Assembly: GCA_021018995.1 (NCBI GenBank)
Contig: CM037588.1
Location: forward strand, 149,563,725 to 149,627,724
Direction: 5' to 3'
Length of the DNA stretch: 64,000 bases
Source of the DNA: Chloranthus sessilifolius
Lineage: Eukaryota; Streptophyta; Magnoliopsida; Chloranthales; Chloranthaceae
Numbering within the stretch: position 1 is the stretch's first letter; the number at the start of each line of letters is the position of its first letter. The notes under the pieces are model-generated. The model was not told the origin of the DNA, did no database searches, and saw nothing but the letters and a program-made list of their open reading frames with translations. This document shows, piece by piece, positions 1 to 64,000 of this stretch. The position numbers and the translations under genes are program-made.

Positions 1-904
1 TCATGTGTTATTTTGAGTAAGATGAAATAATTTCTTCAGCTGTTCAAATGATTGTTTTGTCACTCAATCCCAACTCACTAATGTGATTAAGGGTGGTGGT
101 CAAGCATGTAAACTCCAGTACCAAATGCTGAACCCAAAAACTAAAACAGAATGACTTAGTATGTGGAAGTCAGGTTTTCACGAGATATAGTAGCTGCTGG
201 ATTAAAGCAACGAGCATAGTAGTTCACTTGGGAGTTGGAATATTTTTATTAAAATTTCAGATATAACTAATACTTTGCCCTGTGTGTTTTAGTAAACTTT
301 TTCCATTATTTCTATTTTGGTTGTATTGCTGGTTTTGGGTTCTTTTGTTAGTGGGTTTTGTCAGGATTTTTCAATGGTCTTAGTTCCTTTGGGATTTGAA
401 ATTTCTGGCCATAAGACAAGGCTTTGGGTATCTGGAAAATGTGGTTTTTGCATTTGGCTTTTTGGGTGATGACCAAAATGATGAAGAAGGCCTTGTTGTT
501 GGAATTTGGTATAATAATAAGAAAAAAGGTCGTCAAATGCCTGTTTGGACAGTTGGAGGTGGTGTTAGAGTCTCTGAATAGTAGTTTGGTAGAGATTCCA
601 CTTCCCTCTAGATACCCTACTTCCTGGGCAGTCACTCCATTTCCCACAAGGCCTTCAACCCCCTTCCACAAACTCATTAGCCAGTTTTTACAGCTTAGAT
701 TTTAGAAGGTCTAGCAATGTGGAGCTTGTGTGGAAGAGCAATGTGACCTTTTGGTTAGCTTCGAGTTTAACTTGAATTTTTGGCTATTATGGTCTATCAC
801 AGTGTTTTTTTTTCTATGAAATGAGGACATTTTGGTCAGCTACAATGCTCATACTGATATTGGTTGTTTGTGCATGTTCATATATGAAATTTAGTAGGCA
901 TATT
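1..904. other. Unclassified AT-rich non-coding DNA
   Basis: No coding region, RNA gene or terminal repeat could be supported here. Short open frames of 60-110 codons overlap on both strands near 350-700, share no recognisable motif and look like chance openings. Confidence 0.4.
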
Positions 905-1105
905 ATTTTTTAGGAAAAATTAGAGAAACATGCCTCAAAAATAAATTTTTTAGCAAAAAAAAAAAAAAACAATGCTTTCATGGTTTTCTGAAGTTCCAAA
1001 ATCCGCGAAAGCACGATTTTTCTAAAATGTTTGAGGTCGGGTCTTTTTTGCTAAAAAGTTTGTTTTTGAGGCATTGTTTTATAAAGTGTCCTATTTTTTA
1101 ATAAT
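905..1105. repeat. Foldback (MITE-like) element
   Basis: Two imperfect inverted arms of about 55 bp face each other. The left arm (905-960) contains TGCCTCAAAAATAAA and TTTTTTAGC; the right arm (1043-1100) contains the complementary GCTAAAAAG and TTTTTGAGGCA. The loop is about 80 bp. This is the architecture of a non-autonomous DNA transposon, but the ends are diverged and no target duplication was identified, so the superfamily is open. Confidence 0.5.
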
Positions 1106-1154
1106 CAAATTCAAAGTCGGTTCAATTAATTTTCTAAAAGCTTTAATGTACAGG

Positions 1155-1601
1155 TCCTTTCAAGAGCTATGTCTTATATTAGCGATGTCAGAAGCTCTAC
1201 CAATTCAGAAAGGACCATGCATATCTCACGTACCCGAATAATCACATCATCCCCTTTGGGCTCCGCTGCCATAGCCGAAGGGGTGTTAACCGGGCACAAG
1301 ATCATGGTGGGCCAGTAGCCAACGAGGCAACCTAATGTTCAGTAATAGACCTTTCATCTGAAAAAGAAGGAATCTCACTACAACGAGTACCAAAGCCTAA
1401 ACAGTGCAAGCATGCCAACTGTGGCCGAAAGAGCCGAAGTCACTGAAACAAGGCAATCTGCTAAGTTACATGGCAAGCAAGGAAAGAAAAATGAACTCTC
1501 TCTTCAACCCCAAACAACCAAAAAGAGATGGGAAATCCTCTTCCTTGACTGCGAAGGAGGGCCACACGGAGGTCATTGACGTTCCAAGTGAGTCTGAGTG
1601 A
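1155..1601 (+). pseudogene. Possible exon remnant of an unidentified host gene
   Basis: Three reading frames in succession look coding-like. A 52-codon opening ends at a stop near 1312. A lysine/cysteine-rich stretch (about 1350-1440) contains CKHANCGRK. A third frame runs from about 1405 to the TGA at 1599-1601, contains QGNLLSYM (close to a PCNA-interacting PIP box, but with Met where an aromatic is usual) and ends in an acidic Ser/Glu tail. An acag acceptor-like site lies at 1401-1404. Either the terminal exons of a gene with introns or a frameshifted gene fragment would explain this. I do not recognise the protein and no function is assigned. Confidence 0.25.
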
Positions 1602-2448
1602 CTCTAATCTTGGCAGACGTTGGTGTGTGATACACACTTTGTTTTTTGGTTTCTTGTGTTGGTGCTAGTTTTATGTGTATCTTCTCTTTATTTTTGTGTA
1701 TGTAGCCGGTTAAGGTATGTGACCACTTGGGTTAAGGTATGTAGCCACCTGGAAAAAACAAACTTTTCTCTATCGCTTGACGCCATAGGATTAATTATTA
1801 ATAGTGATAGTTACATAAATAAATGACAGTCGTAAGTACATGAAAATAATTAGTACATATATAATGAAAATTTTAGAAACACTTTTGTGCAAACCAAACA
1901 AGGTGTGAACAAAACAGAGTCAAGAAGACCCGATCACTTATGTGCACCGTGAAAAAAAATTCGGTCCAAGCATTCTACCACATTTGGATTACGAGCCATC
2001 AAAATTACAGGCGAAATGAACAATTGCGCACTTCCCGATTGCAGCCTACAATTTGAATGGTGAAATACTTGTTCCCAAACATAGCGTTAATGTTACCTGA
2101 GTAAGGTGACCGTAAATAAGATATCATCTAGTTGATTCAGATGTCGAGTTCAACCATTGGATAGAAGAGAATCTTGACTTTCATTGTTATTATTTTTATG
2201 AGGTGACATCTAGTCAAGAGTCCCTTCTATCCAATGGTTGTAAAACTAGTCCAACTGATCAATACGCAGCCCAAGTTTCCCAATTTTTGTGATTAAAATA
2301 GTTCCAAACCTAACTTTTTTCACCCCTACCAATAGGCAATCAGTAGAACTTTAGAATTTAGAAGGTGTGCAATATATATCTTGTGTAGATTGAGCCCCTA
2401 CTCATATTCAACTCGGTCAAACTTTTGATGGGGATGGGGGCTTAAAGC
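1602..2448. other. Non-coding DNA, nothing recognised beyond one hairpin
   Basis: No gene or mobile-element end could be supported apart from the inverted repeat at 2151-2240, listed separately. Confidence 0.4.
2151..2240. repeat. 29-bp inverted repeat (hairpin)
   Basis: Arm 2151-2179 (begins CAACCATTGGATAGAAG) is matched with two mismatches by the complement at 2212-2240 (ends CTTCTATCCAATGGTTG). The spacer is 32 bp. Weaker complementarity continues outward on both sides, so this may be the core of a small MITE. Confidence 0.6.
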
Positions 2449-2638
2449 TTTTTTTTTTTTTTATTAATATGGCCAATAAGGCCGAGACAACCCTAACACT
2501 TGAGGACAAGTGCATGCATATAAATATGATATCAACAAGAGTAGTGAAGACAAACCACACAAATTAAATCCACACCTTGTAAAGACAAGAGAAAAAAACA
2601 CGCATGGAGACTTGATCCGATGACCTCAATGGGGGGAG

Positions 2639-2646
2639 CATATCAA
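2639..2646. repeat. Left 8-bp target duplication of the hAT element
   Basis: CATATCAA occurs directly before the element here and directly after it at 3401-3408. An 8-bp duplication is the hallmark of hAT insertion. Confidence 0.85.
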
Positions 2647-2826
2647 TAGGGCTGCAACAGAGCCGAGCCAGCTTGATAACTTGGCTCTGCTCGGCCCGAA
2701 AAATAAAGAGTTTTTCTCTTTAGAGCTCGGCTCAAGAGCCGAGCCGAGCTTGGCAGTTTGTAACTCGAATGAATAGAGCCGAGCTCAAGCTAAGGCCGAC
2801 TCAGCTCTATGGCTCGGTTTATAATT

Positions 2827-2878
<52 letters not shown>

Positions 2879-3400
2879 AGTAATTAACTTTGAGAGGTCT
2901 ATTTTATCCTTCAAAGTAATTGTTTAAATTTATCTAATGGTTACTTTGAAGGTAAATTACGAACTATTGCCCCCACTTGGCCTAATTTTGACTATATATA
3001 TTATATAGATTATAATACCCACTGTTACTCGTACCTATGGTTGCACCTGCAACTCAAGTACTCAACTCCTACTTCTTCTCTTTTGATGCTGAAGCTCTCT
3101 CACCTTCTCTCTCTCATAGAGTCACAGCCTCACACATACGGGCTATGTCAACTCTCTAACCTTCTCTCTCTCATAGAATGGATATTTAATTGAGTAGAAG
3201 TTTTAAAAAATACTAGGCGAATTTTTTTATGATAGAACATACTTGGCTCGAAGCTCAGCCCGAGTTTGAAAAGCCGAGCTAGAGCTTGGAATTTTGGAGC
3301 TCGAAGAGCCTGGAGCTGACCTCCAGCTCGGCTCGTATAAGGTAGAGCCGAGCTAGAGCTGACTTGAGCTAGGGCTCAGCTTGGCTCGGTTGCAGCCCTA
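2647..3400. mobile_element. Non-autonomous hAT transposon, 754 bp
   Basis: Both ends carry the inverted terminus TAGGGCTGCAAC followed by GAGCC-G/A-AGC, flanked by an exact 8-bp duplication (CATATCAA, 2639-2646 and 3401-3408). Subterminal regions are packed with short GAGCCGAGC/GCTCGGCTC motifs in both orientations, as is usual for hAT transposase binding regions. The interior is AT-rich, includes a (TA)n tract and has no transposase frame, so it must have moved using a transposase supplied elsewhere. It interrupts a SINE and is therefore the younger insertion. Confidence 0.88.
2829..2873. repeat. (TA)n microsatellite
   Basis: About 22 uninterrupted TA units inside the hAT element. Confidence 0.95.
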
Positions 3401-3408
3401 CATATCAA
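3401..3408. repeat. Right 8-bp target duplication of the hAT element
   Basis: CATATCAA, identical to 2639-2646. Confidence 0.85.
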
Positions 3409-3430
3409 CTAGGATAACCTCTCTTAGCTT

Positions 3431-3887
3431 GAAAACAATAAATACATCTTATTAAATAATTCCGAAGTGACTAAACAATAATTAAACGGGCAAGTTTAAT
3501 AGGCAAATCGAAAGGAAACATGTTAGGTATGCAAACCAACCCAAGTGGACTCACCAGACCTGACCTAAATCTTAGACCTACTTCGAAAATGGGTCTATGT
3601 CTAAGTTACACAAAGTTGAATTTAACCGGACCCATCCCAATTCAAACCTGAGTCAGGTCTAAATTTTTTTGACGTCGACTTCGTTGTTGTGAAGATTAGA
3701 GTTGAGGAAGAAGATATAAAAGAAGGGTGATTCAATCTTGTTAGTGATACTGTTGTGGCTACCGGAGTTGGTGGAGAAGAAGAAGAGAAAAAAGTGAAGA
3801 AATGAAAAGATAGCGGCTTATATACGTGGCCGCCTACGTAGTAAAAATAGCGCATGCCCACATTACAAAAAAAAAAAATAAAAAAAT

Positions 3888-3925
<38 letters not shown>

Positions 3926-4053
3926 CCTCACATGGTAGCTTTCAAAGAAGCAGTTCTGGTGGGTGCAAATAGGGTCACTACCATGGGTCAAAATCTAGGG
4001 CGAAATTTTAAAATTTCGACTGAGACGTCTCAGTTCCAACCAAAATTGTGTGC
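3431..4053. other. Non-coding DNA with an (AT)n tract
   Basis: No gene is supported. An (AT)n microsatellite occupies 3892-3923. A 79-codon minus-strand opening at 3622-3861 is low-complexity (Ser/Thr/Phe-rich) and is not considered a gene. Confidence 0.45.
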
Positions 4054-4058
4054 AACCG
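4054..4058. repeat. Left target duplication of element F
   Basis: AACCG here and again at 22317-22321, directly outside the two LTRs. Five bp is the normal Ty3/gypsy duplication length. Confidence 0.8.
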
Positions 4059-4767
4059 TGGGAATCAAGATGATCCCGTCGCGACGATGCGCTCTCTAAC
4101 GAAAAATATAGTCACCACCCGGAGCTTTCGGTGTCCCGGGATACCCAGTTTATTTTTATGAGAACCGAAGTGCTAAAAATATGACTCTGAATCCGGTCCA
4201 CACCAAAGGCTCTTGGGTAGGGGCTTCGGTTATCGACCGGGAAGGTATTAGGCCCCTGATCAACCCGCTTAGTGCGGTTTCTACTAATGGCTAAAAATAA
4301 AACGAAGTAAAAGAAAAAAAAATAGCTTCCTCTTGCCTAAAAGGGCTTAGATTCCTATTTGTACCCCTCTGTTCCTATCGAAAAGTCGGTGGCGTAATGA
4401 CACAAATGGGAGGATGGAGGGAGCTAGAAAGAGATAGGAGAAGAAAGGGGAGAGCCGGGGCCCTCGGGCCCTTGTAGCACCATAAGAGAGCCTTGCGTTG
4501 GCTTGCTTTGATGCTCTTGAAGGCTTTGTATGGGGGGAAAAAGGGTTCTAACCACTAAGGCCTACTAGCTAGGAGATGGAGAAGATGGTAGGAGATCACA
4601 CATACCTAACCTAAGGGTTTTTTATGAAATGCTAAGGGTGGGAAGAGGTTTTAGAATTCTGATTTTTGTATGGGAGGGGTGCACCAAAGGGAGAAAGATC
4701 TTCTCACTTTAAGCTCTTTCTCTCTTAGGTAGATATTCTCAACTCTTAAACCAAGGGGAGGGGGTCT

Positions 4768-4777
4768 CTATTTATAG
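4768..4777 (-). promoter_or_regulatory. TATA box in the F 3' LTR
   Basis: The minus strand reads CTATAAATAG, a near-ideal plant TATA box, followed downstream by a GA-rich leader. The same sequence is at 21448-21457 in the other LTR. Confidence 0.65.
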
Positions 4778-5055
4778 GAAAAGGATAGGTTAGGAGGCTA
4801 CTTAGATGCTAATTAGAGTTAGCAATTAGATAATCTCTAATCTAAGGTTTCCTAGGATTTTGAGAGCTTGGAGATGTGGGGAAATGGTTTTAATGGTGGA
4901 TGATAGGTTAGTGTTTCAAATCACTTAAGGGTTATAAATAGGCATTAAAAGGGTACAACAAAGTTATCAAAACACACCCCAAGGATCAAGGTGGTTAATA
5001 AGTCAAACCCCAATCATGATTTTTGAGGTAAAATCCAACAGTTACTGTTCATATG

Positions 5056-5280
5056 CCTGGCGCAACTAATAATTGCGCCAGACAAATGTACAGTAAAATA
5101 GTAATGAACAGTAGCTTGAAAGCTGGCTTCGCGAGGGGTGGGGGGACCCATTTATACCTAGCGCAACTATTAGTTGTGCCAGGCCATTTCTGGGAGAAAG
5201 AGGCCTGTCACAACTATTAGTTGCTCTAGGCAATTTAAGAGGGAAAATAGTTTGGCGCAACTATTAGTTACGCCAGGCAA
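5056..5280. repeat. Palindrome array in the F 3' LTR
   Basis: Four copies of a roughly 25-bp self-complementary motif with half-site CTGGCGCAACTA and its complement, at about 5057, 5157, 5210 and 5252. The copies have decayed to different degrees. The same motif is arrayed in the other LTR (21736-21932) and inside the element (19703-19873). Confidence 0.88.
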
Positions 5281-5661
5281 AAATCTCTCCAAAAAAGTCT
5301 AATTTTCAAATGGTCATAACTTTTGATATACAACTCCAATTGATGGGATGTTTATCTCGTTGGAAAGCTGGAGAAGTCCTCTTTCCAATGGTATATGATT
5401 TGATATTAGTATAAGACCTTAGCTAGTCATGGTGCACCACTCTTTATCTATTGCCCGGGAAGGTAGGTTTAGGGTTTGGAATGGGTTCTAAGGGTCGGGA
5501 CTGGTTTCTAAAGGTTCGAGATAGGTTCCTAAGGGATCTAGGGTGATTACTAAGGGTTTGGGGTGATTCCTAAGGGTCCATATATGCCATCAAAAGCTTG
5601 AAAATGTGCCTCTCTGAAAATGTGTTTTGATCGGGCCTTGGGCCAAATTTGGGTGTCTACA

Positions 5662-5676
5662 GATGCCCCTCTTTGG
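5662..5676 (-). promoter_or_regulatory. Polypurine tract of element F
   Basis: The minus strand reads AAAGAGGGGCATC directly before the 3' LTR, the position of the plus-strand DNA primer in reverse transcription. Confidence 0.65.
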
Positions 5677-6768
5677 TATCTGATCACTAATGATCGTATG
5701 CCAAAGAAAAGAGACATCCGAAGAGGCCCAAGGCATTATTGATGAGTCTGCTGCATTCAGAATGAACTTCAAACATCAGGTGAGTAACACGGTGAAAAAA
5801 TGAAAGCCCTTGGGTGCCAGGCTAATCATTCGTTTATCGAGGTAATCGGTTTTCAAGCACTTAGCGATATTACTGGACATAACCGAGGTGAAACGAGTTG
5901 CGAAAGCCCAATAGCTAGGAAAAATATTCGCCTCTCAAGTTGCGAAAGCCCATTAGTCAGGAAAAAATATCCGCTTCTCGAGATGATGTGAAGGTGATTG
6001 ACGTTCGAGATTCATTATGAATGCAACAACTTCCTAAGTAAGAGGGGTGATCGACCCACATTTAAGGATAGGCGCGAAGCAAACATATGCAAGGCTCCAT
6101 AGTTTGCGTCCAATCTTACAAGGCATTTGATGACCTCATTGGATTATTCGTGGGTGCCCCTGCTGAAAGCAGGGTTCGAGATCTTTGGGTCAACCCATCG
6201 ACCCCGAAGTTTATTTAGCATGATTGTCCGAGCGAAGTAGATAGATGTCACAATGCTTTTTGGGAGTACGTGCTATTTTTTCGTAAGCATGCCCTAGATC
6301 AACATGACCTAGAGTATCCAGCTTCGACTACCTTGAACAGATTTAACCAAACATTGAGTGTCTCCCAAAAAGGGGCATCCAATCCTGGCTTCCGCCGACA
6401 ATGATCATAAACATCAATTAACTATGCATAATCATGCGCCCATCAGGGGAAATAAGCAACAACAAAGGTGATAGAAGCCACGACCCAGACTCGCCCGGGT
6501 ACAATTTACTGGGACAAACGACCATCATACGGATACCTAGACACATGGCATACACTTTACAGGGATACTGCTGCCCATACAGGTTTTAAGCCTGCAGAAA
6601 ATAAAAGGGAAATGAACCATTCCGAATGCATGGTTGCACATAGTTTGATTGATATATAATCTCATTCTTAACAGGTTGGTTTCAACTAACGATTGACCTT
6701 TTCCAACGAAGAATTTGAAGCTTAAGACACTTAAGTTCATATGAATCCACAACAGAGCGCTTATCGCA

Positions 6769-7405
6769 AAGATTTAGCAATGGAGTTGACTCGATCGAAA
6801 CATTGACTGTTTGATCGGGACTGCCACTGATGCTCCTTCCTTGAAGTAGGATCCAGAATCTAAGGCGTGCCTTAGACTTAGGACGTTATTATAGCATAGT
6901 GGTGTTGCTGATAAAATATCGATATTTTACCATATCAGAACACACATGTGTGTAGCTCTGTGGGGAAGCACAGATTTATTCTTTTTCTCTTTTTTCCTTT
7001 TTCAAAGATTGCTTTTTTTTATTTTTTTTTAAATAAGCATTATCTGGACCTCGAACCCCGGGAGGTGCACGCCCAGACAACGCATACCAAGAGCCCGTGC
7101 CTCCGCAATAGTTTGCGACGAAATTGAAGCCAACATACTCAAGTTTACCTGAAACCAAAATATGGAGCGATCAGGGCAAAGATTTAGCGGTGGAATCAAT
7201 CCGATCCAAGCATTGACTGTTTGACCGAAATTGACACCGTCGCTCTTATTTTGAAATAGGATCCATGGATCCAAGGTGAACCTTAGACCTAAGACATTAA
7301 TTTTGTACAGCTGCGTTGTCGGTAAAATATTGACATTTTACCGCATCGAAAATATGCGAGTGCGTAGCTATGCGTAGCATGAAAACATAGATTTCTTCTT
7401 TTCAA
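6769..7405. repeat. Diverged direct duplication (two units of about 220 bp)
   Basis: The unit at 6769-6985 recurs at 7171-7405. Shared landmarks in order are CAAAGATTTAGC, ATTGACTGTTTGA, TAGGATCCA, CCTTAGAC and ATTTTACC. The period is about 400 bp with extensive divergence, so this is an old duplication in the 3' tail of F. Confidence 0.65.
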
Positions 7406-7900
7406 AATGATTTTCATCAGTTTTTTGTTAGCCCCGACGTCGGTGGTGAGATGCTTTATCTGATTTGTCCATCACTGAGAAGTTGCCCGCTTCGAGGCTT
7501 TGGACCGTGTGATGTTCCTGCACATTCTCGAGAAAACGTCAGTTCCTTTTTTGTTTATACATATAAAGAAAATGCATCCTAGTTGAACTCTTTCACGCAG
7601 TTGAACCTGAGCGAGTTTTCGAATTTTACCAAGGCCGGAACATTGATCCCTTTAGATTGAGTTAAACCTTTCTCCTTGCCTCGGGTCATACGTTTGATGG
7701 TGCGGGTTCATAAAGACAATTCTGGTCGGGACCCGATTCGAAACTAGCATGAGCGGCCCAGTCGGACAAGAGGGTACAGGAAGAGTAACAAAAGGGTTCC
7801 TCAAACATCAATCTTCTCAACCAGTCCAAGCATTTCTTGCTTCAAAATCTTTTTCTTTTCTCTCTTTTTTTTTTGTCATCTCCCTTTTTTTACCCGTGGC

Positions 7901-8030
7901 GCCCTTTCGAGTTTTCACCACGTCCATGGGTTTAGCTCTCTTACCCCAAGGGCCCTTTCGGGTTTTCACATGGTCCGCACAAGCTTGCAATTTTTATTCA
8001 TAATGCCCTTTCGAGTTTTCACCACGTCCA
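7901..8030. repeat. Three copies of an 18-22 bp motif
   Basis: GCCCTTTCGAGTTTTCACCA or a close variant occurs near 7901, 7951 and 8004, about 50 bp apart, each followed by a CACGTCC- or TGGTCC-like sequence. Confidence 0.6.
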
Positions 8031-8639
8031 TCTTGCTTTGAGCTTGTATTTTTATTTTATTTTATTTTATTATTCTTTTTATTTTTTCCAAGTGCCACGA
8101 CATAGACGTCGATTCCGTCATAGCTGGTTGGATGGGATTCTGGTGTCGTCTCACGACTCGGCTCATGTTTGGCTTAACAGATATTATGACTGCTTGTGAA
8201 CCTACAAAGAGGGCTTCCTTCAGGGTGTAACTTGGCCATGGGTTAGGTTAGGATTTGAAGGTATGCTGGGCTAAAAGGGTTTCCTCGATACGACTTCAGT
8301 TTTCTCAACATACTTTCTTCCTTGGGGATCTTACTGTACATGCCCCATGATTTTTGTTCTTTTTATTTTATTTCAGGCAATCCTCTTCTTTTCTTTTATT
8401 TTTTTTGGTTTTGCTTTTTCAATTTTTTTAGATTTTGATAGTAACCTTACTTCATCCTTTTTTATATATGTACACACACATTTTTATTTGCGGAAGGGGG
8501 TTATTGAAAGAAAGGCTCAGGCTCAAATGGGGTAGCAAAGGATATCATCATTTTTAGGGATGCTTTTTTGGCTACTGTGTTTAGAATGATGGCCTCTTTT
8601 GGGTGATTCTTAAGCAGTCACGTATCTGTTTCACCAATA

Positions 8640-9734
8640 CTTACCTTATCGCGATAGATTAAGAGTAGAACAGTCGAACGCATCCAACATTGATGGGCTC
8701 AGGAAGATGATCTCCGTCCATGGTGGCGAGGCGGATGGCGTATCCCGGTAGCACTTCTTGAATGACGTATGGCCCTTCCTAATTCGGCTTGAATTTTCCC
8801 TTGGATCGGCGTGGAGGGATGGGAAGATCTTCTTTAGCACAGTGTCTCCTACCTTCAAATCTCGACTGACGACACTTTTATTATAAGCGTGTGCGATTCA
8901 CCCCTGGTACACTTGGGTATGGCATAAGGCTAGGAGTCTTTTCTCATCTAGTAAGTTTAATTGTTCAAAGCAGGATCTCTCTCTTTCTACTTCGGGCAAG
9001 CCTGATTCTATGAGGATTCGGAGTGAGGGTACTTCAACCTCTACCGGGAGGACGACCTCGGTTCCATACACAAGGGAGAATGGTGTTGCCCCTGTAGTGG
9101 TACAGATCGACGTTCGGTAGGCCCACAAAGAAAATGGCAGCATTTTGCTCCAATCTCGATAAGTGACAATTATTTTCTCAAGGATGTGGACGACTGTCTT
9201 GTTCGCAGCTTCCACGGCTCCATTATTTTGAGGCCGATAAGGGGATGAGCGATGGTGCTTGATCTTATATTGCTCGCAGAAGTCTCGGATGTACTTACTC
9301 GCAAAGTTTGTGCCGTTATCCGTGATGATATCTTTGGGTACTCCAAATCGGCACACAATATTGTTTTTGAGAAACTTCTCAACGTGACTGGCCATAATGT
9401 TGGCATATGACGCCACTTCTACCCACTTGGTAAAGTATTCAATGGCAATGAGGATGAACCAATGTCCATTTGATGCTTTTGGATTAATCATTCTGACAAC
9501 GTCAAGGTCCTAGGTAGCAAATGGCCAAGGAGTGGTTATGCAGTGAAGATCGATGGCAGGAGAGTGTATCAGACTGGAGTGCTCTTGACACTTGTAGCAT
9601 TTTTGAACATGTTTGCAACAATCTGATTCCATGGTAGTAAAAAAGTATCCCTGCCGTAGGATTTTCTTAGCGAACATGTGACCGCTGACGTGGGCTCTAC
9701 ATACTCCCTCATGGATTTCTTTCATAATACTCAC
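8640..9734 (-). pseudogene. Integrase of element F
   Basis: Would insert the element's DNA copy. The zinc-binding part (9734-9510) has CYKCQEH near its end. The catalytic core (9491-8898) has NGHWFILIAIEYFTKWVE, ITDNGTNF with the second Asp, and YRPQNNGAVEAANK with the catalytic Glu. The first Asp lies just upstream beyond a stop near 9512. The C-terminal part continues in another frame at 8858-8646 (VGDTVLKK then ADPR). At least one stop and one frameshift break the chain, so no active enzyme is expected. Confidence 0.88.
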
Positions 9735-9971
9735 CGCTTCACTTTCGATAAGGCACCTGAGTAAGATATTGTTGTATGATCGTTTTTAGAGGCATTCGCC
9801 GCAAATGACGTAACCTGCCACTAAACGTTGAATGGTTCGTCGGTCTGTCTTGGACGTACCCTCTGGGAAAGTTAGGGTCTCGAGAAAATTCTTGATATCT
9901 GAGAACCAAGGTGGCTCATCATCAGGCTTTGTAGGTTCCTCAATCTAGAGGTAGAAGGCCGGCTCATTCCT
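9735..9971 (-). pseudogene. Linker between aRNase H and integrase of F, degraded
   Basis: Falls between the two domains in the polyprotein order. No frame stays open, but short stretches keep a pol-like composition, so it is best read as decayed coding sequence. Confidence 0.45.
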
Positions 9972-10515
9972 CTACTCGATCATGATCGGCTTCATCTCAA
10001 CACCATAGGAGATTTCAATCATTGACGCCAAAGTTGCTAATGTGTCGGCAAAGCGATTTCTTATCCGGGAGACGTATGAGAAAGTCACATCATGGAAGCA
10101 AGCTATCAGATCCTCGAGGTGTTCATGATAGGGGATTAGTTTCTCGTCTTTCGTCTTCCATTCATCATTCGTCTGGCATATGATTAACTGTGAATTGTCA
10201 AATACTCGAAGGTGAGTTACATTCAGATCGAGAGCTGCCTGCAGACCAGTGGCGCAAGCTTCATATTCAGCCATATTGTTAATGCAATGAAAGTTGAGCG
10301 ATAAAGACTGGTACATGGGATCCTTTCGGTGAAATCAGGCTGGCGCCAACTCCTTGGCCCTCGACATTTGCTGCCCCATCAAAGTGCATTACCCATGATT
10401 CTTCTGCTTCTCTTTTATCGTCTTCTGTCATGAATAGGATATCCTCATCGGGAAACTTAGTTCTCAAAGGCTCATAATCAGGTAAAGGATTGTCAGTAAG
10501 ATGATCAGCAAGCAT
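9972..10515 (-). pseudogene. Second (archaeal-type) RNase H of element F
   Basis: Two overlapping frames (10515-10279 and 10316-9972) together make one RNase H domain: MHFDGAANVEGQGVGASL with the first Asp, NNMAEYEACATGLQAAL with the Glu, LRVFDNSQLII with the next Asp, and NRFADTLATLAS with the terminal Asp. One frameshift lies near 10300. A second RNase H between pol and integrase is characteristic of the Tat clade and is the main basis for assigning F to it. Confidence 0.88.
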
Positions 10516-12112
10516 CTACCCCTTGATCGACTTTTGAGTGACGTACGTGATGTCGAATTCAGATAATAAAAGTTGCCATCGTGCAGTTCGTCCAGTGAGA
10601 GCTAACTTTTCAAATAGGTATTTCAATGGGTTCATTCGGGCCAAGAGAAAAACTGCCTGAGATAGCAAGTAGTGGCGGAGCCTTTGAGTAGCCCATACAA
10701 GAGTCAGGCATGCTTTCTCTAGATGAGAGTAGCGCGCTTCATAATCAGTAAACTTCTTGCTCAAATAGTAAATTGCCTGCTCTCTTCTTCCCGTTTCATT
10801 GTGCTGCCCTAAGACACACCCCATTGAAACTTTCGTCGTGGAGAGATACATCAAGAGTGGTCTCCCTGGCTCAGGTGGCACCAAAATAGGTGTGGTACCA
10901 AAATAGGTGTGGCATTTCAGTGATGGCTTTGATTTTGATTGGGTCAACCTTGATCCCCCTCCTGCTGATGATGAACCCTAGAAGTTTTCCTGACATAGCA
11001 CTAAATGCGCACTTCTGTGGATTCGGACGTAGTTGATACTTCCTCAGCCTTTCAAACAGCTTTTGAAGGTTTACCAGATGGTCGCTTCGCTATGGTGATT
11101 TGGCTATCATGTCGTCGACATACACTTCAATCTCTCGGTACATCATGTCATGAAATAGCGCAGTCATAGCTCTCTGGTACGTTACACCGGCATTCTTCAG
11201 CCTGAATGGCATGACTCGATAGCAAAAGGTTCCCCAAGGGGTAATGAACACTGTCTTCTCGTGATCAACCTCTGCCTTTTTTATCAGATTATATCCTAAG
11301 AATCCATCCATAAAAAAAAGCATCTCGTGCTTAACTGTGTTATCGACCAAGATGTCGATGTGTGGTAATGGGAAATCGTCCTTTGGGCTTGCTTTGTTCA
11401 AATTATAGAAATCGATACACATGCAAAACTTTCTGTCCTTCTTCAGCACAGGTACGATATTGGCTAGCCATTACGGGTATTTGGATACCATGAGAAATCC
11501 CGCGTCATACTGCTTGATGACCTCGTCTTTGACTTTCAACATCCACTCGGGTCGGGGACATCTCAGCTTTTGTTTGACTGGCTTCATATCAGGGTAGAGG
11601 GGCAACTCATGCTTGACCAAATCAGTATCCATACCAGGCATGTCCTCGTACGACCAGGCCAAAATGTCTTGATATGACCGAAGGAAGTCGATCATGCTTT
11701 TTCTTTCCTCAGGAGACAGTGACGTTCCAATTTTGGTTATCTTGGGAACCTCCTCAGTTCCTAGATTGGCGTCTTCGGTCTCTTCGGCAATGGGAGTAGG
11801 GCCATACTCAAAGTTGGCAAATCGGTCAAGGAGCTCATTGGGGAGCTCCTCGAAGGGGACATCCTCGTCCAGACTCATGATCCCTATCTCTTCTTGTATT
11901 TCTATAGGGAAGGGGTCGATTTCGCGTGGGACGGGCATTTTGATTAAGGCATCCTTTTGTGGGATATTTTCTGAAATTTTAAATGACAATATTTTTGGAC
12001 TTAGGATTTTTTCAATGTTTTTAGAATTTTGTGTTTTTTCATGTTTTTGAGATTTTGTATTTTTTCCATGTTTTTGAGATTTTTGTTTTCTTCGGAGACG
12101 GACCCTTGGCAA
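10516..12112 (-). pseudogene. Reverse transcriptase and first RNase H of element F
   Basis: The minus strand encodes LKHELPLYPDMKPVKQ-like palm entry (11471-12112), then FCMCIDFYNLNKASPKD and the active-site YVDDMI (11090-11449), then a shifted frame with thumb sequence (about 10930-11085), then RNase H-like sequence (10516-10947). The connection between thumb and RNase H seems to have lost roughly 50-60 residues: the frames meet at a short direct duplication around 10880-10915 (ACCAAAATAGGTGTGG twice). There is a stop near 11470 and several frameshifts, so it is inactive. Confidence 0.87.
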
Positions 12113-12781
12113 GGCGGGTTGCTATATACACAAGGTATTGTTTGCCAAGGGCTTCTTTCACTTTTTATAGGTTGTTTTTTTTTTAGGAAACGGGTGCCAA
12201 ATGTTAGGCCACTCCTTGCTTTCAAGGTTTGGGGCAAAGATGCCCAGTTGCGTACCTAAGGGGCCGCTTCTTTACCTATTGGGATGGAGGGTGTTGACTT
12301 ATATGGCTCTTTGGAGTCAGCCTCCATCATATTGATCCTCATTTCGTCTGAGATCATGTCCTCCAACGATAACTCGATTTGGTGGTGATTTACCACAGGG
12401 GGGTTTGTTCAGGTACCAACCGTCATTCCTTGAAAAGGGACAACGCGGCCAAATCTATCTCCAAGCTGGGAAGGGAGATCTGGGGGTTGGTGGGATGGAT
12501 TGGGGCTGTGGGTTTGTGTAGGGTCAAATGGGTTGCCCCGTTTCGATCGATCTTTACGACCACTGCGCTGATAAAGGAATCCCTGATGTGCGGCCTAGGG
12601 CGAGGTTTCTCTTCTATGTTGATTACTCGAGCTCTTGCAGCCGCGACGACCCTGACTTTCTCTTTGACCTCTCGGACCTCTTCTTCTTTGGGCTTGTATC
12701 CTAACTCGAATCGGACCTTCCACCCCTTGACGATAACTGGCTCTTTCTTCTTTGTAATCTGGGTCCCAGACCCATTCCTTT
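12113..12781 (-). pseudogene. Protease-RT linker of F with a G-patch-like motif
   Basis: Directly after the protease, across a stop at about 12782-12784, the minus strand reads WGY, stop, KGMGLGP. This fits the glycine pattern of a G-patch RNA-binding motif. A charged segment follows (12423-12794 in an adjoining frame, KEEEVREVKEKVRVVAAARA). The region links PR to RT and is not alignable by eye with anything else. Confidence 0.5.
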
Positions 12782-13945
12782 CTAATAACCCCACTTTTGG
12801 AGCATTTCCACTGCCGCTACCATACCGCCTCCTATTTTAGGTATGATGCCCTCAATGGGTTCTAGGAGTATGGTTGATACCTCATATTCGAAACTATGAA
12901 GGTCGATATCCTCAGCGGTGTGCGGTATATCTAACATATTGGGTCTTTCGATGTTATTGGCGGCCTTTTCTTTCTCACTGTGCCCCTCCTTGATGATTGT
13001 AACGATCTTATGCCCAGACACAAACTTGAGTTTCTGGTGTAAGGTGGAAGGTATATCTCCGACCTCGTGCAGCCATGGGCGCCCCAATAATAGATTAAAT
13101 GAGGATTTGATATCCATGACTTGAAACAAGATGGAAAAGGTCATTGGCCCTATGAACAGCTCAAGATCAACTTCTCCCATTATTTTTCTCCTGGTATTGT
13201 CAAACCCTCTAGCGCTAGTTTTGATGGGCCTTAACATGCACGGATCAACCCCGATCTTGGTGGCAATTCTTAACGAGCATATATTTAATGCAGACCCTTT
13301 ATCAATTAGTACCAAGGGGATTACCATGTTTCCAGAATCGACTGTTATATTTAAAGACTTCGAGTGGCTACCCCCTCCTTCCGACAAGTTAGCATCAGAA
13401 AATTAAATGGCATTCAGAGCCATCACTTGCCCAATTATCTGCCCGACTTCATCTAGGCTAACTTGGAGTGATACATGCACATTTTTTAATGCCCCCATTA
13501 ATGCTTGGAAATGGAGTGGGGATGTCATCAACAGATCCCATATAGTGACATGGGCAGGCATTCTTCTCAGTTGAGTCTCCAGTATATGTTCTCGACTCAT
13601 CTTCTCGAAGGGGTTCACAACACTGTCTTTCTTCCCCTTTGGTTGGGCATGTGGTGCTGCCGGCGCCTCTGGCTTCTTCAATATCCTTCCTGACCTGGTG
13701 ATAAAATCTACTGCCCCTTCTCTGTTGTCGCTGCCTGCATGGACATCTGTTTGTTCATAGCTTAGCGGGACCTGATGAGGATCATAGGTTGGTCCCGAGA
13801 GCTGGAAAGGTATGGCTGTCGGTTCTTGAGGTACTTGTACTGTCGGCTCAGGAGGTGTGGGCAATACTTGATTCACCTTGATGGTAGCGGGTTGGGTGGA
13901 AAGATTGGGCCAAATGGGGGTGGTGAAGCTTGAGGGTGGTGGCAT
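12782..13945 (-). pseudogene. Aspartic protease region of element F
   Basis: Two open stretches, 13945-13403 and 13387-12782, are separated by a stop. The first has the usual pre-protease segment (DFITRSGRILKKPE, then NPFEKMSREHILETQL). The second has the active-site triad as LIDKGSALNIC (Asp present, a Lys where Asn or Thr is common) and the flap/C-terminal LLGRPWLHEVGDIPSTLHQ. It would process the Gag-Pol polyprotein. Confidence 0.85.
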
Positions 13946-14214
13946 TGGAGGGAAGGAGGTAAAAGTAGGTCATTGATAGCTGGTGGGTGCTGACAGCAGA
14001 TGGGGGGTCTGATGGGCCATTAGGTAATTGACCGGAGTGGTGGAGTTTGTCGGTGGCTGAACAGGGGGTGATGGGGTGGGCGCAGGCCATTGATAACTGA
14101 TGGGTGCGGGTGTTGTATTGGGGGCCTGGTGGCTTAAAGGGTAATCGACGGGGGTTGTGGTGTATGGTGGTAGTTGAAATGGGGCAGGCATAGGCCATTG
14201 ATAATTGGCGGGTG
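13946..14214 (-). pseudogene. Pro-rich gag-protease linker of F, distal part
   Basis: Pro/Thr/Gln-rich repeats (TTTPVDYPLSHQAPN, NSTTPVNYLMAHQTP) encoded on the minus strand. This is the downstream side of the linker interrupted by solo LTR E1; the upstream side resumes at 16094 with the same repeat style. Confidence 0.7.
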
Positions 14215-14219
14215 CGGGT
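14215..14219. repeat. Left target duplication of solo LTR E1
   Basis: CGGGT, repeated at 16089-16093. Confidence 0.75.
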
Positions 14220-14596
14220 TGATGTGTCCTAAAATTTGTACTCGCAAGTGCACAAATCGTGATGTAGTCAGTGGGTGCAAAGTACGAGATCGTTCCCACG
14301 AGGATTGGTTAGAAAATATAAAAACAGAAATATCAATTAACTAAAAGAATTTCCACAGATCTTAAACAGTAACTAACAACCTAGAATTCTGGAAACTTTT
14401 GATAAAACAGATAAATACTAACGAAATCTAAGAGATTTAAATAATTAATGAAAGATAAGGATTGGGATGCTAAATCTTCCCATCGTAGGTTTATCATTTA
14501 CAAAATATTAATCTGTGAATTGAGATGTGAGATCTTTAACATATATCTCAAAAGAAGAACTGCCCTATACACACGTGAGTTCTAAAATATAGATCT

Positions 14597-14930
14597 GAGA
14601 TCACGGAGATGTATGATTAACATCCCATGAGTGTATGATTAACACTCACACCTCGGACAATATTTAGAACCCAATCTCTAGGGTAATTTCCAAAGTACGA
14701 TCTAAGATCAAGGAGATGTATGATTAACACCCCATGGGTGTATGATTAACACCCACACCTCAGATCATGATTGGAACTCACCACTGGGATAAAGTCATAC
14801 TATCAATCCGAGATCAAGGAGATGTATGATTAACACCCCATGAGTGTATGATTAACACTCACACCTCAGATGATGGTAAAACTTTACCCCGAGATGGGTG
14901 GTAATTAGGATAAAATCATTATTACAGATC
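14597..14930. repeat. Tandem repeat of about 112 bp in the E1 LTR
   Basis: Three units, each holding GAGATGTATGATTAACA, then GTGTATGATTAACAC and CACACCTC. The same repeat is at 58040-58390 in the E2 LTR. Confidence 0.85.
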
Positions 14931-15585
14931 TGAAATCACAGGGCATGATTAGCTCCTAGATCTCAGACTGAAATAATGATTTCACCATTTTCAATGAATA
15001 TTAGGGTCTTAAAAAGTATCTGACATCTCAATCACACAGATTTATATTAATATAAATGAATACCTCGGATGGGGTTCATTAGATCCCCATCCTTAATGAA
15101 ACTAGCCACACATAACTGAAATAAGTAATAAAATAAATGCAGAAGTTGAAAATTCCATTAAAATACCGTAAAGAATTATCCACAAAAATCCACGAAAGCT
15201 TTAATCCAAAGTACGTACAACTCCTTCTTGAAAGTGGATCTAAATCAGAAAACTAGGACTTATCTTCTTCTCAAAATGAATATTAAAAAGGTAGTTCAAG
15301 AAAATGGGACTCAATGCCCTTACACTTTGAAACGCAGAAAACTAAAAATAAAAGAATGCAGAAAAAAATGAAACTCTCTAAAAAAAATAGAACTCTCTCC
15401 AAAGAAGAATGCAGAAAAAAATAATCATAAATCTCCGAAGGACTCCCCGAATGAATATATCTCCAAGAATATCTTTTTCCTTAATTGCCAAAATAGAAGT
15501 TGCTTTTTCCTCCAAGATTTTATTCCATAAAAAGAGTACCGAGATTCTCGCGGCCAAACAAAATTCCGAACTCAAATTCAAATTT

Positions 15586-15701
15586 GGTCGATCGATCGAC
15601 TAAAGAGGGTCGATCGATCGACCATATCAGATTTTGTTTTAAAATTCCAAATCTTCCGGATTAGGTCGATCGATCGACCAAAAAGGGTCGATCAATCGAC
15701 C
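15586..15701. repeat. Palindrome array in the E1 LTR
   Basis: Four copies of GGTCGATCGATCGACC or a one-base variant at about 15586, 15608, 15664 and 15686. They form two pairs with 22-bp spacing inside each pair. Confidence 0.92.
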
Positions 15702-16088
15702 TCCCAGATTTTTGTGAACTCCCGCTACACTTTGTATTCAGACACTATCTCGGTATTTGGGCCATAACTTTCTATCTCGAAGTTGCATTGAGGCAATTCT
15801 TATGGCGTTGGAAAGCTGACGACGAGCTCTACAACTGTTGTGTTTTAACAAGTTTCTGAATCGGATGTCTTGAAGGGTCAAATTGAGCTCCAAGTCGGGA
15901 TAAGTTCCGCATGATCCAAGGTAGCACGAATTTGACGTTATATTCTAAACTTTTGGGTTATTTCATGCTCAACACATCTCCAGGCCTGTAAATCACTAAA
16001 ACTATATAAAACATGTTAAATGGATTTCATCGGATAGCTAAATATAGGTCTTTAGGAGTGAAATATCATCATATTTCACTGCACATCA

Positions 16089-16093
16089 CGGGT
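16089..16093. repeat. Right target duplication of solo LTR E1
   Basis: CGGGT, identical to 14215-14219. Confidence 0.75.
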
Positions 16094-19000
16094 GCAGGAT
16101 TGGGAGCCTGGGGGCTTATAGGGTAATTGATGGGGGTTGTGGTGTATGGTTGGTATGCATTGATATTTACATAATTGATGGTTGTGATGGATGGAAAGTA
16201 TGCCCAGAGATCTAAGGGTTCAATTTGTGGAGTCGGGTTGGGAAAATAATTAGACAATTTTTGGGGTTCAATTATCCCAACATTCCTTTCTTCATCATTC
16301 CTCGGCAATGGTGCCACATAATTCTCCCGATCACTGATGTAATCGAACGGATCGAATTCAAATTCCACCTCACTTTCTTCTATCATTCCGATGGTGGGTC
16401 TGAGACCTGCTCCTCCGATAGGATGTGGGGGTAACGGCACTTGATGGATATTTATGTGTTGATTTGCTTGGGTGGGTGCAAAGGGAATGATCTTTCCAGC
16501 ATCGATTAAGTCCTGGATTGCGTGCTTCAATGGGAACCAGCGATCAGTCGGGTGACCCGGACCCTGATGAAAATTGCAATGAGTATTAGGGTCAAAATTA
16601 TATGGAATCGAATTAGGAGGAGGTCGTGGTTGGAGAATAGTTATTAAACCCTTTTCAATTAATAATGATAAAAGTATACTCAGGGATTGCCCTAAGGGCG
16701 TAAAGACTCGATCATAATGGGCTCTCCTCTCCGGGGTCATTTGCATTCCCTGCCCATTCCCTGCTCTTTGTACTGGCCCTGTCCTGACGGGAGCTAGTTA
16801 CGTTGCTTGGAATTGGAACGGAGCTACATTATTATTGTTGGGCCGAGTGTTTGCAACATTTTGCACCTCTGCCCCTCTCCTCCTGTCGTTCTTCTGCTCA
16901 GTCAACCTCCTAACCCTGCTAGGTCCCCCTGAAGCATTCTTACTCAACTGCCCTTCCCTGATGGAATCCTCACAGCGGTTGGCATTCCTCACCAAATCAG
17001 TAAAACTGGACTGCTATTGATATACAAGAAAATTAGAAATCACTGACAGAGTATTCTTTGAAATCATCTCTATCTGCTCATCGTCCGATATTCTGTTCCT
17101 GACCTGAGCTACCAATGCTCTCCATCACCCCAAGTAGTCGCTGAAGGTCTCGTTCTGGTTTTCTTTAAACGGGCCAAGTCGGACTTACGCGACTTGATGT
17201 CTATATTATAGGCATACTGTTGTTGAAAGAGATGCGTCAAGTCCCTCCACATTTTCATCATAGACGGTTCTAAAGATGTGAACCATCTTAAAGCCGGCCC
17301 GATCAGACTCTTTTGAAAGACTTTTATTAACAGTCTTTCGTCTTCCTCGTATTGGCACATGTCCCCACAGTAGGACTTCAGGTGCCCAATAGGATTGTCA
17401 GTGCCATTATATTTGTCGAAGGCTGGTATTTTAAATTTGGGGGGTATGGGGACCTCAGCAAACAGACATAAGTCTGTGAAGTCCGTGGCGTGGATTTCAG
17501 CACCACCCATTTTCATCAGCTGCTTTTGTATTTTGTCTAACTGCTCTTTCAATTTGCTTCACTCTTTATCTGAATCGCTTTCTCGGCCATCAGTTGGACT
17601 TCACTCTAGGCCATCAGAGGGTGGGCAATTATGGGAGGAGGGTTGAGGCTGGTCAAAGCCCCAGCATAGGCCCCGCTATTCCTAATCTCGTCCTCTTCAT
17701 CTCTTTGGCATAGTGTGAGGGCGGAATTCTCCTGTTGTTGTTGCATGGGTTGGATGAGAATGACATGAGTGGGGGTTGTGTGAGCCCATTGGGGGTGAGG
17801 AAAGATTTGTTGGGTGATGGAAATTTGGTTTTGAGGTGGAGCCTGATAGGGCCATTGGGTATGGGGGAAGGTTTGGAGATGGCCTTGGGGTGTGGGGCCA
17901 TGGGAGAATTGGGTTTGGGGTATGGTATGGATTTGACCCGGCTGTGAAGGTTGGGTTAAATGTTGGGGGTATTGTGGAAAGTATGACTGTGGGGTTTGGA
18001 TTTGGGCCATGAACCCTTGGCCATTTTGGGCCATAGGCCATTGATAGGTTTGGGCCATGGACCCTTGGTAGGTTTGGGTCACGGACCCTTGGTGGGTGTG
18101 GGCCAGTGGGCCTGGGTAGGTATGGGCCAAGGGCCTTTAAGGGGTTTGACCCAATGGGCCTTGATGGGTCTGGGCCATGGGCCCTTGATGGTCTGGCATA
18201 ATGGGCCTTGATGGGTCTAGGCCATGGGCCCTTGGTGGGTCTGGCCGAGTGGGCCTTGATGGGTCTAGGCCATGGGCCCTTGGTGGGTTTGGCCCAATGG
18301 GCCTTATGGGTTTGGGCCATGGGCCCTGGGTAGGTTTGGGTGGTGGGGTATTGGGCCATGGGCCCCTGGGATATGTGAGAAAAGGGGGTTTGGGCCAATG
18401 GGCCTTGGGGTAAGTGGGTAATGGGGGTTTGGATGGTGTGGATTATGGGGGTTGATGGGGGTTGATGGGGGTCATGGGAGAGAAGCATGGAAGTTGGCTA
18501 AGGTATGGGATGGGTTTATGGATGTGGGGTGTTGATGATGGGAGGTGTTTTGGGAAGCCTTCCATAAGGAGTAGGCTTGGAACATCTCCTCCATCATAGT
18601 CATGGAAGGAGGAATGGATGTGGATGGTGGGTTTAAGGGATGATTGGGTATAGATGGGGTGGAGGTGACAGAAAAATTGGGCATGGCCCTGGTATAATCG
18701 GGCATGACCATGGTAGGTGGGGGGTATGGGGTGGATGAGGGGATGTATTAGGGATGTTTTGGGATGATGGGGGGCATGATGAGGAGGGATGAGAAAAGTT
18801 GGGCATGGCCCCAGAAAAAATGGGCATGACCCAGATGGATGAGGAATTTTGCGAGGGGGCAGATAGGGCGAAAGTGGTGTATGTGAATGTGGGTGGATCG
18901 GGTCTATAGGGGGATGATGGGAATTGAGGCATGGATGTGGATTGGAAAATTGGGTTTGGGTTTTGTGTGGATGGGAAATGGGTTGGATTTGGCATGGGCA

Positions 19001-19310
19001 TGGTTTGGGCAAAAGATGGAGAATGGGGGGTAGGACTTTGAATATTTTGGGGAGTATCGGTTGGGAAAATGGGGGTGCCAAATGGGCCGGTAACGGTAAA
19101 GGGGGGTTGGGTGAGGGGGATGGGGGGAAAATTTTCTCCCGAATGGGAGTAGGTTGGAGAATGTGGCTGGGATGCGTCGGGATCGGCGTAAGCCGGGTCC
19201 ACTACCCACGACATTCTACGGGAACGGGTTGGGTAAGGGTGCCTTGGATAAGGCCCAAAAATCCTCCTCCTTCTTCCCCTACGGGACGACGGAGGGCAAG
19301 ATGATGCCAT
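16094..19310 (-). pseudogene. gag of element F
   Basis: Structural capsid protein, broken into several frames on the minus strand. It starts at the ATG at 19310 with a basic N-terminus (SRRGRRRR near residue 9). A very long Pro/Gln-rich part (about 17600-19200) built from tandem repeats follows. The capsid core is at 17552-17109 (IPPKFKIPAFDKYNGTDNP, ALRWFTSLEP, DLTHLFQQQYAYN). The C-terminal part (16995-16798 and 16746-16094) has MTPERRAHYDRVFTPLGQSL and HCNFHQGPGHPTDRW, a Cys/His segment common at this place in Tat gag. Frameshifts are seen near 17150, 17600 and within the Pro-rich part. The start was chosen as the first ATG upstream of the basic segment. Confidence 0.85.
18000..18420 (-). 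repeat. Pro-rich minisatellite in gag of F
   Basis: Roughly 25-50 bp units built on GGGCCATGGGCCC, TTGGTGGGT and TTGGGCC, repeated about ten times. In the gag frame they encode QGPMAQT-type repeats. Slippage here may explain the frame changes. Confidence 0.8.
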
Positions 19311-19702
19311 TGTGCTGGCACCACAAACTATATATATATATTTTTGGGTTTTGATTATATATATTTTTGATTTTTTTTGAAAAAGTTTTGAAAAATAAAG
19401 GTTTCGAGGCCTTGAAATTTCCTTTTCGGGTGGCTCTCGTACCTTAATTCAAGACTCGCGGCGATGATTTCGATGCACTTCAGAAGAATCGAAGGAGAAC
19501 CTTCGATCTATTGAAGGCACAAAAATCGAGGTAAATAACTCGATCCCCCGGAATGAGCTAAAAAGAAGTTGCCCTCTTTTGACCGGCGGGGGCATATTGG
19601 GTGTCGAAGATGGCAGGGCCTAAACAAGGCACTAAGCACACTGATCGGGGGACTCGGGAGGTGAAGAAGGCCACAGATTCGTGCTGGTGGGCTAATAAAC
19701 AG

Positions 19703-19873
19703 GCTTGGCGCAACTAATATATGTGCCCAGGTTACAGGGGACCGATTTTACACTGGCGCAACTATTAGTTGCGCCAAGGTAAAACTTTGGATTTTAAAGC
19801 TGGCGCAACTATTAGTTGCGCCAGTTATAAATTCTAGTTTTTTACATTGGTGTAACTAATACTTGCGCCAGGC
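19703..19873. repeat. Internal palindrome array of element F
   Basis: Four copies of the same TGGCGCAACTA...TAGTTGCGCCA palindrome that is arrayed in the F LTRs, at about 19706, 19753, 19800 and 19847 (spacing about 47 bp). The two central copies are essentially perfect. The array lies about 400 bp upstream of the gag ATG. Confidence 0.9.
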
Positions 19874-20385
19874 AAAAACTGATCCTCCAGAATTGATGAC
19901 CGCAGTCACTAATGCCCGAAATGAGTCTATTTTTTTGGTTTTTGTGGACGCTAGGCTTCCGAGAACTAAGCAGTTTTTTGATGATCGATTCTCTCCTCAC
20001 CGCACCTAAAGGGTTTGAGTTCGGTATAACTCGCTAGCGCGCTTTCCAAGGGTTTTAAGCTTTTTAGAATGGGAACCCACCCGATATACCTCCGGCGCGA
20101 GGGCCTTCTCAGATACTAGGTGGGCTGAGACTTTTCTGGATCATCACCACTTGGGGCTGCCACCATACTAAGACCTGGGTGTTTGTATGTGTGCCTAAAC
20201 CCAACCCTTAGAAAATCTACCCCGTAAAAAAACAAATTGATTAAACTCCCTAAATTGGTTCAATTTTATTTTTTTTCAAAGCTTTTCTCTTTTTTTTTTT
20301 GAAAGTTTTCTTTAGTTCAAAGACTAGGGGTGATTATCCCGTGCCGCCACTATGGGGCCGGCGTCCACTGATGGAATATGAGTGC

Positions 20386-20600
20386 ATAAGTAGGCCCGCC
20401 AATTAGCTAAGACACTTTAAATGACGAAAACTTAAGGGAATTAAAAGACAATGCTCAAGTAGGTCCGCCAATCGGCTAAGGCACTAAAATGGCGAAAAAG
20501 CAAGGAATTTTAAAAGATAATGCGCATGTAGGCCCGCCAATCGGCTAAGGCTCATAAATAACGGAAAAGTAGGGGTAAGTAAAATGACTTAATCGGAGGG
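20386..20600. repeat. Three-unit tandem repeat, period about 70 bp
   Basis: Units begin with TAGGCCCGCCAAT-(T/C)-(A/G)GCTAAG near 20389, 20460 and 20529. Confidence 0.8.
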
Positions 20601-20703
20601 GTGAGTAAAAAAAACAGCCAAAATAAACTAAAAAAATAGTAATAACATGTTAGTAAAAATAAAAAATAACAAGGCCAAGTTCAAGGGGAAGCTCTACAAG
20701 CTT

Positions 20704-20721
20704 TCCCCAACAGAGTCGCCA
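20704..20721 (-). promoter_or_regulatory. Primer-binding site of element F
   Basis: The minus strand reads TGGCGACTCTGTTGGGGA, starting with the TGG that pairs with a tRNA CCA end, 12 nt inside the 5' LTR. From memory it resembles the arginine-tRNA primer site of Ogre/Tat elements; the tRNA identity is not certain. Confidence 0.7.
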
Positions 20722-21447
20722 TCTGTGGAACTGTGGGAATCGAGACGATCCCGTAGCGACGATGCGCTCTCTAACGAAAAATATAGAGTCGCCACCCGGA
20801 GCTTTCGGTGTCCCGGGATACCTAGTTCATTTTTATGAGCACCGAAGTGCTAAAAATATGACTCTGAATCCGATCCACACCAAAGGCTCTTGGGTAGGGG
20901 CTTCGGTTATCGATCGGAAAGGTATTAGGCACCCGATCAACCCGCTTAGCACGGCCTCTACTAATGGCCAAAAATAAAATGAAGTAAAAGAAAAGAAAAT
21001 AGCTTCCTCTTGCCCAAAAAGGCTTAGAATCCTATTTGTGCCCCTCCGTTCCTACCGAAAAGTCGGCGACGTAACAGCACAAATGGGAAGAGGGAGGGAA
21101 CTAGAAAGAGATAGGAGAAGAAAGGGGAGTGCTGGAGCCCTCGGGCCGTTGTAGCACCGTAGGAGAGCCTTGCGTTGGCTTGCTTTGATGATCTCTTGAA
21201 GGCTTTGTATGGGGGAAAAAAGGGGTTCTAACCACTGAGGCCGACTAGCTAGGAGATGGAGAAGAGAGGCTAGGAGATCACACACCTAACCTAAGGGTTT
21301 TTTATAAAATGTTAAGGGTGGGAAAAGGTTTTGGAATTCTAGTTTTTGTATGGGAGGGGTGCACCAAAGGGAGAAAGATCTTCTCACTTTAAGCTCTTTC
21401 TCTCTTAGGTAGAAATTCTCAACCCTTAAACCAAGGGAAAGGGGTCT

Positions 21448-21457
21448 CTATTTATAG
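21448..21457 (-). promoter_or_regulatory. TATA box in the F 5' LTR
   Basis: CTATAAATAG on the minus strand, 0.86 kb into the LTR and about 280 bp downstream of the palindrome array. It is the likely core promoter for the genomic RNA. A weaker TATAAAA lies near 22050. Confidence 0.65.
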
Positions 21458-21735
21458 GAAAAGAATAGGTTAGGAGGCTACTTAGATGCTAATTAGGGTT
21501 AGAAATTAGGTAATCTCTAATCTAAGGTTTCTTAGGATTTTAAGAGCTTAGAGATGTGGGGGAATGGTTTTAATGGTGTATGATAGGTTAGTATTTCAAA
21601 TTACTTAAGGGTTGCAAATAGGCATTAAAAGGGTGCAATAAAATTATCAAAACACACCCCAAGGATCAAGGTGGTCAATAAGTCAAACCCCAATCACAAT
21701 TTTCGGGGTAAAATCTAACAGTTATTGTTCATATG

Positions 21736-21932
21736 CCTGGCGCAAGTAAAACAGTAATGAACAGTAGCCTGGAAGTTGGCTTTGCGAGGGGTGGGGGGAC
21801 CCATTTATACCTGGAGCAACTATTAGTTTCACTAGGCCATTTCTGGGGGAAAAAGGCCTGGCGCAACTATTAGTTGCGCCAGGCAATTTCAGGGGGAAAA
21901 TGGCTTGGCGCAACTATTAGTTGCACTAGGCA
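21736..21932. repeat. Palindrome array in the F 5' LTR
   Basis: Three copies of the CTGGCGCAACTA-type palindrome (about 21810, 21866 and 21904) plus one half copy (21738). The copy at 21866 is perfect. Confidence 0.88.
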
Positions 21933-22316
21933 AAAATCCCTCCAAAAAAGCCCGATTTTCAAATGGTCATAACTTTTAATATTAAACTCTGATTGAGGCG
22001 ATTCTTGACTCGTTGGAAATCTGGAGAAGTCCTCTTTCTAATGGTATATGATTTTATATCAGTAGAAAATCTCAGCTAGTCCTAGTGCACCACTCTTTAT
22101 CCATTGCTCGGGAAGGTTAGGTTTAGGGTTTGGAATGGGTTCTAAGAGTCGGGACTGGTTTCTAAATGTTCGGGATAGGTTCCTAAGGGATCTAGGGTGA
22201 TTTCTAAGGATTTGAGGTGATTCCTAAGGGTTTCATACATGCCATCAAAAGCTCGAAAATACGCCACTCTCGAAATATGTTTTGATCGGGCCTTGGGCCA
22301 AATTTGGGTGTCTACA

Positions 22317-22321
22317 AACCG
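22317..22321. repeat. Right target duplication of element F
   Basis: AACCG, identical to 4054-4058. Confidence 0.8.
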
Positions 22322-22549
22322 AGAAGAAAAATAAAAAATTTTATATTAGAGAAGAAGAAGAAGAAAGGAAAAAAGAAAAGAAAAGGAGGAGTCACTCGGT
22401 TGTTGTTTTTTTCCTTCCTTTCTTCTTCTTCTTCTTCTTCTCCTCTTGTTTTTTTTTCTACGAATGTGAGGAGGGTTACTGTTAGACTAGAGCATGGATT
22501 AAAATCTCGGTTTCGATTTCAATTTCATTCATAACTCGAACCGTAAATT

Positions 22550-24069
22550 TGTGACAACCCGACTTTTTTCCTTCTCGTAACTAGGAAAGGTCACACCGTT
22601 GGATCACCTAATATGATCCTGTCATACAAGGGTATCGTGTACAAAGTGTTACATATGCGGAAGTAAATTTAATTAACTCTGATATGTAGAAATATGATAA
22701 TAACTGATATTCATTCATTTATCTAAAGCAGCAAACTGAACAGGAATATAAACAGAAACTTATACATGAAATAGTAAACTATCTTAAATCACACTGCTGT
22801 TTATACATGGTAAATATTTAAAAATAAATCTCTCTCTCTCTCTCAAACCTCTCAAGGAAAGAAGTCCTTAGCAGAACCTTCCTCCTCGTCCTCCTCCTCA
22901 GACTAGTAGGTAGGATCAGCTTCGTGCTCAGGGTCACGAGCAATATCTGCAGCTAAGATAAAAAGTCGTAGGATGAGCTATCATCAAAGCTCAGCAGAGA
23001 AATTTAAAGTGCTAAGTTATATGTTAGATTTTTAATTCACTTCTAAATGTATAAATTACAAAACTAAACACATTATATCTCACCTTGCATCTATTCTAAC
23101 AACATTTAGCATTTATTCTAGTAGCATATAGTATAACAAGCAATAAATCATGCTGACAGATTCATGCTGAACAAATACGAAGAATCATACTGACAAGACA
23201 TATATAAGAAACAAGAAAATCAAGCTCCCGAGTTAGCGAGATCACTTGTCAAGCTCCTGAGTTAGCGGGATCACTTGGACCGAGAAAATCAAGCTCCAGA
23301 GTTAGCGGGATCACTTGGAAAAGATATCAAGCTTCTGAGTTAGCGAGATCACTTGGACGAGATATCAAGCTCCTGAGTTAGCGGGATCACTTGGACGAGA
23401 TATCAAACTCCCGAGTTAGCGAAATCACTTGATTCCAGATGAAACAAAGATGTGTACATGACATCAAGGATAACATGATATGAATAATGCATGGTAACAT
23501 ATATGTGAGCACATTATGAACAGATATCATATAGCAAAACTGATTTGAATAACTGAACCACATGATTATATAAAACTGTAATTATTATAATCATTGATAT
23601 TCATGTATCCAAGCTGAACTAGCATCATAATCATGTAAAGCATACATCAAGTTTGTAGCTTCCTAAGCAGATCTAACACCAACAGTCATAGTAATACATT
23701 GAAAAACTAGCATGTGCATACATTATACTTTCTCTAAACTCATCTAGTATCATCATACATACAAATTCATCTACTGATCTATATCAAGTCATCTAAATTG
23801 GTTTGACAATAGTTCTAACATAATAACATATGTCAAGCTAATCTTATCGAACTGATATGCTCATAATCATTTATCGAAACTTTTATTAGTATAATCTAAA
23901 ACTTGTATAATACTGAACTGGCATACTAACCTAGCATAACTATTCATATTCATGCATTGAAACTGATCGTATCCTCATTTTCATCTAACTGAATTAGCAT
24001 TACTGATCTTGCATGTTTATACATCATGAAACTAGCATACTTGACTGACTAAGCTAACTATTGACTAAC
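22550..24069 (-). mobile_element. C: truncated chromovirus-type LTR
   Basis: The plus-strand left edge is TGTGACAACCCGAC, the complement of a typical Tekay/Del LTR end. The next 450 bp run parallel to solo LTR D (54004 onward) in landmark order: GAAGTCCT, a cluster of CCTCCTCGTCC, AGTCGTAGGATGAGCTATCATC. No primer-binding site lies to the left, so this is the 3' end of an LTR whose start is lost at about 24069, where the gag of B begins abruptly. Confidence 0.55.
23221..23433. repeat. Six-unit tandem repeat, period about 30-42 bp
   Basis: Units contain CAAGCTCC-GAGTTAGCG-GATCACTTG, with variants such as GATATCAAGCTTCTGAG. They are not palindromic, unlike the arrays in the other LTRs. Confidence 0.85.
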
Positions 24070-24757
24070 CATATGGTCAGAGAGTATGGTGTGGAATTTA
24101 CACGGCTATCTCGATTTTCACCGGAGCTAGCATCTATAGAAATCATGAAGGCGGCCAAATTTGAAGAGGGTTTAAGACCAAACATCCGTGAAAGAGTATC
24201 AATCTTCGAACTTGAACGTTATGCGGATGTAATGGGAAAAGCAATTGTGGCCGAAAGGGATATTTACGGGGTCTATAAGAGACGGGATCAATAAGATGGA
24301 AATCGAACGGTTCAAGGGGGAGCGAGTGAGTATGACTCGGGGAATAAAAAGCTGAGGTTTACAGCGCCAGCTCCACTCCCTAGACAAATCACGTATACCA
24401 ATTTCTCTAGGCCACCTGTATCTACATTGGCGAGACCGATTCGGTATGAGAACCCTACCGCCACTACACGAGTGTCTGCCAGTCAAGGTTCCTCACGAGC
24501 AGCTTCCTCTACTCCAAAGGAGACTTGTGCCAAATGCGGCAAGCCTCACAGAACAGTTGATTGTAGAAGGGGAATGCAGGGGTGTTACCGATGTGGGAAA
24601 CTATGCCACATAATAAAGGATTGCCCTGAGATGAGCAAAGGGAGAATGGCTTCCACTTCGACATCACGAACCATACAGACTAAGAGACCGGTTGTACAAG
24701 GGAGAACTTATGCAGTCACGACAGGGGACGCTCAGAACTCTAATGATATTATTCAAG
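24070..24757 (+). pseudogene. Element B gag, 5'-truncated (exon 1)
   Basis: Homologous to the middle and end of element A's gag from the VREYGVEF motif onward; everything upstream, including the 5' LTR, is missing. It carries a double CCHC zinc knuckle (CAKCGKPHRTVDC and CYRCGKLCHIIKDC; in the second, Cys-His follows where Gly-His is normal). There is an in-frame stop near 24292. The exon ends AAG at 24757 before a GT donor, and the last full codon is CAA (Gln). Confidence 0.85.
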
Positions 24758-24936
24758 GTGAGTTCTATTTGAGTTTAATTAGCATGCTATCAAATTCAAC
24801 ATTTGTAATGAATTAGTCGAAAAATAGTATATTTTCTTGGTTAGATTAATTATCATTTAAGAGTTTTGTTGGTCACTTGAATAATATGTTTAAGTCAGTA
24901 ACCCGAGTGAAGTGATAAGATGTGTGTACACTATAG
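24758..24936 (+). other. Putative intron at the gag/protease junction of B
   Basis: 179 bp beginning GTGAGTTC and ending CTATAG. Splicing would bring the gag frame into the protease frame in phase; without splicing, gag stops at 24815-24817. The same site with the same phase is seen in element A (29301-29461). Confidence 0.72.
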
Positions 24937-25645
24937 GTACCTTATTTGTATATGGGAAGGAGAGTCGTGGAGCGTACGAGGCTAGAGCGTTGATAGACCC
25001 AGGGTCTACTCATTCGTTTGTTACTCCTAGCTTTGTGAGAAGAATGAGGATCAAGCCAGAGACATTAGATTTTGTCTTAGCTGTGACAGTTCCAACTGGA
25101 CCGGTAGTGAATGAAGACTTAATTTGCAAGTCAGTAACTGTAGCTGTTAAAGATGGAGAGGTTTTTGAGTTGTCAGCAAATCTGATTCTGTTAGACATGC
25201 AAGGATTTGATGTAATCCTTGGCATGGACTGGCTGTCAAAACATTGTGCCACGGTTGACTGCAAAAGTAAGATTGTCATCTTTAGGCCGAATACTAGGAG
25301 ATCGTTTCAATTTGTTGGAGTACGAACGAAATTCCTACCACTTGTGTCCGCCATCAAGGCCAAGCGCCTAATTAGAAATGGATGCAGTGGTTACTTGGCC
25401 TTTTTGAAGGATGACAAGGAGAGAAAGAATATTATTACGGAAATCACAGTGGTGCGCCAGTTTGAAGATGTCTTCCCAGAGGAATTATCGGGTTTACCTT
25501 CGGATCGAGAAGTGGAGTTTGCTATCAACTTGGCACCTGGAACGGAGCCGATTTCTAAAGCACCGTACAGAATGGCTCCGGCCGAGTTGAAGGAGTTGAA
25601 GGAGCAACTACAGGAACTCCTAGATAAGGGCTTTGTGAGACTGAG
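24937..25645 (+). pseudogene. Element B protease and start of RT (exon 2)
   Basis: Aspartic protease with active site LIDPGSTHSFV and later DMQGFDVILGMDWLSKH, then the RT entry segment (PEELSGLPSDREVEFAI, LAPGTEPISKAPYRMAP). The reading frame is open to the insertion point of element A at 25645 and the RT resumes at 37337. Protease matures the polyprotein; DPGST is the usual active-site form in this lineage. Confidence 0.9.
25641..25645. repeat. Left target duplication of element A
   Basis: CTGAG here and CCGAG at 37337-37341: a 5-bp duplication with one mismatch. Confidence 0.7.
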
Positions 25646-25785
25646 TGTCACAACCCCAGATTTTTGGGATACGTGCACGTCATGCACTATATACATGTAT
25701 ATGTGTTTCACAAGGAAACCAAAACGAAACCGTAGACACTATGTGTGTATGTGGGAAACACACTAGTATTTCCCTAACTTATAAG

Positions 25786-25793
25786 TATATAAG
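25786..25793 (+). promoter_or_regulatory. TATA-like box of the A LTR
   Basis: TATATAAG about 140 bp into the LTR, followed by a GAGAGAGGAGAG leader. The same sequence occurs at 35266-35273. Confidence 0.5.
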
Positions 25794-26154
25794 TGAAAGA
25801 GAGAGGAGAGAAGAGCCCTTGCGTAACTCTATTCTAACCTAAATAGAGAGAAGGAGAATATAGAGAGAAAGAAAAGAAGAGCCTAGTAAAGAGCTAGGGT
25901 TTCGTTGGGACTTAAATCGGCAGAAGAGTTGGAGAAAAGGCTAGAAGAGGAACCTTGGAGGCCTATTAGACTAGTAGAATTTCGAATCTTAAATCAAACT
26001 TGCGGGAGACTCATCGTCGGAGGTATGTTAAAGGCAGATGCTTAGGCATGTTTTAAATAATAGGAAGAATGTTGGTTGAATGTTTTTAATGATGTTAAGG
26101 TTTGACTGAAGGGAGAAATTGTGTTCTCGATCTGATCGAGGAGCAAAAATCATC

Positions 26155-26385
26155 GCTCCTCGCTCGAGCGGTCTAAAGGGCTCGCTCGAGCGAGGATGAA
26201 TAGGAAAAATATAGTTTTGGGCTCGCTCGAGCGGTCCCCAAAACTTGAGGGAAGCTCGCTCGAGCGAGGTCCCCAGTAATGCTTCAGTGGCTCGATTTAA
26301 CCGCTCGAGCGACCTCGATTTAACCACTCGAGCGAGGTCAGGTGACCCCTCGAGCGAGGTCAAGTGACCGCTCGAGCGAGGTCCG
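26155..26385. repeat. Palindrome array in the A 5' LTR
   Basis: Eight copies centred on CTCGAG; the fullest form is CTCGCTCGAGCGAG (about 26181 and 26256). Others are cut to GCTCGAGCG. Positions are about 26161, 26181, 26222, 26256, 26302, 26325, 26348 and 26370, with 22-23 bp spacing in the last four. Confidence 0.93.
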
Positions 26386-26809
26386 GTGACCACTCAGTTC
26401 TTGAAATTTTGGGTATAAGAAACATGGGGGTTGTGCACCCCAATGATTCTAGTAACCTTTCTAAGCATATGCTACATTGAAATGTAGGTTTGACGCATGA
26501 TCGTGAAGTGTAAACCTCTACGAGAAGGCGTGCTTTGAAATTCGTCGAGGTAAGAAATATTCTTGAAACATGTGCATTATTCCGTCAAATTCATATATGT
26601 AGTGTAATCCATTTAAATAGTCAAATACTGCATGATCATTATGAAAAAGGGTGTGTGAGTGAGTTTCAAACGTGATAGTCTTGAGGTCCCCAGGGGACGA
26701 AAAATTATAAAGTTAACATCTAAAGGATGCGATGGAAATCAGGGGCATCCCAGGGATGCAGATGAAAACTAAAGGAAAGCAAGTAATGTGATAAGGCCTG
26801 ATGTAATAT

Positions 26810-27150
26810 AATTAGCACAATCGCGGTGAATAACTATATGTAGAGCACATTTGATATTTTTATTATTTAAGGTTTGATTAGAATACCCCACCGACGTGGC
26901 GGGATACCCACGACTGACTCGGCAGGATATCCGTGAGCGATACGGCGGCAAATCCGTACTTTCATAGCACATCCCAGGGATGTAGATCTAAGAATAGACC
27001 CTGCCACCTATGAGAAAGGGGCTTGGGCGATTCGAGGGAATACATATAACAACTGTCTAGTTAGACGACGATGGCGGGTATTCAATCGGGGCTCGATGCT
27101 ATATTGCTCAGGGACAACTTAAGTTAAGATTTAAGTGATTAGGCCAAATT
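26810..27150 (+). repeat. LTR block conserved between families A, B and D
   Basis: It contains AACTATATGTA, then GACGACGATGG-C-GGGTATTC and GGGGCTCGATGCTATATTGCTC. Near-identical blocks are at 44220-44490 (B), 54690-55060 (D, complement) and 36320-36660 (3' LTR of A). Confidence 0.85.
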
Positions 27151-27819
27151 CACAACTAAACCAGTAAGGAGATTAAACCAAACCATGCAGAGTAACAGTC
27201 GAAATCATTATTTTTATTCCAGATATTTCAATTGTTTTCCATAAGTGTTACTCGATAAATTATGCTTTTTAAACTGCTGATATATGTGTGAAGGTTAATC
27301 TATATGTTCTTTTTGTTTCCCTACGGAGCTAGGATGTAGCTCACCCCCCTTAGACTATACGTCGCAAGTCCAGGACTAGCGGCGGTGAGAGACTTTGGCG
27401 ATCCAGGGGATTCGGATTTCGTGCCCACGGAAGAGTCAGAACCTCCTCCTAAGGAATTCTTCTAGGAAACCCACTGCATACTTTGAGAGTGAGTTGAGAG
27501 TATTAGGTACGGCTTGGTATGTCAAGCCTCTTTATTTCGAATGTATTTAAATACCGTTTCTTTTGATAAAACGTCTAGGATGAACAGTTATCACCAATGG
27601 TTTGGGTAAGTTCTTATGCCCATGAATTGGCATGGGACAAGGACTGCCTTTCGATACCATGATTATTTTTATATGAGAATTTGTTTAGAGTAGCTACGTG
27701 CACCTTAATTACAGTTTTGGCTTGTATATACCAATGTTTTGTAAAGAACCCAGGGCACGACCTTGAGGGTCGTGCTGATGGCACGAACTTTGGGGTGCCG
27801 AAATTCGGGCTGTCACAGT

Positions 27820-27831
27820 TGGTATCAGAGC
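27820..27831 (+). promoter_or_regulatory. Primer-binding site of element A
   Basis: TGGTATCAGAGC two bases after the 5' LTR. This is complementary to the 3' end of initiator methionine tRNA, the standard plant Ty3 and copia primer. Confidence 0.93.
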
Positions 27832-27913
27832 CTTTCTTTCTAGTTCTGGCTATCATCTCGTCAGAATATAGGGACTTCTACTAACGAGACTATGGATTCT
27901 CATGCAAACCGTT

Positions 27914-29300
27914 ATGTTTCCTAGAGGAAGAGGTCGACCCAGGGGTGGTCATGATAGGAATTTACGCAGCAGAGATGGGTTCGTCTCACCTACAAATAGG
28001 GTACCATTGGGAAACAGGGAGATTCCTGAGGGCAGTGGCCAGGGAGGAAACAAAAATCAAGCAGAGGATCAAGATCTAGATCGATAGGATCGAAATCAGA
28101 GGGAACAAGATAGAGTGAGGGAGAGAAATGAAGAAAGAGAAGAGCGTCAGAGGATGATACACACAATGGAGACAATGGCAACTGCCATGGCACAGCAAGC
28201 AGCGTCCTTGGCAGCGCATACAGCACCAGAACCACAACGAACACCTACACCTCCAGTGGGACCTACACCACCAGTGGCTTCAGCATTCACCGAGTTCAGA
28301 AGGATGAGACCTCCAAACTTTTCAGGACAGGCAGACACAATGGCAGCCGAAAACTGGCTGGGTGAAATGGAAAAGGTGTTTAGCGTACTGACATGCACGG
28401 AGGATGAGAGCGTCCGTTGGGCGGCATATATGCTAGATGGAGAAGCTGGACGTTGGTGGAAATCCGTTTCGCAAACAAGAGCACAAGAAACTCCAGATAT
28501 GCCGTGGACTTGGGACGAATTCGTAGAAGAATTCAATAAGCAATATTTTCCTGAAGTTGTGAGGAATCAGATGGAGACCCAATTTTTACAACTAGCGCAA
28601 GGAAGGATGACCGTGAGAGAGTACGGAGTAGAATTCATGAGACTGGCTCGTTTCGCCCCAGACTATGTGGTTTCAGACGTGATGAAAGCGAAGAGGTTCC
28701 AACAGGGTTTAAGGTCGGACATCCGAGAAGGGGTTGCGCCCTTCCAGCTAAAGACCTATGGAGAAGTAATGAGTATGGCATTAGTAGTCGAAGAAGAAAA
28801 TAATAACCGATACCGTCAGAGGGAACAACAGGGAAGAGGAAGCATTGATCCAAGCAGGTCGGGGAGCTATGAATCGGTACATAAGAAACCGAGTTTTGTA
28901 GCACCGAATCAGATAGGGTATGGGAGAGCTGCACAACAAGCTACTCATCAAAGTTTTCTGTTGCTAGCATCAGGGAGACCGATGAGGTATGAGGGTCCTG
29001 CTATTTCCAGCAGGGCTACAACTACCCAAGGTTTTTCGAGAGCTGCTACTTCAACACCAAGGGAAACTTGTACTAAATGTGGCAAGTCCCACAAAACAGC
29101 GGATTGTAGGCAAGGAATGCGAGGCTGTTTCAAATGCGGCAAGATAGGCCACATGATTAGAGACTGCCCTGAGACAGTTAAAGAAAAGACGACCCCAACT
29201 TCAATGCCACAACCTATTCAATCACGAAAGCCAGTTGTTCGAGGGAGAGCCTACGCAGTTATCGCCCAGGAAGCAGGGAGTGTACACGACATCATCTAAG
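27914..29300 (+). pseudogene. Element A gag (exon 1)
   Basis: Starts at ATG 27914 with a basic RGRGRPRGG segment; an in-frame ATG at 27902 is possible. One in-frame TAG lies at 28085-28087. The retrotransposon gag domain follows (ENWLGEMEKVF, WAAYMLDGEAGRWW, FNKQYFPEVVRNQ), then two zinc knuckles (CTKCGKSHKTADC and CFKCGKIGHMIRDC) that would bind genomic RNA. The codon that is CAA in B is TAA here (29297-29299), one base before the intron donor, so even spliced RNA would stop. Confidence 0.9.
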
Positions 29301-29461
29301 GTGAGATTTCTTTTAAATAAAGAATTTCGATTTCAATATAATTCTAGGTAGAGAATGTGCGTTCATTAGGACAAATATATATATAACCATTGTTGCGCGT
29401 TAGAAAAAAAAAAAAATTCTAAATAAAGTATATGTTATGTACGTATATGTATACATTATAG
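29301..29461 (+). other. Putative intron at the gag/protease junction of A
   Basis: 161 bp, GTGAGATT to CATTATAG, at exactly the same place and phase as the 179-bp intron of B. It contains an A-run and is AT-rich like plant introns. The upstream frame and the protease frame differ, so a joining event is needed for Gag-Pol. Confidence 0.7.
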
Positions 29462-30614
29462 GTACGTTACAAATCTATGAAAAAGGGTGCTACGTAGCAC
29501 ATGACACACGAGTGCTGATAGACCCAGGGTCTACCCACTCCTTCATCGCCCCTAGATTTGCAAAGAAGATGAAGATTGTTTCGGAGACACTAGACTTTGT
29601 GTTATTAGTGTCTATCCCAACAGGAGAATTAGTGGACACAGAGTTAGTCTGCAAATCGGTAGTGGTAAGCATTCGGGATCACGTTGTCTACGAACTAGAC
29701 GCAAATTTAATATTGCTGGACATGCAAGGATTCGACGTGATCCTTGGCATGGATTGGCTGTCCCATCACTGCGCAACAGTGGATTGCAAGGATAAAGTTG
29801 TTGTTTTCCGTCCTAACACGAGGAGATCGTTTCGATTTCGAGGGGAGAGATCGACACAGGTACCACTCATATCTGTAGTCAGAGCAGAACGTTTAATCAG
29901 AAAGGGGTGTAGCGGTTATTTGGCATTCCTGAAAGAAAATAAAGAAGAAAAAAATATTATCTCCGAGATAGCGGTAGTGCAAGAATTTCCAGATGTATTT
30001 CCAGAAGAATTGCCAGGGTTACCTCCAGAAAGAGAAGTAGAATTTGCGATCGACTTAGCACCAGGAACGGAACCTGTTTCAAGAATTTGCGATCGACTTA
30101 GCACCTTATAGGATGGCCCCTGCAGAGTTGAAAGAGTTGAAAGAACAATTGCAAGAGCTCATGGACAAAGGGTTCATAAGACCAAGCGTGTCTCCATGGG
30201 GAGCACCAGTTCTATTCGTGAAAAAGAAAGATGGGTGGATGCGGTTGTACATTGACTACCGTCAATTGAACAAAGTCACTGTGAAGAATCGATATCCGCT
30301 GCCAAGAATAGATGACTTGTTCGATTAGTTGCAGGGAGCAAAACATTTCTCCAAGATCGATCTAAGATCTGGATACCATCAGTTAAGAGTCAGGGCCGAG
30401 GACATTCAGAAGACGGCATTTAGAACACGGTATGGACACTATGAATTTTTAGTGATGCCATTGATTGTGAGCAAACCGAGCGTCGTTTATGGACTTGATG
30501 AATCGGGTGTTTAAACCATACCTAGACTCCTGCGTTGTGGTGTTTGTTGATGACATCCTGATTTACTCAAAATCGAAGACGAAACATGAAGAACACTTAC
30601 GAGTCGCTCTATAA
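29462..30614 (+). pseudogene. Element A protease and RT, broken
   Basis: Protease has LIDPGSTHSFI and DMQGFDVILGMDWLSHH, open to 30080. Lesions then follow: (1) a short insertion copying the nearby GAATTTGCGATCGACTTAG shifts frame at about 30081-30100; (2) TAG at 30326-30328 replaces the Gln of FDQLQGAK; (3) a small deletion near 30465-30485 in the MPFGLTNAP motif shifts frame; (4) TAA at 30612-30614. RT palm motifs remain visible ([44 protein letters not shown]). No active RT is expected. Confidence 0.92.
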
Positions 30615-30617
30615 ACC

Positions 30618-32894
30618 TTGCGTGAACACCAATTGTACGCCAAGCTCAGCAAATGTGAGTTTTTGCTAGAAGAGGTTAGCTTTTTGGGGCATGTCGTCTC
30701 AAAGCATGGTGTCACAGTAGATCCCACTAAGATCGAGGCAGTAGTAAACTGGGAGCAACCAAAAACTATGACAGACGTCCGAAGTTTCCTCGGACTGGCA
30801 GGTTATTATCGACGTTTCGTCGAGGGGTTTTCAAAAATATCAGGACCTCTTACGAGGCTTACAAGAAAGGACTCAAGATTTGAGTGGAGTGAGGCTTGTG
30901 AGAAAAGCTTTCAAGAACTCAAGAAGAGACTCACCTCAGCTCTAGTGTTAGCCATTCCATCAGGCAGTGGAGGATTCGCGGTCTATAGTGATGCTTCGTA
31001 TAACGGGTTGGGTTGTGTACTAAATCAATATAAAAAGGTAATAGCTTACGGCTCCAGACAGTTGAAAGAGCACGAAAAGAACTACCCAACACATGATCTG
31101 GAACTAGCAGCAGTCATATTCGCATTAAAGATATGGCGACATTATTTATACGGAGAAACATTTGAAATTTTCACTGACCATAAGAGCCTCAGATATCTGT
31201 TTACACAGAAGGAACTAAATATGAGGCAGCGTAGGTGGATGGAGTTCCTCAAAGATTACGACTGTTCCATACAGTACCATCCAGGCAAAGCTAACGTAGT
31301 GGCCGACGCCTTGAGTCGGAAAAGTTCGGCCCAGTTGGCTAGTCTAATTTCGGGTATCCATCGATGGAAGCTGTTGGAGGATCTAGCGCTATGTGGCGCA
31401 GACATACAGCCACAAGCCACAGGAGCCTTCTTAGCCAACATATCAGTGAAACCAGTGATATTCGAACACATACGAGAACTACAGATGAAAGACCCAATTC
31501 TAACAAAGATGCGTCAAGATGTAACTGAAGGTATTACATCTGAGTTTTCGATCAAGGAGGATGGTTCCTTAGTATTCAAGGGGCGACTTTGCATTCCAGA
31601 CAATGCTGATTTGCGGCGAACGATTCTTGATGAATCTCACAAGTCAAGCTATGCTATCCACCCGGGAAGCACAAAGATGTATCAAGATTTGAAAAAGAAT
31701 TACTGGTGGAGAGGCTTGAAACAAGATGTGGCAGAGTACGTGTCGCGATGTTTGACGTGCCAACAAGTGAAAATCGATCATAGACACCTCGCAAGCCTAT
31801 TACAGCCTCTACCCATACCGGAATGGAAGTGGGAATCTATCTCCATGGATTTCATAGTTGGTCTACCGCAAACTGCAAGGAAGCATAACGCCATTTGGGT
31901 AGTAGTCGATCGATTGACTAAGTCAGCACACTTCTTGCCTTACAACACGATGTACACGGCGGGAAGACTAGCAAAGCTCTATATGAAAGAGATCGTTCGT
32001 TTACATGGGATTCCACGTAGCATTGTTTCAGATCGGGACCCATTATATACATCAAAGTTTTGGAAGAAATTCCAAGAAGGAATGGGAACTAGGCTAGATT
32101 TTAGTATGGCATTTCACCCACAGACCGACGAACAGACTGAAAGGGTCAATCAAGTCATTGAAGACATGCTTAGGGCATGTATGTTAGAATTACAAGGATT
32201 GTGGGATCAACACCTACCATTGATTGAGTTCACATATAATAATAGTTTCCAAACGAGCATCGGAATGGCACCGTATGAAGCCTTGTACGGAAGACGATGC
32301 AAATCGTCAATCAATTGGGAGGAAATTGGCGAGAAATTTGTTTTGGGACCCGAGCTACTTGAAGATAACGCGGTTATTGTCCGCATGATCAGGGGAAGAC
32401 TAAAGGTGGCTCAAAGCAGACAGAAAAGCTATGCTGACATCAAGCGGACGAGTGTAGACTTTAAGGTGGGTGAACATGTGTTCGTGAAGGTATCATCGAT
32501 GAAGGGGGTGATGAGATTTGGAAAGAGAGGGAAGCTAAGTCCCCGCTATCTTGGACCGTTTGAAGTTTTGGGTCGAGTAGGAGAAGTAGCCTACCGCATT
32601 GGTTTGCCACCATTGTTTGATCAGGTACACAATGTATTCCATGTGTCGATGCTCAGGAAATATCTCAATGACCCTGATCACGTGCTGAGCGGCCAATCAT
32701 TCGAAATGCATGAAGATATGACCATGATTGAAGAGCCGGTGGAAATTTTAGATCGAAAGGAACATGTTTTGCGAACAAAAGTTATTCCCTTAGTGCTTGT
32801 CCGATGGAAGAACCATCCGGTCGAAGAAGCAACATGGGAATGTGAGGCGGATGTTAGAGAACAATATCCCAAATTGTTTGAAATTGCCAACTAA
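30618..32894 (+). CDS. Element A RT thumb, RNase H, integrase, chromodomain-like tail
   Basis: A 758-codon open frame, the intact downstream part of pol; the first ATG is internal to the polyprotein, not a true start. In order: RT thumb ([19 protein letters not shown], about 8-35), connection ([19 protein letters not shown], about 53-75), RNase H ([16 protein letters not shown] near 115; [16 protein letters not shown] near 190; ADALSRKS near 230), integrase zinc region ([20 protein letters not shown]...CLTCQQVK, about 345-390), catalytic core with [20 protein letters not shown] and [13 protein letters not shown] supplying Asp, Asp and Glu, and a C-terminal chromodomain-like [15 protein letters not shown] (about 726-742). 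The chromodomain marks the chromovirus clade. Confidence 0.94.
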
Positions 32895-33101
32895 ATAGGT
32901 TTATTCAATTGAGAATATGTGATTGCGGGTAGTATGAAGTCTATATTTTTTTTCGAAAGATTAAAATTTTATATATATATATATATATTGACTCCAAGCA
33001 ATGATTGAACCACTTTTCGTTGAACTTTTTATATAATAAAACTAGTAATGAGATTAGAAACTGAAAACGAGCAAAAAAAGGGTACCAGAAAAATGTTTCT
33101 G

Positions 33102-33258
33102 GTCTCGCTCGAGCGACCACTTATGTTCGCTCGAGCGAACCACATAAAATCACGACTTCCTCTCGCTCGAGCGAGGCATTTTGACCGCTCGAGAAACTCT
33201 CTTCCTTCGGCGAGGCCATAACATATAAAAGAAAGCGTCACAGGCTCGCTCGGCGATA
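33102..33258. repeat. Internal palindrome array of element A
   Basis: The CTCGCTCGAGCGAG motif of the A LTR recurs at about 33103, 33126 (as TTCGCTCGAGCGAA), 33161 and 33186 (partial), with a degenerate GCTCGCTCGGCGA at 33244. It lies 230-390 bp upstream of the extra ORF. Confidence 0.92.
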
Positions 33259-33282
33259 ACTAACGACGCCGGCGAGGAGGGA

Positions 33283-33292
33283 CTATATATAG
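33283..33292 (+). promoter_or_regulatory. TATA box upstream of A's extra ORF
   Basis: CTATATATAG, about 200 bp upstream of the ATG at 33492 and directly downstream of the palindrome array. This suggests an internal promoter separate from the LTR. Confidence 0.5.
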
Positions 33293-33491
33293 CTGACGGA
33301 AAAACAAAACGCCATTTCATCTTCAAGCGAGGGGAGTGGAGCCGAGCGAGGGGTTTAGGGCTTGTCATCTTCAATCCTTTTCGTCCGATTCGAGCCGGAT
33401 TTAGACAATCCGATCCGTTAAGAATATTCTTCTAGGTAAAATCTACCCATTCCCGAATTTTTTCTTTTTTTTTAAGCTCTTTAGATACCTA

Positions 33492-34778
33492 ATGGCTTCA
33501 AGCCCAAATCCACAACCTAAGAAGCGGATGGCGATTATTGCGTCGCGCAACAAAGCGCCGCAAACTTCACAACCATCACCAAACCCATCCTCCACTCCGA
33601 TCACACTAGATGATTGGTGGGGGGCCAAAATTTTTGAAACCGAATGGGATATACATCCCTCCTGTTTCGGGGATCCGACGTCCACCCAATGGACATCGGA
33701 CTTCCTCACCAACAACAATCTTAAGACCCTGCTTACGTCGTTCGGGGATCGTTATTACCCGAGGCTTGTGAAGTTATTTTATCAAACCCTAAACTTGAAC
33801 GTGGACGAGGACGCTATCCTCGTCACAATCGATGGTAATGAGCTAATCTTTAGATGTGCCAAAATTTCATCGGTCATGAAATGTCCCCACATCTACACCC
33901 CTAGCCCACTTATCCTACCACCTTTTTCTGGGAACGTCGATTTCCCAACGATCATTTCCAATATCACGGGCGGCATGTCCGCTTCGGGACAATCTATTAC
34001 TCGATCACAACTACCGCCGCGTATGTGGCTTCTAGACGTCATCTTCAAAAAGAATCTACACCCAACCGGCCATGATCAAGAACGCCGAGATGCGTTTCTG
34101 CGGGCCCTACACACCGCATTCCATAATAGGTGGATCAACGCATCTATGATCATCATAAAAGGCATGGCGCATGCCTATAAAAAAAATGTAAAGGGTGCTG
34201 TTCCTCCACCCATCAACCAACTACCATATGCTCGGTTGATTTCCCGACTCCTAGACTCACAGAATGGGAAGGGAGGATTTAAGATCCGGGAGGACGAGTT
34301 GTTCCTCACCAATAACGTCGTCCCCTATCTCGCCCAAGACTGGAGCCGCAACCTAAAGAGTCTACAAACCAACGTCAACAAGAAAAGAGACCATCAGGTC
34401 TCCCGACAAACCACGCATCAAGCGCCGGCAGGACCGACCACTCCCTCTACCTCAGTTCCACAGCCCATACCCACTACTGACACTGGCATGATGCGGGAGA
34501 TCCTTCAGCAAGGGCGGGAGATTAGATTGCATCAGAGGTTCCAGGAGGCACTACTTATCGACCTCATGGGCCAGGCTTACCCGCAATCATACATGCAGCG
34601 CGTCGGTGCCATAAAAGATGCTATTTTTGGAGCGTCTAACTCCGGCCCTGCTACGAGGAGCGCCACAGCGGGTACCACGACCATCAGGGTGGACGACGAG
34701 GATGAGGATGACGAGGACTACGAGGATGATGATGGCTCCGGCGACGACGACAACGACTATGAGGAGGATGATGACTAG
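33492..34778 (+). CDS. Extra 3' ORF of element A, 428 aa, function unknown
   Basis: An uninterrupted frame downstream of pol, unusual for a chromovirus. The N-terminus is Pro/Ser-rich (SQPSPNPSSTPITLDDWWG), then a globular region: YYPRLVKLFYQTLNL (about 90-105), a beta-like VTIDGNELIFRCAKI (about 114-130), RMWLLDVIFKKNLHPTGHD (about 178-197) and LPYARLISRLLD (about 242-254). A Thr/Pro-rich hinge and a strongly acidic Asp/Glu tail (about 398-428) close it. Homologues are at 41222-42556 (B) and 61720-62829 (E2). It resembles what databases call a putative plant transposon protein domain (from memory). No signal peptide or membrane segment is seen, so it does not look like an envelope protein. 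It is intact although pol is broken. Confidence 0.85.
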   Translation: MASSPNPQPKKRMAIIASRNKAPQTSQPSPNPSSTPITLDDWWGAKIFETEWDIHPSCFGDPTSTQWTSDFLTNNNLKTLLTSFGDRYYPRLVKLFYQTLNLNVDEDAILVTIDGNELIFRCAKISSVMKCPHIYTPSPLILPPFSGNVDFPTIISNITGGMSASGQSITRSQLPPRMWLLDVIFKKNLHPTGHDQERRDAFLRALHTAFHNRWINASMIIIKGMAHAYKKNVKGAVPPPINQLPYARLISRLLDSQNGKGGFKIREDELFLTNNVVPYLAQDWSRNLKSLQTNVNKKRDHQVSRQTTHQAPAGPTTPSTSVPQPIPTTDTGMMREILQQGREIRLHQRFQEALLIDLMGQAYPQSYMQRVGAIKDAIFGASNSGPATRSATAGTTTIRVDDEDEDDEDYEDDDGSGDDDNDYEEDDD

Positions 34779-35111
34779 ATAGTGACATTATTTTTAAAAA
34801 ATAATATGTAATATTTTGTTGAGACATTTTGTGGTGAGGTGGCTCCTGGTCAATTTTTTTTTACAAACTGTCGTGACATGAATGTCACAAATTTTGTGGA
34901 TGATTAACATAACGATTGAATAAGTGTTGTGAATGGTTATTCTACATTGTATGATCCTTTTCAACTATATGGGAATAAATTGACATGGCAAACGCATGTC
35001 GTTGCGAAATGAGACAAACCGTTCAATTACTGTTTTAGATATTCATGGCCTGGTAATACTAGTAGTACCTGGTTACGGGAATATCGTCAATTTTCGAGGA
35101 CGAAAATCTTA
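34779..35111 (+). other. 3' untranslated region of element A
   Basis: About 330 bp, AT-rich, between the extra ORF and the polypurine tract; no gene seen. Confidence 0.6.
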
Positions 35112-35125
35112 TAAGTTGGGGTGAT
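35112..35125 (+). promoter_or_regulatory. Polypurine tract of element A
   Basis: TAAGTTGGGGTGAT-like purine run directly before the 3' LTR. The upstream TTTTCGAGGACGAAAA is also found before the B 3' LTR in similar form (TTTTCGGGGACGAAAA). Confidence 0.7.
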
Positions 35126-37336
35126 TGTCACAACCCCAGATTTTTGGGATACGTGCACGCCATGCACTATATACATGTATATGTGTTTCACAAGGAAACT
35201 AAAACGAAACCGTAGACACTATGTGTGTATGTGGGAAACACACTAGTATTTCCCTAACTTATAAGTATATAAGTGAAAGAGAGAGGAGAGAAGAGCCCTT
35301 GCGTAACTCTATTCTAACCTAAATAGAGAGAAGGAGAATATAGAGAGAAAGAAAAGAAGAGCCTAGTAAAGAACTAGGGTTTCGTTGGGACTTAAATCGG
35401 CAGAAGAGTTAGAGAAAAGGTTGGAGGAGGAACCTTGGAGGCCTATTAGACTAGTAGAATTTCGAATCTTAAATCAAACTTGCGTGAGACTCATCGTCGG
35501 AGGTATGTTAAAGGCATGATAGATGCTTAGGCATGTTTTAAATAATAGGAAGAATGTTGGTTGAATATTTTTAATGATGTTAAGGTTTGAATGAAGGGAG
35601 AAATTGTGTTCTCGATCTGATCGAGGAGCAAAAATCACCGCTCCTCGCTCGAGCGGTCTAAAGGGCTCGCTCGAGCGAGGATGAATAGGAAAAATATAGT
35701 TCTGGGCTCGCTCGAGCGGTCCCCAAAACTTGAGGGAAGCTCGCTCGAGCGAGGTCCCCAGTAATGCTTCAGTGGCTCGATTTAACCGCTCGAGCGACCT
35801 CGATTTAACCGCTCGAGCGAGGTCAGGTGACTGCTCGAGCGAGGTCAAGTGACTACGCGAGCGAGGTCAAGTGACCGCTCGAGCGAGGTCCGGTGACCAC
35901 TCAGTTCTTGAAATTTTGGGTACAAGAAACATGGGGGTTGTGCACCCCAATGATTCTAGTAACCTTTCTAAGCATATGCTACATTGAAATGTAGGTTTGA
36001 CGCATGATCGTGAAGTGTAAACCTCTACGAGAAGGCGTGCTTTGAAATTCGTCAAGGTAGGGAATATTCTTGAAACATGTGCATTATTCTGTCAAATTCA
36101 TATATGTAGTGTAATCCATTTAAATAGTCAAATACTGCATGATCATTATGAAAAAGGGTGTGTGAGTGAGTTTCAAACGTGATAGTCTTGAGGTTCCCAG
36201 GGGACGAAAAATTATAAAGTTAACATCTAAAGGATGCGATGGAAATCAGGGGCATCCCAGGGATGCAGATGAAAACTAACAGTGAAACAGAAGTAATGTG
36301 ATAAAGCCTGATATAATATAATTAGCACAATCACGGTGAATAACTATATGTAAAGCACATTTGATATTTTTATTATTTAAGGTTTGATTAGAATACCCCA
36401 CCGACGTGGCGGGATACCCACGACTGACTCGGCAGGATATCCGTGAGAGGTACGACGGAAAATCCGTACTTTCATAGCACATCCCAGGGATGTAGATCTA
36501 AGAATAGACCCCACCACCTATGAGAAAGGGGCTTGGGCAGTATTCCCAGGGAATACATATAACAACTGTCTAGTTAGACGACGATGGCGGGTATTCCATC
36601 GGGGCTCGATGCTATATTGCTCGGGGACTACTTAAGTTAAGATTTAAGTGATTAGGCCAAATTCACAACTAAACCAGTAAGGAGATTAAACAAAACCATG
36701 CAGAGTAACAGTCGAAATCATTATTTTTATTCCAGATATTTCAATTATTTTCCATAAGTGTTACTCGATAAATTATGCTTTTTAAACTGCTGATATATGT
36801 GCGAAGGTTAATCTATATGTTCTTTTTGTTTCCCTACGGAGCTAGGATGTAGCTCACCCCCCTTAGACTATACGTCGTAGGTCCAGGACTAGCGGCAGTA
36901 GAGACTTCTGGAGACGCTGATCCAGGGGATTCGGATTTCGTGCCCACGGAAGAGTCAGAACCTCCTCCTGAGGAATTCTTCTAAGAAACCCACTTCATAC
37001 TTTGAGAGTGAGTTGAGAGTATTAGGTACGGCTTGGTATGTCAAGCCTCTTTATTTCGAATGTATTTAAATACCGTTTCTTTTGATAAAACGTCTAGGAT
37101 GAACAGTTATCACCAATGGTTTGGGTAAGTTCTTATGCCCATGAATTGGCATGGGACAAGGACTGCCTTTCGATACCATGATTATTTTTATATGAGAATT
37201 TGTTTAGAGTAGCTACGTGCACCTTAATTACAGTTTTGGCTTGTATATACTAATGTTTTGTAAAGAACCCAGGGCAAGGCCTTGAGGGTCGTGCTGATGG
37301 CACGGACTTCGGGGTGCCAAAATTCGGGCTGTCACA
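35126..37336 (+). mobile_element. 3' LTR of element A
   Basis: 2211 bp, nearly identical to 25646-27817. Its palindrome array (35635-35895) has one unit more than the 5' LTR. Confidence 0.93.
35635..35895. repeat. Palindrome array in the A 3' LTR
   Basis: Nine CTCGAG-centred copies against eight in the 5' LTR. The extra one (about 35853) reads ACGCGAGCGAGG and comes with a duplicated GAGGTCAAGTGAC spacer. Confidence 0.92.
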
Positions 37337-37341
37337 CCGAG
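37337..37341. repeat. Right target duplication of element A
   Basis: CCGAG (CTGAG on the left); the RT reading of B continues directly from here. Confidence 0.7.
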
Positions 37342-40039
37342 TGTATCTCCTTGGGGTGCGCCGGTTTTGTTTGTAAAGAAGAAGGACGAGTCGATGAGGC
37401 TGTGCATTGACTACCGTCAATTAAATAAACTCACTATAAAGAATAAGTATCCGTTGCCAAGAATAGATGACTTGTTTGACCAACTACAAGGAGCAAAATA
37501 TTTTTCTAAGATCGATCTACGATCTGATTATCACCAACTCAGGGTCAAAGCGAAAGATATTCACAAGACTGCTTTCAGAACAAGATACGGACACTGAGTT
37601 TTTAGTGATGCCGTTCGGGTTGACGAATGCTCCGGCGTCGTTTATGGATCTCATGAATCGGGTGTTTAAGCCACACCTGGATTCTTTCGTCGTTGTATTT
37701 GTCGACGATATCCTCAGATACTCTAAGTCGAAGCAAGAGCATGAGGAGCACTTGAGGATCGCTTTACAAAAGTTACTTGAACACCAATTATACGCCAAAC
37801 TCAGTAAGTGCGAGTTTTGGCTGGAAGAAGTTAGCTTTTTGGGACATGTAGTCTCAAAGGATGGCGTCACAGTAGATCCCGTTAAGATTGAGGCCATCGT
37901 GCAGTGGGAACAACCAAAGACGGTCACCGAGGTACGTAGTTTCCTTGGGTTAGCTAGGTATTATAGACGTTTTGTGGAAGGGTTTTCCAAATTATCGGGG
38001 CCACTGACTAAGCTCACACGGAAGGATGTGCGATTTGAGTGGACCGATGCGTGCGAAGCAAGCTTTCAAGAACTCAAGAAGCGGCTTACTTCGGCACCGG
38101 TACTTGCAATTCCTTCAGGCAGTGGAGGTTTTACAGTCTATAGCGATGCTTCTCACAACGATTTAGGTTGTGTGCTAAACCAACATAAAAAGGTGATTAC
38201 TTATGGGTCGAGACAACTGAAGGACCATGAGAAGAATTACCCAACGCATGACCTCGAGCTCGCAGCTGTCATATTCGCATTGAAGATATGGAGACACTAT
38301 TTGTATGGGGAGACCTTCGAGATCTTCACTGACCATAAAAGCCTTCGATACTTATTTACACAAAAGGAACTAAACATGAGGCAGCGACGATGGATGGAGT
38401 TTCTCAAGGATTATGATTGCTCCATTCAATATCACCCAGGCAAGGCCAATGTCGTCGCGGATGCCTTGAGTCATAAGGGTTCGACTCAGTTGGCTAACCT
38501 TGTGATGGGAATGTACAAGTGGAAATTGTTTGAAGACCTGTCATTATATGATGCGAAAATTGAAGTACAAGCTTCAGGTGCCCTGTTGGCCAACCTCTCA
38601 GTAAGACCAATCATTTTTGAACACATACATGAGTTGCAGATGAAAGATCCCGAATTAGCTAAAATTCGGAAAGAAGTAGTAAAAGGTACAAGACCGGATT
38701 TTTCTATAAGGGAAGATGGTTCATTGCTGTTCAGGGGCCGCCTCTGTGTTCCTATTGATGTCGGTCTACGACAAACCATTTTAGATGAATTTCACAAATC
38801 TAAATATGCGATCCATCCGGGTAGCACCAAAATGTATCAGGATATGCGTAAGAACTACTGGTGGAGAGGTCTCAAACACGACGTAGCAGAGTATGTGTCA
38901 AAGTGTTTGACGTGTCAACAAGTGAAGGTTGACCACAGACACCCTGCTGGATTACTACAGCCTCTACCTATACCGGAATGGAAATGGGATTCTATCTCTA
39001 TGGATTTCATAGTGGGGTTGCATGAGCAATGAAGAGGCACAACGCTATCTGGGTTGTTGTGGATAGACTGACGAAGTCCGCTCACTTTTTGCCCTACAAC
39101 ACTATGTATACAGCAGGCAAACTTGTGGAACTCTATATGAAGGAGATAGTACGCTTACACGGTATTCCAAGCAGTATTGTATCTGATCGTGACCCATTGT
39201 ACACTTCAAAGTTTTGGCAGAAATTTCAAGATGGCATGGGTACTCGATTAGATTTCAGTTTGGTGTTTCATCCACAAACCGATGGACAGACAGAGCAGGT
39301 AAATCAAGTAATTGAAGACATGCTCAGGGCGTGTATGCTTGAACTACAGGGATCATGGGATGAACATCTTCCTTTGATCGAATTTGCCTACAACAATAGT
39401 TTCCAAGCAAGCATCGGTATGGCGCCGTACGAAGTTCTCTATGGTAGGCGATGTAGATCGCCCATCAACTGGGAAGAAATAGGAGAAAAGTTTGTGCTTG
39501 GTCCGGAAGTTCTCGAAGATAATGCTATGGTTGTACGTATGATAAGGGAACGACTTCGATCAGCACAAAGCCGACAGAAAAGCTATGCCGACGTCAAACG
39601 AACGAGCCTAGATTTTGCCGTTGGCGACCATGTGTTTGTGAAAGTGTCACCTATGAGGGGTGTAATGCGGTTCGGAAAGAAGGGAAAGCTAAGCCCGCAA
39701 TATCTCGGACCCTTTGAAGTTTTTGGTCGAGTTGGAGAGGTAGCCTACCGCATCGGATTGCCTCCGTTGTTTGATCGGGTGCACAATGTCTTTCATATTT
39801 CTATGCTTCGAAAGTACGTAAGGGACCCTACACATATTTTGGGTGATTAGCCGATAGAGCTACATGAAGACATGACTATGATTGAAAGTGCCACTCAAAT
39901 TCTCGACCGAAAGGAACAATCTTTACGCACTAAGGTCATTCCATTAGTGCTAGTCAAGTGGGGAAACCACCCCGTTAAAGAAGCAACCTGGGAGAGGGAG
40001 GCTGAAATTCGGGAACTGTATCCCCATTTATTTCAGTAA
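37337..40039 (+). pseudogene. Element B RT, RNase H, integrase, chromodomain-like tail
   Basis: RT resumes with [18 protein letters not shown] and has [38 protein letters not shown] and [11 protein letters not shown]. RNase H ([33 protein letters not shown]) follows. Integrase has [36 protein letters not shown] and HPQTDGQTEQVNQ. The C-terminus has VKWGNHPVKEATWE. Lesions: frameshift near 37595 (within the segment between RT motifs), frameshift near 39026, and TAG at 39848-39850. The chain ends at TAA 40037-40039. Confidence 0.93.
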
Positions 40040-40504
40040 TAGAAGTTGCATATGATCTATGTTAAATGCGGAGCAAATGTTTAAAATGGTTCTAAGTGTG
40101 AAATTTTAAGTTCCAACTTTATCCTTATGGACCGTGTATAAAATGTTTGTAAATATGGAATTGTGAATAATCTTTATGATTTTTAGCTATACTAGGTGAA
40201 ACTATAAATTATGAGTTCCTCTCTCAAATTTTAAATCTTATGATTATAACTACCACACACTGTGTCAAGATTGGTGTGTACAATCCGGGCTAGTGGTAAG
40301 AGATGAGCAACTATTTAATTAATGGACTAGTAAAGAGTATGACCGATCTGTGTGTAACGGGAACAGTGATTATTCACGATATAATTAGATGCATGATTGA
40401 TGTAAATGATGGTTGGTCCATGGAGGGGCATGATGAAATTGCCTCTTTCTGATGAATGGTTTGAAAGATAAGGGAAACAAACTAAGTTCCAGAAATTTTG
40501 GAAT

Positions 40505-40996
40505 TTAGTTTGAACGAAATCTAAATTCGTTCAAACGAATTTTTGTAGATATAGGCATCAGGTGTAGCCAGAGATCGTTTGAATGATTTCTCAATTCGTT
40601 CGAACGAAATGGCTATGACAGTGAGTACCAAGGTGTTGCCAGGAAATCGTTCGAACAATTTTCCAATTCGTTCGAACGAAATCCCAACGGTCAGCGAGAA
40701 GGCCATGAGTCACAGAGAAATTCGTGCGAACGATTTTAAATTCGTTCGAACGAAAATTAGTTGAGCTTAGTGGCACTGGACAATTCATTCGAACGAAAAC
40801 ACATTTGTTCGAACGATTTTTGCACCACACATTAAGACAATGAAATTTTGTTCGAATGAAATACCATTCGTTCGAACGATTTTGAACCATAAACTAAAGA
40901 GAGTGAAATTCGTTCGAACGAAAGTGATTTGTTCGAACGATTTTGTTCATATATATGCATATGGGCTTGGTTCTCTCCCCATTCGTATGAACGAAA
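40505..40996. repeat. Internal palindrome array of element B, paired units
   Basis: Fifteen copies of an AATTCGTTCGAACGAATT-type palindrome. They come in pairs about 20 bp apart, with pair starts at about 40507, 40574, 40646, 40720, 40783, 40847, 40908 and a single at 40981, giving a period of 61-74 bp. Sequence between copies is not conserved. Confidence 0.94.
40949..40964 (+). promoter_or_regulatory. TATA-like box upstream of B's extra ORF
   Basis: CATATATATGCATATG at the end of the palindrome array, about 270 bp before the ATG at 41222. Confidence 0.35.
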
Positions 40997-41221
40997 ATCC
41001 CCCCTTTCATTTTATTCTTCTTGGGAGAGCTCTTGGGTTCGAGACAGTTGCCGGTTTTCATCGATTTCGACCACCTTCAACCTTGAAACGGCACACAATC
41101 GAGGATTTGGGTCATCTAGAGGTAATCACTAACCTCTATTTTGCTTTTACAAACCCATTTCTTTTTGGATTTTGGTCATATAACGGCCAAATTCATAAAC
41201 CCTCATTTGTACTTGCCAATC

Positions 41222-42556
41222 ATGCCGCCCAAAACTCGCCAAGCCACGGCGAGTGCCGCGCCAAAGAAACCCACTTCGGGTTCTTCATCTCAACAACCGC
41301 CGAAGAAACCACCTACGGGTTCTTCATCGGCACCACATGCACAAGCACCACCTCCACCACCCTTACGTGAACGACCAGATGAGTGGTGGTCTGATAAAGA
41401 CTTCGAACCTGAATGGATCATTGATCCTAAAACATTCGCCAAGCATGAGGAGACGCATTAGGCATTTGACTACATTTCTACCGTAGGCTTAACCGGTGTC
41501 CTTCGCCCATGCAAGGACAGTTATTACCCTAGAATAGTCCGGCTATTTTATCAAAATATGGAAATCATTAAGGATCCTACCATTTTGAAAACAAAGATTG
41601 ATAATCGGCCATACACATTCACTTTTGATGACGTGGCGGATGCATTGGAATGCTTCCATACCTACAACCACGAAGATATCACCCTCGCTGAACCTTTTCC
41701 GGAAAAGCTAGACTATAAGTACGTGGCAGCTCACATGACCCACGGTCGAACTTGTTCGGGTCACTCAATTAGTCGTGCCCATTTACCTCGCGAGCTTTGG
41801 ATGCTCGATTCAATCATCCAATGCAATCTTTACCCTTTACGCCATCGAACTGAGAGAGTGGGTGAAGTCCAGATGGCACTTTTTGCAGCCTATAATGGCC
41901 GATGGTTTAATGCGCCTCAGATGGTCTTGGAGGGATTGAAATACGCACGTAAGAAGATGTTGCCCAACGTCAAGAAGTCCATCGACGATATGCCGTATGC
42001 CCGACTCATTTCCCTCATGGTCGAGGACTATGCGGGTGACGATACCTATACCCTCGCCCCAAATGAATTCAAATTGACGGGGAATGTTCAGGAATTCACT
42101 ATGATTGATTGGAACCAGACGTATGTCAAGTTAATTAAGAAGCCGATAGCCGAGGAACCACCGCAGCCGGAACCCCAAGCGCAAGACCAACCACCACATG
42201 CCACGCTGGTATATGATGACCCTACGGTTCGTGTTCCACCTCAACAGCCTGTCGATCAAAGTGCTCAGGCTCAAGCGCCACCTCCACCATGTGAGGGCAT
42301 GCCTACCCCAACTTTGTCCGATATCTATGCCCTGTTGGAGGCCAGCACACGTTAAATGGCAGAAAATAATCGCCTACTCAATCGACGGTTGGACTACTAT
42401 GATGCACTACATGCCGAGGAGATGCGCTTTATGTATCCCGATGATTACCTTCAGCGCATGGCAGCAGCACAGGCATGGGTCTCAGGCGCGTCGACTTTGG
42501 GTGTAGGTGGACCAGATGGTGATGGTAGCCATCCGCCGGGCGGCGAGGCGTCTTGA
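41222..42556 (+). pseudogene. Extra 3' ORF of element B
   Basis: A single frame of 445 codons with two in-frame stops (TAG 41459-41461, TAA 42353-42355) and no frameshift. Order as in A: basic/Pro-rich N-terminus (MPPKTRQATASAAPKK), DEWWSDKDFEPEW, YYPRIVRLFYQNMEI, the IDNRPYTFTFDDVADAL segment, HLPRELWMLDSIIQCNLYP, DMPYARLISLMVEDYAG, a Pro/Gln-rich hinge and a C-terminal helix (NNRLLNRRLDYYDALHAEEM). It is homologous to 33492-34778 and 61720-62829. The role is unknown; the lack of frameshifts contrasts with its own pol. Confidence 0.85.
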
Positions 42557-42926
42557 TAGCTTTTCGTATGATGTCTTATTTGGGATGACAATTTTGGGTT
42601 ACTTGTCTTTTGGGGTTGTAAATTTTTTACAATTGTAAACTTTAACACAGGTACATGAGGATGCGTTTCCTCTTGAACAATTGTGGCATGGCTGCCACTC
42701 CAAATTTGGTGACTAAATTTTTCTATTATTTATGTCGTGGGTGTGACTATTTGGTGAGTGTGCTGTCAAGTTACATTATATGTTTATATGGGTGTGGTTG
42801 TTTCTCTCTACCTTTATATAGGTTTTATTTCAGTTAGTTACACTTGCGCTCCTTGGGTGTGCGGGCCCCATGCTGTGGTGTGGGGGGGGGGACTTTTGAG
42901 TATAATTTTCGGGGACGAAAATTTCC
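42557..42926 (+). other. 3' untranslated region of element B
   Basis: About 370 bp with no gene; ends in TTTTCGGGGACGAAAATT before the polypurine tract. Confidence 0.6.
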
Positions 42927-42939
42927 AAGGAGGGGAGAA
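42927..42939 (+). promoter_or_regulatory. Polypurine tract of element B
   Basis: AAGGAGGGGAGAA immediately before the LTR start TGTAGCGTCC. Confidence 0.85.
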
Positions 42940-43211
42940 TGTAGCGTCCCGATAATTTCATACTTAAATAGTGCACCTCGGGATGCGGGCCAACTGGTCA
43001 AGTGTTTGACCGGGTCAACATTCACTCGGTTGACTTAGTTGAACATGTGGAAAGGATGGAGTTAAGTGGAACCAAAGGAATTGGTAGGATGTGTGAGTAC
43101 ATACACTTAGTTGGGTGTATATGCTTTACACCGAAATAAAAGAAACCTAGATTATAAAGGAAAGGAGGGGAAGGAAAGTTATTTCTTTTGGATGAGTAGT
43201 TGAGAAGAGTT

Positions 43212-43215
43212 AAGA

Positions 43216-43259
<44 letters not shown>
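43212..43259. repeat. (GA)n microsatellite
   Basis: About 24 GA units in the transcribed leader of the B LTR. Confidence 0.95.
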
Positions 43260-43262
<3 letters not shown>

Positions 43263-43552
43263 TAAATGTGATCATAAGAAGGCATTGAATGCGAATGATC
43301 GATCTTGGCTCGCAAAGTCTAGCGGATCGAGGAGAAATTTTAGTTGGGTAGTTTGAGAAACCCTAGTGAGCTAAAAGTTGGGATCAAAGGATCTAACTGA
43401 AAGAGGTAAGTTTAGATCTTGATATATTTATTTTTGTAGCAAAAAAATATAGCATTTAGTAATTTAAACATGAGAAAATAAGGATCATAAAAAAGGTAGT
43501 TGATCGGATGAGTTCAAGGGAGATGAACTCGATCCATGGCTGAGAAAGAGCA

Positions 43553-43692
43553 AATTCGTTCGAACGAAATGAAATTTCGATTGAACGAATTTGGCTAGAG
43601 AAAGTAAAAAGAAAGAAGAGTTTCTGAGTAATTCGTTCGAACGATTTTGCTATGGGGGACAATAGTGTCCTGAGTGATTCGTTCGAACGAAA
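43553..43692. repeat. Palindrome array in the B LTR
   Basis: Four copies of the ATTCGTTCGAACGAAT-type palindrome (about 43555, 43573 degenerate, 43631, 43678), the same motif as in the internal array of B. Confidence 0.92.
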
Positions 43693-44219
43693 CGAAATCG
43701 TGGTAAATTTAAGTTTTTAAGGCTTATTTTAGCTTGTAAAGAATTAGTGGTTGAACCTAAGCCTTTTTGACCCAATGATTATACCTTGTGGTAATGTTTT
43801 ACATGTGTTGATCATACCTAGGTCAAGCCGGATTGGTGTATAAATCGTCGAAGAAACGGATTAGAAAATCCGAGGGTTTGAGATGCATGTAAGGTAGGGG
43901 AATATCTCAACTAGTACACTGTACTGCGAGCACATATGTAGTGATAGTTTATGATGCATGTCTCTTAAAATATTGTTTTGAGTTTCAGTTAATGAAAGGA
44001 GTAATGGTTAATGGCAATGGTGTGTGCATGTCTATAAAGATAAAATAGTAAACTTGTTAAGTAAGAGTTCAATCATCCCAGGGATGTAAGAACGCATAGG
44101 CATCGCAGAGATGCAACTGATAATGTGACATCCCAGGGATGTATGGTGGATGTAAAGATCCACGCTAAGAGATAACCAGTAAATTCAGAATGCACGGGTT
44201 GGGTGTTATTATCTATTAG

Positions 44220-44490
44220 CACAAATTCACGGTGAACAGCTATATGTATTGCACAATTTGATTTAAGGTTCAGATCGACTTCGGCAGATATCCGTGACCG
44301 GTACGGTGACTTATCCGTACACCAACAGACATCCCAGGGATGTGTAGTAGTAGTATAACCGTCGCCTACGAGTTAGGGACGTGGACAATTAAATGAAAAA
44401 TAGTCTGATTAGACGACGATGGAGGGTATTCCATCGGGGCTCGATGCTATATTGCTCGGGGATTATTTAAGTTAAGATTTAAATCATGGT
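44220..44490 (+). repeat. LTR block conserved with A and D, copy in B
   Basis: Contains CGGTGAACAGCTATATGTA and, near 44410, AGACGACGATGGAGGGTATT followed by CCATCGGGGCTCGATGC. Confidence 0.85.
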
Positions 44491-45214
44491 CTCAGCCTGG
44501 TTGCAACTAAAGGAACATAGTAATCATTTTTGAATTTCAAAGAGTAGGTAATAATTGCAGTCAAAGTGTTTATTGCATCTTAAATTTATTTGTTTCAAGC
44601 AAAGATAATTGTGAGCCCATGTTTTATTCCTGTCATGAAATATATGTTAGTAAGAAAGATATACTTGTTGTGATATTTTCCTATTGAGCTAGGATGTAGC
44701 TCACCCTTGACTATATGTCACAGATGATGATTTAGGAATTGCCACCGACGAGTTAGGCATGGCTGCTGACGTGGTTGAGCCCGAGGACCCAGAGTACTTT
44801 CCGAGGGAGGAATTTGAGCCTCCTCCAGAGAAATTCTTCTAGGAGATTCGCTGCTTACTTTGATAGTGTTTTGAGAAAGAAAGAATTAAGGCTTGGTATG
44901 TCCGGCTATATTTTGTAAACGTAAAAATGCATGTGATATTATTTTGTCGAACCATTGGGAGTGACCTTAGATAAGGGACTAATGGGTCGGGTTGGTTCTT
45001 TGGTTCATACTGAGGCATGGAATGAGAACTATCTTTTGGATTATTATTTTGGTTTAGCTTATAGTAGAATTGGAGATTTACTTGCATTAAATCCTATGTA
45101 TGGGTACTATTGTGAATGGGATGTACCAAGTGTTCCGCACATAATCATGGGGCACGGTCTCGAGGACTGTGCTGATGGCACGGGTTTCGGGGTGCCGAAA
45201 TTCGGGCTGTCACA

Positions 45215-46774
45215 AGTTGACTGGGTCGTGGCTATGTGTAAGCCGTCTGATTGGAGAGATGTTAGGGTGGGAAAAGACGCACGTATAATATATTAATATC
45301 TAGCATACCGGTTACTAGCTATCAATATTAGGGCTTTCATTGGGTCGGGCCGGACCAAGTTCAGGTTGGCCCATAATTGGGCTTCTTGAGGCTAGCCCAT
45401 ATTCAGCCTGATTATTAATCGGTTTGGACCAGCCAGCCTCTTTATTAATTGAACCTACTTATTTTATTCAAACACTTGGCCATGATGGTTCAGACTGGGC
45501 CAACGCAGCCCAAATATTATTTCGTTATAAATTGACTTAGTTAAGCGGGCTGAACTGGTTTCAGGCTGGGCTTAAACTAGACAGTTTTCAATTGGGCTTT
45601 AAGAGTTAGGCCATACGCGGCCCAACTTATTAAACATACCATGGTGGGCCAGCCCATTTATATATCGGGCCTACCTTCCTCCCTTAACCCATAACCGACC
45701 ATGTTGGGCCTGGCTGGGCACAAGCGTGGCTCCTTGAGACCCGTAATCTCTCTATTTATGTTAAGCAAATTAGAATCTCACGTAGATTTTTATGAATTTA
45801 AATATTTTCACATTTGACACGGTATTAGTTATGCGACCATCTTCCACAGTGCTTGGTCCAACCATTTCCATTCATATTTAATAAAAGAGTATGGTGACCT
45901 TAAATAACATATCTAAAATCTGGTTCAAAGTAATTAAAGATCATTTAAAATTAATTAATGCTATTAGATTACACGATTGATAGCCGTTAATTTTGTTTAA
46001 ATGTTCATTTTAAAAGACTAAGAGTACGTACTTTCAACTGCACCGTAGAGATCGTGCTTTGACCAATCGACAACCAACTTTCAATTGTACGGTTGAGATC
46101 GTATTTTGAACAATCGTCAACTACCTTCAACCTTCGGATAGAGATTGTGTATGCCTTTCCTTTTCTTTTCTTTTTTTCTTTTTTTTCCATTTTTCTGTTT
46201 TAATTTTTCACTTACCAACACAAAACCTAATTCCATAGGCGGTAACCTTTATTTGCAACTATTGAATTTATGAGGGCCTCTATGTCGTAAATTATTGACT
46301 GCTTTGAGTAAAATGATGAAAATTATTTTGCAACCTAATCTTTCATACAATGAATCTTGAGACATCGGACACGTGATTCCATGTGAGCCATATATTTAAT
46401 TTTTTTTACAGAGGATGCCAAATAAATGAGATGATACTATGATGAATACTAGGTCAACACTGCTATAGTGCAGGTTCCCGCTCTATGGGACGGTTCTCTC
46501 TCTCCTGAGCTATATTAATTTTTCGGTTTATGAACACCTACAAAATCCCTTCTAACTTTGAGTTGGTATTAGGTACCCGACTTGAGTGCAGCCACTCTTG
46601 AAACTCTGATCAAATTTTTTAAATTTTTTAGATGCATGTCATGTAGGAATATCCTGTGCTCCATAGGATTAATTAACGGCCATGATCTCATGATCAATGG
46701 CGCAAAAAAAATTTAAAACACATTCTCCACGGAGAAAATTAAAGAGGTCAAAGGCTATATAAAATTGAAGGAAT
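45215..46774. other. Unclassified non-coding DNA
   Basis: No gene seen. A GGGCC/GGCCC-rich stretch beginning TAGGGCTTTCATTGGGTCGGG (about 45329-45740) resembles hAT-type termini and subterminal motifs but no second end was found. A short duplication around ACCTTTCAACTG/GAGATCGT occurs at 46025-46150. Confidence 0.4.
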
Positions 46775-46937
46775 GTTAGATTTCACAATAAAATAAGACT
46801 ATTAGTGGCAGTTTTTTTAACAAAAAACTGCTGCTGCTATTAGTCATGTCGCTACCAAAAACTGTCGCTATTAGTTTTGCCGCTACCAAAAATTGCCTTA
46901 AAAGCAAGTGCCGCTAAAACACCTTATTTTTGTAGTG
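46775..46937. mobile_element. CACTA transposon end (right terminus)
   Basis: Ends in TTTTTGTAGTG (46927-46937), the complement of the CACTACAAAAA terminus of CACTA (En/Spm-like) elements. It is preceded by short subterminal repeats of the CTGCCGCTATTAG / GTCGCTACCAAAAA type. The other end was not found, so this is a fragment. Confidence 0.5.
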
Positions 46938-47161
46938 TTTGCATATTAGTTGTTAATTTTAGAATGCATTTGATTGTATAACATCAGACGGTGAAGATCA
47001 TTTCACGTCTCAAGCTTTTGTCCCAAAGATATTTATATCATACCCCACCAATTGACAAATTAACAAAATCTATCAACCATCTCTTGCCCCACTTTGACAA
47101 AAATCTTGGCCCCACTCGTGATGATGATGATAACGAAATATAAACCACCAAGTGGGCGTGC

Positions 47162-47741
47162 TGATAAATAAATGATATTGATAATGACTCAGAGGCATCA
47201 TATGTTCTTTTTTAGATTGCACTTTCTAGAGAAAAAACTTGTCACACAGGTTCTCCGATACACAAATTCTTAAAAAAACATAATCGTAAAAAAAAAGGAG
47301 AAATAGATGTTATTATATTTTTATTATGTCTTTTTAACCTGCATCTAATCTCTATTTATAGAGAAAATCTTGAAAGATTGTATCTTTTCAGATAATCGTG
47401 AAGTGATTTGTTTCTTTTCAGAAACTATAAAGAGATAAAATCGATTCACTTTGTCTTTTCATATTTACACTGAAGAGATGCAAGACTTGTGAAAAAGACA
47501 ATTGTGTCTTTTCAGATTTACAGTGAAGAGATGTCAGACTTGTCCATTCACTTGTCTTTTCAGATTTCCGTTGAAGAAATGCCAGACTTGTGTCTTTTCA
47601 ACTAACGGTAAACAAATAAATCAAAATTTGAAAAGACATTTAGAGGTAAAATATTTACAAGTTTGCCATTAAATTATTATTAATATATAATGACAACTAT
47701 AAATTTAATTTTGAAGCAATAATATATATATATATATAACA
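47162..47741 (-). mobile_element. 3' LTR of element G
   Basis: 580 bp with repeated CTTTTCAGATTTACAGTGAAGAG-type segments; ends in an (AT)n tract and TAACA. Confidence 0.65.
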
Positions 47742-48419
47742 ATCCTCCACTTGTTTCAAAATAAAATGAAAAAAAATAAAATTGTGTATCAGAGCGATCA
47801 TATTAAGCATCAACAGAGGTACCGATTGGTTTGAACCTTTGACTAGTACATACAACTCAAAATTTGTAAGGACTTTAAGTAGCTTATAGCTTTAAACTTA
47901 AAATCTGTCTAACAAATCGGAATTATATATACACTTACTATGACTTGAATCATTAGTGACATAAGGCCTGTGCTTTACAGTCATGCGGTAAAATCCTGAT
48001 TTCATGAGTATCTTAAAGAGAGGACCGAATCTCTGTTGAAGCGGTTTCACTTTCATACTCATATAGGTGAATCTGTCATGAGTGTTCTTCTAACTACTTT
48101 ATCACAGCAACAAATGAATGCCTACAGAATCATTAAGAGTTAAACTCACCCTCTCACGTTACAAGAGATGTGCATGAAATATAACATCATAAGGATGACC
48201 AATAGGTAGCATAGCTTTATGCACTTTCAAAGGTCACGGAGTAGTTTCTTATCTCGTTGAACTAAGGATTTGGGATCTCCACCTCTACTAAGTTGAGGTT
48301 CAATTACTGTGCCTTTAAAGATATCGGTCTTAGGCTCACCCCCCTCGATGTTTTCAATACTGTATCTTTTGGTAGTGTTTTTGTAAGCTTCGAAGCCACT
48401 CTGTCTCTTTTGCTCTCTC

Positions 48420-48745
48420 AAACAAAGCTATATATTCGGATTCCATACTTGAGTTAGAAAGACATGTTTGCTTTCTAGACCCTCACGATGCTGCTCCTAC
48501 CAAAGTAAAATTCGATCCGATAGTAAATTTTGAAGAGGAGTCAGAAATTCAAGTAACATCAGTAAACCCCTCTAAGAGTTCAGATTTGACATTATATTAT
48601 AAATTATAGTGTGTAGTTCCTTTCAAGTATCTTAATGCCCTACGAATAGTTTCCCAATGTTCCAACCCTGGGTTGCTAGTCTACTCAATATTCCTACTAT
48701 ATATACTATATTGGGTCTAGTACACTTCATTAAATACATAGGACT
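48420..48745 (-). pseudogene. Copia RNase H C-terminal remnant in G
   Basis: The minus strand encodes NPGLEHWETIRRALRYLKGT, then a DSSS-like stretch, and SMESEYIAL, the well-known copia RNase H end. Several stops interrupt it. Confidence 0.75.
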
Positions 48746-48759
48746 TTTATCTCAGTGAT

Positions 48760-49130
48760 GATAAACTGAAATTCTTAAACTTGTTTAAGAATCGATTTGT
48801 CTCCAGCCATTTTAAAATCAAAATATTAGAGACTAAAAAAGCCTATGTACTTGCATCTTCAGTTAGATACTTATTCTCTAATGAATCTCATAAATCGTTG
48901 GAGGTAGTGCACTTACAGAAAATGTTTAACAACCTATTGTTCAATAAATTGAGGATGTGGTCTCGACAATTTTGATTATCTTCTAGTCATTTGAGTTGAG
49001 CATCTGATCCTCCACTAGTCGTACTTCTCACTGTTTCAACTACAGAAATTGGTGGACATGGGGTAGCGAGGATGTAATTAATCTTGAATTGTCACAAGTT
49101 AAATTACACTGTTCCTGCCATCTTTTAAAA
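48760..49130 (-). pseudogene. Copia gag N-terminal remnant in G
   Basis: The minus strand starts at ATGGCAGGAAC (about 49122) and contains RDHILNLLNNRLLNIF, then DSLENKYLTEDAST, matching the UBN2-type gag of plant copia elements. Stops are present. It joins RNase H sequence directly, showing a large internal deletion. Confidence 0.65.
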
Positions 49131-49222
49131 TTTAACCCACCAAATCAGTCAATTTTGATGAGATCTTAATTCATGAACTTTATGCTCTGAACCATTAGAA
49201 CGATCTATTGTCTTTAAATTAT

Positions 49223-50028
49223 TGATAAATAAATGGTATTGATAATGGCTCTGAGGCACGTAGGTCACTACACTATCTTAAAGACAATAGAAGCCCCCAC
49301 TCTGTCAGATAAATGAAGATGTAATAGAGTTCCCAGCGAATCTACTTTCAGGATACAACAGAGCCCGGTCTTGCTAAGAACCATATATTATTTTCTAGAT
49401 TGTACTTTCTAGAGAAAATACCTGCCATACAGATTTTCTTATACACAAAGATTCTTACCAAAAACAGAATCGTAAAACAAAAGGAGAAATAGATTTTTTT
49501 TTTTTGAGATGAAACTTTTATCCTTTTCATTAGATATGGAGAATGATTACAAACTAGAAAATAAGTAACCCCAAATGGACAGTTACAGAGTAGAGGGCCA
49601 TAATCCAAAGAATGATAGTTACAATAACTAATATTAAAATATATTCAATGGCATCCAAGATCCATCTAACAATGACACGGAATTCAGGGACCTTCAGAGT
49701 AAGGTAAAAATTTAAGAATCCACCACCATTCGATTCACTTGTGTCTTTTCAGATTTACAGTTAAGAGATGTCAGACTTTTCGATTCACTTTTGTCTTTTC
49801 AGATTTCTAGTGAAGAGATGCCATACTTGTGTCTTTTTAACTAACAGTAAGCAGATAAATCAAACTTTGAAAACACATTTAGAGATAAAATATTTACAAG
49901 TTTTCCATTGAATTATTTCACAAGTTTGCCATTAAATTATTATAAATATATAATGATAACTATAAATTTAATTTTGAAAGAATAAAATATGTATATCACT
50001 AAACTAATATATATATATATATATAACA
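49223..50028 (-). mobile_element. 5' LTR of element G, with foreign insertion
   Basis: Homologous to 47162-47741 at both ends. The middle is replaced by a poly-T-led insertion (49494-49735) and a 110-bp segment near 49260-49375 absent from the other LTR. Confidence 0.6.
49494..49735 (-). mobile_element. LINE-like 3' tail inserted in the G LTR
   Basis: On the minus strand it ends ATGAAAAGGATAAAAGTTTCATCTC plus poly-A, the style of plant L1 LINE 3' ends. It carries sequence upstream without a clear ORF and is 5'-truncated at about 240 bp. Confidence 0.45.
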
Positions 50029-50266
50029 GGACATTCATTATATTCATGATTTTAATCTGTGATGTATAGAAATGTTGGCCATTCACCTAAAACTCATTAA
50101 AATGATAGAAAAATATATATGAAATTTAATTGTCTTTAAGAAAAGATGTGGCATAGTTGAATTGAAAGATTTGGCATTTTGGAGACTTTGTGGCATGTGA
50201 AATCATTGTTGTTGATTTTTTTTTTTTAAAGTTGTTTTGTATTAAGTAAAGAAATCTAGATAGGTG

Positions 50267-50400
50267 CACTACAAAATTTGGCGTTTTCGGGTGGCGCTAT
50301 ATTAATAGCGGTTTGCTAACACTACCACTAAAATCCACGAAATCGAGTGCCAAAGCGTCAACCACTCGTGCCCGTCCAAACCTCCCTCCTTGTTTCACTC
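50267..50400. mobile_element. CACTA transposon end (left terminus)
   Basis: Begins CACTACAAAATTTGGCG followed by GC-containing subterminal repeats (GTGGCGCTATATTAATAGCGG). The partner end is not identified, and its orientation does not fit pairing with 46937. Confidence 0.45.
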
Positions 50401-51882
50401 CTCGAACGTTTATACTTGCGCACGAATAGTTAAAATTGTTAATAAGAGAAGTTCAAGACTCCTCTCTCCCCTCAACTTCTTAATTATAAGATCAAGAGTC
50501 CTCTCTCCACCCTCAACTTCTTAATATCTTCGAAAGTACGTCCTCTCTCGAGACGCTAGAAACTTATGTATGTGCTTGAAAGCTCGCTGGAAACTCTGAA
50601 AATGATCTAAACCAAGTGAAAGCTCGCTAGAATTGATCGAAATTTGTGCATGTGCTTCTCTCCAACCGATCAAAATCTCTTTGCAGCAGATCGAAGCCTC
50701 TCTACAACCGATCTCTTCTCTTCTCCCACTTCGTCGTTCAAACTCTTGAGAGATCAGATTTGAAAGAATCATTCCAGCGACAACCCTCGTACCCACCTCA
50801 ATCTCCTATTGTACATTTCTATTTGATATATAGGGTTTTCTTTTTAGGTTTCAAAAATTTTAATTTGAGTTTATTGGTTTCAAGCTTCATTTTCAATGTT
50901 GATAATTTTTTGTATTGATGGTTAAGGTTCCTCAGCTGATTTTGATTTGGTGGATCTAAATTGGTTAGGGTTCCAGATGGAATGACCACATTTCTTTGAT
51001 GTATAATCATTTATCTATTGTTGATGAAACAAATCTTCTTCAATGGATAACTGGGATGCAGAAGCCCATACATAGTCTCTTGATTACTTGTTGATTCTGG
51101 GTTGGCATTGTGGCCGACATTACGATACCATTGGTATACAAAATTTGGATTTACTGAAATACTCTAAATTCAAAATTAAAATGCTGTTGTATATCTTCAT
51201 ATCGTTTTCGGAATGAACCGATATGATTGACCTTAAATGATCTCTTGCATTCTTCAATAAAAGTGGACATTAATAATTCGATTTCGAACATATTGGTCAT
51301 TTGGATTTATTTTGTGTCATCTCATATTATTTGTGCAACATTTATGTATATGATGTTAGTTCACCTCTTTTGAAAGCATAAAAATCTTAACAATTTTTGT
51401 AATAGGTTGAGGAGTTATATTTGGATCGCATTCCAAGGTCAGGTTGGTTCTATGGTGAATCTGATGTTTCTTTGTAGTATTCAAGTAATGAGGGATTATT
51501 TTACATGTAAGATGGTTATACTATTATATAAGAAGATACTTTTAGTTATTAATTTTGTGTTACTAAAATTTCCATCACAATTTTCATACTATGGAGCTCC
51601 CTTATTCAACCCGAGGACACTGTATATTCTGAATTTCTGGATGATATATAATCTTAACACTGAATTATTTGGATTTTCTGATGCTTGCATTTCATTTAAT
51701 TTGAAACTAAGTATTTCTTGCTTTTACTGCAGCCATATTTCTTTATAATTTTATCCTGATTGGTCAGCTATTCCAAATTAATTTTTGTGCACGCTAATTA
51801 TTGTGGACCATATCTTCTTGAGAGATATGAGATGATATGATGCGGGAACTTACTAAATACAATGTTAGGGTTGAGATTAGGA
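50401..51882. other. Unclassified non-coding DNA
   Basis: No supported gene. A direct repeat around CCTCTCTCC-CCTCAACTTCTTAAT occurs at 50460 and 50495. Openings at 50646-50918 and 51407-51748 have no recognisable domain. Confidence 0.4.
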
Positions 51883-52733
51883 TTAAAATTAATTTAATCA
51901 ATTAAAAATAATAATTTTTTATAACAAATTACCACAAAAAATTCTAGAAATTCAATTAGGTGATTTAATTTCGACCCAAAATAGCGTTACTTTCGTGTAC
52001 GTTCTCTATCGCGGATCTAGAAAACTAGGGTTCTTATGAATGGTTAGATTTTCGATAGTTTTAGGGCGTTGAACGAACTCGCAAGCGGGTTCTCTCAATT
52101 CCAAGCTAAAATAAAAGGCTAATAAAATTAATGATGAATAAAATATTGATTTAGGGCTTTTATGAGATCAATAAAATAATTAGGATTACACTGCTTACGC
52201 AGACCGTAAATCTAAAGAAGATAGAGATAGAAGAAGAGTTGGTCTCAGACCAAACTGCAAGTGAGAATCGAAGAATCGCTCTCCGTTTTGAGAGAATCAC
52301 ACTCTCACGAAAGTTAAAAACTCTCAATTTTGCATAAGCAATTTTCATTAACCAAAAACTTCTAATAAAAGTGTTTACAAGCCTTTAAATAGGCTAACCA
52401 ATGCATAAAATTAAAACTCCTAATATAACTCTAATTCTTAGTTCAAATAAAAGAAATATTCTAATTCTTCTAAAGCAATAAAGTCCTAAAACAATAAGGA
52501 AACTATTTCTATTTCTAATAAAATAAATAACTCTTACTTTCTAAAATAATAAAAGAGACTAATCCTAATTCAATTAGGATTCTTAAAATTTGTCACTTTA
52601 TATGCAGCTTTCAAAACTTGACCATAACTTTTTTAACGCTTGTCGGAATTACTCAAATTTTAGCTCGTTAGAAAGCTACTTTGATAAGCTTTCAACTATG
52701 ACCAATTTCGCATCAATCTGACTTCATTTAACA
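51883..52733 (-). mobile_element. LTR-like sequence, boundaries uncertain
   Basis: Bounded by TGTTAGGG and CATTTAACA (inverted TGTTA ends). It contains CATAACTTTT...CTCGTTAGAAAGCT near 52620-52680, a motif shared with LTRs of F and E, and a single near-perfect palindrome AATCCTAATTCAATTAGGATT region (52560-52581). No target duplication was found, so this is tentative. Confidence 0.35.
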
Positions 52734-52973
52734 CTTTAAAATAGGCCAAATATAAAAGTGATAGGATTAAAAGTTAAAGACCCTAATAAATTTTGGATTT
52801 TCTTCTTTCTGATCAAACGGGTCTTTAACGGGCTTTTTTTTAAAAAGTCATTCGTGGGTCCACTTTCTCTTTTAATGTTTCCTCTTTATCCGACCCCGAT
52901 TCAAACAGGTAGATCTAAAATACACATCACGATAAGTGATTACTTAATTTATATTTCTTTTCAATTCAAGCAG

Positions 52974-53112
52974 GGGGCCTCCAGGGGATCTTTATGTCTA
53001 CCTTGCTGTTGAAGAACTTTTAGATATTAAAAGAGATGGTATAAACCTCTGTTCAACAATTTCAACAAGTTATATCGATGCTATCTTGGGGGGTTGTTGT
53101 TAAGGTGAAATG
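52974..53112 (+). pseudogene. Exon of a plastid-type DnaJ (HSP40) gene
   Basis: After a good acceptor (pyrimidine tract, then CAAGCAG|G) the frame reads [16 protein letters not shown], then [20 protein letters not shown], which matches the C-terminal substrate-binding domain of chloroplast DnaJ-like co-chaperones (DJA family). One extra T after the ILGG codons shifts the frame to a stop at 53101-53103. Without it the exon would end VVK at a donor-like AAG|GTGAAA. No other DnaJ exon was recognised nearby, so this is probably a captured or relic exon. It could still be a real exon in a gene with very long introns if the T is an error. Confidence 0.6.
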
Positions 53113-53998
53113 CTCGTATTAAGTTTTAACTATTTTTTCTAAAACCTTCTTAGAAGTCTCGGGTTATTTCCCGTAATGATAGTGTATGAGGTCCCAAATA
53201 ACATTGCTGGAAATGACTTCCCTCTTCATATCCTAAACTTTTACTAGTGGGCCTCAGTTCTTCATTGGATTCCATAGCTTTCCCGATGTTGGTTGGCACC
53301 TTATCTTCTCCATTTTCGATCCCAGATAATGGTTCGCAGGTGTTGGTGTAAATTCCTTTTTCATTGCTTTTTTCAATTCAGTAATTGCATGCTTATGAAT
53401 GGATATCACTCTTTAGTGTTGGGCGTAAGGTTTATCTATTTGTTTTTTCTCAGATCTATGTGCATCATTCTAGCCCTTTATTTCCTCATGCCCCCAATTT
53501 TGTATCTAGGCAGACTTGAAGTTGTATTGCTTAATGGGATTTGGTGCTTACCCATGGGATGTTGGTTCATGATTGTGTTCATAGCAGCAAATGTAGGTTT
53601 TAATGCCAAAAAATAGGGGAGCCCAGTTTCTATTCATTGACTTGCAATGCAAAAACATGGGAGCCTAGTGTACATTCATTAGCTCCTTGTATTCATTGGC
53701 TTGCAATGCAAAAAACAGGGGAGCCCAGTTTTGAAATATTATGTCTAGGATGTCTCTATTTCTTTTTAAAGTTTAGTGTTACTTGAATTTAATCATGGAA
53801 ATTCATTACTAGATGGATTAGAATATGTTTTTGATGGTTTTGGAAGAATGCTTTATCTTAAATAACCTGCTTTTGGATGAGAATGGTTATGGAACCTCTA
53901 TATGTGTCTATCCCTCTCTCTCTCTCTAATTTAGTAGTATGATGAAAATATGATTTTCTGTAGTCCTTCCCCCACAAATTTATTAACTGGCCAATAGA
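53113..53998. other. Non-coding DNA with a short duplication
   Basis: At 53613-53740 the segment GGGGAGCC(C/T)AGT plus TTCATTG-CTTGCAATGCAAAAA is present about two and a half times. No further DnaJ exon and no other gene were seen. Confidence 0.45.
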
Positions 53999-54003
53999 AG
54001 TCT
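53999..54003. repeat. Left target duplication of solo LTR D
   Basis: AGTCT, repeated at 56454-56458. Confidence 0.8.
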
Positions 54004-54689
54004 TGTGACAGCCCGGAAAACCTGTGCCATCAGCACGATCCTCCAGACCGTACCCGAAGGATATGTACGGAACTTTGGTATAACAAGTAATACTAAAAAG
54101 GTAAAGCAATTAATTGCATAAAGCAAAACAATCAATATGCCCATCTCCCACATACAAAAGTCAGTTCTACTTTCATGCCACTACATGAACAGAGAACCGA
54201 TCTGAACCATCGGTGATAAACAGATCACCCCAGATGGTTCACCCAAAAGAATTATATCTATCTAATTACATGGTTTATCAAAATAAAGGCTTGACATACC
54301 AAGCCGTACAATCTGCTCTCAAAACTAACTCTCTATCAAAGTACACAGCAGAGTCTCCTAGAAGAAGTCCTCGAGAGGAGGCTCCAACTCGTCCCCAGGC
54401 ACATAATCCGAATCACCCAGATCTACGTCTCCTGAAGCCCTGGTCGCTGCTAATAATGGACCTGCGACGTATAGTCTAAAGGGTTAGCTACATCCTAGCT
54501 CCATAGGGAACAACACAATGAACATATAAGTCAAAATCTTACATATATTCCATGATATTCTAAGCATGATGTATCTATGCACTTGTTAGAAAAGCAGTTT
54601 AAAAGATGGTAGTTTGCATTCAAATTTACTGGCAGTTCTCTTGTTTTACTTTACTGTTAATTTATCATGAATGACACTGAACAGGCCTA

Positions 54690-55060
54690 AAGCAAAACTT
54701 AAATTTTTAACCTAAGTAATCCCCGAGCAATATAGCATCGAGCCCCGATGGGATACCCTCCATCGTCGTCTAAATAGACAGTAGTTATATGTATTCCCTG
54801 GGAATACGACTCAAGCCCCTTTCTCAATAGGCAGCGGGGTTAAATCTCATCTCAACATCCCTGGGATGTGCTTGCTATGTACGGATAGACCTCCGCACTG
54901 GTGTACGAATTGGCCGTCGTACCGGTCACGGATATCCTGCCGAGTCAGTCGTGGGTATCCCGTCACATCCGTGGGGTATCCTAACAAACCTTAAATAACA
55001 AAAATAACACTTGCTTTACATATAGTTGTTCACCCTGTAAATGTGCTATCTTATATCAGT
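54690..55060 (-). repeat. LTR block conserved with A and B, copy in D
   Basis: The complement contains GACGACGATGGAGGGTATCC and CATCGGGGCTCGATGCTATA, then AACTATATGTAAAGCA further upstream in minus-strand order. Confidence 0.85.
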
Positions 55061-55526
55061 TAGGCCATAACAATAGTCATTCAATCTTACTTACATCCTT
55101 AGGATGTCTAAATTACTCGCATCACACTGATGCCTTTTGTTACTTTCTTATCCCCTGAGGATGTCTCATTCTCATTTGATTACTTGGTCTCAGTTACTCG
55201 CATCACACAGATGCCTTTATCACTTTCTTGGTGTCACACACGCACCTTTTTTTACAAAGATTTACACTATTAAAATATTTTCAGTTTGAGTTCTATATCA
55301 CTACATACATGCTCTTGCAATTAAAGTACATGTTCAAGGTGTTCCCTACCTCAAGTTTCTGAAGGTCCAAGCATCAAGGTCCCACGCGGCTCCTTATGCT
55401 TGCTTTCATACGTATCACCTATGGTACATCATAACACATGTAACACATCACTAAAGATGTAATGGAGAAGGTCCTAGACCCTCCATGAACCTCAAGGTCA
55501 AATTAGAAAGTCAAATGAAACTGCCA

Positions 55527-55872
55527 AAATCGATTAATCGATTCCCAAAATCGATTAATCAAAATCCAAAATCGATTAATCGATCCCAAATCGATTAATC
55601 GAAATCCCTAAAATGGTAAAGTTGATTTTCAAATCGAGTAGTCGAAAATCCGAAATCGATTAGTCGATCCCAAATCGATTAATTGAAATCCAAAATCGAT
55701 TAATCGATTTCCCAAGTCCTTTCTCTCCAGCTACTAGAGGTACCCAATCGATTAGTCGATTTCCAAATTGATTAATCAATTTTCAGATCGATTAATTGAA
55801 ATCGAGCATCCTTGACTTTTCAACTTTTAGACCAAAATCGATTAATCGATTTTCAAAATCGATTAATCGATT
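55527..55872. repeat. Palindrome array in the D LTR
   Basis: Thirteen copies of AAATCGATTAATCGATTT or a one- to two-base variant, mostly spaced 20-21 bp, at about 55528, 55549, 55570, 55590, 55632, 55655, 55674, 55695, 55747, 55767, 55787, 55837 and 55858. Confidence 0.94.
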
Positions 55873-56453
55873 TGGCCAGATTCAGCCCCCTTTCGAGTTG
55901 TTCTTCCAAAACTTTTCTTATCAATTTTTCTTTCTTTTCTAGGTCTTTAATCTATCATTCTAACTATGCTTGACTGAATTAAACTCATCAAATCTTTATG
56001 TATTGAAATCTAATAAAACTTACTTCAATAAAACCCTTAAAGGATTGATTTGTTGGGTTTGATGGCTAGGGTTCCAGCTTTTCGCTTCAACGATCCCAAT
56101 CACGTTGAATCTGACAATAAATGCTCAATCTTCCTTCCAATCCAACCACAATAAGTCCTTGGTATTAATTTCCTTCTCTCTTTGTCTCTCTTCTTAACTC
56201 TTTCTTCAACAATCAAACAAAAGAATTCTAGGGTTATTAAACCCTTATATCCTCTCTCCTGTTTCGGTGTTAAGCGCATACACCAGAGACAGGTGTATGT
56301 GACTCTAAACTAACACCATAATCTACACACTAATTTTACATTAGTATATAACTTCATGAGTCCGCTGTTTGACCATCATGTGGTCAAACCTACGATCAGT
56401 CGGGCACGGATCCCGAGGTCATTGTTTGACGCTCAAATTTTCTGGATATTACA

Positions 56454-56458
56454 AGTCT
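56454..56458. repeat. Right target duplication of solo LTR D
   Basis: AGTCT, identical to 53999-54003. Confidence 0.8.
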
Positions 56459-57191
56459 AGCCCATCATTGAATAAATTGCCCATAGATTGGACAACATTT
56501 ACTTGTAGGCATGCATGCTAATTATGGGTAGATATAGTTTGTTTAGGGCTGCCAATGGGCCGGGATAGGTTTGGTATGGGCTTGAAATGTCTTGGTATTA
56601 ATCAGATGTAGCTTGGTGGGTTGGAAATGATAACATATGTGGGCTCATGTCTAGCTTGATTATTAATCAAACACGAAATCCAAGTTGAGCCTCTTCCTCT
56701 AGACCAGAACCTTTAACCTAGGCCTGTGCAGCTAGCCTGGCACATTGATACCATTAGGTTTGTTTAAATCATTTATTGGTAGGAAACTCACCATAGGCAT
56801 TTCCAATATCTGATATGGAAATTGTGTGCTCTTTTGCAGTTCAATTCACAGGCACATAATAACAACCATCCATCTGATCCCAAGATCCCCTTCGAATATT
56901 GTTATTACATGAGGTCATTTTTCTTAACTTAAGTTAGACATTGGGTTTGCCCCCTTTTGGAACCAAAATCTCTTATCTTCTCACTGAAATATGCAGTTCT
57001 ACTGAGAATACTAGTCGGATACCTAGCGTAAGTCTAACAATGAAAGGCGGGGGCAGTTTTCCATTCTTGATCCTATGATTGTCATCTTCACTCGGGTAAG
57101 ACTGCTTTTCTGTTAGAAAGATTTTTCGAATTTTTCTGTGAGCCCATTTTTAAAACAATAATTAAAATACCTTATACTCAAGTTGAATTCA
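56459..57191. other. Non-coding DNA, possible hAT-like fragment
   Basis: TAGGGCTGCCAATGGGCCGGG near 56544 resembles a hAT terminus, but no opposite end or target duplication was found. Nothing else is recognised. Confidence 0.35.
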
Positions 57192-57563
57192 TGACTTAGA
57201 CCTTACACTTGATTCTTCTTTGGATAATTATAAACTAAGGACAAATTTGATGCAGACAAAGTGCAAGCGGTTGACGTGGCGCGATGTGACTGGTTGCACC
57301 GCCTCGCATTAATTGAGCCCCAACGCCCGTGCAGTCAATTACATCGTGCCACATCATCCGCCTGCACTTTGTCTGCATGACTCAGACCTTACACTTGATT
57401 CTTCTTTGGAAAATTATAAACTAAGGACAAATTTGATGCAGACAAAGTGCAAGCGGCTAATGTGGCGTGACGTGACTGGTTGCACCGCCTTACATTAATT
57501 GAGCCCCAACGCTCATGCAGTCAATTACATCGTGCCACATCATTCGCCTACACTTTGTCTGCA
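57192..57563. repeat. Tandem duplication (period 186 bp) carrying a foldback MITE
   Basis: 57192-57377 and 57378-57563 are about 93% identical by eye. Each unit ends in a 127-bp foldback element (57251-57377 and 57437-57563) with terminal TGCAGACAAAGTGCA and its complement. Arms extend about 40-50 bp with mismatches. The shared flanking sequence shows that the whole unit was duplicated rather than the element inserting twice. Confidence 0.8.
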
Positions 57564-57666
57564 TAAAATATGTCCTCCCTTTAACATTGTCCTTATTATT
57601 TAGCACAAATTTTATTTCTGGACAAATCCTATAGTTCATGTCTTTTTTATTTGAATCAAGCCCTAC

Positions 57667-59300
57667 TGTTGTGAAAATTAAGTTGTACTCGTAAGTGCAC
57701 GAATCGTGATGTAGTCAGTGGGTGCAGAGTACGAGATTGTTCCCACGAGGATTGGTTAGAAAATTTAAAATTAAAAATAACAATTAACCAAAAGAATTTT
57801 CACAGATCTATCACAGTATTTTCTAAATTTAAAACTTAAGAACTTGGAAAATGAGATAAACACTAACCACTAATTGAAATTTAAACAGATTATGAAAGGT
57901 AAGGATTAGGATACCAAATCCTCCCATCTTAAGTTTATCATTTGTGCAATACAAATCTGTGGATTGAGATGTGAGATCTTTAACAGATATCTAAAAAGAA
58001 GCACCGCCCTAAACACGCGTGAGTTCTAAAGTATAGATCTGAGATCACGGAGATGCATGATTAACATCTCATGAGTGTATGATTAACACTCACACCTCGG
58101 ACAATACCCAGAACCCAATCTCTAGATAATTTCTAAAGTACGATCTAAGATCAAGGAGATGTATGATTAATACTCCATGAGTGTGTGATTAACACCCACA
58201 CCTCAGATAGTGATTGGAACTCACCACTGGGATAAAGTCACACTATCAATCCGAGATCAAGGAGATGTATAATTAACACCCCATGAGTGTATGATTAACA
58301 CTCATACCTCAGATGGCAGTAAAACTTTACCCCGAGATGGGTAATAATTAGGATAAAATCATTATTGCAGATCTGAAATCATAGAGCATGATTAGCTCCT
58401 AGATCTCAGATTGAAATCAGATTTTACCATTTTCAATAACAACATTAGGGCCTTTAAAAACATCTGACATCTCAATCACATATTTATATTAATATAAATG
58501 ACTCCCTCGGATGGGGTTCATTAGATCCCCATCTCTAATAAAACTAGCCACACATAATTGAAATAAATAACTCAATAAATGCATAAATTGAAAATGACAT
58601 TAAAATACCGTAAGGAATGATCCACAAAAATCCATGAAAGCTTTAATCTAACCCGGTACAATCCTTCTTCAAATGCAGAAATTAAATTAATCTAGGACCT
58701 AAAACTAGGAAATGGAAAGAACAATGCTTGAAAAATAAAAGGCTCCCCAAAGGGAGAGACTCCCAGAATCCTCATTTTTTCTCTTTAAATTCCCCTAAGG
58801 TCGATCAATTGACCAGATTTAAGTTTGAAATTCAAATTCAAATCTCTTTTGTTATGTCGATGCATCGACCTTAGGGGGTCGATTGATCGAGTTTGTTGGT
58901 TGATTGATCGACCTTCCCAGATTTTCGTGAAACTCGGCCAAACTCTTCAACAAATATAGCCTCAGTATTTTGGTCATAACTTTTTATCCTGAAGTTGGAT
59001 TGAGGCGATTCTTATGGCGTTGGAAAGAAGACGACGAGCTCTACGACTTTTGTGTTTTAACCATTTCATGAATCTAATATTTTAAAGGTCAAAATTAAGC
59101 TTCAAGTTGGGATAAGTTCTGAATGATCCAAGGTAGCACGAATTTGATATTATATTCTGAACTCTTGGGTTATTTTATGCTCAACACATCTCCAGACTTG
59201 TAAATCACTAAAACTATATAAAACATATTAAATAGCTTTCATCGGGTGGCTAAATATAGGTTTTTAGGGATGAAATATCATCATATTTCACTACTCATCA
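57667..59300 (-). mobile_element. 3' LTR of element E2
   Basis: 1634 bp from TGTTGTG to CTCATCA. It has the same tandem repeat (58040-58390) and palindrome type (58799-58913) as E1 but lacks some E1 segments near the left palindromes. Confidence 0.85.
58799..58913. repeat. Palindrome array in the E2 LTR
   Basis: Four copies of the GGTCGATCGATCGACC family, each mutated (GGTCGATCAATTGACC, TGTCGATGCATCGACC, GGTCGATTGATCGAG, GGTTGATTGATCGACC). Self-complementarity is partly kept by paired changes, as in TCGATGCATCGA. Confidence 0.9.
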
Positions 59301-59315
59301 TACCCCCAAACCTAC
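59301..59315 (-). promoter_or_regulatory. Polypurine tract of element E2
   Basis: The minus strand reads GTAGGTTTGGGGGTA directly before the LTR start TGATGAG. Confidence 0.85.
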
Positions 59316-61555
59316 ACTTTGCTAGTCCTCGAGCAAAGACGAAGAAAAATAAAACTGAAAAATAAACTAACAACTTAAGAAAAGTAAAGAATGCCACTTT
59401 CGTAGGGAGCACGATTGCATTTTGCGTATGCAACAAGCCTTTAAACCGCTAGGTGATCCCTAGTGGAGGAGTTTTGTCTCCTGAGGGTTTTTAGTGAAGT
59501 TACCCACAAACTTCAACACATTTTTGAAACCATCGATAAAATTGAGTTTTCAAAATAAAGTTTTCATATATCTTTTCAAAACTCAAAATCATTAATCAAT
59601 TCAACATGCAAATTCTCAATTTCAAACAACAATATCATACTAATCATACCAATATCCATTCAAATTAGTCTAATGCTCAAATCGTTAGATAACTCATCAA
59701 TTCATGCCTACACGTGAAGTGTGTGCATACCAAAACCAAGATTCATCCATCTCGGAACTAGTCCAAATAGTAAATCATCAGATCTCATGTCTTGACTCAA
59801 TCCTCACTTTAGGTATACTCTCGAAAATAGAAACACTCCAATGATGGATAAATTTTCACATACATGTGAGAGATCAATACTAAACAAATAAAATGGTCTC
59901 ACACGATAAAAGAAATACGACGTAATCAATGAATAAAAGTAAATCTCATAAGAACAGATACTTGTATATTCTAAGCATGTCATATCAGGTGTCATAAGTA
60001 TCATATATTTACTCTCTACAAGGCAGTTACCAATGCAAGATCGGATCATGAAGGTCTTTTTTAGGATTGTAATGGGGCTCAGGTAAGGGTAAGAAAGAAA
60101 TGAAAAGTTGGAATTCAAAATTTCTGAGAAATTTGAAAAGAAATTAACTTTTGATTTTTTTATTTCTCTTCTTTTTCTTTTCTAATCTCTCGTTATTTTT
60201 CTCAATATTTTTCTATTTTTCTCAACTTTCTTTTCCTTTTTCACTCAATTTTCTTCATTTGAATTTCATTTTCTTAAAGCACCTCATATTTTTCATTCTT
60301 TTTAAAAATTTTCTTTTTCTTTTTCTCCCCCTTTTTTTTTTATATTTTTCTCTTACACTCTCAGTAAACACCACAACTCAGTATCTCTCCACTTACTCTC
60401 TTTTCGTTCACTTTCATCCCTCGTTCCTAATTTTTCAGAAATAAGAAGGATAAGGCTGAATTTTCAGAAATGGTGAAAGGGTAAAGGTTAACGTGGCTTA
60501 TCAAAGAATGTATAAAGGCAAAGTTTTTAATAAGCTTGAAGGGGTATTAGATGGATAAATTTATATAAGGTGAGATATTTTAAGCACAAACGAGCTAAAG
60601 ATGGCCTTCAATCATGTTCTTAAATGATAATAACTTTGCCTATTTATCTTGAGCAAACATATGATACATTCTAGCACAATAATATGAATTTAATGTCATA
60701 CAAAGTCACAAGTCAAAATAAAATGTATGAGATTATGCAAAAATAATTCGTATTCAAAGACAATTCTGAGTTTATGTAAACTCTCATCAAAGACGAGAAA
60801 TTAGCTCTAAAGCTCACCGAATTTAGTCTCCACTGAGAACCTAGGATTCAAAGTTCAAATTAGTTCCTTGATTTCTAGATCTTAAGTATGGTATACGTGC
60901 ACAAAATGTCTAGGCATGAATTTCAGGACTATCCTCAAATTATCACATTAAATTTCATTATCCTAGATAAAAGCAATCAAAATATGACATCGCTATTTTT
61001 AAAGTTAAATTCACATGCATCATCAACTAAAGTTTAAAAACAATCGCAAAATAACATGTATCACGGTTCCAAAGTTTTTTATTTTATTTTATTTTACTTT
61101 TTATTTTAGGGGTATTAAAATAATAAAATCACACAAACTACACCCCCAAACCTAAACAAAATAATGTCCTCATTGTTAACAATAAATAAATTATTAAATT
61201 AAAGTAAGAAAATATACCTGGAGTAATGATTTGAGGTGCGTGATAGCACATGAAAAGGAGAGAAGTAGGAAAAATCCTCCCCCAAACCTGCATGAAAATA
61301 TACCACTATATCCAAGCATCCTTACCACACGAAAAAAAATGTCAACAATAGTGAAGAGATTTTCAAAACTAACAAAATGCTTACTCGAATAACACTATCA
61401 AAATCATAATCATTAATCATAAAAACGAGTGTATCTAAGCAATTTTTTTTTTTTTTTTTTGCAGATCCTAATCCTACATAAACTTTTTAAACAAAAATCT
61501 AAGATCTAAACAAACCTTAAAAACTAAACATTCTAAAACTAGAGACTAAAACAAA
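59316..61555 (-). other. 3' non-coding tail of element E2
   Basis: About 2.2 kb, AT-rich. It includes a pyrimidine-rich tract (60145-60360) and poly-T (61442-61460). The opening at 60151-60444 is a by-product of the T-rich tract. Confidence 0.55.
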
Positions 61556-61837
61556 TAATGTAAAAAGAAATCCTAATTCTATTCATCTTCTTCTTCCTCT
61601 GCCTGCCTTGCACGAGCCATCATCTCGACATAGCCATTGGGCCACACTTGTTGACCCAATTGATGTATAAAGGATCGATCATAGCGATTGCGACAATAAT
61701 GTAAAAAGAAATCCTAATTCTAATAATCTTCTTCTTCCTCTGCCTGCCTTGCACGAGCCATCATCTCGACATAGCCATCGGGCCACAATTGTTGACCCAA
61801 TTGATGTATGAAGGATCGATCATAGCGATTGCGACAA
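61556..61837. repeat. 141-bp tandem duplication at the end of E2's extra ORF
   Basis: 61556-61696 and 61697-61837 differ at only a few positions. The duplication repeats the C-terminal codons (FIHQLGQQ, VEMMARARQAEEEED). The inner copy supplies the stop. Confidence 0.88.
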
Positions 61838-62829
61838 AGATTTTGATTGTTCTGCTGTTGTTGCTCATCGATCAAGGAGTTGATCTGAGCTTGCATTAAT
61901 TCGAGGAAAACTCCCTCATTGCGAACTAGTTCTGGCACTCGGCTGCGCTGGCGTGCAGGCTAGGCAGGGGAATGTTGAGCATCAACATTGCCGGCTCCAC
62001 CAAGATTCCCTAAGAGACGCATACTTCATTTCCAATTCGTTGCCCCAATGCGATAAAATTGAAAGTCCCCAATATTATCATCAAGATAAAATGGGAAACC
62101 TAGGTGATGCAGAAGTTGCATCACCAAATGAGGGAAGTAAATAAGTGCTGCATCACCAGCAGGAGGGTTGGCAATCTCATTGTGGCATCGCCACATCGAA
62201 TCATGCAAAAACCATAAAATATTGAGCAAAGAATTTGTATAACCACCATACAGAGCCTTCACCCGAGGTCCAATTCGTTCTGACACATGACCTCGTGGGC
62301 AAAAACTAAAAGACACGACGATATCCCAAAATAAAATATTGGCCAGTGAAGCTGATCGCTTGGTAGCATTTACTCGTGATGCATATATGTCATTGCACAT
62401 ATCATCAATCACCGGTCTTTGGTCAACGTCAAGGTCTTCTCCAAGTTGGTGGTTCAGTGGACACTTAGTAAGAATGCCGAAAGCATCCGCGATCGTATCC
62501 GAATAAATCTTCCTTTTCCAACCGTTAATGGAGATAGTGAAATGGGCATCGTCATGAGTCTCAATCGATGCACTTTTCCACTCCATATTCTGATAAAACA
62601 AATGAACCACATGCTCCGAAACGTTGATTGCCGGTGGAGTCATTAGGAAATGGAGATTGAGAGCAGCAATATACGCGAGTGACACCGCACACTCAGGCAT
62701 CGCATGGAATGCCGGCAGATTGTACACATATTCTGATGATATTTCCTTGGTTGCAAAACGACCTTTGGGTCATTCTCTAAAGATTCCTTGCCGTCGGGGA
62801 GGAAGTCTTGCAGAGGAAGATGACACCAT
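61720..62829 (-). pseudogene. Extra ORF of element E2
   Basis: One frame of 370 codons from ATG 62829 with three in-frame stops (62770-62772, 62026-62028, 61960-61962) and no frameshift. It contains SEHVVHLFYQNMEW, then ISINGWKRKIYSDTIADAF, ILFWDIVVSFSFCPRGH and an acidic end, in the same order as the extra ORFs of A and B (LFYQNMEI, TFTFDDVADAL, LWMLDSIIQCNLYP). Helix-rich; no signal peptide or membrane span. The function is unknown. Confidence 0.82.
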
Positions 62830-62914
62830 CGCAGAAAATGTCAGAAGAAGGTTAGAGAATTTCAGAGCAGACTAGGAATGTTGGTGTGAATGAAGAATGG
62901 AGAGGATGTTCAAT

Positions 62915-62923
62915 CTTTAAATA
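62915..62923 (-). promoter_or_regulatory. TATA-like box upstream of E2's extra ORF
   Basis: TATTTAAAG on the minus strand, about 90 bp upstream of the ATG at 62829 and directly downstream of the palindrome array. Confidence 0.45.
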
Positions 62924-62961
62924 GGCATAGAGGCAACTCCTTACTTTGGTCGCATTGCTTC

Positions 62962-63417
62962 AGTCGATTGATCGAGACCCGAAGCTCGATTGATCGACCC
63001 TGACGTTGAAAAGATGCAACCAAAAGGCATTTAAGAACACACGTTGAGTTAAGTAATGTCGATGCATCGGCCCAAAGGTGTCGATCAATCGACACTGACA
63101 TGTAGCGTTTCCCCAGATGTTTGAACGATAAGTCAATAGGCGTGCATAAGGTCGATTAATCAACCATATAGGTCGATTGATCGAGGACGGCGAATGCAAC
63201 CTACGAAAAGATGTGACAGTTAATTCCCCTCGAAAATGCGCGATGTTTCAGGTTGATTAATCGAGTGACAACATCGATTAATCGACTGAGAAAGATATCA
63301 GCCTGAAAAGGCATGACAGTAAATGCCATGAATTGAATGCGGATTGATCGAAAAAAGCTCGATTGATCGACCATTCGTCTTATCGATCAATCGAGATATA
63401 GAGCTCGATTGATCGAC
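62962..63417. repeat. Internal palindrome array of element E2
   Basis: About twelve copies of GGTCGATTGATCGACC or a variant, mostly paired about 21 bp apart with roughly 70-95 bp between pairs: 62962/62984, 63057/63079, 63150/63171, 63251/63272, 63341/63357 and 63381/63402. The motif family is that of the E LTR. Confidence 0.92.
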
Positions 63418-63567
63418 CCTTTTTTTTTTTAAAAGGAAAATTGCAAAATTAATCTACAAGGTGTAAATTCATTCTAAGTCCACTAGGATTCCAAATCTTC
63501 ATGAAAAATTTTCTAAGCAGGATCAGTGATTTATTTATTCGTCCCTGCATTTCTCTTATCAGGGACT

Positions 63568-64000
63568 TGGTTACACCCCCTGATGTACCCATGTTTCACT
63601 ACTATGGTCTCTCTCTAACCTTTCAATTTCTACCCTGTACTTGATATTCCTAAAATTGCACTCCAGATTTAAACCCATTAATTTTTTTTCGACATTCTGT
63701 TGATTATCTATGTATTCAATGAATGGGCAACAGATTTGAAATTCCTCTTTTCCCCCTAAACCGAATTCACACTCATCGGAAAAAGTTATGTCTCCCTTAT
63801 TAGGTGCTGTAAGGGTGCCATTTTCTTTCTCTCTCATCTCAATTTGATTCTCAATTCTCTCCTCGACATAAGTATTATCGTTCCATTCCATTTCCTCTTT
63901 TCCTCGCACTTGCACTACCTCAACGATCGTTATGCCATTCTCAAGCGTAGTGACCAATTGATCCTCATATTTCTGAACGAAATTAGAGGGGCCCTCATCA
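63568..64000 (-). CDS. Partial open frame at the window edge, unknown
   Basis: Open on the minus strand from the window edge to a stop at 63568-63570, over 140 codons, rich in Glu and Asn (YVEERIENQIEMREKENG). It lies upstream of the palindrome array, where the end of pol would be expected, but no integrase motif is visible. The start lies outside the window and the function is not recognised. Confidence 0.4.

Follow-up and report, generated by a model that had tools for sequence, protein, structure and literature searches.

Private palindrome arrays in Chloranthus sessilifolius retrotransposons lie upstream of a PF20167-related accessory gene: a possible self-recognition system

Why should LTR retrotransposons lying side by side in a plant genome each repeat a palindrome of their own? 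The window analysed here, a stretch of 64,000 nucleotides from Chloranthus sessilifolius, contains five families (A, B, D, E and F) for which a sequence-only reading had proposed palindrome arrays in the LTRs. Arrays were present in the LTRs of all five families at the positions claimed, with copies far above chance. They are given below with the LTRs that carry them; a slash marks the dyad, and L numbers denote other places in the genome.

4049..5661, minus strand: F 3' LTR
5057..5276, minus strand: array in the F 3' LTR, 4 copies
14226..16088, minus strand: E1, a solo LTR inside F, with CGGGT at both flanks
15586..15701, minus strand: palindrome array GGTCGATC/GATCGACC in the E1 LTR, 4 copies
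19705..19871, minus strand: F, region between the 3' LTR and the 5' LTR
20724..22316, minus strand: F 5' LTR
21811..21929, minus strand: array CTGGCGCAACTA-N-TAGTTGCGCCAG in the F 5' LTR, 3 copies
25646..27817, plus strand: A 5' LTR, TGTCACA...TGTCACA
26159..26380, plus strand: palindrome array CTCGCTC/GAGCGAG in the A 5' LTR, 8 copies, at most 3 mismatches
26414, plus strand: TATAAG near the array of the A 5' LTR
27820, plus strand: primer-binding-like site TGGTATCAGAGC of A, after the 5' LTR
35126..37336, plus strand: A 3' LTR
35644..35887, plus strand: palindrome array in the A 3' LTR, 8 copies
42940..45214, plus strand: B 3' LTR, start approximate (alignment to L066)
43554..43692, plus strand: palindrome array in the B LTR, 4 copies
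54004..56453, minus strand: D LTR, 5' end approximate (alignment to L065 and L066)
55528..55872, minus strand: palindrome array AATCGATT/AATCGATT in the D LTR, 13 copies, at most 4 mismatches
57680..59300, minus strand: E2 LTR, edges by alignment to E1
58799..58913, minus strand: palindrome array in the E2 LTR, 4 copies

When the window was scanned de novo for groups of near-palindromes resembling one another (arm 8, 7 or more of 8 pairs), both B arrays (internal and LTR) and those of D, E1 and the left F LTR came out and no others, and five of five dinucleotide shuffles of the window gave no cluster. With arm 7 and clusters of at least 4, the E2 internal array was gained and the B LTR array lost. 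Array A was listed under neither setting, and its copies were located by matching the consensus. Near-palindrome centres numbered 213 in the window, compared with 61–76 in three shuffles. Exact copies were also counted genome-wide against a reversed-pattern control, giving 11,123 versus 1 for motif A, 948 versus 7 for the 14-mer core of B, 19,867 versus 1 for the D 16-mer, 7,125 versus 0 for E and 3,560 versus 0 for the F 25-mer. The one arbitrary palindrome tried, GTTGCTCGAGCAAC, gave 39 versus 1.

The proposed layout of the arrays was borne out as well. A second array lies inside the element in A, B, E2 and F, the LTR arrays start ~0.39–0.61 kb into the LTR (from the coordinates), and paired copies are spaced 19–24 bp apart in A, B, D and E and 47–48 bp apart in F, with one gap of 101. 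Copies are 74–94% identical and their flanks, held by the sequence-only reading to be unconserved, 22–42%, indicating repetition of the motif rather than of a tandem unit. A helical phasing of 10.5 bp fits the gaps in A, D and G (a further family, introduced below), but neighbouring periods fit about equally and E and B fit 11.5–12 as well or better; we therefore limit the claim to the pair spacing of 19–24 bp. Among the first 50 places listed for each motif, all 10 of the gaps of 1–12 kb between B clusters fell at 2.5–3.0 or 7.1–7.4 kb, as expected of internal-to-LTR and LTR-to-internal distances, and 5 of 10 gaps for F were ~2 kb, as in the window; for A, 3 of 8 matched the window, four were 5.6–5.7 kb and one was 9.2 kb.

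The idea of one private motif per family largely held. Within its territory each family has many matches to its own core and 0–1 to the cores of the others, except that D and E cross-match: they have an inner core in common, the E variant that has T at the dyad is matched 6 times in the D LTR, and E2 contains 2 matches to D. Nor are the motifs unrelated, since the half-site NTCGNTY is common to A, B, D and E, and WCGNWY is common to these four and to G and H. The skeleton WCGNWY/RWNCGW fits most motifs, with a third core base that differs (CGC in A, CGT in B, CGA in D and E, CGG in G and H); motif I has a different skeleton. A candidate further motif, TGGTTAACCA, found near L040 and L045, was rejected as being CGGTCGACCG after changes at CpGs.

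The internal arrays of A, B and E2 have a neighbour that the sequence-only reading did not notice, namely an ORF directly downstream that is related to PF20167:

33104..33175, plus strand: A internal palindrome array, 3 copies, at most 3 mismatches
33224, plus strand: TATAAA near the A internal array
33492..34775, plus strand: A accessory ORF from the first ATG, PF20167-related
40504..40944, plus strand: B internal palindrome array ATTCGTTC/GAACGAAT, 13 copies, at most 4 mismatches
41462..42352, plus strand: B accessory ORF, PF20167-related
62029..62769, minus strand: E2 accessory ORF, PF20167-related
62962..63418, minus strand: 11-copy palindrome array inside E2, preceding the accessory ORF, at most 4 mismatches

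Matches to PF20167 scored 35.4 bits for A, 22.9 bits for B and 31.5 bits for E2, all under the curated cut-off of 45 bits, which was exceeded by the proteins of L036, L053 and L054. BLAST aligned the A protein to that of L053 with 104 bits and the E2 protein to that of L054 with 279 bits. The A protein has an acidic C-terminal tail, and the upstream part of the B ORF sits in a different frame. A search of a protein collection gave no homologue of the A and E2 proteins at E 0.001, a PDB sequence search gave no relative, and an AlphaFold model of the three window sequences, with a mean pLDDT of 32.7, lends no support. The E2 ORF is 50–55% identical to those of L051, L052 and L054, where the E motif also lies upstream. 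The D motif was followed to two genome places. One (L066) has an internal array and then an accessory ORF, 42% identical to the B ORF and 34.5% to the A ORF; the other (L065), considered as an internal D array without an ORF, was rejected as such and is a D LTR. No PF20167 ORF or protein was found in F, whose cis layout is otherwise as in A, B and E2.

Further PF20167 loci in the genome yielded three extra motifs (G, H and I). At least 3 copies of one motif were found within 1.1–1.5 kb upstream at 53 of 58 such loci (43 with G, 6 with E, 2 with H and 2 with I), using motif cores learnt from the same loci; the maximum count among 290 shuffles was 1. The upstream array was missing at L005, L057, L058 (2 copies), L059 and L060. 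The motif also occurred at least twice downstream at 35 of 49 loci and was missing there at 14. Fully de novo, clusters of at least 4 of the family palindromes were recovered in 29 of the 30 loci L005–L034 and in 11 of the 20 loci L035–L054, with none in shuffles. In A, B, D, E, G, H and I, a private array lies upstream of the accessory ORF.

These elements belong to distant lineages. A and B encode Ty3-type RNase H, integrase and SH3_Tf2-1 domains (for the chromodomain PF00385 that marks chromoviruses, the end of the A integrase scores 24.3 bits against a cut-off of 25.1), and L054, with motif E, has a Ty3-type RNase H and integrase. The Ty1/copia domain RVT_2 was found in L037 and L043 (motif G) and in L045 (motif H). 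Tat-type Ty3 elements have a second, archaeal-type RNase H in addition to the Ty3 one; F carries PF13456 (60.9 bits) and PF17917 (88.3 bits), and is of the Tat type by this two-RNase-H definition.

In family G, where 24 of 30 loci were used for the TATA analysis, 22 of 24 loci have a TATAWA 17–20 bp away from the midpoint of the final LTR palindrome, and 8 of 24 have one 16–18 bp past the internal array. A search with a simple TATA pattern found none near the internal arrays of D, E1 and E2. The G accessory protein is under purifying selection, with a median dN/dS of 0.18 over 143 of 190 pairs among 20 stop-free copies; L005, L010 and L023 (absent or of other length), 7 of 27 loci with stops and 47 of 190 pairs outside dS 0.05–1.5 were excluded.

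A comparison of A and B shows where related elements differ. Identity is 82% over 416 residues of RT-RNaseH, 85% over 271 of integrase and 66% over 218 of protease, and falls to 31% over 266 residues of the accessory protein. In this one family pair, divergence is concentrated in the accessory ORF and the motif, with pol at 82–85%, in keeping with the earlier claim of a common architecture (an LTR array and one internal array) with a fast-changing motif. The motif does not simply track overall protein similarity: the D and E proteins are only 25–30% identical despite their common inner core, and the I protein is related to the A protein although their motif skeletons differ.

We propose, with a probability of about 0.6, that a dimer of the accessory protein recognises the family's own palindrome and so controls two promoters, the one in the LTR and the internal one of the accessory gene itself. 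The cis part of such a system would be the private array in the U3 of the LTR with the second array upstream of the internal accessory gene, and the trans part the PF20167-family protein, often called env-like in such elements. A homodimer on its palindrome would activate the two promoters or shield them from silencing, and the accessory gene would be transcribed internally from its own promoter. Protein and site would diverge together, so that each family would address only itself. A comparable logic is known from foamy viruses, where a single protein, the transactivator Tas, works at two places, the LTR and an internal promoter before its own gene; the likeness is in logic only, the virus being unrelated. 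A broader version, for which we would give slightly less than even odds, is that the PF20167-type env-like third gene is generally a DNA-binding self-recognition factor and not an envelope gene, reading an evolvable palindromic code, WCGNWY/RWNCGW, across Ty1/copia and Ty3/gypsy, with protein and sites rewritten jointly in each family while the element's own promoter stays addressable.

The palindromes could instead be host transcription factor sites, a different factor having been captured by each family and the internal copies driving the accessory gene through the same factor. The proximity of the sites to TATA boxes in family G agrees with this, as does the report that Sirevirus motifs matched mainly stress-related plant sites (PMC2829016, accessible text). 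A shared host factor, however, would favour shared motifs, whereas the motifs are private and yet have one skeleton over families that are alike in the PF20167 ORF and not in the rest of the element; A and B, moreover, differ in ORF and motif and not in pol. We consider capture of host factors unlikely as a general account, though it may apply to one family or another.

Action as RNA or single-stranded DNA hairpins, serving as packaging or dimerisation signals or as small-RNA precursors processed by the host, appears less probable still. Compared with shuffles, all eight arrays tested (of 12) form more stable folds (z −6.1 to −11.5), but any palindrome folds; and while a single F copy forms an 11-bp stem of −18.1 kcal/mol, single copies lack a natural loop in A, B, D, E and G, where they reach only −4.0 to −7.8 kcal/mol. 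An excess of small RNAs over the palindromic region of maize Sireviruses is mentioned in the accessible part of PMC10760457, which cites a 2016 paper. Two-sided changes exceed the expectation for independent half-sites in E (37 versus 23.8) and, by a single event, in D (1 versus 0.2), whereas half-sites deviate independently in A (3 versus 4.7), B (1 versus 1.1), G (35 versus 30.3) and F (2 versus 1.9), a result weakened by the half-site scan, which limits the number of mismatches and thus disfavours double changes. Hairpins would also leave the siting by the accessory ORF and the TATA box unexplained. There is, finally, a very slight chance that the arrays are functionless products of mutation, through short tandem growth or as palindromes serving as insertion targets. 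Targeting of palindromes has been reported for nested plant elements (PMC6911290, accessible text), but within the arrays it is the palindrome that repeats and not the spacer, and the same two positions recur across lineages. In the G internal array, moreover, the major base is more frequent in palindrome columns than in spacers (0.945 versus 0.796, p 3e-14); the corresponding difference in the G LTR array was not significant (0.950 versus 0.904, p 0.28).

The sequence-only reading had also held that no standard retrotransposon feature explains the layout. This was not upheld, for the same layout was described in 2010 in the Ty1/copia Sireviruses, and the internal array sits upstream of the accessory ORF and not at an arbitrary place. 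In the accessible text of that work (Bousios et al., 2010; PMC2829016), the repeated motifs are palindromic, family-specific and of high copy number, and are described as specific to Sireviruses, with a CGG-CCG core. They precede the TATA box, in the upper half of the LTR, and occur a second time before the ENV-like gene; the authors suggest a connection with an internal promoter, and that text proposes no element-encoded binder. The families of the window likewise have a palindromic, many-copy, family-specific LTR motif, and a second cluster upstream of an env-like third ORF occurs in A, B and E2 and at the 53 of 58 further loci. The G (CGGAC/GTCCG) and H (CGGTC/GACCG) motifs match the Usier and Vitis cores in the accessible text of PMC2829016, and the G and H loci with RVT_2 are Ty1/copia, as Sireviruses are. 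A and B are not Ty1/copia elements, and A, B, D and E lack the CGG-CCG core, their third base being C, T or A. New with respect to the Sirevirus work are the Ty3/gypsy members, the tie of the third ORF to PF20167, the skeleton and the co-divergence, together with the proposal that an element protein reads the sites.

The proposed system resembles that of the VANC proteins of VANDAL DNA transposons, as described in the accessible parts of PMC5735166 and PMC10398659, in having an element-encoded protein, a short motif repeated in non-coding regions and differing between related families, and co-divergence of protein and target, here seen in one pair (A and B: pol 82–85%, accessory protein 31%, motifs different). 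VANDALs, however, belong to the DNA transposons, YAGTATTAY (the VANC21 motif) is non-palindromic, and binding and methylation loss were measured there, whereas the likeness here comes from sequence. Antisense TRP28 of Retand is also an accessory ORF between pol and the 3' LTR with predicted DNA binding and tandem repeats in the region, but it belongs to another Pfam family, is antisense, and has no palindromes in the accessible text (PMC11963269). The 3' accessory ORF of sunflower Athila elements is a PF20167 gene in Ty3/gypsy with a predicted nuclear localisation signal; the accessible part of PMC11728184 reports no cis motif and discusses env-like and dsRNA-binding roles. In plant retrotransposons, the function of accessory or env-like genes is called unknown in the accessible texts of PMC2829016, PMC11728184 and PMC11963269.

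A private palindrome beside each accessory gene offers a cheap direct test of own-site binding. If such binding is true, families within one genome keep separate control circuits, cis sites in thousands of LTRs become predictable, and the accessory proteins form a natural set of related DNA binders that differ in specificity. Provided that the protein recognises its site, distant retroelement lineages may have in common a self-recognition switch, a control system resembling that of the VANDAL transposons.

The window contains nested LTR elements, and the palindromes of all five families (A, B, D, E and F) were present where the sequence-only reading had placed them, in elements arranged as follows.

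25646-37336, element A, inserted in pol of B
14226-16088, E1, a solo LTR nested in F and bordered on both sides by CGGGT, its 5-bp target-site duplication
Minus strand, D, an LTR
Right end of the window, E2, which extends beyond it

The insertion of A shows imperfect target-site copies (CTGAG and CCGAG), at a point in the B pol roughly equivalent to position 30182 in A's own pol. Pfam searches identified gag, protease, Ty3-type RNase H, integrase and SH3_Tf2-1 domains in A, together with a chromodomain match scoring slightly below its cut-off. F carries a second type of RNase H in addition to the Ty3 type, a set which we take to indicate the Tat lineage. Between its internal array (the second palindrome cluster, inside the element) and gag lie a GGGCCC-rich tandem repeat and proline-rich minus-strand ORFs (17997-18472 and 18446-19448); these ORFs had no Pfam match, and could possibly encode a partner protein of F. 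The E LTRs contain a 106-bp tandem repeat of ~2.7 copies (14593-14875 and 58024-58314), and two tandem duplications of recent origin, one of 186 bp and one of 141 bp, are found inside or adjoining E2 (57190-57564 and 61554-61837).

Copies within one array were 74-94% identical and their flanks 22-42%, indicating that the repeating unit is the motif and no longer unit, and paired copies were spaced by 19-24 bp in A, B, D and E and by 47-48 bp in F. Each motif was counted against its reversed pattern across the 2.17-Gb genome (32 contigs), and the enrichment was genome-wide (A 11,123/1, B 948/7, D 19,867/1, E 7,125/0, F 3,560/0); one arbitrary palindrome gave 39/1. The suggestion that each family has a private motif was largely borne out: cross-matching was confined to D and E, which have an inner core in common. 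The CpG observed/expected ratio was 1.22-2.37 in the arrays of A, B, D and E, 0.40-0.79 in those of F and 0.75 in the window. The claim that no standard feature explains the layout was not supported, since such arrays are already known from Sireviruses; excerpts of PMC2829016 term the layout Sirevirus-specific and identify no single binding factor. In the open-licence literature searched, we found no report of such arrays in Ty3/gypsy elements.

In A, B and E2, the internal array is directly followed by an accessory ORF related to PF20167. The three proteins align across one domain (identity to A: B 32%, E2 22%), with PF20167 scores under the curated cut-off. We searched the genome for PF20167, scoring 150 of 13,856 candidates. 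A de novo scan of the first 30 loci found a palindrome of a further family, G (CACGGAC|GTCCGTG; genome count 2,526/2), clustered in 29, and shuffles gave 0 clusters. In 20 further loci, selected for unusual profile ranges, a strict de novo scan detected G in eight and an E-type motif in three; a looser scan of the remaining loci revealed weaker G arrays in some, a motif H (CGGTCGACCG) in L040 and L045, and a motif I (CCTCGCGAGG) in L053. H copies downstream of the ORF in L040 and L045 look as if CpG decay had turned CGGTCGACCG into TGGTTAACCA, the pattern expected of old methylated copies. With fixed cores, at least three upstream copies were present in 53 of 58 loci (null maximum 1 in 290 shuffles), although the de novo scans give the fairer numbers because the cores were derived from the same loci. 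Five loci fell below three upstream copies (L005, L057, L058, L059 and L060); L005, which is among the three top-scoring loci (tied, 69.2 bits), lacks a palindrome array both upstream and downstream. The same motif occurred downstream, in at least two copies, in 35/49 loci. A dense array of a different palindrome-like word (TCCACC...), unlike the described families, was seen in L042 (oriented 5200-6899).

The reverse test, from motif to gene, used two genome places taken from the D motif listing: one (L065) is a D LTR, and in the other (L066) the ORF that comes after an internal array shares 42% identity with the B protein and 34.5% with the A protein. Two A-family copies, with ORFs 86% and 92% identical, each have eight copies of the A motif upstream. 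A Ty1/copia reverse transcriptase lies upstream of the ORF in L037 and L043 (both G) and L045 (H), and Ty3-type domains were found in L054 (E motif), so that both superfamilies have members in which such an ORF accompanies a palindrome; the domain search gave no match in 5 of the 10 ORFs tested. PF20167 is reported in an ORF of a sunflower Athila element, for which excerpts of PMC11728184 mention no cis motif, and our searches of the open-licence literature found no report linking PF20167 ORFs with palindromes.

Half-sites of six families match the skeleton WCGNWY, with each of the four bases represented at N. The Sirevirus motifs with their CGG-CCG core (PMC2829016, excerpts) correspond to N = G, and neither I (CCTCG) nor F conforms to the skeleton.

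Half-sites, written from the outer end to the centre
A, cTCGCTC
B, TTCGTTC
D, ATCGATT
E, GTCGAT(c/T)
G, cACGGAC
H, cACGGTC

A and B are 82% identical in RT-RNaseH, 85% in integrase, 66% in protease and 31% in the accessory protein, and their motifs differ. Motif similarity is no simple function of protein similarity, because D and E have a common core, yet proteins just 25-30% identical. Median pairwise dN/dS among 20 stop-free G ORF copies was 0.18 (143/190 pairs used). Palindrome columns were better conserved than spacers in the G internal array (0.945 vs 0.796, p 3e-14), and the difference was not significant in the G LTR array (0.950 vs 0.904, p 0.28).

In 22/24 G loci, a TATAWA lies 17-20 bp away from the midpoint of the final LTR palindrome; another lies 16-18 bp after the internal array in 8/24, with an A/T-rich run at the equivalent place in most of the others. 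In A, TATAAG lies 33 bp past the 5' LTR array (it is missing from the 3' LTR) and TATAAA 48 bp past the internal array. With D, E1 and the internal array of E2, a simple pattern detected no TATA in the stretch examined.

Palindromes may act as hairpins, in F foremost, or as double-stranded sites. Folding was more stable in all eight arrays tested than in their shuffles (z -6.1 to -11.5), but this extra stability is expected from any palindrome. Two-sided deviations in A, B, G and F occurred at about the frequency predicted for independent half-sites, and exceeded it in E (37 vs 23.8) and, by one event, in D, in a scan that caps mismatches and is thus biased against double changes. On balance, we read these results as favouring a dimer site on double-stranded DNA.

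The simplest reading is that an element-encoded protein, as a putative dimer, would bind its own palindrome both at the LTR promoter and at the promoter of its own accessory gene. VANC proteins, as excerpted in PMC5735166, are the closest working analogue, and the acidic tail of the A accessory protein would suit an activator role. The outcome would be a self-addressed feed-forward switch, operating through activation or anti-silencing.
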